Shown: positions 1 to 64,000 of the stretch, piece after piece
Position numbering within the stretch: position 1 is the first letter of the stretch
How the letters are laid out: each line of letters opens with the position of its first letter
From: Agelas oroides
Lineage: Eukaryota; Porifera; Demospongiae; Agelasida; Agelasidae
Length of the DNA: 64,000 nt
Direction: 5' to 3'
Assembly (NCBI GenBank): GCA_949130485.1
Contig: OX422201.1
Span: forward strand, 2,392,516-2,456,515
The notes under the pieces: generated by a model
Told to the model about the DNA's origin: nothing
Seen by the model: only the letters and a program-made list of their open reading frames with translations
The model's database searches: none
Translations under genes and position numbers: made by a program

Positions 1-480
1 CATGTGGACAGATGGATGGGTAATGTCTAAGTGTGATAATGCAAAAAAAACTCAATTTTTAGTCCCTCAGCTAAAATATAAATTTGCACCCTCTCCAAGG
101 CTCCACCCCCAGTCTGACCACATCATGAACACACACAACAATTAAAAACTTTACATATGGACTTGTCCTGGGACCACTTCAATTCCAGTCTACAGGCCAA
201 AACACACATTTGACCTCAAAAACAGGCTATGCTGGCTTCAAGAAAAATTTGACACACCTCCACTCAAACCAACCAAAACTGAGCCCAGTTTCAGAAAGCT
301 CACTACCTATGTATACTTTTTCCCGCTCACCTCCAGGCCAGGGAGTTATGCCCACAAACCTACTCCCTGTCATTGCCCCTATTGACTAGTAGTAATGCGC
401 ATGATAGTACATTTCCAGCAGAGCTTCATCAACCCAAGGACTTTTAAATTTCCAAAAAGAGAGTTTGGAAAAAAAGACTG
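1..480. other. Non-coding stretch, nothing recognised
   Basis: AT-rich DNA without a credible open frame, splice-framed exon or obvious inverted repeat. It may contain the 5' end of the hAT remnant that follows, but I cannot place a terminal inverted repeat. Confidence 0.4.
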
Positions 481-1130
481 TTATAAAGTGATCTTTCAAC
501 CCTAGCTGGTTCGGCCACTACAAACGGCTGCATTACGATGAAGCACAAGACGCCGCCTTTTGCCACGTTTGTCGGTGTGCAGCAGACCAAAACGAAGCTG
601 ATAACGAGCCACAAGGATGCTGCCTTCATCTATAGGAGATTTAGGAACTGGAAGGATGGCACAATCAGCAGGTCAAGGCATGAGAGTATAGTGACTGTCA
701 CAAAGAAGCTGTACAGGGTATGATAGTAGCTACATCCTCAAACAACGAGAGATATTGGTGAGCAGCTATCTGAAATTCATTCCCGTGATAAGAGAGACAA
801 CAGGCTGCTATTGAAAATCCTCCAAAACATTAGATTCCTGGCTTGCCAAAATATTGCTCTAAGAGGTGACAATATGAAGAATCTGAGAGTAACTTTGTTT
901 AAGTGCTTAAGCTCAGAGGTAAAGATGACTCCAGAGTTCAGCAGTGGCTGGAGGAAGTGAAAGGACATTTTCTGTTCTGAGAAGAGTGAAGAGCTACTTG
1001 TGGGCCACTATGGGGCAGGAAAGACTAAACCATCTAATGGCACTCCATGTTCACAAAGCAAAAACTGATAATTTGGATTTAATTGATGTGGCAAATACTT
1101 TTGTTAACCGCAAACACAGACTTAAGTGAA
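481..1130 (+). pseudogene. Internally deleted hAT-type transposase remnant
   Basis: Two pieces of one transposase type lie side by side. The first piece (about 490-955) reads, across a stop near 721 and a frame change, into segments such as FRNWKDGTISRSRHES, then a stretch ending KILQNIRFLACQNIALRGD. This order is typical of the N-terminal half of animal hAT proteins of the ZMYM/DUF4371 type. The second piece (944-1129) has SERTFSVLRRVKSYL followed by MGQERLNHLMALHVH, the C-terminal hAT dimerisation region. Several hundred residues that normally separate them, including the catalytic core, are missing at about 955, so the copy cannot encode an active enzyme. The family assignment is from remembered motif order, not a search. 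Confidence 0.7.
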
Positions 1131-1660
1131 TCAGACCTTGTAAGCCTATAACTAACTATTCTTTTTGTGTGCTAGCTGCACATCACTTAGTCAGGTGTGT
1201 ATTGCCATAATGTGCATGCCATCTCTGTCTTGATATATTTTGTAATTTAAGCTCAAGTGAACCTCAGAACTGATCACGAAGCATAAAAATCTCAAAATTT
1301 TCATGGGCGGGACCCCACTAGCACTCCACACTTTGTGTGGAAACTGTGGTGTCATGATCCCTCATTTGTGGCCGGACCATTCTAAATTAGCTTCCTACGG
1401 CCCTGTCTAAGCATAAAATTGGGCGGGGCCTACAAGCCCGAAAAGTCAGCTTTCTACAGTACCTTTGCCAGACAACTGTGTGATGATACCCGTCTTCCAG
1501 GATGGCTCTCTGCCTTTCCAGTACACTCACAAACATTCAAGCTCACTCAGGCAAGCTTTGCACACACAAAAGCCAACCATCACGTTCAACGAGCTAGAAA
1601 ATCTTTTTAGTGTGTTTTTGAAAAAAATTTTTTTAAGTGTTGGAGGATTTCTTCAAAGTT
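1131..1660. other. Flank of the hAT remnant, no gene
   Basis: No supportable coding sequence. Probably includes the 3' part of the dead hAT element and unassigned DNA before the retrotransposon remnant. Confidence 0.3.
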
Positions 1661-1747
1661 CCGCCCAGCCACATGAAAGTGCCGCCAGCCCACTACAAAG
1701 GGCCGCAGGCCACATCAAAGGGATACGCCCCCCCTTGTTGATTCTGG

Positions 1748-2760
1748 TTGCTGCCATGGGAAAGTGTAAACAAGCCAATGAATTTCAATTGCACCATTAT
1801 GGTCACCCAACCACAAAGCCGTGCTGCTGCTGCTTTCTTCTCACACGGTCAATTAGGTGCCTTCCATGGTCTACTAAATCCGCTTTCATCTCGCAGTATA
1901 ATGGAATGCTGTGTTCTCTCAGTTCTTATGTACGGCTCAGAATCATGGATGCTAAATACTGCACTTATAGGGACCCTAGAGTCCTTCCAAGCAGAACTTG
2001 AGAAACGCATTCTAAAACTACCCCAAAATTCACATTGAATAACATCCCTCTCCTAGTTCTGAATTGGCTTATCCATGTGTGCCAGGATTTTATGCAGCAA
2101 GCTCTCCTTCCTACACAGTCTGCCATGACCAAAATGCATCCCTCAGTTCCCAAGTCTTCAACTCCACTGCAGCATCAGATGTGACATCTATGAGCCTAGT
2201 CAAGCAGTGCAAATTCCTTGAGTCAAAACTAGGCGCCAAGTTTACCAGTGAAGTTCTCAGTCAGCCAGATTTGTCACTGAGAGACCTGAAGGAACGTGTT
2301 GTTAAAGTGGACAGAATGAGGACCCTCGAAATGTCAGAAAACCATCCATCTCTGCAATTTGCACTCAACATTGCCAAGGAAAATGCATGGATGAAGTTCT
2401 GGGATGTTGCACTTGAACATCGTCTTGAAGGCACCAGGTCATCCCTATCTATCCTCAAACTACTCTGCTTGACTGTCTTTGGAGACAGAAACTGCCCTGC
2501 TAGTAACTGCCCATACATCGTCCCTGAAACATCCCCACTGTGCGAACACTTCCTACAATGTCACGCAGACTTGCCTTCTGAGATTACCCCTGACGACCTC
2601 ACAAACTGTATCATCGCCACCGTCACTGACTCTGAACGGTTTTTTAACATTTTACCTCTGGGGTTGTCAACTGTAAAATGCTTTCCTTTTTAACTGTCAG
2701 ACATGTACTCTCCCTTTCTTGGGGTATATATGAAACTTTGACTTTGACTTTGACCTCATT
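1748..2760 (+). mobile_element. 3' end of a non-LTR (LINE-type) retrotransposon, decayed
   Basis: The frame at 1748-2038 ends with the pattern CVLSVLMYGSESW followed by FQAELEKRILKLP, which is how the region after the catalytic core of many LINE reverse transcriptases reads. Around 2040-2064 the frame shifts into a 209-residue open frame (2064-2693) that is Leu/Ser-rich and ends in a Cys/His cluster (NCPASNCPYIV, then SPLCEHFLQCH), like the C-terminal zinc-knuckle of such ORFs. After the stop comes a short 3' UTR and three TTTGAC repeats near 2738-2755, resembling the short tandem tail at the 3' end of several LINE clades. The 5' portion is absent (5' truncation) and at least one frameshift is present, so it is dead. 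The clade is not determined. Confidence 0.65.
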
Positions 2761-2945
2761 AATTATTCATGAGTGGAATTGGCCCGATTCGCGATTCAAG
2801 GTTGTCCTAACAAAGAAAAAACACTTCTGAATCTGATTCATCAAAGTTGCATGAATAAACACACATATCAGTAAAAAAAAAAAAACCACAGTTATGAATA
2901 TAAATGCACATGAGCTAACCTGAATATAAATGCTAAATACATCAA

Positions 2946-5900
2946 TCAGTCAGTATCATTACTTATCCCATCTCGTACAATGAAATAAATTGCAGCAGTC
3001 AAGAACAGAACTGGAGTTAAAACTATAGCTAGTACTGGTACTATAGCAATGATGACAACAAGCAATCCGATAATAATAAACCATGTAGCAACTACAATCA
3101 CAGCCTGATAGTTAGCAATGATGATGATAAATGTTCCGATAAAAAACATACAATCAATACCAGGATCACCATTCAAAAGCACAATGCCGATGGTGCTACT
3201 GGAGTCACAAGGGTTCTGTCTCCCAAGAATGTAGCAGACAATAAAGGCTGCCATCAAACAAAAATAGAGCAGACTACTGACAACAACAGCAGGATGTGTG
3301 AGTCGATATATCACCTTCGTACGAAGTGAAAATAATTTTCGATATTCCTCAAAGTCAACTTTTGTCTGGGTAAGATTTGCTTTCTCTTGTACCTCTTTTG
3401 CTTTCTCTTTGGCATGTTTTACCCCTTCTCCCTGAAATACCAAGTCTGAAAAGCTTTCCCCAATGATGGTAGACATCATGTCAATGTAGAATGCCATTGA
3501 AAACTCCTTCACTCTTGGGTAGTTCACCACAAAGAAGAGAATGACTCCAATGAAAGGAAGTAAATCTCCAGCAATCATATTGTACCAAAGAAAGGGACTA
3601 GGGATGAAAAATGTTTCATTAGCAGTATTTCTAGCATCATTCTCATCGCACCGTTCATTTCTAACCTTCATTGCAATCATAACAAGTATAGCAGCGTTTA
3701 CCAAAATCTGGCCTACTAAATGGATGCAAAACTTAGTAATCAGTGTAACATAGTTACTCTTGGTGTTCTTATGGACACGTCGTATGTTGAGTAAGGAGCT
3801 AATGGCCATAAAAGATCTCATGAAATAGACAGAAAGAACCAGGTAGAATGTCCCTACGGTGATGAGACCAAAATCTATCCGACTGTTAGTATCAGTTTGG
3901 TTAAATGGTTTCTCTACCACCAGCGCAATAACATCTGCCACAGCAAGAGGGTAGAGTAGCAGTTCAGAGATGACTGTTCGCAAAACCTCAAACCATGTAC
4001 TGAGATGATCCCTCCATTTGTTAGGAATAAATTGGCACCGTGCCTTTTTGTCATCATCTTCCTGAACATCATCCTCAGAACTGTTTTCAGATTTGGAGAG
4101 CTTTTTCTGGCAGTATCGGAAACAAGCAATGCATGAGCCTCCTTGAATGAAGTAAAGGAAGCCATCAATAAGGGCAAGGATGAAACCGATGATGACTAGA
4201 ATAAGAACAAAGATATTTACTGCGCTTGATTGAAATGTAACACAGGTGAAAATGAAGTCAAAGAGTGTGACAAGCAGCTCAAGGCCCACCCAGACATCTG
4301 CAAGAACTTTCGGCATGGCAGGAAAAAAGAATCCTGGCATCATTTTGAAGCCAGCATGTTGAGCAAATTGCAGACTAGGAGGTTTTTCAGGTTGTTTCAA
4401 ACATGGACAACAACGTCCTACATCACATTTGTCCAGCGTACTTGGTGGATGTTCATTCCTTCTCAGCAGCTTGATGCCAGTTTCGACAGCCTTCTTTGAA
4501 CGTTTTGCAATCCTTTTATCGACTGGTACCTGATCTTCCTCATTTCTGCAGAAATTGAATTCATTGGTTATCCACATTAGGCATCCCATGGTCTATACAC
4601 AACATTAGCTATGTCAGCTGTAAGATACTTAGCTATTAGGGTAACTTGTTAAGTATTGCAGTGACATAGTGAAGTCAATGTTATATTTTCATGGTAGTGA
4701 AACATCGTCATTTATGCAATGGAATAGCTAAAGTGAAAGCTCTTGCAGTGAGATGGCAAGGAGACACGTATCCAACATGCAGCTGCAATGCTTAATGTAC
4801 ATGGTAGTCAGCATAACTAGATCAGAGCTAAAGCAGAGCTACAGCTGCAGTAAACTAGGCAGGAATTGTGTGTGGCCAGAGGATTCTCACAAGTGCTACC
4901 TACTCAATGAATCGTACTTGTACCATAGCCCTATCGTCAGATATCTAGATATTTTCATCGGCCCTGCATGTGCCAGGGAGGAAACATGAACCATGCATGC
5001 AGACATGCACCCATATAGCAACGTACACCAATTAAGAGTTTATATTTGTGGTGGTTGGAAAAAAAGAGAAGGTTGTTATAAGCACACTCAGGCCTAAGTG
5101 TTATCTGGCAACACTTCCCTTCCCTCTTCCTACATCATTGCTTGATGTCAGTGCCGTAATTGGCAAATGACTTTCATCAAAGGCAATATAAATAGGTAAC
5201 GCATAATGGCAAAAGATGTCTCTTATAGTGCACTACACATGCACTTGATACTCATATATTATACGCATGTGTAAAAATCTAAATGGTGTGCATGTGTTGT
5301 ATATTATATGCTGTTTTACTGGTCAGCTTACTCTGGAGAAGAAGCTTGACGGTAATCAGTTGGTGCTGCTCTCTGAAATAAAGAGTGATGATTAATTGCT
5401 GCACTGACTCTCTACACAAATATACAAATATAGTTGGTGACATAAAATGCCCTTTACCCCTGTGTGTGAAATACTAGCTACACATAGCTATGTGATACAT
5501 TATACTGGTAGTCAACATATACTGGTATAGGTACACATTGGGATGTAAACAAAAAAAAGAAAGAAATGGATCTTTGATCAATTAACCATGACAAGACCTA
5601 GTCTCACATATCCATGACCATGGTCTTGCTTGCGAGACTATAGACAAAACCTGAAGTGCTGGTAGTGAAATAAATTGTTAAACACTACGTATATATACAG
5701 AAACAAAGCTCTACCTGTATCCCTGTCTGCATTGTTTGGAGTCTAAAACTGCCACGGTACTCATTTTGTCGGGTAGCAAACTCATTCTCATTATCACTGT
5801 CACTGCTACTGCTATCACCATCGAAGGAAGTTCCAATCCCACCGAGATGGCCACCAATTTCAGCATGTGTGTCATTTCCCTGTACAACAGCAGACATTTA

Positions 5901-7965
5901 GCTCCATATGTAATGATCATATCAGTTTTTGTAGGTTTGCTGAACAAAAAAATGTTGACACCACCCTTTCATTGTATAATGCCAATGAGGCCACACAAAG
6001 TTAATTTCCAGTTTCTAGTCCAACAAGTCAATTAAAAATGACCAGGTCACCAGGCTTTTTAAAATATTTTTTTCTTGAAAAAATTTTTTTGCTAGGAAAC
6101 CTGAGTGGAAAGAAAATAGTGTCTCAAATCTAGTACAAGTAGCAAATGTATCATGTAGGTGAGGACTGGGCACAATACCAGACACATGTAGCCTCGTTCT
6201 TGGGCTTCCCCTGTTTTTACCTTCCAATTGCATTCACAATAATACACAAATGGAAGGTAAAAACAGGGGAGGCCTGGGAACGAGGCTAAGACACACATGC
6301 ACATCTAAACAGGGAAAGTAGAAGGCTGGATGGTGAAGCCACTGAGTCCAGGTTGTGTAAACATTGTGCATGGTTGCATGCTGAATACTGATTACACCTG
6401 ATTACATATCAGGTAACAGCCGACCAGAAACAAGAAATTATGGCCTGAATATTGAATACCCTCAGAAAGTTACTGTGCCAGCATAGCATAGCCTTCTGCA
6501 TACAAGACAACCCTCAACAAACAAACAGACAAACAAACACAAGACAATGGTTGGCAGGATGGTGTAAAATACAGTGGTATGTCATCTTTTTGAGGATTCC
6601 TTCCCTACATGCACTTGTTTTTGTTTAGACAGCTTTTTTTAGACTTGTACTTTTATGCTCCACCCTACAAGTATATATGCTTTCGCATAATTCGCCATGG
6701 CTTATTACAGGCTCATTTCACAAAATATGATGACAGAAACATGTCTACCCTTTCCAGCAAGGATTTCCTTGAATGACCTACCCCATCACCCCAACCACAA
6801 GTTAATCTTCCTCTCACTAAGCAAAAGAAACCTATGTACAGTCAAATAAACTCAGCTATAGCTGGGCTTTTTCCCATCCGGCTACCCATTAGTCTCGTAG
6901 TACCTCTAAGGTTGGGTCTGGCCACTCAAGATTAGTAGATGTCCATAGCATGTATTGAAAAGCCACACTTTCCTGTGTTCCTGTGCCTGCTGAAGATTCA
7001 TAGTTAGCTTGTCCTAACTCCAATTTGTCGACAAAACAGCAAACTGGTTACTGCCTGTAGAGTGGTCGAGATGGGCAAAGTGTTGCTGCTGAGTGTTGCT
7101 TGTAGCTAGCCTAGCCTCCACATGGGTGAACGAAGCTGGGCAGGACCAGGGGTGGCTACTCGGGCATGTGCTGCAAATCGAGTTATGAATCGAACTACGA
7201 ATCAAGATACAAATTGAGCTTCAGGTCTGCAAATTGAGCTACGAATCAAGCTTCAGACCTGTGAATCAAGTTGTGAACCGAGCTTTAGAACGAACTGTGA
7301 ACTGAACTTATTGCACTCCAGGACCACCATAGTATGTGGTAATTATACTAGCTAGTCTCTATATTTTTCCATCACTCTGATCCACTTTTGGGATCATCTA
7401 CCAATTTAAACACCCATTTTTACTCTCTACTAGTATAGCCTTTCTGTATATAGCAGCAGTATTCTGACTCCCCAGTTTCTGAGCTACTGGAATCAGTAGT
7501 TAATCAAGATCTAATTACTGTGAAATGCTGAATAAACAACAACAACAGCAAAAAAAACAACAACAACAGCAAACAAATACTGAAGTAACCAAAACAATCC
7601 CCCCACACTTTATCAGAGCGTTTATTATATCCATTGGGACAGTAAGGAAATTCAAATGTGCTTGAGAAGCAAAACTGTCATAACAAAAAATGAGAGAATC
7701 GTCTGCAAAATACTAACAAAGAAGAAAAGAAGCAACACACAACAAAATCAGTAAAGCTGCTGACCTCTCCAGGTCTCACACCGCCCTCCTCGCTGTTGTC
7801 TGCAGACTCCACACTGACTGGCCTCCACCCAGCAATCATCTCCCTACTCCCCCGCCTGCTTGGTGGGAGGGAAGGTACTTCAAGCGTGGCAACTACATCA
7901 GCGTTGTTTAAAGCACTGCTACTAGACAACTGATCCTGTGGTAGAGCTCCTTCCAGATGTGCCAT
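2946..7965 (-). CDS. Polytopic membrane protein of unknown family, four exons
   Basis: Exons on the minus strand: 7965-7765, 5879-5715, 5372-5332 and 4545-2946. Every junction has GT/AG ends and compatible phase (0, 0, 2), giving 668 residues. The frame of the last exon stays open up to a Met codon at 4589, but the polypyrimidine acceptor TTTCTGCAG at 4546-4554 joins exactly in phase with the 41-nt exon before it, so that Met is intronic. The first ~135 residues are hydrophilic, with a Ser/Asp run (GDSSSSDSDNENEF). The long exon has about ten hydrophobic segments: roughly one pair after a Cys-rich patch (CDVGRCCPCLKQPEK), four in the middle, then a charged Lys/Glu-rich stretch (KHAKEKAKEVQEKAN) that may be a coiled coil, and a final group ending TAAIYFIVRDGISNDTD. 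I do not recognise the family; function and membrane are unknown. The start is the first Met of the 201-nt first exon. Confidence 0.75.
4590..5331. other. Intron 3 of the membrane-protein gene
   Basis: Intronic by the exon chain at 4546-5331. No nested gene or repeat structure seen. Confidence 0.6.
6189..6288. mobile_element. Short palindromic MITE, TAGCCTCGTTCCCAGGC family
   Basis: A 100-bp near-perfect hairpin. The ends TAGCCTCG/CGAGGCTA are followed by about 36 bp of further pairing (CCCCTGTTTTTACCTTCC and its complement). It is flanked by AGACACATG and AGACACACA, matching at 7 of 9 positions, as for an old 9-bp target duplication. It lies in intron 1 of the membrane-protein gene. Confidence 0.75.
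6540..6655. mobile_element. Solo right-arm fragment of the CATCCCTACAT element family
   Basis: Contains TTCCTTCCCTACATGCACTT, then a T-rich stretch and AGACTTGTACTTTT, in the same order as the right arms at 46533-46671 and 60629-60774. There is no partner arm or terminal hairpin nearby. Confidence 0.45.
7150..7310. repeat. Degenerate ~12-bp tandem repeat (GAATCGAGCTAC-like)
   Basis: Roughly a dozen imperfect copies of units such as GAATCGAACTAC, GAATCAAGATAC and AAATTGAGCTAC run in tandem. The period is about 12 with occasional 9-bp insertions (CAGGTCTGC, CAGACCTGT). Confidence 0.55.
7537..7575. repeat. CAA-rich microsatellite
   Basis: Two runs of CAACAACAACAGC separated by an A tract. Confidence 0.8.
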
Positions 7966-10275
7966 TGCACAGTGCTATGTACACTACACACTTATCTGTA
8001 AGCCAAATGTGTGTTCTGGTTGTGAAATGCATTAAATACTGATTGACATTGTCACAATGGCTTAGTGCCAGGCATGTGGTGTCACATGTACTGCCAATGG
8101 CTTCATGACAGGCATATGTTTACCGACTGTACATGTACACAGCAACATGACAGATAGACAAAAATTATGTAAATAGCATACATGTATTAATCAAGCATAC
8201 AAACATGAATCTCTATGAAGTTCCAGAAGTCATACCTGTTCCCTATGTCATATCTTAGATCAATACTGTGGCTAGCTGCTAAAGAGTCTTGATGGGTTTG
8301 TTTTATTTCTCTTCCTCCTCTATCCATTCAGGATTGTCCATGGAAGACCCATAGCTACATACAATAATTACACTTGTAAGTTCATTAAGGTATGCAGACC
8401 AAATGGCTGGTTACTACAGTCAGGTTTCTGTTCCTTTTCCTCCTCTCTCAAGAGGAACAGTTGCTGGAAGACACACAGGCACCATACAGCTTATGATTGC
8501 ACTTGTAAGTTAGTTTGAGCCAGCTATTGTGGGTAGTTCAAACTGGTTTTCATATACCCACATTCAATTTATATATACTGATTTCCACAGTCCCACATTC
8601 AAGAGCCTGCATGCAATTTGACCATGCCTAAGGTGGAATTGTGTATAGGTGACATATAGTGCACAATGAACCAGAAACACTTATACACCCATGCAATGTG
8701 ACTTTTTATTGCTAATAATTATTGCAAAATTTTCTCTTCAATATTTCTTTGCACACATGGTCACTAATGACTGTGGTGGACACTGAGAGAAATGGCCTCA
8801 GGAACAGAGTGCAATGTGTGCACACATGGCTATCTCCAATCACAATGGTCACACCGCTTAATGGTTACTATAGAGTTGCAGACGTTTCATTACTGAGATT
8901 ACATTTTTTAAAAGATTAACATATGGGGTGATTTCCAACAGAAGCCAGGCAGAGAGGCAGCAAGTACACGTTTGTGTGGTATGTGTCAGTGTTAGGTTTC
9001 TAAATAACATATTAAAATTAACAATGAAAATCTATTTTATATTAAGCAATTACAGAAATTTAGATGCCACAGGTTGTTTACTGTATCTGAGAACTAGAAA
9101 GCTGGTTTTTGAGGATGTCTACCAGATCATTCTAAATACAGGAATGGGAAATTTTAAAAATGGGAAATGATGACAAGCAAAATCGAAACTTGAACAGAGA
9201 TGGGTACAGACTTATAAACTAATTGTAGAACAAGACTGACTGAACTGTCTTACAAATGTGCATGTTGTGTAAAACAGCTGAAAGAGGGGGGTGTATTTTT
9301 GTTCCCAGACTATTCTACTGAGGAAAGTGCAGGAATTAAGGGCCTGGGTCATAAGTCAGCACTAGCATGAATAAGAAACTAGTGTTTGCATATGCACCAT
9401 CTGTCAGTAACAAAGATTTTTCCCTATTGTACACAGCTACATATGCATCCTGTCCTCCGCTCAATACCTGCAAACTTACTATAATTCGCATATGTATGAC
9501 TGTCTGATCTTTGTGGAGCTGGGGTGTGAATCCACTGAAGAATGACTGAAAGACAGGTGTTTTGTAATGGTGGAAATAATCAAACTAGTGCTGAATTCAA
9601 GATGAGGCACATATACATTGATCCTCAAACTGAGGTACTGTTAGCAAAGCAAAAAGTGAAGGATCGTCATATTTTGAATGGAAAGTTAGAGCAAAGTAGC
9701 TATGTGCAATTCACAGATTCAAGAATGTTAACAAGCTGCCAAAAGGAAAGGCATATAGTCTAGCTAGCTTGCAGATCATGATTCAGTGCCCTTGCACACT
9801 GGTCCCCTTTGGTCCTTCAATAGATTAGTGGATGGACATTGACTTCTCTTCACATACACCAGCTTTTGTTTCCAGGCCTCCCCTTTTTCATGCACTCTTC
9901 ATGTTTGTGTGAAATGCAAACTGCACATAATAATGTAAATGCAAACCAAATTAAGTTGGGAATGAGGCTTCATATACCTAACACCTGAAAAAAAAAAAAC
10001 TTTAAAACTTTCCCATTTCCTATTCCCTATTCCTTGTTTTCTTGTTCCTACTTTTAGAGTGGCCACATTGAACCTGTGTTTAGTATTTATGTGAGTAAGG
10101 AACAAACTTCTAATTGAATTCTACTACCAGCTAATTTACTAATACATCAGATAAGATCTTGCCTTGATTCCTGCACGTTCAAGTATCTTATGTTGGGTAT
10201 TGAAGGGAGCAGGTCATAAAATACGTCATTATGTGGGTGTACTACAACATATACACACATTAATAATTGCTCGTC
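7966..10275. other. Intergenic, no gene supported
   Basis: About 2.3 kb upstream of the membrane-protein gene. Short open frames are present, but none has family motifs, splice-framed partners or plausible composition. Confidence 0.4.
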
Positions 10276-10557
10276 AAAGTAGTCACCACCGTCACCAGTC
10301 ACCACCGTCACTGCCAGATTAGTCACCACCGTCACCACTGCCAGATTAGTCACCAGTCAGATTAGTCACCACCGTCACCACTGCCAGATTAGTCACCACC
10401 ATCACCACTGTCAGATTAGTCACCAGTCAGATCAGTCACCACCGTCACCACTGCCAGATTAGTCACCACCATCACCACTGTCAGATTAGTCACCAGTCAG
10501 ATTAGTCACCACCGTCACCACTGCCAGATTAGTCACCACCGTCACCACTGCCAGATT
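10276..10557. repeat. Minisatellite with 27-bp units in a higher-order 27+27+15 pattern
   Basis: The core unit AGTCACCACCGTCACCACTG + CCAGATT (27 bp) alternates with a variant having CACCATCACC and TGTCAGATT, and with a 15-bp short unit AGTCACCAGTCAGAT. The 69-bp combination of the three repeats through the array. Confidence 0.85.
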
Positions 10558-11621
10558 GTAATACTTGTGGCTTTACTTTTCTTTTCTTTTAATTGGGTGA
10601 ATGTAATGAGATTAAAAATCTTCATCCTGATTTATATTTGCAAAACTAAGTGCTAAAATTTGAAAATAAAAAACTAGCCATTGATATTGCAGAGTGCCAA
10701 GAGCTAAAAATTGAAAGCAAACATTCTCATTTACAGTCTCTTTTGAGTAGATGGTACAACAAAGCAACTTAATCCAAATCGGTGGCATATCTGTCGGCAA
10801 GCCACGGAGAAGAATACTGAGATATCCATCACATTGAAAATCTGTATGAAGAGACATTCATGGTTGAGTATAATGTGACTTTACTGTACAAGGCCCATAA
10901 ACTGGAGAGGTCTCCAGAGAAGACATGCCCTGTGCTAATTAACTATGGCAGTAATATAGATTCACAAGTAGTTGATGTACAGGTGTTCAATGTGCTTTTA
11001 TTCTAAGTGGCTCACACCATAATAGTATCCAGGAATTTAACCAAACTTTGAAGAAGGCACAGATGCTGAAACACTGCATGCATATTAAACAATCAATGAA
11101 AAGGCAGGCCTGGATTTTATGCAAAGTCACCCATTGTGCAGGACATGTTTCAGCTAATACCAGGCCTCATCACTGGGGTGCCTGTGAGATGGGGACTGCT
11201 GTCTCATGCACAAGCTGTTGCTAGTTAAACAACATAAACAACAGCACAGATACTACTGTTAACCATTAGTTGTGTAAATGCTGTGAAGCTAAATTGTAAA
11301 CTGTAGCTACTAGCTACCACAAACTTCTCCAACACTGTCAGTTGCACTGGTATCATAGCTATCCCTATGAGAATACATTTTTTGCCACATTCGACTTCAA
11401 TACGATTTTCTACCTTTGGTTGCCTTGAACTCAGTGGCATGCACACTCCTAATGCCACATACTGAGTGGCTGCAGCAGGATTTTTTTTACACATTATAAA
11501 TAGCTTCTCAGTGAAAGCAGCTAGTATGTAACCAATGTATGTGGAGACCATTCGATCCCTAATGTGCAGAGCTATATATGTGCAGAGCTAAACATATACC
11601 CACTCACTCACTTCCACTTAC
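10558..11621. other. Region downstream of the phosphotransferase gene; C-terminal exon not resolved
   Basis: The last exon(s) of the phosphotransferase must lie below 11622. An open stretch on the minus strand at about 11570-11225, reading MVSTYIGYILAAFTEKLF near its start, resembles the expected final membrane segment, but I could not find an acceptor with the right phase. It is not called. Confidence 0.3.
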
Positions 11622-14600
11622 TATCATGCCAATCAAAACGTAATGCTCTGGGATGACCACATTGAGCCCTATGTTCACAAGTGCCAGCACAGGACCCAGC
11701 ATGATGTAATCTAACATAGGCACTGGAGTCTTGGACATACTGGAGATCTGCATGATTCAATTGGGTATCATGCATTACCAGTGATACACATAATCAACAT
11801 TTACCAGAACAATGTAAAGCAATATGCGGGCAAGCCAGACTCCAAGCAAGCAACAACACAAGCAACAACACAAGCAACACTCCAATGGGTAAGCAACACT
11901 CCAATGGGTTGTGGCCAGTGGGACTGCAGCAGCTAGCTAAGGGTGAATCACCAGTACATTGTCAGATATCATAGATCATAGCACACAGACCATGCAAGTT
12001 ACACATAGCAGGGTTACTTTATTTGTCTGTGGGTATACCATGCAAAAGCCCTTAACTTATGTGAGACAGCTACAGAGAAATAGCTTGCCTTAAAGAGACA
12101 TCACACAATGGAGCCATTAGTGTCCTCTCTAAACAGTTACTCTGGTTAATGTTGTGCTCTCACTAACCCTTGTTGTCTGTGAACACGTGCACAACCTGGC
12201 TTGCATGTCAGAGGGATTCATTACACACTTAAAGTGTGCACCTATTCAACTTGGACATTCAAACCATAAAGCTAGCAGAAGAATTTCAGCCGCCTTAGCT
12301 TCTGTGTTCTGTAAGCAGCCTTGCTTGTCAATACATGCATGAACCATGTGCTTCTGGACCACTGTAAGAATGATGGTACACTCTAACACATACCGTAAAA
12401 TTGGGATAATAGGCACCCATGGAAAGTAAGCACCCCATGAATATAGGCACTCATTTTGATTACAACAACCACATCAGCGTTTATAAGCACCCATACAAAA
12501 ATAGGCACCCCACAAAAAACGGCACCCGTTACCACGCAAACTGAAGTGAATTTGTTGAGTCAGCCTTTCAAACATGGCAGCTAACTTTCGCCACTGTCTA
12601 TCTCCGATTGTAAGCACGCTATCAACACGGGATAAAAATCAAAATGTTGGTAAGGCATCTTGATAAAACATCCTTTTGCGGATTCGTTAGTTCCAAGCGC
12701 TTTACATTGGTGGGCAGGGGTTGGCAGCAATCGATTGATTGCCGACTAAATCTGTGGTTCTAGAAAAGCTACAGACATGGGACAGGAATTAACAGAAAAA
12801 GAACCTCTAGGACTAAAATAATATATCATAGCTAATTTGTTCCCACACAACTGTAAATATTACATGCGTTCCTTAGTACACCATGAATATAAGCAGCCCA
12901 CGATTATAAGCACCCATTCTGGCTGCTAATTTCGAAAATAGGCACCGGTGCTTAATATCCCGATTTTACGGTACATCTCCCAGTTGCTCAAGTGCACCCT
13001 GATTATCACCAATCATGAATTGTTCTGATAGTATGCAAAATATTACTACTTGAGACAAATTAAGAGTCTTAGTGTACCTACCATGAGTAGCTGAGCTGTC
13101 TTTGTGGTAGGCAGACAGAAGGCAAGCAAGAACAGCATACACTGTTTGTGCAACATCTGTCCAGGAGAGTAGGCTGCGTAGGTGAGGGCAAGCAGAATTA
13201 GCAGGAGTTGGGAAACCATCGGAGAAAATATGTTAGTGCCCTAGAGAAAGACAAAAAATTGCATTAAGTACAAACTCGTAAGAATCTGCACATGTCCACA
13301 TCCATTTTGCATATTTTACTCAATAAATGAAGCTAAGGAGCTAGCACAGAGCTCTTAAAAATGAATTGCAAGTGACTCTCTCACAGACGGTCAGGTACTA
13401 ATGCCACAGCAAGATTGCAGAGACAGGGATATCTGTCGGCACTCTCCCTAACCAGAAGGGTAACAACATCATATATGGCTATGGTAGACCTCATTTAGAG
13501 ATTTGTATATGCCAGTATACTGACATATACAAATCTCTAGGCACTCGACCAAAACGTTCACCCTTGAGGTAGAGTAAGTTTCAGATCTTCAGACACCATG
13601 TACATTCAGACACCATGTAGCTATATTTGGACACCCATACACCAATCCTAAGTGCTGAAACCGGGTAAGTAATGCATCAAATTGTAGCTTAGCCAGTCAT
13701 GGTGCTAGAGAATGACAGTCAGACACTGTTTACAGTCTACACTGGAGATGAAATTGCTAGCATTTTGGATACAGCTATGTTTGAACTTCAACAATGTTTT
13801 GACAGACAGCCTTTGTGTGTGTGTTTAGACTCAAGCATTTTTTGTACCACTGGGAAGGACCACCCCTCTCTTGCTGAATGCCCGGTGTTCATCATCATAG
13901 CTCCCTTTACTACAGAGCAAGAGCCTGGACACTACACCTACTATTTTCACTGTATGTGGAAGGTGACAAAATGACATTTTTCACTGATGTGACAAAATAA
14001 GCTTTCAAACAACGAGTGTGTAGTATCAGGTGAATCTACAAACACTTTCAAATTGATTGGCACAAGCCAGGTGTTTGTGCAATGTACAGGTGTGGAGATA
14101 TGTGGAAAAGCAAGAGGAATCACAAATAGTCACTGTGAACTTCCACATTAATCCAGATTGTCAGTATGTCCACATCTGAACATTGCACAAACACTGAAGA
14201 TCGGTAACTTATGCCAAGTGCCAAAAAGGTGAGAATAGGATCCAGTTGGGAATAACCTTAAGAACTTTTCAACCTAGCTTTACTAAAGGCCACATTTACA
14301 CAAGATCTCAAATTGCAACCAATTCTTCCAGCAAATCTGAGACGTTCCACTTCATGAGACAAATCATCTGTGCAGTTCCTTTCTCCAGACATTATTACAT
14401 GATTCCTTGGAAACCACCAATGTATTTGTGGCGTAGTGAAGGATATACATCATTTTTTGTCCAGTGTAAGAGTACAAAAGAAAATTGGTTGGACTTCAGC
14501 TCAAGTCTTAAGCAATGCCTATAGTTCCAAGGTACATGCATGGTAAAAGCATCTGACTGGTATCCTAAATGCCCGTATGCATGGGGTCATCTAGATGACC

Positions 14601-16306
14601 AGTGTTTCTTTTTCTGTAATATATGATTAAACTGAGGTTATATAGGTTTATGTAAATGGATTACTTACTGCAACTGAACGTCCCCCCTTTCCTGCCCCCT
14701 TTGTGAGCAAAATCCACAGTCCACGAAGAAAGCAGAGCATGCTGCCTGCAATCATCGCCCCACAAAATAGAACCCTCAAGGTTATTGTCAATCCACCGAG
14801 TGTCACCTGCATTACAAGTTTGAGGGAGAGAGAGATTGTCTTGGTAAATATAAAAACCAACTGTCAGAGCATCTAGCACAATCCATGCACCTATTCCTAA
14901 TATTATTAGAAGAGAAATAATTGAGAAACTTGTGCCACAACATATTCTAACCCACCATAAGCAAAAGCATGTCGTCACTGGCTTCTCTCTGTTTATGTTT
15001 ATAGCTACAACAATGTAACACTAATGATTTGCTGTTTTACATACTGGATAATACCAGCCTTTCACTCCAAATGTAGCAGTAAATAACAGTTCTGCAATCA
15101 GTAAGAACTGCCCTTCTGTTACATCAAACCTGTATAAATAGATACACATTCCCACACAAGTGATCATCACTTTAGAGTGCAATAGCTATACCTGTATACA
15201 AGACCAACTAACACTATTATCTATAGGAATCATTGCAGCTATACCTTTGAAAGTGAAATATTCCACTCACAAATGTCTGCCAGTGGTAGAGATAGTTTGT
15301 CTCCACCATCAGCAGCACAACTGTCAGGGCTACATATGGGTGATCATTGAACCCAGTTGCACTTATTGCTGCCATTGCCAATAACACAATGGATGCAGCA
15401 TCACATCCATGATCAAACAACTCGGCTATGTAGTCATCCATGTCGGTTCGAGTGCATTGCTTGCCATCAAGGGCATCAAGGGTCTGATAGAGGAAGACTG
15501 AAACAGCATACCAGAGATACACCCACTGTGGTGCCTATAGAGTAATAGATATAGATATATACACAAGTTACCATCATGACACCAAACATAAGTTCACTAA
15601 CTACTCAGATCTGAATTAAGCAATTCAAAATCTAGTTAGTAAACTTGGATTCACTGGCCAACTTGTTGGCCATTCTCACTCACTAGCTACTTGAATGGGG
15701 TTTATCTCAGGGACATAGCAAGGAGGACTTCAGGGGTTTTAGATACATAAACCCCTTTGGTGAATGTAGTCCCAATAATATTATTACATAGATAGAATCA
15801 GCTTTGGCAGTGTATAGGTGATGACACTGTTCTGTGGTATGGTAGCAAGTTGGATATGCACAAATTAAGCCCAATCCCTAATGACTCAAGGAAGTCATTA
15901 CGATTGAGCTTGAATACTGCTAAAAACCTGAAAGCAATGAGAGAGCTTCCTAAATACAGTCAAAGAAATATCAAATGTTGCCCTGCACTACGTATGCACA
16001 CAAAAGAAATGCCCAAAACTCTCTTTCAAAACCCGTGTAACTCTAGCTCTAAAATCTGGATTAGTCCATTGTAAAATCACTTACATTGCCTTGAGCATTG
16101 TAGTCCAGAATTATCACAAGAAGGGTGCTGGCAATGTTGATGACAAGTCCAGTCAGTGTAAGTAGATTAGGTGTCACCCACAATGGAATATTCCCGGCAA
16201 GTTTCCACCAAAAGTGGTCCATGTAAGGTTCCAGAAATGAAATTCCTTCCCTGGCATACTTGTGTCTTTTAAGACCTTCTATCTGCTCTGCAGTCAATCC
16301 CACCAT
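11622..16306 (-). CDS. CEPT1/CHPT1-like: Choline/ethanolamine phosphotransferase (CDP-alcohol phosphatidyltransferase), C-terminal exon missing
   Basis: Transfers phosphocholine or phosphoethanolamine from the CDP-alcohol to diacylglycerol in the last step of the Kennedy pathway, in ER/Golgi membranes. Minus-strand exons: 16306-16085, 15534-15245, 15129-15045, 14806-14669, 13240-13082 and 11747-11622. All have GT/AG sites and phases that agree, giving 340 residues so far against about 400 for vertebrate enzymes. Exon 1 begins MVGLTAEQIEGLKRHKY, the family start, with ISFLEPYMDHFWWKL and IPLWVTPNLLTLTGL. Exon 2 carries DALDGKQCTRT...AELFDHGCD and HWQTFVSGIFHF. Exon 4 has the conserved GAGKGG, and exons 5-6 the later membrane helices. 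Compared with the motif DGxxAR-x8-GxxxDxxxD, the Ala is Cys, the first Arg is Thr and the second Gly is Ala; the three Asp remain. An upstream non-coding exon is likely because GCGCAG precedes the start. Substrate preference cannot be read. Confidence 0.88.
12391..12973. mobile_element. MITE with TACCGTAAAATYGGGATAATA ends
   Basis: Starts TACCGTAAAATTGGGATAAT and ends in the complement (..ATATCCCGATTTTACGGTA), with repeated GGCACCC/GGGTGC subterminal words. The interior (AATCGATTGATTGCCGAC, GATAAAACATCCTTTTGCGG) matches copies at 42148-42688 and 44543-44960 in opposite orientation. A TA at each end suggests a TA target, as in mariner-like elements, or an ACAT duplication. It sits in the intron between phosphotransferase exons 5 and 6. 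Confidence 0.75.
13496..13539. repeat. Perfect 16-bp stem hairpin
   Basis: TAGAGATTTGTATATG is followed after 12 bases by its exact complement. It is intronic in the phosphotransferase gene. Origin unknown, perhaps a very short inverted-repeat element. Confidence 0.7.
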
Positions 16307-16333
16307 TCTGCGCAATATCAAGCAAGCAATCAA

Positions 16334-17436
16334 TCAGACATTGCAAAAAGAAATCTCTTTAGATTGAAAGCTGACATCCAAAGTTATAGCCATGCACTGC
16401 TCGGGGTAGATGGTTCAGCACCATCGTTTCCTCCCAGCTGATGAACTGGTAACCTTCCCACACATGCTCTACTGTGGCAGAATTCTCCGTCATCCCCACC
16501 TTTGACCTCCAATAACGTGTCCAGAGTAGTGCATGGCTGCATAAATTGACACTCTCTTTAGTTTAATGTTAACTGGAACATTCAGTCAAAATTATGGCAC
16601 AATTTCAAACTTTATATTGGTAACAGAAAATAAAATTTCCGTCTTGCAGGACTCAACCAAAAAGTCAATCAATTAAAATCAAACACTCTTCAATCAACCA
16701 AACAAACAGTCAATTAGCCAAGCAATCAGTCTGTTTTCACTAGTCTTGTTACCTGACCTATATTCGATAAATTTTCAAATGAGCCTTTGAATGAGGGAAA
16801 TTGTTTCACATGTAGATCTTTGCAAAGTGTGGGTATGGAAAGTGAACCATCTCCAAACTAGTTATTGTATGGTTGCAAGTAGTACATGACAAATATTGGT
16901 ACTAGCCTTGTTCCTAATGTGTGCCAGTATTTGCTGTGTGGCATGAGCGGCCATAGAATAGCTAATTTGTGCCATAGTATACAAAAGTAGCACAAGCATG
17001 TACATTCAAGTGCTGTGAGTGCACAGTGTAACATGAATGTGAAAAGTGGTGCCATTATTTAGCGAGAATCAACCAAGAAAGAGTTGCTGTGGCTGAGTTT
17101 CTCCCTCAAATGTGACTTGTATACTGATCTTTGTGCCCTATCTCCTGTGCATTTCACGAGTAATGTTGAGAATTTTGTGTTAAATCTTGAAGGAACGGAT
17201 TCTCGGAGATAGAAACTGTAACTTACTATGGCTCCAAGGTGCTGTGAAAGTGAACGTAGCTTTGCACTAACAAGAAAGTGTTGGAGTTGGAGGTGTACAA
17301 CAAAGGATTCATTGCAGGGAATTGTGGCTATAGCAAATGTATATATACTATAAGGGCTGAGGGCTGTGTGAATTTACAGGACTGTTACTGAGTTGCTGAA
17401 AGCAAATGATCACATCTTGTTGAATGGGCTTTATTG
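16334..17436. other. Intergenic, no gene supported
   Basis: Upstream side of the phosphotransferase gene, where its promoter and a 5' non-coding exon are expected. No coding exon with supporting motifs was found. Confidence 0.35.
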
Positions 17437-17519
17437 TAGCCTCACTCCCTCTTTTTACCTTCCATTTGCATTCATGATAACACACTGGGGCAGAAGAGTG
17501 GTGTGAAGGAACAAGGCTA
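17437..17519. mobile_element. Degenerate MITE related to the TAGCCTCGTTCCC family
   Basis: Begins TAGCCTCACTCCCTCTTTTT, carries TACCTTCCATTTGCATTCAT as in the element at 6189-6288, and ends AAGGAACAAGGCTA. The inverted ends are eroded. Confidence 0.5.
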
Positions 17520-17774
17520 GCTAGCAGGGATGGCAAGAAAGCCCCTTTGAACATGCAAAAGTGAACCACGCTGCCAAACAAGAAAGCCAAATGCAGTGAA
17601 CTAGATGGATGCTAGTTTGCGGTTGTTCAGTCATGCTCAACTGCACTATTGATGTCGTTTTTTAATGAAGTAAACCATTGGAACGTTATTCTTAGTGAAA
17701 CTCAGTATTAAGTATTGTATTTGAATGTTATTATGTTTCCAAGAATGTAATTTGCTAATTAGCTGCCAATATCT

Positions 17775-17888
17775 GTGTGGGAGGTCAAAGACACTGGTGA
17801 GCCACTATTCTCATATGGCACTGGGAAGCCCTAGCTTGCAGTGCCATATGAGAATATTGGCACATCAGTGCTTTTGATCCTCCCACAC
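17775..17888. mobile_element. Palindromic MITE with GTGTGGGAGG ends
   Basis: GTGTGGGAGGTCAAAGACAC and its near-complement at the right end, plus inner arms TATTCTCATATGGCACTG and the complement, form a hairpin of about 50 bp per arm. No clear target duplication. Confidence 0.6.
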
Positions 17889-18343
17889 ACTATATGGCAA
17901 TGGCATATGTTAAATCATAAACCACTTTGTAAACAAGCTGGTTAAAGCCACACAAGTTAATTTCCTGTTTCTGTTACCTGATTACAATCAGATGTAACAG
18001 ATGTAATCAGTATTCAGCATGCAAGGTGCACTCAGTGGCTTTTATACTCGGGCTGTTTAGATGGACAAGTGTTTGGCATTGTGCCCAGTCCTCACCCACC
18101 ACAATGCATTTTGCTGCATGTACTAAATTTGAGACACTGTGTATTTTCTTTCTACTTGAGTTTCTCCCCCCCCCCCACCTCCCAAAAAAAGAAGCCTGGT
18201 TGCCTTGTCATTTTTAAGTGACTTGTTGGACCAGAAACAGGAAATAACTTTGCAAGGCCTAAGTGCTACATGTAAATAGGGCTCAAACACTCTGGAATGT
18301 AAATTTCATTGGTCAGAATATATATCTAATCTTACAACATCTT

Positions 18344-18405
18344 AGCCTCGTTCCCAGGCTCTCCCCAGTGACGGAAAGCTGGGCAGGGCCTGGGAACGAG
18401 GCTAA
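18344..18405. mobile_element. 62-bp MITE, TAGCCTCGTTCCCAGGC family
   Basis: Ends TAGCCTCGTTCCCAGGC and GCCTGGGAACGAGGCTA enclose a short GACGGAAAGCTGGGC core. Flanks ACAACATCT and ACATCATCT match at 8 of 9 positions, fitting a 9-bp target duplication. Confidence 0.8.
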
Positions 18406-18892
18406 CATCATCTGATATTCCAAATTGTGTAACAAGCACTATACATAGAAATCTACAATATTGTCTGCATATGTGTGACTTGACTTTGTGGAGGAGTATA
18501 AAATGACACACCTATCAGGCATTTTTATAGCTACAGAAGAGTGCGACCACATTGCTTTTTGTGCTTCCCAGATTTTATCCTGCTACATACAGCATTAGCC
18601 TTGTACCTTTCTCACACCTGACATTGGCCACATTGATTAAAAAATGTTGCTATTGGGCTCAGTCCCAGTTTTGTAGCATTTCAAGCTGATTTACAAACAT
18701 CGTTTTGTGCTCTCCAGTTTTGTTTACTTGTATCATATTTTGTGTGGGGCAGAGCAGTGTAAACATCCTAATGTGTTTTGGAAACTGTTAGCTACATTTA
18801 CATTCACAGTTTGTTCACAACAGCCACAGAACCATAATCAACTGGTACTTTGGTAGAGACATCCCAGGATGCTTTTCGGAATCAGGGCCGTA

Positions 18893-19030
18893 GACAAGTT
18901 TTTTAGTTTGGGGGTGCTAACTTTCACTACACATCATAAGCAGTTGTGTGCTGTGGCTATGTGCTATATCATTCAAATACAAACGCCAAAAATTTGGGGG
19001 TGCTTCAGCACCCACTTGTCTACGGCCTTG
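18893..19030. mobile_element. Short MITE with CAGGGCCGTAGACAAGT ends
   Basis: CAGGGCCGTAGACAAGT at the left and its near-complement ACTTGTCTACGGCCTTG at the right, with GGGGGTGCT and AGCACCC inside. GGAAT directly flanks both ends (18888-18892, 19031-19035). The CAGGG start resembles hAT elements, but a 5-bp duplication does not, so the superfamily is open. Confidence 0.65.
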
Positions 19031-19035
19031 GGAAT

Positions 19036-20272
19036 GGGTGGTGTTCTGGAGTTTGATTACTAACCTCCTAAAGTCTTTTATGTACCAGAGGACTTATAAA
19101 AGATCTAAATCCTGCAAAAGATAATTGAACAATACAGCAGTGCGTTGCTTCTTAACTGCCATTAACATTTTATCTACAAAAATTGTTGGTGGTTGGATAG
19201 TGTAGTTGCCTAAATTTGGGCACTCAATTATGTACTTGGTGTTTAAATTTAGGCAACATAGTGAAAGACTTTTGTAAAAAGTGCTGAAAATTTCAACGGG
19301 AATGCACAAAATCTTGCAAACGACAATGGCAAATAACATTTAGGATAAAGTTCTGCTGAACTCATGCCCAGGAGAAGGAGTGTCCAGCTAGCACAACCAA
19401 CTCATGCAAACAGCATTCCAGGATCATGTTTGCACACTTAACCTGCACTTATTAACAAGTTTGAGGCTACTGCTGCGACTGCTTTGTGCATGCCTTCTCA
19501 ATATTTTTTGTGACTTTAGGTGCTGAGAGGTGTATTCCAGGTCCTTGAACTTCTGAGGCTGTCAGTGTTATCCCATTGTACATTTGCAGAAACTAGTATA
19601 TAGGATGCATATTATTCTAGCTACATCAAAACAAAATTACAAATGACGCTAAACAAACAAACAGTACTCTATCAGTAAGTTATCACCAGTATGCAGATCT
19701 AATCAGGTGGCACCTCTGAATCTAAACTACTAACCTTTGAACTTAAACTACTACTACAAGTCATCCATGATTCAGTGAGGGGTAGTTTTGGAACCAGACC
19801 CTCACACATGGATGGTCTGGTTCCGAGACCTTGGGAGAGGGCAAAGTACCATGCCAAGTTCCTACAGAAAACATGGTTGAAGCTTGCACGTGAGAGCTAA
19901 TTAGTGCAACAAGCATGCCCACTCTCTGAAGCATGCACGACTTATATAGTGTTGCATACTTAGTTCAGTTCAAGACACATTACACACAACTAACTATTGC
20001 AGTCAAATTTCATTGCAGCAGTATTATATCAGCAATTTCATCACAATCTGGGTTGAACTACTTAAACAAAAACTACTTTTTCAGGGATTCTCTCTGTTGG
20101 CTGGTATTCATGATTTTTGGTTCCTTCAATTCCAACCCGAATTTTTATCATCAATTGCCAACGTTTCAACTACAGTGCTGTAGTCTTCTTCAGGGCACAT
20201 CTACATACAACACTGGGAATACTGCTTAAGTACAATAATCAGGTAAGCTAGTTGCTAACGAAAACTGTCTGG
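19036..20272. other. Intergenic, nothing recognised
   Basis: Only a small eroded inverted repeat (GGAACCAGACC.. ..GGTCTGGTTCCGAGACC near 19790-19830), probably a relic of the AAGCCAGACC family. Confidence 0.35.
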
Positions 20273-20281
20273 GCTCTGAAT

Positions 20282-20675
20282 TAGTCTCGTAAGCCAGACC
20301 CACTTCCGCAAGAGAGGGAAGGGTCTGGTGAACTGTGTATACAAGCCTTGTCCCGGCGCACTGTACAGTGCGCCCCAATCACGTTGCAGTATTTTGTCAC
20401 ATGATACATTACATCGTTGTTTCAGTAGCAATAGCAGTCTTGAAAACAGCGAAAGAGAGCTAGGACATCTTTTCCACTACTGCAGTAGCTGTAAAAACAC
20501 TTTGAGAATAGTCTTCAGGGAGCGTGCTTACCCCGCAACAGGTAATTCAAGAGTGCATTATTTGAAATCTGGTTATGTCATCCAGCTAATTGCATTCCGG
20601 TGGGACAAGGCTTGTATACGCAGTTCACCAGACCCTAACCCTCTCTTGCGGAAGTGGGTCTGGCTTGCGAGACTA
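20282..20675. mobile_element. 394-bp MITE, TAGTCTCG..AAGCCAGACC family, perfect 9-bp target duplication
   Basis: Inverted ends of about 65 bp: TAGTCTCGTAAGCCAGACCC, then CTTCCGCAAGAGAGGGAAGG and GTCTGGTGAACTG. The exact 9-mer GCTCTGAAT flanks it at 20273-20281 and 20676-20684. Its core (CACGTTGCAGTATTTTGTCA, GCAATAGCAGTCTTGAAAAC) is shared with the copy at 33506-33906. Long inverted ends plus a 9-bp duplication are Mutator-like features. No transposase is encoded. Confidence 0.88.
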
Positions 20676-20779
20676 GCTCTGAATAGAGAAGATTGAACTT
20701 GACTAAGGCCACACAAAGTGTTTCTGAGAAGTCCTACAAGTGACTTAAAAATGACCAGCTACCAGGCATTTCATTTTTT

Positions 20780-20845
20780 TTTTGTTTGTTTGTTTTTTGT
20801 TTGTCTGTTTGCTTGTCTGTTTGTCTGTTTGTTTGTTTTTTGTTC
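20780..20845. repeat. TTTG/TCTG microsatellite
   Basis: Imperfect tetranucleotide run (TTTG and TCTG units with T expansions). Confidence 0.85.
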
Positions 20846-23800
20846 TGTTTTGGAAAGAAAATGATGTACAAACAGCAAAATGCATCACGGTGGGTGAGGT
20901 CTGGGCACAACACTACAAAATGCACACAGTGCCAGACACTTGTGCATCTATCTAAACAGCCAAAGCTTGGATGGTACAGCCACTGACTGCAGGTTGTGTA
21001 TATACTAGGCCTTGGCAAATTTTAAGCATAATATAGTACAGGTAGAATAGCATCATGTTTGAGCATAATACACTGGTTTCAGCCAACATAATTAATAGTG
21101 TACCTTTCCTGTTATACTATCCATCGGGACTTTTTGATGTTCACATCACGAGAAGACTAGGTCTAGGTACAGTTAAAGCATTTTCAGCCTCCCTAGCTAG
21201 TTCACTATCCCCAAATTCACTGCTGCATTGTAGTGTTTAATAGCCACACATGTGCTATGGGTCAGAGGACAATGGTTAATTACCATTACATCATACTCCA
21301 GAACATCATTTCCTGGGAATTGCCAGCATAGCATGAACAATAATTGCCAAGGCCTATATAGTGTAAACACTGCGGTTGAATGTTGAATACTGATTACATC
21401 TGATTACATAAGTCAGGTAGCTTGACCCACACACACACAAACCAGAAACAGGAAATTAACCGTATGTGGCCTGTTGCTTTGGGAGGTATACTGACAGTGG
21501 TACACATGCAACAAATGTTTGGTACTGATATTCAGGATGTGTGGCGTAGTCATGACACAGTATTTGTGCCTTTAGCCTGTAAATCCTGGTGAGAACACTG
21601 GTATGAACCATACCAACTAAGGTTTGTGACTTAGGTATACATGAACTATACAAATTACAGTTATGGGGGTGTGGTCATTTTACTGGGGCATCGTATAAGA
21701 TCACACTCCAGGGACAACACCACTGTAGACAAGGCACATGAACAACACACTGTTACGTATGTTGAGGTAACAGGTTATGTATGAGCACGAGTCTAGGCAC
21801 TGCACTTACTGATTGAAGCAAGCCTTTCATGGGGCAAACAAACACCTGATCTCGCAGACTAGAATCTCATGTGGGGAGGAGAGAGCTTGGTCAAATTCCC
21901 ATCATCATTTCATGCCTAACACACCAAGAACTTCTTGGCATGTTAATTGGAGCACGTGGCATTTTAATGAAAGTTCTCCCTTTCAGAACACGTCCTAATT
22001 ATGTTCACACCTATATTATTAGGCGCCCTACCACAACACAAAAACTTGATGCGAATTTGACCAGACTCTCTCTTCCCTATGTGAGACTCTGGCCTGCAGG
22101 ACTAATAAACACCTATGCGAAAGACAAGGTACTAAAGTTGCACATCAATAGTTTAAAACCCACCATAACTGGTTGGTGTAATTATAAAATTGCGAACAAT
22201 ACACGTAACACACAGCTTACAAAGTTGCTTTTCTCAGCTTACTGCCAACAGTAGGTCAATTTCCCCAACTCATGCAAACAGTATGTCAATTCCCCAAAGC
22301 ATACCACACTGGGCACCGGGTTGAGAGAACTGCAAAACACTGTACACAGCAGGCATTTCAGCTGCATGCCTACCAGTCTTATTTTAAGTAGATAGAAATA
22401 GGCCATTGCTGTACAAACTACTCCTCCTGTAAAAGAAGCACCAGCCATGATGCAGTGCAATACTGAAATGCACACGTCTGTTTTGATCTTCCCATGGTGG
22501 CATGTGTCAAGCACAGATTTTACACTGTCTCACGACACAAAACCAACTCCCACAGCTTGTTAATTCTGAGCATGCCATGTCAATTCTCAAGACAGAAAGC
22601 TGCATGGGTGGGGCCTGGGAACATAAGGTAGATGCTGGTATTATGGGTCAGAGAGTATTATGGGTTCCACATATAACTTTAACTCTAAACTTGAAGGTAT
22701 GTGTATGTACGTAGGTGCCATTATCTAGCAACTCTCCCATCAAAACGTGTTTGTTATGTAGTATTTTTCAAGGTTTGATGATTTCTGGGGTGCCACATTA
22801 TAAACCCTGGACAGTATTATGTTGACATTAATACCATGGTCGACTGGAAATTGCTCCAGTCAGATTATCAGAACAGAGAGGTTATAAAATGTTAGAATAT
22901 ACAGTTTGAACTCCAACTGAAATCAACAAAACACCTGGTTTGCTCACGATACCAGCAATTGATTCATAATATCTGCATGAGTGATTTACATAGGTTTCTT
23001 TTAGAACCACTGCCTAGGGGGGTAGCTAAAATACTATTTTTTAATTATAAGTGGTACATTTTCTGGAGAAATGTTTTAAGAAATCGCACTAAAAAATGAG
23101 TAGTAATTCAGCTTAACCGTCTCATAATACCAGCATTTATCTTATGCGAGTTAAGTCCCTAGAAATTATGAGAGAAGCTGTCCCACAGACATGAGTCACG
23201 ACAGTTACAAAATTGCTATAAAAATAAAATAAAACCAGAATAAAACTTACTCAGTCTACGGCAATTTACAGATAAAGGTACACATCCTTCGGAGTTTACC
23301 TTCAGAGCTTTTGGTACTTGACCGATGTTACTTGACCGCCCTTTGCGGCTTTTTGGTCGGGACTTGTTGACACTGAGATCGAGACTACAGCTTCTTCGTG
23401 AGGGGTGGGTCTGGGCACGAGACTAGGCCTATAATCCGGAAACTAATCCGGGTTCGTGTAAATGCGCCTGATTGCAATCCCGGGTTACGTAACCCACCTC
23501 CGGATACGGGTTGAACACACCCTGTGCAGAGCGAACCGAGCGAATGAAACAGTACACGACACCTCGACAACCGAACTATGATACACCTCGGAAAGGAAAG
23601 GCCACACTGAGAACAACGAACGACTGCTTAAAGCGTTGTCTTCACTCCAGGAACACAAAGACAGGGCTACTCACGGAAGTGGTGTACGAAGCAAACTTCC
23701 GCATAAGGAATATTTATACAGAAAACAATTTACACAAAATACATCAAAATATTTGTTTATACGTAATCCATGTACATGCTACTGACAATGTAAGGGTCAC

Positions 23801-24509
23801 AACAATGGCCTCTGAGCGTGAGTGCATTGTCTGATAGCAATAAATTACAGGTATTCTATGAGAATCCACAAGTATTCTGTCAAGTATCTCTATGAGAATT
23901 TACAAGTATTCTACAGGATTTAGAACACCTACTCTTGACCATTCACATTAAAGCATTTGCTACAACCATGATCTAATGACAGGGTTATATATACCCTGTC
24001 TGAAATCATAGATAGTTTGTAGCTCTATTACCTTGTACCTATGTTGGAACCGAATGCGCACTGGAATGATGTAATCGGTTTGAAGTGTGCATGGCCCAGT
24101 GTGCTGTTCCCATGTGAAGCTGAAGTTGGCAAGACTATTACTGCATGTACTGGTGTGATGCCGCAATCACACACAGGAAGTGAGAGGTTGGACTTACAGA
24201 TGTTTTCTATCAGTAGAGTGCGGCTTTAAGTTTTCTAGAATATATAATTCTGCTGGGTCTCTTTCCAAGGGTTCCCTCCTACCAACTAGCATGCGCTATT
24301 TTGTATGGGATACTGTTTTCAATACAAAACCATTGACTAACTTGGTTTACCAAACACTGATTGGCGATTTAAACATCTTGTGTCAAATATAGATGTTCAG
24401 TGTCTCGATTTATATTTAGGATCAGTGTGCAAATCATGAGCTAATGTAAAGAAACAAATTGTGATGCCTACTGAAAGTTGCAGCGTGTAAGAGTGGAACC
24501 TAAACTAGC
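20846..24509. other. Intergenic, no gene supported; CpG-rich patch at 23330-23560
   Basis: No frame shows conserved motifs. The patch around 23330-23560 is clearly richer in C, G and CpG (ATCCGGGTTCG, CCCGGGTTACGTAACC) and carries GGGTCTGGGCACGAGACTA, a degenerate end of the AAGCCAGACC/GAGACTA elements. It is therefore probably transposon-derived, though a promoter cannot be excluded. Confidence 0.35.
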
Positions 24510-24613
24510 TAGTTTCACAAGCCAGACCCACAAACTCAGCATGGATTGCTTTCATGACATTGTGAAAGTAATCTGCACTAGGGTTGGTTAATTAGGTCTG
24601 GCTTGCAAGTCTA
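24510..24613. mobile_element. Degenerate short MITE, AAGCCAGACC family
   Basis: TAGTTTCACAAGCCAGACCC at the left pairs with GGTCTGGCTTGCAAGTCTA at the right. The core is unrelated to the longer copies and no clean target duplication remains. Confidence 0.6.
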
Positions 24614-26797
24614 AGATACTAGGTAGCAACCAGATAGTCGTTGTCTAACTAAACTATATAAACAGGGTTAGTTTTTGGTACGTATGCGATAGCGTTATGC
24701 TATATCACCCTACCTTGTGGACAGTTCTTCATGTTTCATCACTCATAGTTTGCCATGTTTGATAGTCAAGATTGGGAACAAGGCTATAGGTCTGCCTGTA
24801 CTAGAAGTATACTTTGACTTTCCTGTCATACCTTGGACACACAGGCAACAGTTACACCTCACACATCAACTTTTATTTTCATTATTTCGCTGGCTATAGC
24901 ATGCAGTGTGGTAACGTGAAATAATACATATTCCATCCTGTATTGTAATGTCCATTCATAACCCATCTCACCACTTCAGCTGTACCAATCATGTTCCAGC
25001 TGAGTGAACACATTGGGTCCTGAGCAGTTGCACTGGTGGCCTATCGGTACAACTGGAAGAATTTTATTGCCCAGCTATATAATTGGGATGCTGATGGTTC
25101 CAGTGCAGTAACAGGAAGTAATTTGACTCTTAATTCTGCATAATGCAAATACACACAGTGTTGCAATGGGTAAGAACCACTGCAACATTGACTAGCTACA
25201 ACCAAAGCACAATGCAGAGTCACCCAGAAGAATGTTTTGAAAAGGAGGAGCTATCTCTGTTTCTGCCATCATCTGTACCTGTGAAGACGTCTAGACTGAG
25301 ACAATGTTAAAGTTTACTGATTTTGTGAGAGGCCAGAAAGTTACAATGACATCATAGAGTGGGAAGGCTGTGTCTGGGACTTGGTTCCATTTTAAGTTTT
25401 TAAGGTTGATGTAGTAGTTCTAACACTCGAATAACTGAAAATGTTCCACTTGTTCTATGTACTGATATCGATACCATTTCTGTTTCTCAGTTTTATAGTA
25501 ATGTGAGAAAAGCCATACAAGTGCTTGCATATGCCAACCATATGGTGCAAGCACTAAGGCTCCAAATATTTGCCACCCATGAATCAAACCTACAATCAGG
25601 AAGAATTTCATAGTAGCCAAGCTAACTACTTGTAATCACAGAATTTGGCCAATATGCGTTGTTGTTTTTCAAACTACTGCTAACCAGCTGCAGAGCTATG
25701 ACCAAAAAGTGTAGACACTTCAGCCAGTGACCACACAAATGTTATCCTGACTTGCAACTCTGGAACTGTGTATAAAGGCTAAGGTACACTGCACAAAGTA
25801 GACCAATTAGCCTGCAAATTTCTGGTAGCAGATCACTGATCCACTGCATGAAACCACACTCAGGCCTCCCACACAGAGCTATAAAAGTCACTTTGACACT
25901 TCAGGAAAGTGCGCACTTGGCTACTGGCTTGCTGCACTGCAGCAAATCCTGTGTGTCCACAGCACTTTTGATGGCAAAGGCACTTCTTTACATACAACAC
26001 AAATAAGCCAACAAAACATTTGAATCAAAACACCAAAGTAACCAAATAAGAAATACAAAGCAAGAAACACACTGGGCTAAAAGAAGATTGATGATTTCAA
26101 AGCAGCAGCTTTAATTAGCATTGAATGCTTGGTGAGTTGAAGTTCAAAACAAGGAGACAAGTTTGGGACAAAGCAACGCCAAGTACAGAAACTGAAATAA
26201 TTGCAAATTTAAATGTATCATGTTCATGCACATGCAATGTACATTTGAAGGTGACTTGGTTTTTATAAGTGCCTTGTGGTAGTAGGTCTTGTGGACTAGA
26301 TGTGCTAATACATGCATGCATCCCATGATCATGATCCTCCCATGCACTATGCGTAGTAGTACGTATGTAAAAGCTGTAGTACCATGGCTTGTCCACTTTG
26401 CATTGTATACGATGACCATTGCTTAATTTTATGCTGTCATGCTGCTTGGAAGATTAGCCATTGGCTATAGAACTAAAAATTAAGCACCTTCACATTCAGA
26501 GGTGGATACCATAACTAGAAACATGCCATATGCTAAGATGCTCATATTAGACCATGGCTTGTCCACTTTCAGAACTTGGTTTCATACATGAACTGTTCTT
26601 GCGGTGGCAACAAGCACTGTATGAGCCTGTTTGAAGGCTAGCTATGACTATGAGAGTAAGGATGAAACAGACAGTCATCACTAGCAGGGAACAAAGTTGC
26701 TCGGTGCATCTGGCCTGAAGATAACATAGGTATATATAAAAAAGTGGTACCTGGTGCTGTCAAACAAATAGATCATATTTCGGTTTATAATTTAAAG
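24614..26797. other. Intergenic, nothing recognised
   Basis: About 2.2 kb downstream of HSCB without a supportable gene or inverted-repeat element. Confidence 0.35.
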
Positions 26798-28334
26798 TCA
26801 CTCCACTGCTAACATCTGTATAAGTTCCTCTTCAATATTCACAAAGTATTTCAACTTTGCCAGGCCTTCCTTTGCACCCAAACAGTCACCTGCAGTAAAC
26901 ACAAATGTCATGCAAGAATAGAAAAGCAAGTCACTGCATAGAAAATTTTTATTACAAGAGGTAGAGAACTGACTTGTGTGATCACAGTGAGTCAGACAAC
27001 CTTTCCTTTCTTTACCAGCATTTATGCTTTGTGATGCCTCACACCATGTGACATCAAACTTCACTAGTAGGTAGCTAAGACAAGGGAGAGCTACACAAGT
27101 AACTGTTAAACCTCAGTAACACCTACAAGGAAAGTGAGTTGAAGTGAGCCTTGACAGAGCAGTAGGTCTCTGACAACTCAGTGTACATGCAGACTGGTTT
27201 TAACTCTGAACAGTGGACAGTAGACATTGCTCTATGGTACATGTTGTACATGCATAATTACAGAGCTTTAGAAGTGACAGCCCCATGTATAAATCTGAGA
27301 TTATTTGCATATTTTGATTCATTATCGCATTCAAAACACTGTTGTTGAGCTTTCTTTGAAGGTGGGAGTCACACATGCAAACTTTGATTTCTACACGGGA
27401 CTGTCACATTTAAATCGTATATCTAAGAAGACACAAGTCTAAACAGAACCTAATCACCTTTCTCAAAGCACTTCTCTACCTCTCTTATGCACTGTTGCAG
27501 ATTATCTGTGTGAGAAGAGAGATGGCAAACTCAATATGTATGTTATGCATGTAGAGTGCATGGTAAGACCTCTGATTGGATGACATGTCTGCAAGTGATA
27601 AAGCACTATTTCTATAGATTAGCAACATGCTACATTCCACTAGAACTAGAGGTACCCAATAGAGCACTTACCTATAACAATTGACATAAGTGTTGTAATA
27701 CAAGACGAGACACACTAGATGCAATGCGATAAGAGCCACTACAGCCAGTACACCATGGCCATACCATTTTCGTGAATTACAGCGTTTTTGTGCTCACATG
27801 AAGTGTGCAAAACTAAATCAAGGTCCAAAGTTCAATCACTCAAAAAATGAGCTCGTCTTCGATCGAATGGCTGCCATAGGTTGGTGAATTTAAATGCTTT
27901 AGAACACCTTCCCTCTGCTGCCAGCTTTTTGCTTTCTTCTCCTTCACCTCTAAAAAAAAACAAACCTGTGTTTAGTTTGTTGGTGAATTTATCTGAGCAT
28001 CACATTTCCCAGGCAGAACGTGTCCAGAGATATTTCCTTGCTTTCTACAGTCTTGAGATGAATGCAAAACATTGGCCTGAATAAGTTGTTTTGAGTACGT
28101 ACAGCTTGTGCACTGAGTAAGTGACCATACTACTTTCAGTGTACATTGAGTAATTAGCCCAAAATGTCATTCACTTCAGAACCAAGCTAGCCAAAACAAC
28201 AGCACAAACATAATCAGCCACATAATGTGTATTCTGCTTTGTGCTACCTGGGACATAACATAAATGTGTTAGGTGAGGTGAACAGTTGCTAAGCTTCCAC
28301 ACATATGCTGTCCACCTACATACTGCAACAGTTA

Positions 28335-28397
<63 letters not shown>

Positions 28398-29035
28398 CAC
28401 ACACACACACACACACATACATACACCCCCACACACACACAACACACACACACACACACACACAGATACACACACACAGCCTCGTTCCCAGGTGCTCGAA
28501 AAATCAGAGGGAGCGCCTGGTACACACTGTTTGCACATGCGCGGCTCCCCAGGTTTTTCTGGGGAACTCGGAAACTTCCGTAAAATCTACTCCGTTACAC
28601 TAACCTCGGTTTGTCAGTTGGTGTGAAAGATGCCTGCCATTGACCATGCTCCGTTGAAACGATGACGAGGAAGCGATGAAAACACTCAGCTCTTCGCTTG
28701 CAAAAATTATTCACCTGTTTGTCCATTCCAGGTAAACCCTGTTGCACGTGAATGATGTAATCTTTCCCTTTGAAGTTCATCGATCGCCCTGAACGAGATG
28801 ATACAAGCCGTTGCTGTCAAAGCGATAGCATTTTTGACTTTAAAACCCCCGAATGTATCTCACAGAGAGCATAACTCGGCACTATGGCTTATCAGCAGGT
28901 AAACTGAAATAGACTGTTTTGTTAGTGCATGGTTAGTGTAACGGATAGTATGTAGGTTACCAAGGAGACTTCGCGCATGCACGAACAGTGTGTACCAGGC
29001 ACTCCCTCCGATTTTCGAGCGCCTGGGAACGAGGC

Positions 29036-29094
<59 letters not shown>

Positions 29095-32000
29095 ATTGTT
29101 GACTGCTCTGATCTTCTTGAGTCTTTGAGGAGTTGGGCTTCCTTCATGAATCTCCTCATTCACTTCCATCATTTGTTCCAGGAAGGTTGGGTCAGCAGCT
29201 GAGTTGTCCCTCTCACTGATAGTCAGTCCATTCAGTTCCAGCTATGAACACAGGGGATGAGGAAGTTCAGGGGAAGAGCTAAGTGTAATGACAAGTGACA
29301 AGACCTAGCATAAATGCTGCCCCAAATGTAGCAGAGATCAGGGTGAGTCTTCATGACTAAGTCCCATACCAACAGAACATTGCACATGCAGAAGGTATGT
29401 TTGTTTGCTTGGTACCATAAATCCCAAACTCAATTTGCACACAACAAACCAAATTCAACATCTATACAAGAGCATTTACATGGGATCTGCTGATTGTACC
29501 ATAATTTCCCGAAAATAGGCCCACCCTCGAAAATAAGCCCACTCCCCATTTTCGAATGGAGTTGTTGCAAAGGGTGCTTTTCTCTCTTGAAAGTACGCTC
29601 ACCTATTCATGCTGCAGTACATGTGGTTATGTTAAGCAAGAAGCACTAAAGAAGCAGTACGCACTAACAGATGAAGGCAGACACCATCTGCTGTTATTGC
29701 ATAAGCAAGGCATGACAAAGAGGCATTGCAGAATCACTATATGCGTCCATAAACAGGGCTAGACTAACTGTGTGTGAGGTGGGTGTATTTTTGAGAGAAA
29801 TATCGCAATTCTCGAAAATACGCCCACCCCCTTTTACAAGGAGCCAAGGTACAGTGTGTAAAAGTTCCACACTGTATGTATTTCCAAAGGTAAAGTCTCC
29901 ATAGTTTACTTTGCATGAAAGCCAGAAACATGACTAGCCACTGGATGATGCCATAGCCTTGCTGGGTGAGGCTAGTAACACTAGTCACAATAATCAAACA
30001 CCATAGAAGGTGGCACAGCATTCTATGACCTGTCTCAAGTAACGACTTAAAGAAAGCAGAGAGCGATGGAGGATCAGTACTCTAACTTCATGGTTTGAGT
30101 GTTGAGCTCATTAGCTCTCTCAGGCTTACCCCACACTACCCTGCATTACACAGTAGTACATACCAGATAGAGACCTCGTGGATATGGCTTTAGCAGTGTG
30201 AAGTAGGCTTTGTTCACAAAGGAGGACTGCTGGGCTGAATATTCCTGCTCTTTCTGAGGGAACAGAAAAGCACATTCACAATTCACATTGGCTACTAAAC
30301 ATATAATGCTGTTTTTTAGTTCTATATTAACTGTGGTGTTAGTTTCATTCTTAGGTATGTGGAAAGTTCACAGAGATTTACAGAGATTAAACAAGTAAGC
30401 GGTCATAGCATCCAAGTTTGCCGGGGGACCAATAGGCACCAATGCTTGGAACACTTCTGTTCTTAGGGTAGAATTGTCGGAAAGTCGGTGAAATCCCTGG
30501 ATATGGGTGAGCCCACCTTCCATGCTGAGAAAACTGCATGTTACTGATTGCAGCAGCAAACCAAAGTGCATGTTTTAGCTTTAGCGCCGCAAACTACTTT
30601 CGAAAACTGCACATAAAGCACTCAATAAGGGCTGTAGCACACGGAATCAGACAGAGTGCACATGAACTTGTCCTACCTCCTGGTGTTAGTCTATCAAGCC
30701 AGACCATCTCTCACCCTCCAGGAAAGTGAGAGGTCTAACAGATGTTATTAGCATTCAGCTTGTTTAATATGCGACCTTAAAACTAGCCTTGTTCCCAGGC
30801 CCCGCCCAGCTTTCCGTCGCTTGCAGTGCTTGGGGAGAGCCTGGGAACGAGGCTACCTTAAAACTGCACCAGTATTAGTCTTACATACTGAAGCCAAGGT
30901 GTTGCTACTGTTGAACAGTAAATTAAGATCTGATTGGTCAGCAATTCATGAATATTGTTAACATCGGCCTTTTTTGGAGGGTGAGAGATGGTCTGGCTTG
31001 ATGGACTACTGTGGTGTGCACTTGCCTCAGGTTAACTGTGGTATGATAGACTTTGCATAAAAACATGCAAAGAAATACTTCTGTTGCTAAAGTGTGCTAC
31101 GTAATTTTATTACCTTATTTTTTCACTTGAGACTACTTTTAGCATAATACATGCCTTTAACACACCACATTTTCATTGCTGTGGGAGCCCTGACTCCAAA
31201 GCTGTACCCAAGTGCACTTTCAGCCACAATAAGCAGACTAACCATGCCAGTCAGCATTCTCGGCTAGTTCAAGACCCAAACAGCCTTCCCTACTTGAAAT
31301 GAACCCCCTACAAGGTGAGAGTTACACTTTCTAAGCTCATTCAGCTAGCCAGGGTGAGAAATGGCTAACCCGGTACCAACCATGGCCCCTTTTCAGCCAA
31401 GCCTAGCAGCTCTCTGTCCCACCCTTTCAACTGACACGGAACCCACATGCAAGCGTGTAGAGACTATCTTTCTGTATAACATAACCAAAAGTGCACTTTA
31501 TGGTTAATGGGTTTTAAGGTAACTTTTAAGTGTGAGTCAAAAGTCAGGAATACTATATTGCGTTTGTGGTAATTAGTGAGTACTAATGTTAGTGATACTA
31601 CAAGTTAGTGGGCAGAATTTCAGTAATGACACACTCAATTGCCGACTGTATTACTGGTTCACGAAAAGCTATATATGCACGCAGGACAGGGATTAGCAGG
31701 AGAGCCTAAAACATGTCACAGCTGAGTGGTCAGTGCAGCTGTCATAAGCCTACAAGTATTCTACCCATCTCAGAACTGTACAAATGGTGTATATTCGCAA
31801 TAAAATAATTGTTCGCAGTAAAACATAAACTTATTCGCAGGTTCCATGCAGCATATTTCAGTGACAATTGCTGTGTGAGGTGCATTACACAGCAATATGC
31901 ATTTCTCCATCTCTCAGCAACCTCATAAGAAAACTTTACATGAATTTCAGGTTCAAAGGGGAGGGAGAGAAGATATGGGTGTCCACTCTTTGTTACTTTT

Positions 32001-32726
32001 GTACCTCTGACTTGGTGCTAAATCTGTCTGGATGCAGTACCCTCTGCAGTTGCTTGTATGTGTCCCTCAAGTGCTTCAGGTCCACCTTGAAGGAGACTGG
32101 ACTGCAATGAGGAAGTACAGTGCCACTACACATGCAATCTGTACACACATTTCACTTATATTGCTTGCCAGTATGTAGAGTAACTTGTCAAATAATGTGA
32201 CATATCTACAACATAAAAACTTGGCACTACTACAGATCTACCATGTGAACATGAAAAGAAGCTGGTTTCGGAGCTACAACTCTTGTATCACAGCCACCTC
32301 AGCAGGCTGGATACATTTTAGAGATAGCATCTGCTTCTCTGTTGCAACCTATCCCACTTATCTGCAGCTGCACCTAAATCGTGTGTTGCCCCAGACCCTT
32401 CCTTACCCAGTCAGAAGGGTCTTGGGTCAATAGAACATGACTACATACCATCCCATTATCTCAAAATAGTTGTCAGTGGTGGGGGGTAGGACAACCCTGT
32501 TCTCACACGGACAGAAAAACTGCACAGAGTCCTCAGGAAGACGTATCAGCTTGCCACAGCTCCAACAGGTCAGTCTGTCCTGCTCTGAACTCAGCCATCT
32601 GACGCCAATGCATACAGCCTTGTGTCCCCAAGAGAGGTAAGGAGGTGGGAGAGGTCTGGGGCACATAAATACCCCGAGTGAGAATCTTCTGGCAATGATC
32701 AGTAGCCTTCGTGACATTGCTGCCAT
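26798..32726 (-). CDS. HSCB: Iron-sulfur cluster co-chaperone HscB (HSC20/DNAJC20), six exons
   Basis: Mitochondrial J-domain protein that brings the scaffold ISCU to the HSPA9-type Hsp70 for Fe-S cluster transfer. Exons on the minus strand: 32726-32449, 32101-32005, 30253-30164, 29241-29094, 27505-27458 and 26889-26798. Phases 2,0,0,1,1 agree at every junction, giving 250 residues (human HSCB 235). The chosen start is MAAMSRRLLIIARRFSLG, Arg-rich and hydrophobic as expected for a mitochondrial presequence; an in-frame Met at 32828 would add 34 residues. Exon 1 has the N-terminal metal-site region (CWSCG, then FFCPCEN) and DNYFEIMG. Exon 2 holds the J-domain with YKQLQRVLHPDRFS (HPD present), exon 3 VNKAYFTLLKPYPRGLYL. 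Exons 4-6 form the C-terminal helical domain, ending GLAKLKYFVNIEEELIQ, the ISCU-binding part. Odd points: the exon 4 donor is inside a GT repeat, and the second Cys pair is CxC instead of CxxC. Confidence 0.93.
28337..28476. repeat. (AC)n microsatellite, left block
   Basis: Long CA dinucleotide run with small interruptions, in HSCB intron 4, directly abutting the MITE at 28477. Confidence 0.95.
28477..29037. mobile_element. 561-bp MITE of the GCCTCGTTCCCAGG family inserted in an (AC)n tract
   Basis: The left end CAGCCTCGTTCCCAGG and right end GCCTGGGAACGAGGCTA start inverted arms of about 70 bp (GGTACACACTGTTTGCACAT paired with a near-complement). Inner complementary words follow (CCGTTACACTAACC, GTGTAACGGATAG). 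Both sides continue as CA repeat, so any 9-bp duplication is hidden in ACACACACA. A decayed relative lies at about 53250-53735. It sits in HSCB intron 4. Confidence 0.85.
29038..29093. repeat. (AC)n microsatellite, right block, abutting an HSCB splice donor
   Basis: On the minus strand it reads (GT)n and its first GT is the donor of HSCB exon 4 (exon ends AACAATG at 29094). Confidence 0.9.
29500..29836. mobile_element. Possible MITE with CGAAAATAGGCCCACCC ends
   Basis: ACCATAATTTCCCGAAAATA + GGCCCACCC near 29500 recurs at 29805-29835 as CTCGAAAATACGCCCACCCC (same strand) with GGTGGGTGTATTTTTGAGAG just before it as the inverted form. It resembles other families in the window that end in a TACCGTA-like word followed by a G/C-rich word. 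It lies in HSCB intron 3. Confidence 0.4.
30687..31008. mobile_element. MITE with TAGTCTATCAAGCCAGACCA ends, carrying a nested MITE
   Basis: Inverted ends of about 33 bp: TAGTCTATCAAGCCAGACCA then TCTCTCACCCTCC, and the complement at the right. Flanks TCCTGGTGT and CTGTGGTGT match at 6 of 9, suggesting an old 9-bp duplication. It holds the 72-bp element at 30784-30855. It lies in HSCB intron 2. Confidence 0.75.
30784..30855. mobile_element. 72-bp MITE, TAGCCTTGTTCCCAGGC, perfect 9-bp duplication
   Basis: Ends TAGCCTTGTTCCCAGGC and GCCTGGGAACGAGGCTA. The exact 9-mer CCTTAAAAC is at 30775-30783 and 30856-30864. Nested in an older element. Confidence 0.9.
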
Positions 32727-33110
32727 GTGACGGTGGATTCGCACTAGGGAGGTCACGCCCCCTCTCCTGAGAATGAACGAGACCGCAAGCTTAAAGTGGT
32801 TAGGGGCCAGAGAGGTATGTGGGCTCATGGGAAAGACATCTGGCTGTTAGGTTGAGGTTCTGGTTGAGGTCAGGTCCATAAGATTTGGACTACCGAAGGT
32901 GGACAGATGTGTACTTTGCAGTGGAGACAAATTCAGTCAATGATCGCACCCTCGACTGCACCGCACAGGCGTAACTTCGAACCCAGTCCGGCAGTCGCAT
33001 TGCGGGAACGAGAAAAGTAGATGCAGTACTCGGGGTCAAAGTTTACTAATGGGTTTCTAGCCGCTCGAGCGTTTAGGCCTGTCCTGGGAATGAGACCGCA
33101 CACTCGAGTC
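32727..33110. promoter_or_regulatory. Probable shared (bidirectional) promoter of HSCB and FBXO21
   Basis: The two start codons face away from each other with about 384 bp between them. The segment, and especially 32930-33110, is richer in G+C and CpG than the surroundings (CGCACCCTCGACTGCACCGC, CCGCTCGAGCG). No TATA box is evident. This is inferred from position and composition; in-frame Met codons at 32828 and 33090 could make the gap shorter. Confidence 0.55.
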
Positions 33111-33280
33111 ATGGCGGGCCAGGAGTGGTTACTGACACTGCTTAGCCTTCCTAGTGAAGTGGTGGAGGAAATCGTCCTATCCCCGGTACTGAGCCTCAAA
33201 GATGTGTGCGCGTTGAGCAGGGTGAACTGGCAGCTGTACCATATCGTGGGGCGCCTATGGGGACGGATAGCAACCGCCAG
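33111..33280 (+). CDS. FBXO21: FBXO21 exon 1 (F-box)
   Basis: Encodes the SKP1-binding F-box, with [20 protein letters not shown] then [19 protein letters not shown]. It ends in phase 2 (AG before GTTGGT), completed to Arg by the next exon's first G, matching the conserved Arg-Trp that follows the F-box in the family. The intron after it is about 6.9 kb. Confidence 0.9.
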
Positions 33281-36200
33281 GTTGGTTTAATAGACAGTAG
33301 ACTACTCCTGCAGTATTTGTGAGGAATGGTTTCGATCTCTCTAGACCCAGCAGCCACTCAGTATATACAATAAGAGTCAGAGTGGCTGCCTGGTGTGCAA
33401 CTGGAGCATTCAGCACCACTTGTGCAGTATATAGAAAGGATTGTGAGAGCTAGTGGTTGTCCAAGTGGTCGTAGCTCAGTGGTCAAAGCACTGGCAACTC
33501 GTGCCTAATGTTGCAAGCCAGACCCCCTTCCGCAAAAAAGGGAAGGGTCTGGTGAACTGCGTATACAAGCTGTGTCCCGCTGCACTGTACAGTGATGCGA
33601 TCCAATCACGTTGCAGTATTTTGTCACATGACACATTACATCACTGTTTGAGTAGCAATAGCAGTCTTGAAAACGGCGAGAGAGAGCTAGGACATCTTTT
33701 CCGCTACTGCAGGAGCTGTAAAAACACTTCTGACTATGCTTTTCAGGGAGCGTGCTTTCTCTGCAACAGGTAATTCAAGAGTGCATTGTTTGAAATCTGA
33801 TTACCTCATCCAGCTAATTGCATTCCAGTGGGACATGGCTTGTACATGCAGTTCATCAGACCCTTCCCTTTTTTTTGCGGAAGTGAGTAGACGGCTTGTG
33901 AGACCAGCTTGTCCCAGGGGCCCAGGGTTTGATTTTCGGTTCCTCTTCTTCACCACCTAACAGCAAACGTGTCTTTACTCTGATAACTTCCCTGAAACTA
34001 AAGCTAAGAAGTGCTCTGAGCTTACATGTATTGCAAGTGGTCTGCAGAGTCGGGCATGTGGACTCATTCATGCCCTAGTCTGTCTATCTTACCACTACCC
34101 ACTATTTTTGATACCTACATATATACCGTATTCTACATATTATCCGCCCATGGGTGGGCCACTTAGGTGCTAGCTGAAAGAGGGGGGTGGGCGGATAATA
34201 CGTAGTTTTGGTAAACGCAATGTAGTATCCGCCCACCCAGGAAGTTCATCTACAATTATGTGATTACGTACTTAGTCTTTTGTTGATTGTAGAAAAAATG
34301 ATTGAAAAATCAAGCCGAGTACATACCGTAGATCTGGAAAATTTCGCTGTTAAAATAATTTTGCGGTTGAGACCAACCGCGAAAATTTAACACGCGAATA
34401 AAAACATTTACGCGGCGATGATCAGCGAATAAGCTTGCGTGTGCACGTCCACACTTCCCGAGGTAAATGTCCGATTGACAACTACTCCTGACAGCCACAG
34501 CGTTACAGCCAGCGATACCTGGTTCTCCCGATACCTGGTAGCAGACTAAACGCTAGGAACGCTCCAGGTGCTTGTCCTTATTGTAACTGCCAACCGTTAA
34601 AAAACGTTCGTGGATGGAACGAACCACGAAAATTTAACACCATGAAAATTTTTTATTTCCCAATCTACGGTATGATCGACAAGCATAACTGACGGCCTAA
34701 GCTGGAATGCCAAAATCGCCTATTCTCAAAGCCATCTACATGTTGTCACCTACTTGCCTGCTGTCATTGTCTTCCCGGTACAGGGAGCAGTCCCGAGTTA
34801 AAGGGTGGGCGGATTCTATATATAAAGACTTAAAAAACATTAAAAATGTAAAAAGATGTAGGGATGGCATGCCAAAAAGTATGCAAACAAGGTAGGGATA
34901 ATGCAGGAAAGCAAAGGTCAACATATTGGCAAAGCCCCATCCCTTTTTCACACTACAGCTGATGCAATGCTGCTAGATCATATTAGCCTCGTTATGAGCC
35001 GGCATGTGGGAGAAGAAAAGGGCCTGGGGACGAGGCTAGAACCATGCCATATACTTTAAAGACACTTATATCATAAATCTGCAGTCTACTCTAACTCACT
35101 GCTTAAAGTTGTTGAAGTGGTTCCGTATAACAATGCTACCAATAGGGTCATACTAGCCTTGTTCCCAGGCCACGTGGGAGAAGGAAGTGGCCTGAGAACA
35201 AGGCTACAGCCATGAACTGCCAGTAAAGGTTGTGAACATTTTAAGAAGACCCCCATGCACTGTCTAACTGTAGTGTGAAAAAGATGTAGGGATGGGGCTT
35301 TGCCAATATGTTGACCTTTGCTTTCCTGCATTATCCCTACCTTGTTTGCATACTTTTTGGCATGCCATCCCTACATCTTTTTACATTTTTAATGTTTTTT
35401 AAGTCTTGTTTCTGTACTTTTTTGATGTTAATCTCAGTTACAGTTAGACCTAAGCCAAAGAAGAATATTTCAAGTGTAACCACAACACCAGAACTTGGAA
35501 CGGCGTTGACAGTTTTAATAGTAGTGGTTACAGGCATGTAATAATATAGCCAGCTAGAACCTGCTGAAGGGCCAACCACTCTCCGTACCAAACTTTGTGA
35601 AACCAATTTCATGATTCAATTGTCAATCACATGACAACTGACCAGCTGCAGCACAGAAAACTATCATACTGACAACTGACCATCCTAGCTTTACAGTTCA
35701 CTAAAGCTGTGAGTAGGCAGCTGAATGCAGCGCCTTACCTACGTGGTGTTCATAAGCCTTGCCCAATGTCGCGGGGGGAAAAGACCGTACCAGTCATTAT
35801 GCCCGCTCGCTTGTGTACTCTCGCTTCCAGACCAATGACCGTGGTCTTTGGTCTGGGAACGAGACTTCATGTGTGCATGCGTACAAAATTAGAAAATGGC
35901 GTCCTAAGCAACGGACAGCAGCCTCAGAGTGTTGTGAATGGCTTTTGTTGACCAGGGTGAATTTGAAGCTATGAAGACGCTGAGTGGTTGGGAAGCTGAG
36001 CGCTGTGATGAGCATCCGTTTTGTGCTAAAATCAAGGTGAGTACTTGAGCCGTTTTCGAGTTATCATAATTTACAAAGTGGTCGGAACAAAGAAAGAAAG
36101 AAGAATACGAAAAATGGCACTTTTGCTATCGCACACTTTTGAGTTTAGCTGTCTTCCGCGTGGCTTTTGGCCACTTATATGAGTCTTGCTGATCACAAAG

Positions 36201-39200
36201 GCACTCAAAGAGGAGGCCTGGGCGCTTAAATAAGCTTTTTGCGTGTTTGTGGTGAAGTTATACGGCTTTTGCTTAAGTATTGCATATATTGCGCGTCGGC
36301 GCCATCCCTACATAGAGAGTCTACCGACTCTCTGATAAATACCCTTCCACATAACTTTTGGTCGAAGAAGGGGGTGGGCAGATAATACATCATGGGTGGA
36401 TAATATGTAGAATACGGTAGTGTATACACATGCTGTACATGATGGAAGGTTAGAGTATTATGAGTTGAAGAGTCATTGAAGCAAGCCCCATACTAGCGAG
36501 TTGATGTATATATATAGAGCTTGTGTAGTTCTTGATTTACAGCTGTTTTTCAGCCTTTATGCAAGCCTATTTACAGGGAACACAGTGCTTCTGTGCATGA
36601 ATCATGAACATTTGTATCTCGAGAACCACACAAATGCATAAAGACAAGACCTGCACCAATTGATAAGGATTGGTTCATTCCAGCGATATCAGTATTGTAG
36701 GCCTAATGAGTAGTTGGGGGTGTTCATTAGCCTCATTCCTAGGCTCTCCCAAACTCCTCCTCCTTAGTGGGGAAAACCTGGGACAGGACTAGGTGTCCAC
36801 AGCAAAAAAACTATGGAAATCTATCTCCAACCATTGAGGGAGCAACCCACTCATTATTTCAGCAACACCCCTCAGTATCTAAGGCAGCTACCGTCATGAA
36901 TATCAGGCAGGGTCTTGCAGCTCCACAACGGTGTTAACATTTTGCCGAGAGTTGCCTCATTGAAGGAACAAGAAGTGGCATCTGAAAATTCTATCCGATT
37001 ATCGAATGTTTCTACATGTTACGCTAATTGCACCTATTACAAGTTGGATTTGACACCCAAGCTCCATTTCTTAGTTGTCAGATATGGTGCCCTCTGTCTT
37101 TGTTTCCATGGACTATCTGCGTGGCTTCATCTGTGTGTACGAGTATTCGGTTATTGATGGTGTCCAAGCATTGGCTGCTTCCTCTATGTCTGTCTGGTGT
37201 ACATTCAACACAAACGCACACTGTGCATTGACAATAAAAGAGATTTTCACTCTGCATCCTACTGTTGTGATAGCCAGCAGAAATGGTTCAGGAAGATGGA
37301 TAGCTGTTTGTGAGGGGAAAATGGAGCGTGACTATCTATTGTACAAGAACTACCAGTTGTGTAGACAAGCCAGGCTAGTTACAGTTACAGAATGTAGAAG
37401 GCGGCAGTGATTTTCCGGCAGTATAATTTCCAAGTTGAATAGCTATGTATTTAGCAGGCATGATGGCCTTCATGACAAATTCCTCGTCTTGATGGTAGCT
37501 AGCTACCCAAGGAGAACAAACGGCTGCATGGTAAGCTCCATGACACTTTCTTTAAGCTGCTTCATATAAGGAATTGCACACCAAAGGCAGTACACAATGA
37601 CACAACCTGCTGCTAATGCTATATGGCTACAAGGTCTGAGTGCTGTGACAAACTATGAAATCAGTTTGTTTGCTCAGACTTGCCCCACAATGATGAAGTA
37701 TCTGCCTAGTAATGAAGTAAGCTTGTGAAATGTCATTCGCAGTGAATCCATCAGTTGGGAGTCTTTTGTACCTTCCTACATAGTTCAAAGTTTGATATGC
37801 TGTGGATAGTTGGGGTGAGCCTGAGCAAAGTAAGTGTGTGTATAGGGGTCATCTGTGATCCTGTCTTGCAATCAGCCCTTTGAATTTGTTGGATAGAGTG
37901 ATGGCCTACAAAGTTGCGGAGTGACATTTCCATATTTTGAGCTCTCTTGTTTAACCTGTATTTTTTTTTTTTGTAGTTAAGTAATTCTAGTATTAGTAAT
38001 AGTTGTGGAGGTGTGTCACATTATCTAGTACTAAAAGTAGTTTTAAATTGCAAATAACTAACCATAATAGGCTTGGTGCATATCTTTGCAATTAATTTAG
38101 TTCTTGTTCCAGTTATGTATAGTACTAGTTGCAGTTACAGTAACTGGCCATTCACAGTGCAAATGATGTAACATAACACCATAGGCGGTTCCAGACCCGG
38201 GCAAGCCCGGGCATTGCCCGGGTAAACTTTTGGTCACTATATTGCGCGGAAACTCGGCTGTAACATAGCGGCTCCGCTGCGCGTGTCGCCTGCCCGGGTA
38301 ACTTGGCAGCTCTGCAACCGCCACTGCATAACACACAAGTCACGTCTAAAGAACTACAGGTAGCACTTGTCTTTCTTGATAAGGACTTTTCTCTCCAGGC
38401 TTTTGTCAGAGAGCCTGCTCTCCAGATGCTACTTCTCCTGCTGTAGAGAATGTGCGCTCAACTGGTGCTCTTGAAGCTTGTACAGTGAGCAAGTCACAAG
38501 CCAGTGGAGCAATGTGGGAATAGGTTTGCTCACAAGAACTCCAACTGTATCAAGACGTTCATCAACTTGGATAGCTATGCTCAGGTACTTATCTAGCTCT
38601 TCCTGTCAAAGTGTCATAATTAAGTGGGCTTGTGGTAGGAGAACGTGCCTCTTCCTTTCGCTTCTCACTCTTGAAAAATCATTTAAAGACTCTGTGGGTT
38701 TTGCCCTTCACCTTCTCCAACATCGAAAATGCTAGGAACTACACTACCTGCAACATTCTCACTCCTCAATGCCATGTAACTCTCGTATGGTGTGGGCTTT
38801 TGTGTGCCTCAGTTGAGGAGGACCCGGTATTGTGGGTCCAGTGCTGTGGCTGCAACAAATGATGTCTCATGAAGTGAGGCAGCAGGGTGAAAATAGTGAA
38901 GAAGGTAGGAGTGGTGGGGAAGTATGGTACACGTTATAGTTCTTCCCTCAGAAAGATGGTAACAAAGATTGAAATCACTCAACACAAAAAAAGACATTTG
39001 CTACTTCAAATGCAATGAAGAGAAAGTGTGTTGGCATTTGGCAGTGTAATAGTTGCAAGAAGATTATTGCTGGTGGTGCTTGGGTACCAACTGCTGTGGC
39101 CACTGTTTGCAGTACAGTAAGAAGACTAAGAGAATTGACACAAATCTGAACTCATTTGGACCGCCAATATTTTCATTGTGATCATGCAAAAATATATATA

Positions 39201-42200
39201 TATATATTGGGTCATAAAACTGGTAGGGACTTTTGGGACAGGTCACTTTGGGGGGAAAAGTGGGCTGTGATACCAAGGTATGAAGCCATCAGTCCCTTCC
39301 TTGACTTGATCTCCACATGTACAGCAACTTTCCTAGCATCATTCAGACGGCTCATCAAATTCCCTTTCAGACCAATCAATAACGTATCCATTTCATTCGT
39401 GATAGTTGCATGCTCTGGCACTGGATATCTCTCGTCTAACTCTGGCAGCAACAAACGAAACTTGGCACACTCCACAGTTTTCTCTTTCCTGCATCTATTT
39501 TGGCTAATTCAGCTAGCTCATGTGGGTGCTTAGCGTTCAAGTGGGCCTTAAGATTCACGGGACCCTTTCCAGTGATTTCTGTGCTGCAAGTAGACTCTTC
39601 TTGATAGAAACTGACCTGGGAAATACTCTTCTTTTCTGTACTCTTCTTCTTTTCTGATGAAGTAATCCCAATCAAGTCTTCCTTGGGTGTCTGGGTTGGG
39701 TGGATTTAGCCATCTCCTTTCTACCGCACATACACTCACCACTATAGCCATGCCATTTAATGGTAAATGTGCCTGTATAACATAATTACGTAAGCATGTG
39801 TACCTGTCAGCACTAAAGTCCGCTAGATGTAGTACTGATTACAGTATATATACCTCTATATAGAGTTAGAGTTCCAGATGACAATTATTATTATAGTGAA
39901 AGATTTAGTTTTTTACTAATTAAAATAAGTTGTAGTTCTATTAATCAAACTAACACAGCATTTAGCATAATTCAAATTGGCCTTGGAATGAGGCTGGACT
40001 GGGAGTGATTCCCATTGCTGATCCAGAAACGGTGTTTCTGAATCTCTTTGGTATCCTGTTGGAGGGGTATAAGTCTTTGACCATTGACAGGAGAACCATG
40101 TCTCCGAGGTGAAGAACTACAACAGTTACTATTAACTTACTAATGGTAGTTGATCCCACCTAGTAACTATACTCCTTCATGTTTACCTGTAGGTGGAGCT
40201 ACTGGGGTGAGTGTGCGGCAGCAAAGACGTCTTGTTCAGAGTGGTATGAGTGTTGCAAGCAGCGACACCTGTGTGAGGTGCACACTGGCCAGCTTCTGAA
40301 CCAGCTCACAGTGAAGGGTATGAAAGTGTTTTTGACTGATGATGATGACTTGGAGGGTGTGTCAGAGCTGCTGGACAGTGGGAGGTGCTCCAGAGAAATG
40401 CTGCTCCTGGTGCTTACTGATGTGCTGAGAAAGCCCTTGCGGTACATTTATATATATGTTACAACATAAATATGTGTGTGCATGCATGCATGTAGATCCT
40501 CTTAGCATTGTTCCCTCTCTTGTCTCTTGTGGGGGAGGGCTATGTAACCATTAATTCAGCTGAAAGACAACAAAACAGGGCAGGACAGGTGTATGAAAAC
40601 TGGGTGGGGCCAAGGCTAGAACAGCTATTGGTTTAGACTTGTGTAGCCAAACCAGCGAGACTACTGTTGGTTACACATAACAAGTAACATTCCAATCATC
40701 AGACTTCATTGATGTAGCAGGACCAGGATGAGTTACTGACCCTGGAAATTATGTTCCATCGTGTTTGATTTTTGTGTATGCTTAATTTTGTTTCCGATGG
40801 TTTATTAACTTATTTCTGATGTTTTAGTGCCAGTCCACTTCAGTCCAGTGATTAGTTACACCCAATAAGGTGTGCCTGGTAGGAGCATGAAATAGCAGAA
40901 CTGCTGACCTTGGTGTGAGCCACCCACTGTGCCATCATGAATTTTAGTCACCATGGACTTTAGTCGCCATGGACTTTAGTCGCCATGGACTTTAGTCGCC
41001 ATGGACTTTAGTCGCCATGGACTTTAGTCACCATGGACTTTAGTCGCCATGGACTTTAGTCACCATGGAGAGAGAAATTTGATATGCTGTTTGACTGGCT
41101 ACGTGGGTTGTTACCATTGTTCTATGGACCCACCTCTGTAGCACAATCAGATGTGCCTTGCTCAAGGAGAACTGCAGACTGACTTTTCAGTTTACTTTTT
41201 CACTGTTCAAACCATTGCTACTCAGTCTCGCAATGGCAAGCTAACTGTTTTCTTTCTCTGTTGAACTACAGTTTATGCACCTATGGCAAATCAGGGGCTA
41301 AGTTTAGCCTCGTTCCCTGGCCCCGCCCAGCTTTCCGTCGCTTATTAGTATGGTAAAGCGGGAGAGGGCCTGGTATCTTTTCTCACGTGAGTGACGTCAG
41401 GATAGAAAGGATTGTGCGTGGGTGCACCGGGCCCAGAACAGCGAAAAGAGCCAATTAAGGTACCAGGTAACTTAATTACCACACGTATCTAGCTAGTGGA
41501 AGGCGACTGTCTTACACACCAAGCGTTGAGTGTGTAGTCATTTTAAAATACGTGAAACGCAGCCTGTTAGTTCTGCAAAATTTCGCCATTTTACGATTAC
41601 GTCATGCTCACGTGAGAAAAGATACCAGGCTCTCCACGGCTTTTCCATACTGCAAACGACGGAAAGCTGGGTGGGGCCTGGGAACGAGGCTAGGCTAAGT
41701 TCACAAAGGCTAATAAGCCATTAACTTGAAGAAAAACTTGTAGCAGAAGTAAAACCCTACTTATAACCTTATGCCATATGCACTTCTTGTGTTATTTAGA
41801 CGGGCAGATCTTACCCAGCAGTTCTACAGTCTGTATGCTAAGGAGCATGTGCTACGGAGGGAGGTGAAGGAGCGATGGAGAGAGCTGCTGAGTCTGCCAG
41901 GGGAGCAACAACTGATGGAGAAAGGTAGGGCTTCTAGCAACAGTTATGCTTGTGATGGGCTGAACAGGTATGCATCTGTAGTGTTATAACCTGCTGGGTT
42001 CTGGTAAGTAGCAGTTAGCTGTGTTTGCAGTCCTGTTGGAGTTACAGCATCATGTATTGTAAAACATCACTTGTATTTTGCACATGTGAGCTGTAAATCA
42101 TCCTTGTCTTGCACCTGTGAGGTGTAACTCCAAGTCTGCTTTGTGTGTGCATGCCTATTTTCAAAATTAGCAGCCAGAATGGGTGCTTATTTTCATAGGG

Positions 42201-45200
42201 TGCTAATAAACACATGCAGTTGTGTGGGAACAAATTAGCTGTGTTTTTTTAGGCCTAGAGGTTTTTTTCCTGCTAATTTCTGTCCAATGTTTATAGCTGT
42301 TCTAGAACCAGAGATACAGTTGGCAATCGATTGATTGTTGCCAAACCCCCTCCCACCAACGTAAAGCACTTGGAACCAACGAATCCGTGAGAGGTTTTTG
42401 CTCATTCCTGGATATGTTTTATCAAGAGGCCTTGCCTGTATTTTGGTTTGTATCTGTGTCAATAGCTTGCTTACAATTGCAGATAGACACTAGTGAATAT
42501 TAGCCGCTACGTTCGAAAAAGCTAAATCAGCAAATTTACCTCCGTTTGCACGGACGGCTGCCTTTTCATGTGGGGTGCCTATTTTTGTATGGGTGCTTAT
42601 AAACGCGATGTGGTTCCTGAAATCAAAATGGGTGCCTATATTCATGGGGTGCTTATTTTGTGTGGGTGCTTATCCCGATTTTACAGTATACTGGTAGCAT
42701 TATCTCTGGTCCAGTGCTTCACTGCTATTCACAAGTTGATGAGAATTTGTCCAAGAAAACAGGTTACGCACAAAGTGGCAATGTAGGCAGCAGTTCTGGC
42801 AGGCATAATCTGTCTCGTTTGTGTTTGCAGGTGCTGTACTGTTGACTCAGTGGATGAACCCATGCCGGGCGATTCAGCATGAGGACATTGGTGCCCAGCT
42901 GGACAACATTGCTGGAATGGTGGCAGCAGAACTAGTCCAAGGACAGCCAGGAGAAGTGGGGAAGGATGATGACCATAGCTCAGCTCCCAAGTGTTCAAGA
43001 CTGGATGTCGGACAGGCGAGAGGCGTGGAGGCTCCAGTTGAGCAGGTGTTGGATGCAATCAACACAGTGCTGTATGATAGGCTTGGGTTTAAGCCTGCAT
43101 CAGTAGATCACTACTATGACCTGGAGAACTCATACATTGACAAGGTATGACCATGTGCTTCTTTCAATGGCTGCATGTGACCTTCACATGAAGCCTAGTA
43201 GCTTGAGGATGTGCACACTACAAGTGTATGCTTTGGTTACGTTCTCTCCTTTGAAATTACTCTCTAGTTTACCACATGTGAAAGACAGGCTTTACTGAAG
43301 ATTTACACACAACAGGATTTCATACAAGTGGGGGGGAGGGGCACTGGGATTTCTCTGTCCCCAGTCAGAGTTCTCCCCCCAGAAATTTGAAAATTATGAT
43401 GTCATAATTGCCTCAACAGCTGCAATAGGGAGCATAATTATAGTATTATAGCTGAATCTGATGTTTCTTGTCCTTAAATATGTGCAGAATTTCATTAAAA
43501 TCTACAAAACTCTAGTGGGTGCACCAATGTGCGCATGTACCCTTTGCACGCATCTATACATTTCTCCCCTCCCCCCAGGAAAAAAACTGTATGAAACCCT
43601 GTGTGTGCACTACTTTGTGCTAGCATTATGATTTGTGCCGCAATATTGCTACAGGATTTTGCAGAACTTTGCACCATGTAGGAGTTGAGCATTGTGCCAC
43701 TGCATATAACAAGCTTAGTCTATTGGACTTGCTGTATCACATGCAGTCTTGCTTGGTTTCACTACAGTTCATAAAATTGCCTCTATATATACTTGGCATT
43801 TGCTAGTGATTCAGCACTATATTATACTCAAAAAATACAAGCCCATTAAGTATACCAATTAATTTACAATTTTGTCACATAATTATTTGCATGGTTAATC
43901 AGTCAATCAAGCAAGTAACAAAGTTATAAACTAGGTGTCATGTATTTTCTGAAATGCTATAATGTGTGTTTGCACAGGTATTAGAGCGCAAGGTAGGTAT
44001 CCCAATCACCATGAGCACTGTATATGAAGCCATTGCAAGGAGACTGGGCATCACTCTGCTCCCTGTGAGTTTAAGTATCTTTAAATTAAGTGGAGATTGT
44101 GTATATGGACCTCCATTGTGTGTGCATTTTTGAAATCGGTACCTGTGCAATGGAGTATGTCTGACTGAGCCTTGTGTACAATCTATTATCATCCAGTTGA
44201 TATTTCTACAACAGTATTTTCCTATTCCCGTGCCGTGCAATATCACACGATATTGCACGGGTAGTTATTGCACGGGCCCTGAGGCTATATACGTACGATA
44301 TCCTAGCAACCAGCATGCGCTTTAATTAGAACCAGTGCGTTCAAACGCGAGTTACTCCGTACTTCGAGACACGACGCTGTTGAGGTAATGGATAATAAAT
44401 ACTTTATTACACTCGTTAGCATGCATATCGCGGTTATTGCACGCTAACTCGTGTAATAAGGTATATTTATCAGGGTGCTATATATCAGGGTGTGCTATAT
44501 ATCAGGATGCTATATATCTGGGTTCTGTATGTCAGGATGCTATACTGTAAAATCGAGATATTAAGAACCGGTGCCTATTTCTGAATTAGCAGCCAGAATG
44601 TGTGCTGCTTATTTTCGTGGTGTGCTTATTTTCATGGGGTGCTAATAAACGCATGTAATCTTCTGGTAGCGTACAGTTGTGTGGGAACGGATTAACTGTG
44701 ACATATTTTAGTCCCAGAGATACAGTCAGCAATCGATCGATCGTTGCCAACCCCCACCCACCAACAAAAAGCGCTTGGAACTAACGAATGTGGGAGAGGT
44801 TTTTCCTATTTCCCAGATGTTTTATCAAGAGGCCTTGCCTAATTTTGGTTTGTATCCCGTGTCAATAGCTTGCTTACAATCAGATATAGACACTGGCAAA
44901 AATTAGCCGCTATGTTCGAAAAAGCCAAATCAGCAAATTCACTTCCGTTTGCGCGGTAACAATTACCATTTCATTAGTGTACAGTGATATAGGAAGCACA
45001 AGCACTTGTGTTCTCTTTGTTATTCTTTACCAGGTGAACTTTCCCTCCCATTTCCTCCTGAAGCTCCCCCACGAAGGGTGAGGAGATCACATTATATATT
45101 ATAAGACCACTGTTTACTGAATGTTAGCTTCTCATCTGGTACATCAACACGACTCATATATATTACCTATGTACATGTCGGCAGGTCATTACCTATATAC

Positions 45201-48200
45201 AACTCCTTGGACTGTTCTGTGGTCTTGTATGTACTAGTGCAGAAATTTTTTCAAGCTAATATATAGATGGAGACTGTGCTACGTACTTATTGTTGTTAAA
45301 CCTGCACTTGCATGGCATTTTATGTGTGGACCAAATTTTGATGAGGGTGGTCAAAGGTGATATAGGCTTTGTCAGGCATCCCAGGGCACCAATGATACCA
45401 ACTATATTTCACAGAATAATTATGTTGAATCTGTTACAATCTGTTAAATTTTACTCCCAGATCACTGACTATAGCTGTAATGCAAAAATAAGTTTTCAAC
45501 TTAAACACGAAAAAAATCCTTCCATGGTAATCTGTGCTCAAGGTAGTTAACCCTGTGTGGCAATAGGTCATCTGTCGCAATCTTGTATGATTAATTTGTT
45601 GTCCAGTCCTCATCCAAGACCACATGATCCAGTCTTCATTGATGCATATGCTAGAGGGCAGCGAAAGACTGCTGAGGGGTGCCTGAACATGGTCTCCATG
45701 TTCAATGCAGGGGCATCACTCGATGCTTTGAATGCTACTCAGCCAATTCGTGTGAGTTGAATACATGTTTATGGAGTATGTGCATACCCTGTGTCTGTTG
45801 CATGTAAACTCAATTATATATAATATATATGTGGTGTTTCAATTTTAAACAAGTCACAAAAAAGTTTTCTGAATGAAAACAAGTGCATGTAGGGATGGAA
45901 CCCTCAAAAACCAACCAAACTAGATGGGAATGACACCACAACAATTTCACACCATCCCTACATCTTGTGCCATTTTGCCAACTATGCTTTGTGTTTGTTA
46001 GTTGTGTTCATAGGAGGGTTGTGGAAGGCAGTGGGATGGGTAGTGCTGGGTGTGGAGTGCATGTTGATGTGCATGGGGGGTGAGTTATGTTGTGGGTGGC
46101 TGTGATGTAGTTGCTATGCTGAGAATGGCAGGTATGGTCTGTCTTGAATTAGTCTTGCAAGCCCGACCCTTTCTGCGCAGCACCGATCACTTTCAGTATG
46201 CGGCACACAGAGGGAAGAAGTTTGATGTTTGGATTTACAATTTCACTTCAAAGCATTTATGACGATTCTTAGTGCCTTCCTCTGCGTGCCGATACTGAAA
46301 GCGATCTGCACTGTGGAACGGAAAGGGTCTAGCTTGTGAGACTAGTCTTGAATGCAGAAACTGTCGAGTGCATGAGCTGGGTCTGTTGGAGTAAGTTATG
46401 TTGTAAAATTTTATTGCTGCTGAACATGGCAGATATGGATTGTCTTTATGTAAAAGGCTGTGGAATGAGCAGCGCTAACTACAGCTAGTATTCATTTAGT
46501 GGGTGTGAATAGGCTAGAGAGTTTACTGGTGTGCATAGTTGGCAAAATGGCACAAGATGTAGGGATGGTGTGAAATTGTTGTGGTGTCATTCCCATCTAG
46601 TTTGGTTGGTTTTTGAGGGTTCCATCCCTACATGCACTTGTTTTCATTCAGAAAACTTTTTTGTGACTTGTTCCTGCTCTTTTTTTTTTTTGTATTGCTT
46701 TTTAGGAATGGTAAGAGAGAAGTGACATGGGAGGGTAGGCCGAGGGGAAGATGCATGGTGTGTACAGTATGATAGTAGAAAGAGCTAAGAATTGTCATAA
46801 ATTCAAACGCTTTGAAGTGAAATCGTCAATCCAAACATCAAACTTCGGGGGGGTTAGAAGTACAGTCCAAGCAAAGCCTCATAAAAACCAAGTGAAAAGC
46901 AGATGAGTTTAATAAGGCTTTGCATGCAAGCTTATAAATCCTGTGCTCATTTCACGTGGACTACTAATGGGTTCACCGAAAAACCCTCCATAGACTGTCA
47001 CCAGAGTATTGAGTCGTAAGACCCCATTACAGAACTGTTTGATGCATGGTGAGTAGCTATAGTCTAAATCGGTTTGAAACGAACGCATAGGGGTCTGTGG
47101 AGCTGAACAACCGCCAGTTCTGTGGCCACCTCTAGTGCAGAAGTTTGGAATGAAGCCATGCACTGTTGACTCGGTGCTACTAGAGTTTGAGTATACCAAG
47201 CTACCAATAGGCTGCCACTTGCTTCGTTGGAGGAATATATGAAGACTCAGGCACAACACAAAAGGAGGATGTTAAGAAGACACCAGCCAAAGTGTTACCA
47301 TCAACTCGCAGTAAACATTGTATGTGTACTATATGCATGTAAATGACTATAACAAGCAAATTTGAAATGTGAAAGTTGACAATAAAACTTGAAATTGAAT
47401 ATCAGTGGCTAGTGTTCTAAGTCATATGAAGTACTTGATGGTTAAAACACTAGCTGGCATAGTACCGTCTATACCACTTGAGCTTGGCTTTTGCAGCCTT
47501 CAAATTAGTCATACGAGCTGCTGCCCTTTTTTTGTCAGGGTTCCTCCAATAACTACTATGGGAGGATACGCGGGAAGCTGCCCTTCCTTTCTCAGGGTCC
47601 TCCCAATAGCGGGTATGGGAGGATATGCGGGAAGCTGCCCTTCCTTTCTCAGGATCCTTCCAATAACGGGTATGGGAGGATGCCCTGGAAGACGCCCTTT
47701 TCGTCTCAGGGTCCTTCCAATAACAGGCATAGGAGGACGCCCGGGAAGATGCCCTGTGTTTCTCCGGGTCCTTCCAGTACTTATTACGGGACGCTTGCCT
47801 TTTTTTCCCCTTTGTTTCGCAGGTAGTTCTGCTTGTCCTGCGCTCGTTTCTTGCGGACATTATGCATATTGCGTTCGATGTAAAGTGCAGCACAACCACG
47901 TCAACTGATCCACGAAATCAGATTTGCAAACTGCAACGCTCAATTCTCACCTTCTCTATACTACGAAGTACTGAACCACGTGCTCAGTTGAACCCTGGTG
48001 ACGTAATTATGAGTAATATTTAATTCGAGCAAAATGGCGTGTAGCAGCTAGCGTAAGTGTGAGATTACCTGAGAATCGCCGACAAGTTTGAGTTCTTTCT
48101 TTTAGACCGATAAGTGGCAGGTGCAATACCTAGTGATTTATCCTGTTGTTTTGCGTTTGAATCGTTGTAAAAGCTCCAGCCGTTATCGTGCTATCGCGGT

Positions 48201-51200
48201 GAAAGGCAGAAGAAGAAGAAGAAAGTCAGAAGATAGACGATTTGTCCGTTTTGGCGACTTGCCGGTCTGGTGCTTAGCGATACTTTCCAGCAAACTTAAC
48301 AGTCTTTTTGCTCATGAAAACACTCGATAATGCCTGATATGACTCATACAGGCCTTTGACTAATCTAACGAAGACATTTCGAGCGTGTTATTTGTGCACT
48401 TTTAATGTGGCGGCCATTTTTTTTCGGGGTCATCCCTACATATGGCGTACTACCGTACGCCATGATACACATAGATCCAGCATTCCACATTATCCCAGCA
48501 ATCTTGCATTAATTCCCTCATCTCCTTTAATTCTATGTTTACGTAGTCCCAACATACAAGTCACCTCTACAACAAACATTTACACTGAAGGCAAAGCTTG
48601 CATGTATTTTTTGTGTAAGTTTTCAAACAGAGAGTTGCAATGACTACAAGTATCAAAGTGTCAAGCAGAAATGTCTTAGACCTCGCAGCTTCCACAAGTG
48701 TGATGTGTATACCTTTTCTTCTCTGCTACTGGACAAAGTATGTGACTGTGCTGTTGTTTCCACAGGTGTTTATGCGAATGGCTGCCAACATCTATAGCAG
48801 CAGCCACATTATTGCTGGCTATGATATTGAGAGAGTGTACGATGAGAAAACAGGGCAGTGGTAGGTGGAGAACTAACACCTCTAGCTATCAGTCACTTGT
48901 CGCAGAAACCTGGAAGATTGCATCACATGTTAGTAAAGCAGTGTGATGTCACGACTCCTATATGATCAAGGAGCCTATTTTCACTAGCCACTGAGCAAGT
49001 ATCAATGTATTCAAATTAGAAACAGACAGCTTGACTACTGAATAGTAGCCATGAAACAGCAGGTAGACATTTGTAAAGTGCTGTGTTCCTTGTGCTAAGC
49101 CATCATCTGTGGCAGATTCGAAACTTGTAGCCCAGAGCCCCTTTGAAAGTAACCTTGGATCTAGTTTTGATAGATATTGTAGATAATAGATATATATGCC
49201 CACAGTAGTGTGATCTCTGCTGGCTGTTGTTCCAATAGCATACAGGAGTGGAGGGCTTCCTAGACTTTTCTAAGACCTTCTCTGACAATTGAAGGCAACA
49301 CTGGACAAGAGTGATTGCTTGAGCAGCTGTGCCTTGTGCTGTTGAGCTGCTGTATCATGTGATGCAAACTTTCAGGTCTTACCTCACTGTCTTTCTGTGT
49401 TGCATTACTGTGAGGCTTGGTTGAATGATTCTCTACTATCCCCTGTCATTGTCTTTCTTCCATCTGTACATGCTCCGTTTCCTCCTTCTTTCCTCTACTC
49501 CCTCCTCCCACCCCCCTCCCCTCCATTCTCCTCCTCCATTTCACCTTCCTCTTCTCACAGGAGCTCTGTGGCACTTACATCTGCCCTCAGTCTGCAGCTG
49601 CTCCTGTGCTCACTGTGCAGTGATGTCACACTCGCACGTAGGAATGCCTCCTATGCCTCCCTGTTGAGCATTGAACTCAGCTACAATGCAAAAACGGTAT
49701 AGTCACCAACTCTAAATTGTCGCCAATTTGCATGATGTCATCACCAAATACCCATTTTCAGCTTTCAAACATAGACTTGGGTACTTCATTTATGAGTTGT
49801 TGCGGCATCCAGCATCAATTATAACCCAATCAATATTGCAATGTGATTGGGTGGCACGGTTCTTGCTGCAACTGAACGATGTAGGAACTTGCAGGTACCG
49901 TATTTCAAGGTTCAAACAGAGGTTCATGTAAATTGCCTCTGGTGTACATGGGGATCATATACAAGAACGGTGAATTGAAAGAAGCACTTGAGTGTTGAAA
50001 GTTAAGTGGTACATCACTGAAAGGAAACAAGGACCTCATAAGGTGAAGAGATTCAAAAGTGAGTTCTGATTGAGGGTAACCCTACCTGCCACATGCATGT
50101 AGGACAGTGGGAGATCTCAGGTAGAATTGTGGTGGAACAGTGCAGGCAGCATTGATCTTGTAATGAGTAGAGGCCTTTTGTCTTGGGCTGCCTACCAAAT
50201 ACAAAGCCAGTGATGTTTGAGGCCGCCTTGAAAGATTGGTGCATATTGAGCAGGAACCTAGAGCATGGGTTTGTTGTCTAGAGTCAGGAAAGCCAGTTTA
50301 GCCCTTTCAAACATAGTCTTGAGAAGGAAATAATAAAATGACCATGTACAGTGATGATGTGATATTAAAAATTATACACCTCTTTTTACCACATTGAACA
50401 GTTCACTAGGGAACCTGTGCACCCACCAGTACTTGTGCATGAATGGTGTTAGCATAAATGTTCACAAAGGAATAGTGTGGGTTGTTATGTTCCGTGCAAT
50501 CTAGGAATTTTATATACATTTCTAGGCCCCTTCCTTTACTTTCCAAGCCATCAGTTGCCTAGGGATCTTTTTGCCATAGCCATGCACGGCTACATCTTTG
50601 TGCAATGTGATACTACCTTGCTCAACGCTGTGGGATTAGAGTTATGAGTGATCACCTGGTTTAGTACTTTGAAGCAGGTGAACTACTCACTTTTGCTGCG
50701 TAGAAGATGGATAGAAAGAGCAAGCAAGCCGAGCACTCACTCCACAAGAGGGTCTTCTGCAGTTGTAGAATGCAAGAGGATACGAAGCAGAAGATGGCTC
50801 AGTGCATTTAATGCGAGGAGTGGCTCTACCAAAACTGTAAAAATGTCTTTGAACTACCGTATAGCCAGAAAATTCGGCAGGGAATTAATTTGGCAGTTTG
50901 ATTCAACAAAGACACCACCAAATTAATATCGCCAATATTTTAATTTGGTAAGTGTGTTCTACTACTTTCTCACGTTGTCTAGCGAGGTTTTCCTCATTGT
51001 CAGAGAAAGAGTTTAAAGAAGCAAACACAAGCTTGAAAATGCTCAATGGAGAACAATACCTCAAACAAACTGGGCATCGGAAACATCAGAATCAGCCAAT
51101 GGTCTTTAGTAGGCAGAGTAAGTGGTACTGCATCATGAAAATTTCTGGATTGGTGATGAGTGAAGCTCAGTGAACTGGAGCTTTGTTCAATAGGGTGCCA

Positions 51201-54200
51201 AAAGCCTGGCAGTACTTTGAAGATTGTGTTTGTTTTTTTCTGTCAAATCGAAAGCATCTGCACTTGATGGCATGATTGCCATCTGAGAAGGCTTGATGCT
51301 GTAGCTAAGGCTGCTGTAGACGGAAGATGGAAGTCTTTGTCAAGTCTGAGGCTGTCAAATAATATTCCTGTATACATAGATGTTCTGAGTATACATGTGT
51401 TTAGGTACAAACAAAGCTGACATAGTGACCACTAAAGATGACTCAACTACAACTGCAGTCTCCTCAGACAGATTCCTACATTCAAAGTACTGCTTCACTA
51501 TCTATGTTGATACCCCCTTCCACAGCCTTGTGTACCATCAGATTTCCCCACCACCAGTAACCCAGACACTTTTCCTCAGTCCAATAGATATGACTTCCCC
51601 AATCATCTATAGGTAATGCTGTATAGGAATCACTCAGACCTCACTTGTGTTCAGCTTGAAGAAGTTCCCACCAGCAAATCTTTGGACCACTACACCCCCT
51701 ACATGTGCTTCCAAATCATGAATGCTACTGGCTGGATATCATCATTGTAGCCTCCAGCTTCCAGGTTGTTGAAGGAGAGTACTTGTTGGATGTCTATCAC
51801 CATGATGTACATAGCAAGGTGGAGACAACATCAAGCTTTGGCAAATGTAGCCTTGCTCCCAGGCTATGTGCTCTCTCCTTACAAATTGTTCCTCTGTTTC
51901 ACAGCAAAGTTCATGGCGATCCTGCAAGGGACTGGTGATATTACATCAATAAAAAGCAACATATAAACTATGGGTGTGTAATGAACTGGAATAAGGGAAT
52001 AAAGCCCTCAAAAAATCACTGCAGGGCTACAACCGGGTCATGATTGGAAAACTGAGCAATGAATGTAGTGAGTGTTTAGTGAAGGTTGTTGAAGGAGAGT
52101 ACTTGTTGCAGCAGTGGGTCTATCTAGCCTCGTTCCCAGGCCTTCCCCAGCTCCAGTTTTTGATCGCTTGCAGTATCATACTGCAAGCGATCAAAAACTG
52201 GAGCCGGGGGAGGCCTGGGAACGAGGCTAGGTCTATCACCATGAAAGCCTTCAGAAATATGTTCTATACAGTGAGCACATAGTCTGTTGCCAAATTGGGA
52301 CGAGAGATGGCTTGGCACAATAGTTTGTATTCTCTAGTGCCATAGTCCAGGGCAAGAAGCCGCAAGATCACGATCAAAGTTTCAAAGTTTAGTTTCATTT
52401 TGCACTGACCCAGAGGGTATGGCATACATATATAATCACAACAATACAACACAATCACAGTTCAAGGTTGATCCAGGTAACAAGTCGCTCTTTCCACCAT
52501 CCACTGGCCAGTCTGTGGTCGTCGGCAACGCACACCAGAGAGGCTACCCATCCCACCGTGGCAGGGGTTAGGTCACTCAATTCGCAAGTGCTTTCGCTCT
52601 TCCACGTGTGTGCACCTAGTGACCTCAGATATCTTCGTCTATACGGTTGCAACCGTCGACAACTCACACCAAAGAGGCTATACCCATCTCACCATGACGA
52701 CTCACACGGATGAGAGCATCTGCCATGTGTGTGAGTCTAGCAGGTACAGAGTCTTTAACAGCAATCCCGACCTGGTTAACCTCTCGTCACATTCGAGGGA
52801 TAGATCCTCATTCATGGGAGCGTGCGTGCTGAGTCACACGATCCGGTTTCTGCGCATGCGCATTGAAACTCAAGTTCGTGTTGAGTCATATGGAGTCGAT
52901 TAGCTGTTCCACTTGTGGAGTTCTGTACGGCAGCCGTCGCTCAAAGACATGGAGTAGCTGTCCAGGTCTGTACAATGGCGAGTTCCAACGTTGACGTTGA
53001 CGGTATCTCAACAGTAGCCAGTGGAATGCTGAGACCGAAGGTTTGTGAGCGAAAATGCGTTCTGTTGGACTCGGTAAAGTAGCTTAATTTAAACTCAGCC
53101 AGAGCCGCTTTTGGCTTCAAGAGGCTTGTAAAGCCCAACCCATCATCTTCAAATTATTGAGCAAAGCGTTGTGCTTGCATACAAAAGGTATACAAGTCAC
53201 AAGGTCTGTAAAACTTTCTATTTAGCGGCATCACTGGAAATATTGTGTGGTTCCCAGCACTGAGGGGAGGGGGAAAGGAACACCTGGCATCTACTGTTTG
53301 CACATGCGTCTGACGGTCAAGTTCCCATAGTATTATATCTGCTCTATGCTATGCTAAAATTATTCAATTTGCCTCTCAAAGACCACTGCAACGCTATACT
53401 CCCTGGGAGAGATACCTTTGAAATCAGAAATGACATCACTTTGTCAGAAAGGTTCTGCATCGTATTGTTCAAGGCAATTAATTGGTGAACTTCAAAAGAA
53501 AAGATTGTGACTCCATGTGTTCTGACATTTAGCTGGAAACGAAGAGCTTGGTGCTTTCACCACTCCCTCATCATCATTCACACAGAGTGGGCATCTTCCA
53601 CAGAGGAGAAATCGGCTGATTCACAGCGGTTAGTGTAACGAAAATGCTTGTAAAAATACTTGGAAGTTAACTCACATGTGCATATAGTAGACACCAGGTG
53701 CTCCTTTCCCCCTTCCTTTAGCGTGGAAGCCAGGATAGTGTACTTTTAAATCTTGCATTAACTTGAAACTTTACTTATCTTTTTGATAACACAAATTCAC
53801 AACACTTACAGTGACTAGGGTGTATGAACATGATCACCTCACATGCAAAGCAGACCGTGGCTACTGACTGCAATACCTGAACGTCCTTGCCCAGAAGCTG
53901 TCAAAAGACCTTCATAGAAAGCCAGTGCTTGCTTTTGCACGAACCCAGAAAATGCTGAGCGGTGGATGTCAAGCTGGATGCTCACTAAGAGCTCACTCGC
54001 TTGTTCAGTAGTGCTATCCACGATTGAGATCATGAGCAATGTGAGTTGAGCTGGGTGCTCATGCTGAACTCGCTCACTTGCTGAATAGCGCTATCTTCAA
54101 GCTGGCTCAATGTGCATCACTTGCTCAGCACCAATGAAAATCACTTGCGGGCGCTTCCAGGGGCCAAAAACATGACATACATTTGCAATTTACAGTTGGC

Positions 54201-57200
54201 GCCAAGAATACAACACGACTATTAAACAGCACTGACACTTGTTACATCATGACTATGCTTACGTCGCAATTACTACACTTCGCTGTGCTCAGCAATTAGC
54301 TCAGCTAGCTTTGTGATGGCTAATATGATACTTTTGTTTGCCGCGTACCATTGAGTTGGACTAGCTGGGAAAGATGCTCTCAAGTATTAGCCTTAGTTCC
54401 AAGCTTCCTATTAATGTAAGGTTGGTGAGTTTTCTTACATATTTGATGTCATTATCTCGCGTGTCTAGCTGGTGAACAGCAATTGTCATACACATAAAGC
54501 ATTGAACGTACAGTTGGTTGAACAATAATTATGTAAAATGCTATTTCAGACATTTTTTGCTATTTGCCAATTACTAAATGTTCACATTAGAAAACTTACC
54601 AAACCTTCCCCCGCTTATCATGCTGCAAGTGATCAGAAGCTAGTTTGGGGCTGAGAATGAGGCTACTCAGGTAATGAAGAGCACTGAAGTGCTTAACCCT
54701 CGGCACGTAGTATTAACGCAGAGTCACAGGGCACAGCTAAGTAGGCGAAGGAAATTAGATAGCTAGCTGAGACTACACAAAGTCGTACAGGATAACAGTG
54801 TCCCAAGTTGTCCTAGTATCCCTTTATCTTGCCCCAACAAACCCCTCCCTAATGTAGTGAGCATGTGTAGTGAGTAGGGAATCTGTGGGACATTCCCCGG
54901 TAATCCTGGATATGTACCATGCCTGTACATACATATTGTGCTATGCCTGTTACATACATATTGTAGCAGTATTGACCATATGCTTCAAACCGAACGAGGA
55001 CCGATTTCGCCGAGAACGTTTCGTTCAAGAGTTATGCTGTGATTCGTTTGCCACGGCGAGTGCTAGTCGGCCATATTCTAGTCTGAGAACAAGTTCACAC
55101 GCCCTGGTCTAGTCTGGGATCCCGGGAGTACTGTGGCGCTGCGCTGTACTCCCACAGCATGGCATCTTTCTCCAATGGAGGAAGTGTCTTTGATCAAACC
55201 CTAACAAAGTTCTGATAGCACATACTGAACTTTTGTAATAAGCTGATCGAAAAATTTTTAAGAAAAATTTATGTCTTTGTCTCCTTCAGGTTGGACGGGT
55301 ATTGTCAGACATTATGGCTAAGATCTCCACGGAGACAATCAGCCTAGACATGCTCTCTCTGGTACGACGATCACGGGATGCAATTGAGAGAAAGCGAAAA
55401 ATTCTTGCCACTCCACCTCAAGTATGTCCTGTAAATTAGATTTAATCCTTGACCACTGAACTTACACAGACATGGCTTTGCATGAAGTAGCCAAGTGAAA
55501 ACACACACACTAGAACAAATACCACCACCCCTACCCCTCTAAGAGTTGCTAAAGTTCACAGCCTGTATATGTTAAGGTTACAGTACTCCCACCATACTGG
55601 AATCTTGCAGCGTAATGGGTGCTTGCAATCATGGGGTGCTTATTTTTGTGATGTGCTAATAAATGCATAGAACAAGATACCATAATGCTACAATGTTTTG
55701 CGTGAACTTTACTTTTGCAAATTTTGCGAGTGCTGACGGCATCGCAAAGAAAAGATCGCAATAATTAAACTTGTGGGGGAGGCTCTTGGTAGGTGTGGTG
55801 AACGGACACATTGACGTCGAACCAATGAACGTTAGCTGGCTGTTCCAGGAGAAGCAAGGGTAGTGGATGTTTCCAGCCTTGTGTAGTATAACAACAGTGA
55901 AGGTGGCAGAATAAGTTCCAATGTTCTTCAGAAGCTGGGGTTTTTTTCAAGATGAGTAATGGTATTAGCCACTATTTCAGTCTGACTATGGGACACAATT
56001 GTATATTGATATTCATGACTATTATTGCGAGTGCTTGTAAAAATTGAGGGAGGGGCTAAGATAGGTACTGCTCATTCACAAAGATAAGATCGCAAATTAG
56101 CCTAAAAATGGCAAAATCGCAAAGGTTTCTCACACGCAAAACATAATAGCATTATGGCAGTAGTATTAGCTGTGATGTGTTTCAAGTCATTAGTTTCTCT
56201 CCTTGCTAATCCTTGTCCCGCATTTGTAGCAGTCCAAGGACCAGAAGTATTCTCACCATGGTGTAAACGTTACATCTGTTTGGATAGTAATGGTTATTAA
56301 TAAACAGCTTAAGCTTTATCCAAGACCTTGCATGTGCAGGGTTTCATACTGAGGACTCTGAGGAGGTGGGGGGGAGGGGGGGGGCACTAGGATTCCCCCC
56401 ACCCCCTCCCCCAGGAATGTGAAAATCATAATGTCATAGTTGCCTCAACAGCTACAATAGGATATACGTACAACACAATAACAAAATTCAGCATAATTAT
56501 TGGCTTAATATATTAAAGTCACAAAAAAAAGTTTTCTGAACAAAAGCAAATGCATGTAGGGATGGAACCCTCAAAACCAGCCAAACTAGATGGAAATGAC
56601 ACCATAATACTTTCACAACATCCCTATATCTTGTGCCATTTTGCCAACTATGCACACTACATGTTTGTTATGCACTATCAATGCTATGCCCCACTACCCC
56701 ACCGTTGTCACAATAGGGGATGGGATGGGTAATTGACACGGGAAACTGTCAACTGCCCCACCCATAGAGCAATCATACTGGTCAATTCTCCCATACTGAC
56801 CCCATGCACCACCAGGAAATATGCCAGGGATTTGACATCTTGAATCAGATTACACAAAGCACATACCATAGTCCCCCCAAAATATATTAGTAGTTTCTTT
56901 GACATGCAGAAGTTTGGCATCCCTTGTCAAGTTCACGATCGCTCACACATTAGTACCGCCCCTTCCTGTCCTTCCTGAGTAGTGATGTAAGTGGAAAGGT
57001 GTGGCCTAGACTTGTTACTATGCAATAGGCAGGAATTTACCCCGCAGTCTTATTTGGCTTTGTAACTTTGTGCGCTAGGCGCTCGTTTGTATTGTGTGCA
57101 TATATATATGCTTCCCGCATCCAGAGGGTTAATGAGGTGGAGCAAGCGATACAGGAACAGGTGAGAATGCATGTAAGTCCCCTGAGGCAAGCAAGATAGG

Positions 57201-60200
57201 AGTAGATGAAAGTGCACCCGAGTGCCCTGAAGCAAGTGAGAGTGTTTGTGAGTCAAGTGGAAGACTGAGGGAGTGTAACTGTACATCAAATGGCCTGTTT
57301 GGGTTACTGACTACCCAAGGAGACCTCACTGAAAATGCAACTCGCCATCTGACTCACTGGCTGAGGACAACCCAGAGAGCTAATAGATGATACTTGAGGA
57401 GAAAGGGAACATGTGATTGAATCCTCTTTGGGAGTTGTGGAGAGAAGAAAGGTTCAGGAGAAATTGGCCCAGGTGAGACTCCAAACATAAATTCCAAAGA
57501 AGGGGTTGAAGACCTGCTACATGAAGATGAAGTGCTACATAGGATATGGAGTTGTTCAGGACTCTTGTTCACTAGTAGAGAGGCTCAACATGTCAGTATT
57601 AGGATCAGAAGATTTGTCTTCCTTTCGTACCAAGCTGACTGCTGTTGTTTTCACTTGAGCAATTTCAACTCTGTTTCCAGTTCAAATCTCTTCTGTTTAA
57701 GCATGCTAATCTCTACAGTGATGTTGTCACATAACTAGTATTGGTGAGAGTTACTTCCTTGCACCATACGTGACAGCAAGCACATACCAAGATGTCATGC
57801 TGTGGATGTAGTGGAATACCATTACTTTATGGCACTGCAGTTTTTGCCTGGCTCTCTTTGGCGCTCAGAGTACTCATCTTTATAACAGTCAAACCACTCC
57901 ATCTCACATGTTTGATGTCCCTGGGGTTGAAAACCCACTCTCTAGCACGTGCAGGACTGCTGTACTTTCCGACAATTCTTGCTGCAGTTCCTTTGCAGCA
58001 TTCATCATATATAATAATTGACATGGATATTATAATAAACAACGATCTTACCTTGTGCTGAATCACCACCTTCAGGATGTGATTGTTTGGGTTGCGACGA
58101 CACCCATAAACTCCCCAGCCCACTCCTCATCCTTGATATCTGCAGAAAGATATCTGCGTGCTTCCCCTTCTGATCATCAAGTGCTTTAAAAATCTCCTTC
58201 AACAGCAGATCTGGGTTGCTTTCTGACTTAGATGCCGACAGGAAGGTCACAGGACGACAGCGCTCTTGAATCGAACCAACACTCGCTTCTCCTTTGCCAT
58301 CTGTATTCCACGTGTAGTTTACAAACGCTACACACGTCCGCATACTATAATATTCCAAAGAATGTCAATTACCCCATTCATGGGGTACGCTCCGGGGTCA
58401 AATCCCCACCGCAACTCACCCTTTCCCCGAGGGAGGGGTAATGGGGCATAACATTGATAGGTGTATTATGTGGAAAGCAGTGGAGTGGGTAGTGCTGGGT
58501 GTGTAGCACATGTTGATATGCATGTTGACGTGCATGGAGAGCGAGTTGTGTTGTGGGTGGCTGCAACTTAATTGCTATTAAGCAGACATGGCAGATATCC
58601 AAGTAAAATTTTTCCACAGAATAAAGAATGCTGTTCTCGGTTCTCTTGAGCATGCTGCTTTTCCAGAGTACCATCTGGGAGTGACTCGAGCTCAATCTTC
58701 AATTTCTCACATGTGCCACAAGTATCAGACTTTGGGTAACCAAATGAAAGATTGAATTCTGTATTAAACACTTGGGAATAGTAGTAGTAGGATTCTGAAT
58801 GCCTGCTTCATATTTCTGAAGATAAAGACGATGCATTTCAGCAACCGAGAGGGTAGGAGACAAGAATCGACGACGTTTATTCTTGTTTCTCGAGTAGTGG
58901 GACTTCATTGCTGGGAAAGACTTAATATGATCTCTCACCTGTTTCTTTACCTCAGCTGATATCTTATGAGGTCTATTGGTGTGCTTTCCTCTCATATCTT
59001 TGGGAGAGACAATGGACGAAGATGATGCTTTAGCAATTCGCTGCACACGACTGAGTGATACTCCATGGAGAGACGCAAATGCCTTTTTACAAACAATTTC
59101 TCGCTTACCGTCAACACGCACCTACAGATAAGAGTGAGAGAGAAAGAGAGAGAGAGGCAAAGTGGATGGTGAGATAGAAATGAGCTAGATCAACAATGTA
59201 CAACCATAATACCACTAGTGTTTACTTACAGATGTAGCTTGCTCGCCTCTGGCTTCTGGTCTGTGATTGCTGCCTTGGTCATCTCCTTTTCACCTGCAAT
59301 GAAGTAATGAGTCCAAATAGGTGGGCATCTTGCAGCTCTTTATTTGAAAGAGAATTGTACGCTTCTAAAATCGCATCTCTTTCTTCCTGATTGAAAAGCT
59401 CAAAAAACATCTTTTGTGACAGCTGCAAGGATCTCCAGTGGACCAGGCTGGAACTTTCTTGCCTGTAGATGGTGACACGTACTCTTGACCTCTTGCTCTT
59501 TTGGCTTTGGCGACAGAGTGCTTCCAGGTTTCTGGTCTACGAGGCCTCTTTCTGGGTCGTTGTGGTCTTCTGGGCGTCTCACTACCTGAACTTCCATTAG
59601 TGGAATGTCCATTGCCAGCAAGGTTCACTGTCACCGACACCGACGTATGGATGGAAAGACCACTTGGTTAGCCTCGTTCCCAGGCTCTCCCCTTGCCCCG
59701 ACGAAATAGAAAAGGAGGGGGAGAGCCTGGGACCGATTCGCACGTGATATCATGGCACGACGACTTTGCACTAACCATTAAATAACCTGAAACGTCACTT
59801 ACATGAAGACTGCGAAGTAGCCGTGAAGTACTCTCAGCTCAAGATTTTGTTACACTACAACTCGTTTATTGTTGTGTAGCTATGTTGGAGCTTTAAAATG
59901 TGGTTGTGATTCTGTTTTGTACGCCAGAGTGTAGTGCTACCCAACTCAAGTCTTTGTTCATAGCCAAAGTCTTACCTACGTACCCGGTAATTCTCCGCCA
60001 TCGCTGCTGTTTGAGCCGTGCCGAGGTCTCACCGACGCAGTCACCACTTACTTGTTTCAGTAGTAATATGTAGCTGTTTGAGTCAGCCAATCACGTGGCT
60101 GCATAATTTTGTCACGACTTTTGTAATTATTGCTGTGACGTCTACGTGCCGCGATATCACGTGCGAATCGGTCCCAGGCTCTCCCCCTCCTTTTTTATTT

Positions 60201-62997
60201 TTCGTCGGGGCGAGGGGAGAGCCTGGGAACGAGGCTACCACTTGGTCCAGCTTGAATGTTACACTCAGACGTTGTTGCCATATTCAAATGACTCAGTTGC
60301 AAAGCTCTGGCAAGCCGTCTAAGGAACCTGCCTCGACAGTGAATGACGGATTCAAACGATACAACAGCCAGCTTGTTCAAGTCAACTACTCGAGGAGACA
60401 GCTAACCTGCGTAATTGGGACTTAACCACGTCTGCAGAGTACGTGGACTTAAACCTACAACATTAACGATGCTTACCAGCTCGTCTTATATGACTACATA
60501 GAGAGATATTTCACCAGGATAATTTATATGGCGAAACAAACAAATATAGTCCCCACTTTCGATTTTTTTTTGATATTTGGACTTATGTTGTTCTTCCACC
60601 AGTAAGCTCAAATTTATTTTGTAGTTATGCCTAGTTGGCAAAATGGCACAAGATGTTATGTTGTGAAAGTATTGTGGTGTCATTCCCATCTTGTTTGCCT
60701 GGTTTTTGAGGGTTCCATCCCTACATGCACTTGTTTTGTCCAAAAAAAACTCTTGTAGGGATTTTTTGTGACTTGTTTCTGTTGTTTTGTTTGTTTGTTT
60801 GTTTGTTTTTTGTTGTTGTTGTTGTTGTTCTTTTATATATCATGGTAAGCTATCTAGACATGTGCTTAGTGAAGCTTCTGGGGACGTACTTGCTATGAAT
60901 AATATGAGTAAGATTATGATCTAACAAAATGGTGTATAGCAGCAAACAAAAGCGTGGAGGTGCCTGATAATCGCCGGCTTGTTCGAGTTCTTTTGTTTAG
61001 AACGATATGTGGTGAGTGCAATGCCCAGTGATTTATGCCTTTCTTTCATGTTTAAATCATTGTAATGGCTTCTGCAGTTACCTTGCTATCATGGTGGAAG
61101 GTAGGCAGAAGAAAGAAAGAAATCAGAAGATGGACAATTTGCCCATTTTAGCGACTTGCTGGTCTGGTACTTTAGCGATACTTTCCAGCAAAGTTAACAG
61201 TCCTGTTGCTCATGAAAGCACTCAATAATGACTGATATGGCTCATAGAGGCCTTTGACTAATCTAACGCAGACATTTCGAGCGTGTCATTTGTGCACTTT
61301 AGTTAATTTGGCCGCCATTTCCTTTCAGGGTCATCCCTACACATGGCGTACTACCGTATGCCATGATAACTGAATCCTTGATGATTCTTGTCCTTAAATA
61401 TGTCAAGAATTTCATTAAAATCTACAAAATCCTAGCGGGTGCACTGATGCGCACATGCACCCTTTGCCCACATCTACACTCACCCCACCATCCCCCCACC
61501 CTTCCCCCCCCCCCCCCCCCAGGAAAAATCCTGTATGAAACCCTGATGCACTTTGTGACTTTGTCCATAAAGCTCTTAAATTCATGATTCTTGTCCTTGG
61601 AATGTCGGTTAGAGCACTGCAATCGTCGCTGCCACATGGCTATGTCCTCCCTGCTCTGGGTAGCGTGTGCCTTATAATTTGGAGTGACTATTTTTATACG
61701 AGTGCTTATAAGCATGATGTAGTAGTTATAATAGGTACCTATTATCCGTTATTCCTGGATTACTATAATTTTGTGTTTCATTGACTGCTGCTTGCTCTCT
61801 GTCTAGGTTAAACAGCGGAATGATGCATTGAAATACCATGTGGGCATGATAATGAAGCACAGACGGTACGGAACACTCTTTGTGCTACCTTTGCTTTTCA
61901 TTTACAGGTTGTATGTACATGTATATGTATGCTCAGAATTTGTATTTATGTTACCATGGCCCATGGCTTGCAGTGCAATTTGGGATTAATTGCATGAGTA
62001 GGGTTTGTAATTTCATGAGGCGAAACCAAGTGAAATTACTAACCCTACTAGTATAATTAATCCCAAATTGCACTGCAAGCCATGGTATCACATCAGTCAT
62101 ACAGGTTCTCTTAGACCGTATTCTTCAGCTAAACATTATACTTTTGTACACAGTGACACTAACTTTCCGCTGCATGAGACAATGAACTGAATCAAGCTTC
62201 TACCGTTACAAGATGGCACTGAACTTCCTAGCGAGTGCAAGAGAAGAGCGAACCTGGTATAGATCACCTCTGGGCGGAGCAATTAGTTAGCATAGAGTAG
62301 AAGGCATAACAGTTGACTGTTCGACCAACTAAGCATGCGAGTGAACCTGAATGATGCTCTGCTCAATCTTGTTCACCACGAACACAAGGCAGTTGGCTAG
62401 GAGAATAGATACAACCTTCTGCCACCTACCAGCAATCCTCTGCCAGACTCCAGTGACCCGAAAGATTCGAACGCGTAGTAATGACCATTTTATCATAGCT
62501 TCGAAATCAAAGGAGTAGTGATTTTTTCGTTGACAATTCACTGGAGAGCAGCTTCTGTCGTTACTTTCTTTCGTGTTTTGATTCGTTTACAACGCCATTG
62601 CTGTGTTTATCCAGGTGCCTGCGGTACTGTCTATTGACCAATCAGATGCATATTTCACTTTTTGCACAGCTAAGCCATGCCAAAAGTGAAATCCTCCCCT
62701 ACACAGTAGTAGACATGTCTGTATCCAGCTGAGGCAAGGTGTTCTAAAACAAAGATAGGATCATTCAGTATTTGGTGTTTTCATGTGCTGCTGGGTACTC
62801 ATCCTGCTACAACAGAGCTGTCACACTCCACCCATTCAGGTATGACTATCGTTGTGTGATCTATGGCTGGGACAATCGATGTGAGATGAGTGATGCTTGG
62901 ATCCTGCAGATGGGCGTAGACAGCCTGCCTCATGGCCGCAACCAGCCATTCTACAATGTGCTTGTGGAGGATGGAACCAACAGATATGCTTCTGAAG
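33111..62997 (+). CDS. FBXO21: F-box only protein 21, 12 exons; 3' end outside the window
   Basis: Substrate receptor of an SCF (SKP1-CUL1) ubiquitin ligase. Exons: 33111-33280, 40193-40441, 41800-41924, 42831-43144, 43978-44064, 45034-45077, 45607-45751, 48766-48860, 49561-49696, 55290-55421, 61807-61865 and 62840-62997. All have GT/AG sites and consistent phases, giving 571 residues (human protein about 620-630). Order of domains: F-box in exon 1 ([20 protein letters not shown]); a helical linker; the SirB1/transglutaminase-like region ([60 protein letters not shown]); and at the end the YccV-like hemimethylated-DNA-binding-type domain ([40 protein letters not shown]). The last exon ends in phase 1 at SE and the remaining ~60 residues must lie beyond 64000. 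The start MAGQEWLL is chosen because it opens just before the F-box; Met at 33090 or 33021 is possible. Introns are swollen by transposons. Confidence 0.94.
33466..33960 (+). ncRNA. tRNA-like sequence (tRNA relic or SINE head) split by a MITE
   Basis: GGTCGTAGCTCAGTGGTCAA + AGCACTGGCAACTCGTGCC (33468-33505) has the layout of a tRNA D-arm with an A-box (TAGCTCAGTGGT). After the element at 33506-33906 comes GGGTTTGATTTTCGGTTCCT, a weak B-box/T-arm at the right relative spacing. The two halves would join into one tRNA-like unit. It is decayed, and a functional tRNA is unlikely. Confidence 0.45.
33506..33906. mobile_element. ~400-bp MITE, AAGCCAGACC family, second copy
   Basis: Ends (TTGCAAGCCAGACCCCCTTC and ..GCGGAAGTGAGTAGACGGCT) are eroded. 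The body is colinear with 20282-20675, including AAGGGTCTGGTGAACTGCGT and GCAATAGCAGTCTTGAAAAC. Flanks ACTCGTGCC and GCTTGTCCC agree only partly. It interrupts a tRNA-like sequence in FBXO21 intron 1. Confidence 0.8.
34324..34672. mobile_element. MITE with TACCGTAGAT..ATCTACGGTA ends
   Basis: Left TACCGTAGATCTGGAAAATT, right TTTCCCAATCTACGGTA, with CGCGAAAATTTAACACGCGA inside and CACGAAAATTTAACACC near the other end. Confidence 0.7.
34984..35038. mobile_element. 55-bp MITE, TAGCCTCGTT family
   Basis: TAGCCTCGTTATGAGCC at the left, GGCCTGGGGACGAGGCTA at the right. The flanks give no clean 9-bp duplication. Confidence 0.6.
35154..35206. mobile_element. 53-bp MITE, TAGCCTTGTTCCCAGGC family
   Basis: TAGCCTTGTTCCCAGGCCAC pairs with GTGG + CCTGAGAACAAGGCTA. 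The core GTGGGAGAAG is shared with the element at 34984. Confidence 0.65.
36729..36791. mobile_element. Eroded MITE, TAGCCTCATTCC variant
   Basis: TTAGCCTCATTCCTAGGCTC at one side, AACCTGGGACAGGACTAGG at the other, 60 bp apart. Confidence 0.45.
36792..38182. other. FBXO21 intron 1, no gene supported
   Basis: A 111-codon open frame at 37075-37410 (plus) has no recognisable motif or splice partner, so I treat it as chance or an unrecognised relic. Confidence 0.35.
38183..38325. mobile_element. GC-rich palindromic repeat with CCCGGGCAAGCCCGGGCA core
   Basis: AGGCGGTTCCAGACCCGGGC at the left and CTGCAACCGCC at the right are partly complementary, and CCCGGGCA recurs on both sides. It is far more GC-rich than its surroundings, so an inserted MITE is likely. 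Confidence 0.5.
38380..39751 (-). pseudogene. Decayed BED-finger hAT (ZBED-like) transposase
   Basis: On the minus strand, 39675-39436 encodes a BED-type finger ([20 protein letters not shown], with the Cys upstream and His-x-x-x-x-His at its end). It runs with a frameshift into [17 protein letters not shown] and then [14 protein letters not shown], typical of the middle of ZBED/hAT proteins. Farther on, [13 protein letters not shown] and a C-terminal helical piece (about 38600-38380) follow in the expected order with stops between. There are multiple frame breaks, so no product is expected. It lies in FBXO21 intron 1. Confidence 0.65.
40193..40441 (+). CDS. FBXO21: FBXO21 exon 2
   Basis: Begins by completing Arg, then [19 protein letters not shown], with the charged segment [20 protein letters not shown] that corresponds to the acidic linker before the SirB1-like part. 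Cys content is high (eight in 83 residues). Confidence 0.85.
40943..41069. repeat. 18-bp tandem repeat (GACTTTAGTCGCCATG)
   Basis: Seven nearly perfect copies of CACCATGGACTTTAGTCG, with CACC/CGCC alternation. In FBXO21 intron 2. Confidence 0.9.
41305..41692. mobile_element. 388-bp MITE, TAGCCTCGTTCC family, perfect 9-bp duplication
   Basis: Inverted ends of about 95 bp (CCCAGCTTTCCGTCG, CCTGGTATCTTTTCTCACGT and complements). The exact 9-mer GGCTAAGTT is at 41296-41304 and 41693-41701. In FBXO21 intron 2, 107 bp upstream of exon 3. Confidence 0.92.
42148..42688. mobile_element. MITE, GGGATAA/TTATCCC TACCGTAAAAT family, second copy
   Basis: Right end GGGTGCTTATCCCGATTTTA + CAGTA. Interior (GGCAATCGATTGATTG, TTTTATCAAGAGGCCTTGCC) colinear with 12391-12973 reversed. 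The left terminus is truncated near GCCTATTTTCAAAATTAGC. In FBXO21 intron 3. Confidence 0.75.
42831..45751 (+). CDS. FBXO21: FBXO21 exons 4-7 (SirB1/transglutaminase-like region)
   Basis: Exons 42831-43144, 43978-44064, 45034-45077 and 45607-45751. They encode [20 protein letters not shown], a variable acidic loop ([15 protein letters not shown]), [17 protein letters not shown], then the best-conserved blocks [18 protein letters not shown] and [11 protein letters not shown] and [10 protein letters not shown]. In the family this fold resembles transglutaminase/SirB1 proteins; catalytic activity is not established. Confidence 0.9.
43313..43601. mobile_element. MITE with CAGGRTTTCATAC..GTATGAAACCCTG ends
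   Basis: Left CAGGATTTCATACAAGTGGG, right AAACTGTATGAAACCCTG, with C/G-rich subterminal runs. The middle (GATGTCATAATTGCCTCAAC, CTTAAATATGTGCAGAATTT) is found as two separated halves at 56337-56515 and 61367-61545. In FBXO21 intron 4. Confidence 0.75.
44224..44535. repeat. GTGCAATATC hairpin and TATATATCAGGRTGC tandem repeat
   Basis: CCGTGCAATATC and its complement around ACAC form a tight hairpin at 44234-44262; GTTATTGCACG recurs nearby in both orientations. At 44466-44535 four to five copies of a ~16-19 bp unit (TCAGGGTGCTATATA) follow. Intronic. Confidence 0.55.
44543..44960. mobile_element. Truncated MITE, TACTGTAAAATCGAGATATT end (third copy of the TACCGTAAAAT family)
   Basis: Left end TACTGTAAAATCGAGATATT, interior colinear with 42148-42688 for about 400 bp (AGCTTGCTTACAATCAGATA), right terminus missing. 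It lies 73 bp before FBXO21 exon 6. Confidence 0.75.
46150..46344. mobile_element. 195-bp MITE, TAGTCTTGCAAGCCCGACCC ends, perfect 9-bp duplication
   Basis: Inverted ends TAGTCTTGCAAGCCCGACCC and ..GGTCTAGCTTGTGAGACTA. The exact 9-mer GTCTTGAAT is at 46141-46149 and 46345-46353. Inner arms CGATCACTTTCAGTATGCGG and its near-complement. Nested between the arms of copy A. Confidence 0.9.
46783..46850. repeat. Inverted relative of the 46208-46272 segment
   Basis: AAGAATTGTCATAAATTCAA + ACGCTTTGAAGTGAAATCGT and CAATCCAAACATCAAACTTC are the near-complement of the core of the MITE at 46150-46344. Confidence 0.6.
47450..47899 (-). pseudogene. Lys/Arg/Ala/Ser tandem-repeat protein, N-terminal part of a rolling-circle transposon protein (candidate)
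   Basis: 149 codons with about five 23-residue repeats of the type [19 protein letters not shown], ending [16 protein letters not shown] and a stop. Repeats of this type (KDPEKKRAASRASY) are, from memory, the N-terminal region of long uncharacterised proteins in sponge genomes that also contain Helitron-associated domains. That link is recall, not a search. The basic repeat suggests nucleic-acid binding. The frame stops where I would expect the protein to continue, and no Rep or helicase motif is visible in 46672-47449, so it is probably a truncated remnant. The likeliest start is the Met 14 codons in (MSARNERR). Confidence 0.5.
48766..49696 (+). CDS. FBXO21: FBXO21 exons 8-9
   Basis: Exons 48766-48860 and 49561-49696, joined through a split Trp codon. 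Helical, poorly conserved linker ([31 protein letters not shown]) corresponding to the tetratricopeptide-like middle of FBXO21. The acceptor of exon 9 follows an exceptionally long pyrimidine tract (about 49440-49559). Confidence 0.82.
49697..52082. other. FBXO21 intron 9, left part; no gene supported
   Basis: Contains a half MITE end (TAGCCTTGCTCCCAGGC near 51848), a TACCGTATAGCCAGAAAATT element start near 50866, and a segment (51763-51812) duplicated at 52083. Confidence 0.35.
52125..52229. mobile_element. 105-bp near-perfect palindromic MITE, TAGCCTCGTTCCCAGGC family
   Basis: Arms of about 48 bp (CCAGTTTTTGATCGCTTGCA and exact complement) around a tiny loop. GGTCTATC is directly repeated at 52117-52124 and 52230-52237. 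A related uninterrupted segment at 51796-51810 reads GTCTATCACCATGA. Confidence 0.9.
52230..53249. other. FBXO21 intron 9; CpG-rich segment 52460-52900
   Basis: The segment is richer in CpG than the intron around it and has an internal imperfect repeat (ACCAGAGAGGCTACCCATC / ACCAAAGAGGCTATACCCATC). Open frames exist on both strands but none is recognisable; possibly a decayed transposon. Confidence 0.35.
53250..53735. mobile_element. Decayed relative of the 28477-29037 MITE
   Basis: TGGTTCCCAGCACTGAGGGG followed by ACACCTGGCATCTACTGTTT at the left. TAGTAGACACCAGGTGCTCC at the right, with GCGGTTAGTGTAACG inside. These match the order of words in the 28477 element and its inverted ends. Confidence 0.5.
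53736..55289. other. FBXO21 intron 9, right part; no gene supported
   Basis: A highly eroded inverted-repeat element may span 54391-54664 (TTAGCCTTAGTTCCAAGC .. GCTGAGAATGAGGCTA). Nothing else recognised. Confidence 0.35.
55290..55421 (+). CDS. FBXO21: FBXO21 exon 10
   Basis: 44 codons, phase 0 at both ends: [20 protein letters not shown] and a basic helix ([14 protein letters not shown]), matching the helical segment just before the YccV-like domain. Confidence 0.82.
56337..56515. mobile_element. Left half of a CAGGGTTTCATAC MITE
   Basis: CAGGGTTTCATACTGAGGAC, G-rich and C-rich runs, then ATGTCATAGTTGCCTCAACA, as in 43313-43601. Its right half continues at 61367, after the 4.85-kb insertion. 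Confidence 0.7.
57790..58360 (-). other. Possible exon-like open segments inside copy B
   Basis: An open minus-strand stretch begins [20 protein letters not shown] near 58341 and ends at a good donor (CACAAG before GTAAGAT, 58054-58060). Further open sequence lies at 58000-57827. I do not recognise a family. It may be captured exons or part of the same cargo gene. Confidence 0.3.
58568..60281 (-). pseudogene. Truncated multi-exon cargo gene of a widespread uncharacterised (probably transposon-derived) family, split by a MITE
   Basis: Minus strand. The start Met at 60281 ([15 protein letters not shown]) is followed after 12 codons by the MITE at 59669-60237. The frame resumes at 59659 and runs to [20 protein letters not shown] and PCSCHKRC near 59410. 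A T6 tract there is one base short for the expected continuation ([20 protein letters not shown]), so a frameshift. An intron with GTAAGT donor (about 59231) and TTATCTGTAG acceptor (59122) leads to [20 protein letters not shown]. Next come [24 protein letters not shown] and [10 protein letters not shown], a second frameshift near 58800, [20 protein letters not shown] and truncation near 58600. I recall proteins with this motif order in many animals without known function. The copy is dead. Confidence 0.6.
59669..60237. mobile_element. 569-bp MITE, TAGCCTCGTTCCCAGGC family, perfect 9-bp duplication
   Basis: Inverted ends of about 90 bp, nearly identical (CCCCGACGAAA, GGAGGGGGAGAGCCTGGGAC, CGATTCGCACGTGATATC and complements). 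The exact 9-mer CCACTTGGT is at 59660-59668 and 60238-60246. It interrupts the first coding exon of the cargo gene. Confidence 0.93.
60780..60835. repeat. (GTTT)n and (GTT)n microsatellite
   Basis: Several GTTT units followed by GTTGTTGTTGTTGTTGTT, right after the right arm of copy B. Confidence 0.9.
61367..61545. mobile_element. Right half of a CAGGGTTTCATAC MITE
   Basis: ACTGAATCC..TTCTTGTCCTTAAATATGT, then CATTAAAATCTACAAAATCC, a C15+ run and CTGTATGAAACCCTG, matching the right half of 43313-43601. Confidence 0.7.
61807..62997 (+). CDS. FBXO21: FBXO21 exons 11-12 (YccV-like domain)
   Basis: Exons 61807-61865 and 62840-62997, joined through a split Arg codon. Encodes the start and core of the hemimethylated-DNA-binding-type (YccV/HspQ) domain: [40 protein letters not shown], then [20 protein letters not shown]. 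This is the most conserved part of the protein. It ends in phase 1 before GTTTGTAC, and the terminal exon(s) are not in the remaining 1 kb. Confidence 0.93.
61961..62085. mobile_element. 125-bp palindromic MITE with CCATGGCTTGCAGTGC ends
   Basis: CCATGGCTTGCAGTGCAATT + TGGGATTAATT and its exact complement at the right give a 31-bp perfect terminal stem, with AGTAGGGTT..GTAATTTCA and complement inside. In FBXO21 intron 11. Confidence 0.8.
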
Positions 62998-64000
62998 GTT
63001 TGTACTGATCTGTAATGTTGATATAGACAGTTTGCTGAAGTAGCCTGTTAGACCTGGTTTAACATGGAAACTGCAGAAGTTGCCATTTCAGATCAGTAAG
63101 TGAATTCCTCTGAAGTTGCTACCTGCACTCACCATAAGTATTGGGCTTACTTACAGCATATACCTTGTTTGAAATGAATAATTGTTTATGTAGCAGTCCC
63201 CGCTACAGCCTTTCATGATTATCACCACAGTGCAAAAAGAATATCATTGTTTTGTTGCTGTCTGTAGTGTGCATGGTAAGTAACAAGACCAACGGCAACA
63301 AAAGAGAGATAACTTTTTTTTTTGGATAACTTGATTCTATAGTGATATGAACTTCTAATTTCATTGCATGTTCAGACGTAGTGCATGTGCCTTGCCGTGC
63401 CTGATGCAGATTCTCACGTGATGTGTAGTACTGACATGGTACTGATTCTTGTGAGACTTGTAGTACTGATACAGATTCTCATGGGACTTGTAATACACAA
63501 TATGGGTCCTTATACCCTGTGTGTACCTGCAGGGCTTCCCCATTGACTCCTGTGCTTTCACATGAATTAGACGTATGATGATGTGTGTTATCCATCATTG
63601 AGCTATGTTACATAATAGTCCACTATGTTATATAATATAGCAAACAGCATCAAATTGAACTACACCTATTGTAGTTCAGCCTATATATCTGGGGTTACCT
63701 CCAAAAGGCAGGTACATGTATGGAGCCAAATGTGGTAGATAAGAAGTCAACTTTATACCAGATGTTGGTGCCTTTCTCTGGCTGGTATTGAGTGCTAATA
63801 GCAACTGATGTGTTCACTATTCTGCCAAACTTGGTTGAGTTCTACAGTTTCAAGTCTTATAGACCTTATCCACACACGTTCATTTCAAGATTACGTCATT
63901 AACTTCTGGATGGCAAATTGCAAAAGGAGGGAAGGGGCGCTCTGTTTTGCAGCTGGATCACTGTGTACTATGCCAAATGGCAAACAGTACAGTGAAGATT
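62998..64000. other. FBXO21 intron 12 (to window edge)
   Basis: No acceptor followed by a frame resembling the FBXO21 C-terminus was found, so the intron runs past the right edge. Confidence 0.5.

Follow-up and report, generated by a model that had tools for sequence, protein, structure and literature searches.

Helitron2-like elements with an inverted second 3' terminus and a spacer found in both orientations

Three elements of one plan in a 64-kb window

The window, a 64-kb stretch of DNA within a 259-Mb genome assembly of 141 contigs, holds three elements (W1, W2 and W3) that lie on the minus strand and share one plan. A sequence-only reading of this DNA had already proposed three copies of common design, and its positions agree with ours to within 2 bp, but it had read them in the reverse orientation: the hairpin with the TACC loop is the 5' end and the arms form the 3' end, because the element begins with TC at the hairpin, the Rep-Hel genes of related copies read in this direction, and a short hairpin lies close to the other end. 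In the corrected orientation, an element starts with TC and an 8- or 9-bp hairpin with loop GGTA, followed by a 12-mer, whereas its 3' end consists of the inverted 12-mer, a hairpin of 5–6 bp located 12–14 nt from the terminus, and a final CTTG or CTT. The double arm consists of the 3' terminus and a second, inverted copy of it of about 145 bp. The parts of the three elements are as follows.

34825..36335, minus strand: W1, whole non-autonomous element; subfamily 1; runs from 36335 (5') to 34825 (3'); target between A and T in the flanks
36302..36335, minus strand: W1 5' end; TC, hairpin AGAGAGTC-GGTA-GACTCTCT, then 12-mer ATGTAGGGATGG
35268..35408, plus strand: W1 inner arm; second copy of the 3' terminus, inverted
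34959..35267, minus strand: W1 spacer, separating the arms; opposite in orientation to that of L023, L031 and L033
34825..34958, minus strand: W1 outer arm; true 3' terminus, carrying the 12-mer and, 12 nt before its end, a 5-bp hairpin
45850..48465, minus strand: W2, whole non-autonomous element; subfamily 2
48430..48465, minus strand: W2 5' end; TC, hairpin ATGGCGTAC-GGTA-GTACGCCAT, 12-mer with one change
47453..47860, minus strand: W2 open stretch of 136 aa with YWKDPE repeats; resembles the N-terminal region of the Rep-Hel protein of subfamily 2
46533..46670, plus strand: W2 inner arm
45988..46532, minus strand: W2 spacer, 545 bp
45850..45987, minus strand: W2 outer arm, the 3' terminus; identical to the W2 inner arm
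56516..61366, minus strand: W3, whole element; subfamily 2, more diverged; spacer of about 4 kb
61331..61366, minus strand: W3 5' end; its hairpin includes one pair that reads A-C here and G-T on the opposite strand
60629..60775, plus strand: W3 inner arm; 87% identity to the outer arm, one 12-mer lost
56654..60628, minus strand: W3 spacer; ORF fragments on the element strand, e.g. 58702–59121
56516..56653, minus strand: W3 outer arm, the 3' terminus

The 12-mer ATGTAGGGATGG matches the window 19 times with at most two mismatches, compared with an expected mean of 4.98, and none of 100 shuffles contained as many. The 136-aa open stretch of W2 is 66% identical, across its residues 20–135, to the frame of the subfamily-2 relative described below (L041). 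A Pfam scan of five ORFs from the W3 spacer returned no family above its cut-off; the element-strand ORF fragments that this spacer holds at window positions 58571–59667 are potential exons of a captured gene. A repeat with a short hairpin, TAGCCTCGTTCCCAGGC or a similar sequence, recurs at 35154–35206, 36725–36790, 59669–59736 and 60168–60237, both inside the spacers of W1 and W3 and outside them; it may be a small repeat in its own right. Distant from the three elements, a subfamily-2 arm fragment (85% over 62 bp) lies at 6587–6648.

Copies, autonomous relatives and classification

Searching the genome with the hairpin pattern, as the sequence-only reading had suggested, yielded 1955 exact matches to CATCCCTACAT-N8-12-TACC against 3 for the reversed control. 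Two subfamilies are distinguished by their 5' stems, AGAGAGTC in subfamily 1 and ATGGCGTAC in subfamily 2. For subfamily 1, we surveyed 20 of the first 21 exact AGAGAGTC matches on contig C1, each with 8.5 kb upstream; the match left out belongs to a second element present in one of these loci (L030). The arm partner that the same reading had postulated for the hairpin accompanies it in other copies: read by eye, 13 of the 20 have both arms together with the 5' end, counting L027, in which the second half of the hairpin has no match. One copy has the inner arm only (L024), two have lost internal sequence by deletion but retain the outer arm (L029 and L037), and four have no full arm (L020, L025, L026 and L034). 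Two of the latter, L025 and L026, each consist of a 5' end without arms in its vicinity; they share one flank and may represent a duplicated segment.

The flanks of these copies define the insertion site. An A precedes TC in all 26 matched 5' ends (at most four mismatches; L027 gave no match), and a T precedes that A in 22 of them, with the common flank of L025 and L026 possibly reflecting one event. At the other end, a T directly follows the terminus in 14 of 14 compiled loci. When the flanks of the L035 copy were joined, all 40 scored matches (of 261 candidates) continued through the junction, and in the three places read, the empty site was an uninterrupted A-T with no target duplication. 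The L035 insertion, the one compared with empty sites, is thus precise, between A and T, and without duplication; a target between two Ts, as first read from the flanks, is ruled out by this empty site.

These observations also bear on whether each unit is really two unrelated pieces, a foldback or MITE with long terminal inverted repeats (TIRs) beside a separate hairpin repeat. Although the arms alone resemble a TIR element of about 600 bp, the whole unit lies inside one precise insertion at L035, which refutes this reading there, both arms accompany the 5' end in the 13 surveyed copies, and the plan is common to two subfamilies, so we regard two pieces as scarcely credible.

Rolling-circle proteins are encoded by relatives of both subfamilies. 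The Helitron_like_N profile matched 86 places in the genome, and we examined the surroundings of two. At C1:23066800-23081000 (L039 and L040), a 2390-aa frame is flanked by a hairpin and an arm pair, both of subfamily 1, and at C16:5514000-5529300 (L041 and L042), a 2289-aa frame lies behind a subfamily-2 hairpin. The latter place looks chimeric because a second subfamily-2 5' end (hairpin at L042:4467) and then an arm pair follow downstream of the frame, so that two 5' ends seemingly share one 3' end. Both relatives have a Helitron Rep match and an open frame, and Pfam matches across four long ORF pieces comprise DUF6570, PIF1 (E 9.7e-24 and 1.3e-21 in the two relatives) and OTU, the subfamily-1 OTU match falling just below the cut-off; a PHD match is found in the subfamily-1 pieces only. 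The subfamily-2 helicase matches that of Helraiser (7lcc, E 3.1e-30). The frames also contain HYH and YVSGY, which we take to be Rep motifs (HUH and two tyrosines). The search for a Rep/Pif1 helicase that the sequence-only reading had called for thus recovered Rep, PIF1 and OTU in relatives of both subfamilies, and, as judged from these frames and termini, each subfamily has a relative that could be autonomous and has ends of this type. No AP endonuclease was detected in the four long ORF pieces or in the 9 of 39 downstream ORFs (at least 70 aa) that were scanned.

W1–W3 are almost certainly non-autonomous members of two related Helitron2-type rolling-circle families. Rep and a PIF1-type helicase are joined in one protein and insertion without duplication is precise at L035, as in the Helitron superfamily; the 5' terminal hairpin, the asymmetric inverted words at both ends and the 3' hairpin past the 3' word are those of Helitron2. 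The sequence-only reading had proposed Helentron/Helitron2-type elements, of which the rolling-circle Helitron2 part holds, given the Rep, PIF1 and OTU relatives and the precise L035 insertion. Helentron in the strict sense finds no support: the L035 target lies between A and T instead of TT, and the ORFs scanned contain no endonuclease. A canonical Helitron1 is rejected, as the 3' end is CTTG or CTT instead of CTRR and a 5' hairpin is present, and so is a TIR DNA transposon or MITE, given that the arms are at one end only and that L035 has no duplication.

Comparison with the available text of published descriptions refines this placement. The portions of the Helitron2 paper that we drew on (Bao and Jurka 2013, PMC3627910) describe a hairpin at the 5' terminus, short inverted words close to either end, a 3' hairpin downstream of the 3' word, a Rep-Hel protein and, in some families, insertion without duplication, all as here. 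In the present elements, however, the 12-mer comes after the 5' hairpin, whereas in Helitron2 the word forms the hairpin, and there are an extra inverted 3' terminus resembling the outer one, a spacer occurring both ways and a target between A and T. Helentrons and HINE/DINE-1 elements, in the sections consulted of Thomas et al. (2014, PMC4067079), share the subterminal inverted words, the terminal stem-loop, the many deletion derivatives of an autonomous partner and, in some, an OTU protease, but differ in the AP endonuclease, which our scanned ORFs lack, and in the TT target; those sections mention no double arm. The Fusarium oxysporum elements FoHeli1/2, as described in parts of PMC5148889, start with TCAG, have a hairpin at the 5' tip and a 3' word 38–51 bp from the end, and composites with extra termini have been proposed for them; in contrast to our elements, the extra termini there are 5' ends, and those parts mention neither a long inverted 3' arm nor an inverted spacer. 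Canonical Helitrons, from the same excerpts (PMC5148889, PMC4067079), resemble the present elements in the 5' TC, the A-T insertion and a hairpin about 11 bp from the 3' end, and differ in the CTRR terminus, where ours is CTTG or CTT, and in that our elements have a 5' hairpin and inverted words.

Outside rolling-circle elements, Foldback and Galileo-type elements carry long inverted repeats around a variable spacer, placed at both outer ends and associated with target duplications, whereas the arms here are at one end only. In the open-access literature searched (PubMed Central, including PMC5148889, PMC4067079, PMC7492417 and PMC3627910), we found no element described as having two 3' termini, one inverted and kept similar to the other, around a spacer that flips, and the earlier suggestion that the double arm is undescribed holds to that extent.

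The stems of the hairpins had been read as covarying around a fixed loop. This stands between subfamilies, where the sequence differs and pairing is kept. Within subfamilies, no covariation was seen at the outermost pair of the 5' stem, the position at which we sought it: among 17 matches with a first stem base other than A, pairing was restored in none, with 0 Watson-Crick pairs, 11 G-T pairs and 6 mismatches. In the 3' hairpin, W2 (GTTTTC/GAAAAC) and L042 (GTTTGC/GCAAAC) differ by one compensated pair. Compensatory hairpin changes were reported earlier for Helitron2, in the part of Bao and Jurka (2013, PMC3627910) available to us.

Arm likeness and spacer orientation

Within a copy, the two arms resemble each other closely: they are exact over 120 and 16 nt in W1 and over 140 nt in W2, and 87% identical in W3. 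We compared the 16 arm pairs of the subfamily-1 loci examined, including W1 and L040. After edge trimming, 26 of 2155 columns mismatched within copies (1.2%) against a mean of 4.65% between copies, and 0 of 100,000 random re-pairings gave a mismatch as low; trimming favors a homogenization reading because the edges were chosen by within-copy identity. Without trimming, a comparison that took in some non-arm edge in L022 and W1, the values were 1.9% and 5.2%, and 0 of 20,000 re-pairings were as low. Non-consensus bases common to both arms of a copy numbered 39 in the 16 pairs, with 5.7 expected, and the partner arm was strictly the nearest in 9 of 16 copies, or in 12 of 16 when ties are counted. 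For subfamily 2, 34 of 20,000 re-pairings of nine arm pairs were as low as observed; six of these loci (L043–L048) were chosen for likeness to W2 and lean toward recent copies because they were picked from its best matches, for which reason they stand outside the main test.

The arms of the more diverged W3 differ at 22 of 135 columns, and its end branch is long (0.14) in a seven-row tree in which one other row was flagged as too long. Because the arms of this diverged copy are only 87% identical, homogenization in place does not appear to be steady.

The spacers vary in both length and orientation. Across the compared copies, their length ranges from 7 bp (L027) to 3975 bp. Comparing 15 subfamily-1 spacers both ways, with L027 left out and L022 contributing only 63 bp, we found two orientation classes of 8 and 7 copies, with 100 of 105 pairs consistent. 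The W1 and L031 spacers are identical at 291 of 298 positions with one of them inverted, and those of L028 and L035 at 314 of 334; by this comparison, W1 is a flipped copy. On a weakly resolved tree of 14 tails, in which 8 of 11 inner branches are open, at least four orientation changes are needed.

We gauged the frequency of flips in a strand test of two spacer words over the first 9.9 Mb of C1, where 100 hairpins were listed, using 17 of 281 matches to word A and 18 of 278 matches to word B. Word A gave 11 matches in the standard orientation and 0 flipped, with the 6 of 17 that had no hairpin within 4.5 kb left out, and word B gave 8 standard and 2 flipped, with 8 of 18 left out on the same ground. 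The distance to the hairpin is 1418 and 1447 bp for the two flipped word-B matches, as expected after an inversion, and 1077–1161 bp (5 of 8) or 1543–2164 bp (3 of 8) for the standard ones. No flips were found among seven subfamily-2 copies chosen for likeness to W2. Thus, both spacer orientations are common across the family and recent flips are few; a flip at every transposition is not supported by the strand test or the seven subfamily-2 copies.

Inverted repeats are prone to misassembly, and identical arms and flipped spacers could in principle be an assembly artefact. We consider this very improbable: the arms are about 145 bp long and mostly 0.3–1 kb apart, short distances for an assembly of this contiguity, and copy-specific bases are common to both arms of a copy.

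Possible roles and origin of the arm pair

After an A, an element runs from TC through the 5' hairpin, the 12-mer (a putative Rep-binding site) and the body to the inner inverted 3' terminus, the spacer and the outer 3' terminus, ending with CTTG or CTT before a T; the body is the Rep-Hel gene in the autonomous form and remnants or other sequence in the rest. In the model that we propose, once the strand is displaced in single-stranded form, its two 3' termini would pair into a long stem ending at the 3' cleavage site, leaving the spacer as the free loop of the folded strand. Mismatches in this stem would be repaired, so that new copies would begin with near-identical arms, and an occasional exchange between the arms would invert the loop. 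On balance, we lean toward the two parts of this model that the compared copies suggest, namely that the arm pair folds on a single strand and that arm homogenization is tied to transposition.

The main rival is passive chromosomal conversion, under which these would be ordinary Helitron2 families, the inverted arm a leftover with no role in transposition, and host gene conversion and crossing over in the chromosome would homogenize the arms and flip the spacer. Close inverted repeats are liable to convert and invert, flips were infrequent in the strand test, and the long stem may be unnecessary because each arm already includes a short 3' hairpin such as Helitrons usually have. The imperfect arms of W3 argue against it, and so does the conservation of the layout: both arms are found in both subfamilies and near both Rep-Hel frames, although BLAST with the arms of each subfamily found only its own kind, with no cross-match. 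Weighing these points, we see the passive reading as a serious possibility but a somewhat improbable one.

A further observation concerns two copies in which the inner arm is wholly or partly missing: their own junctions were matched in full by themselves only, among 40 scored matches of 1080 and of 1475 candidates. Unique junctions in such deletion copies fit a need for the inner arm, two cases being too few to show it. A stronger form of the single-strand fold, in which the 3' terminus would be rebuilt at each transposition by copying one arm from the other across the folded strand, in a manner similar to the renewal of parvovirus end hairpins, seems unlikely to us.

How the arm pair arose is a separate matter, compatible with any of these readings. 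An inverted element inserted near the 3' end of another may have lost its 5' part, and the resulting chimera may have multiplied; self-insertion composites have been proposed for multi-terminus elements in Fusarium, in the portion of PMC5148889 referred to above. The junction of the inner arm resembles a normal 3' end followed by T, and two 5' ends stand in a row at L041/L042. Self-insertion addresses the origin only and leaves the within-copy identity and the repeated flips unexplained; as an account of that origin, we judge it evenly balanced between right and wrong.

If the 3' terminus were indeed rebuilt by such copying between the arms, the inner arm would serve as a reserve template preserving the 3' end, the loop would be able to take up and flip cargo, and the age of an insertion could be read from the arm pair as it is from retrotransposon LTRs. 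More generally, the arm pairs might date insertions. The genome offers almost 2000 5' ends that belong to one family group, and in many of these copies the 3' end is duplicated. Such natural variation could be used to examine the requirements of a Helitron 3' end.

Helitron proteins of what appears by eye to be another family are encoded at nine other loci (L009–L016 and L018), some near 5.0 Mb on C10 and some near 4.1 Mb on C4, with different N-terminal repeats seen in six of the nine.
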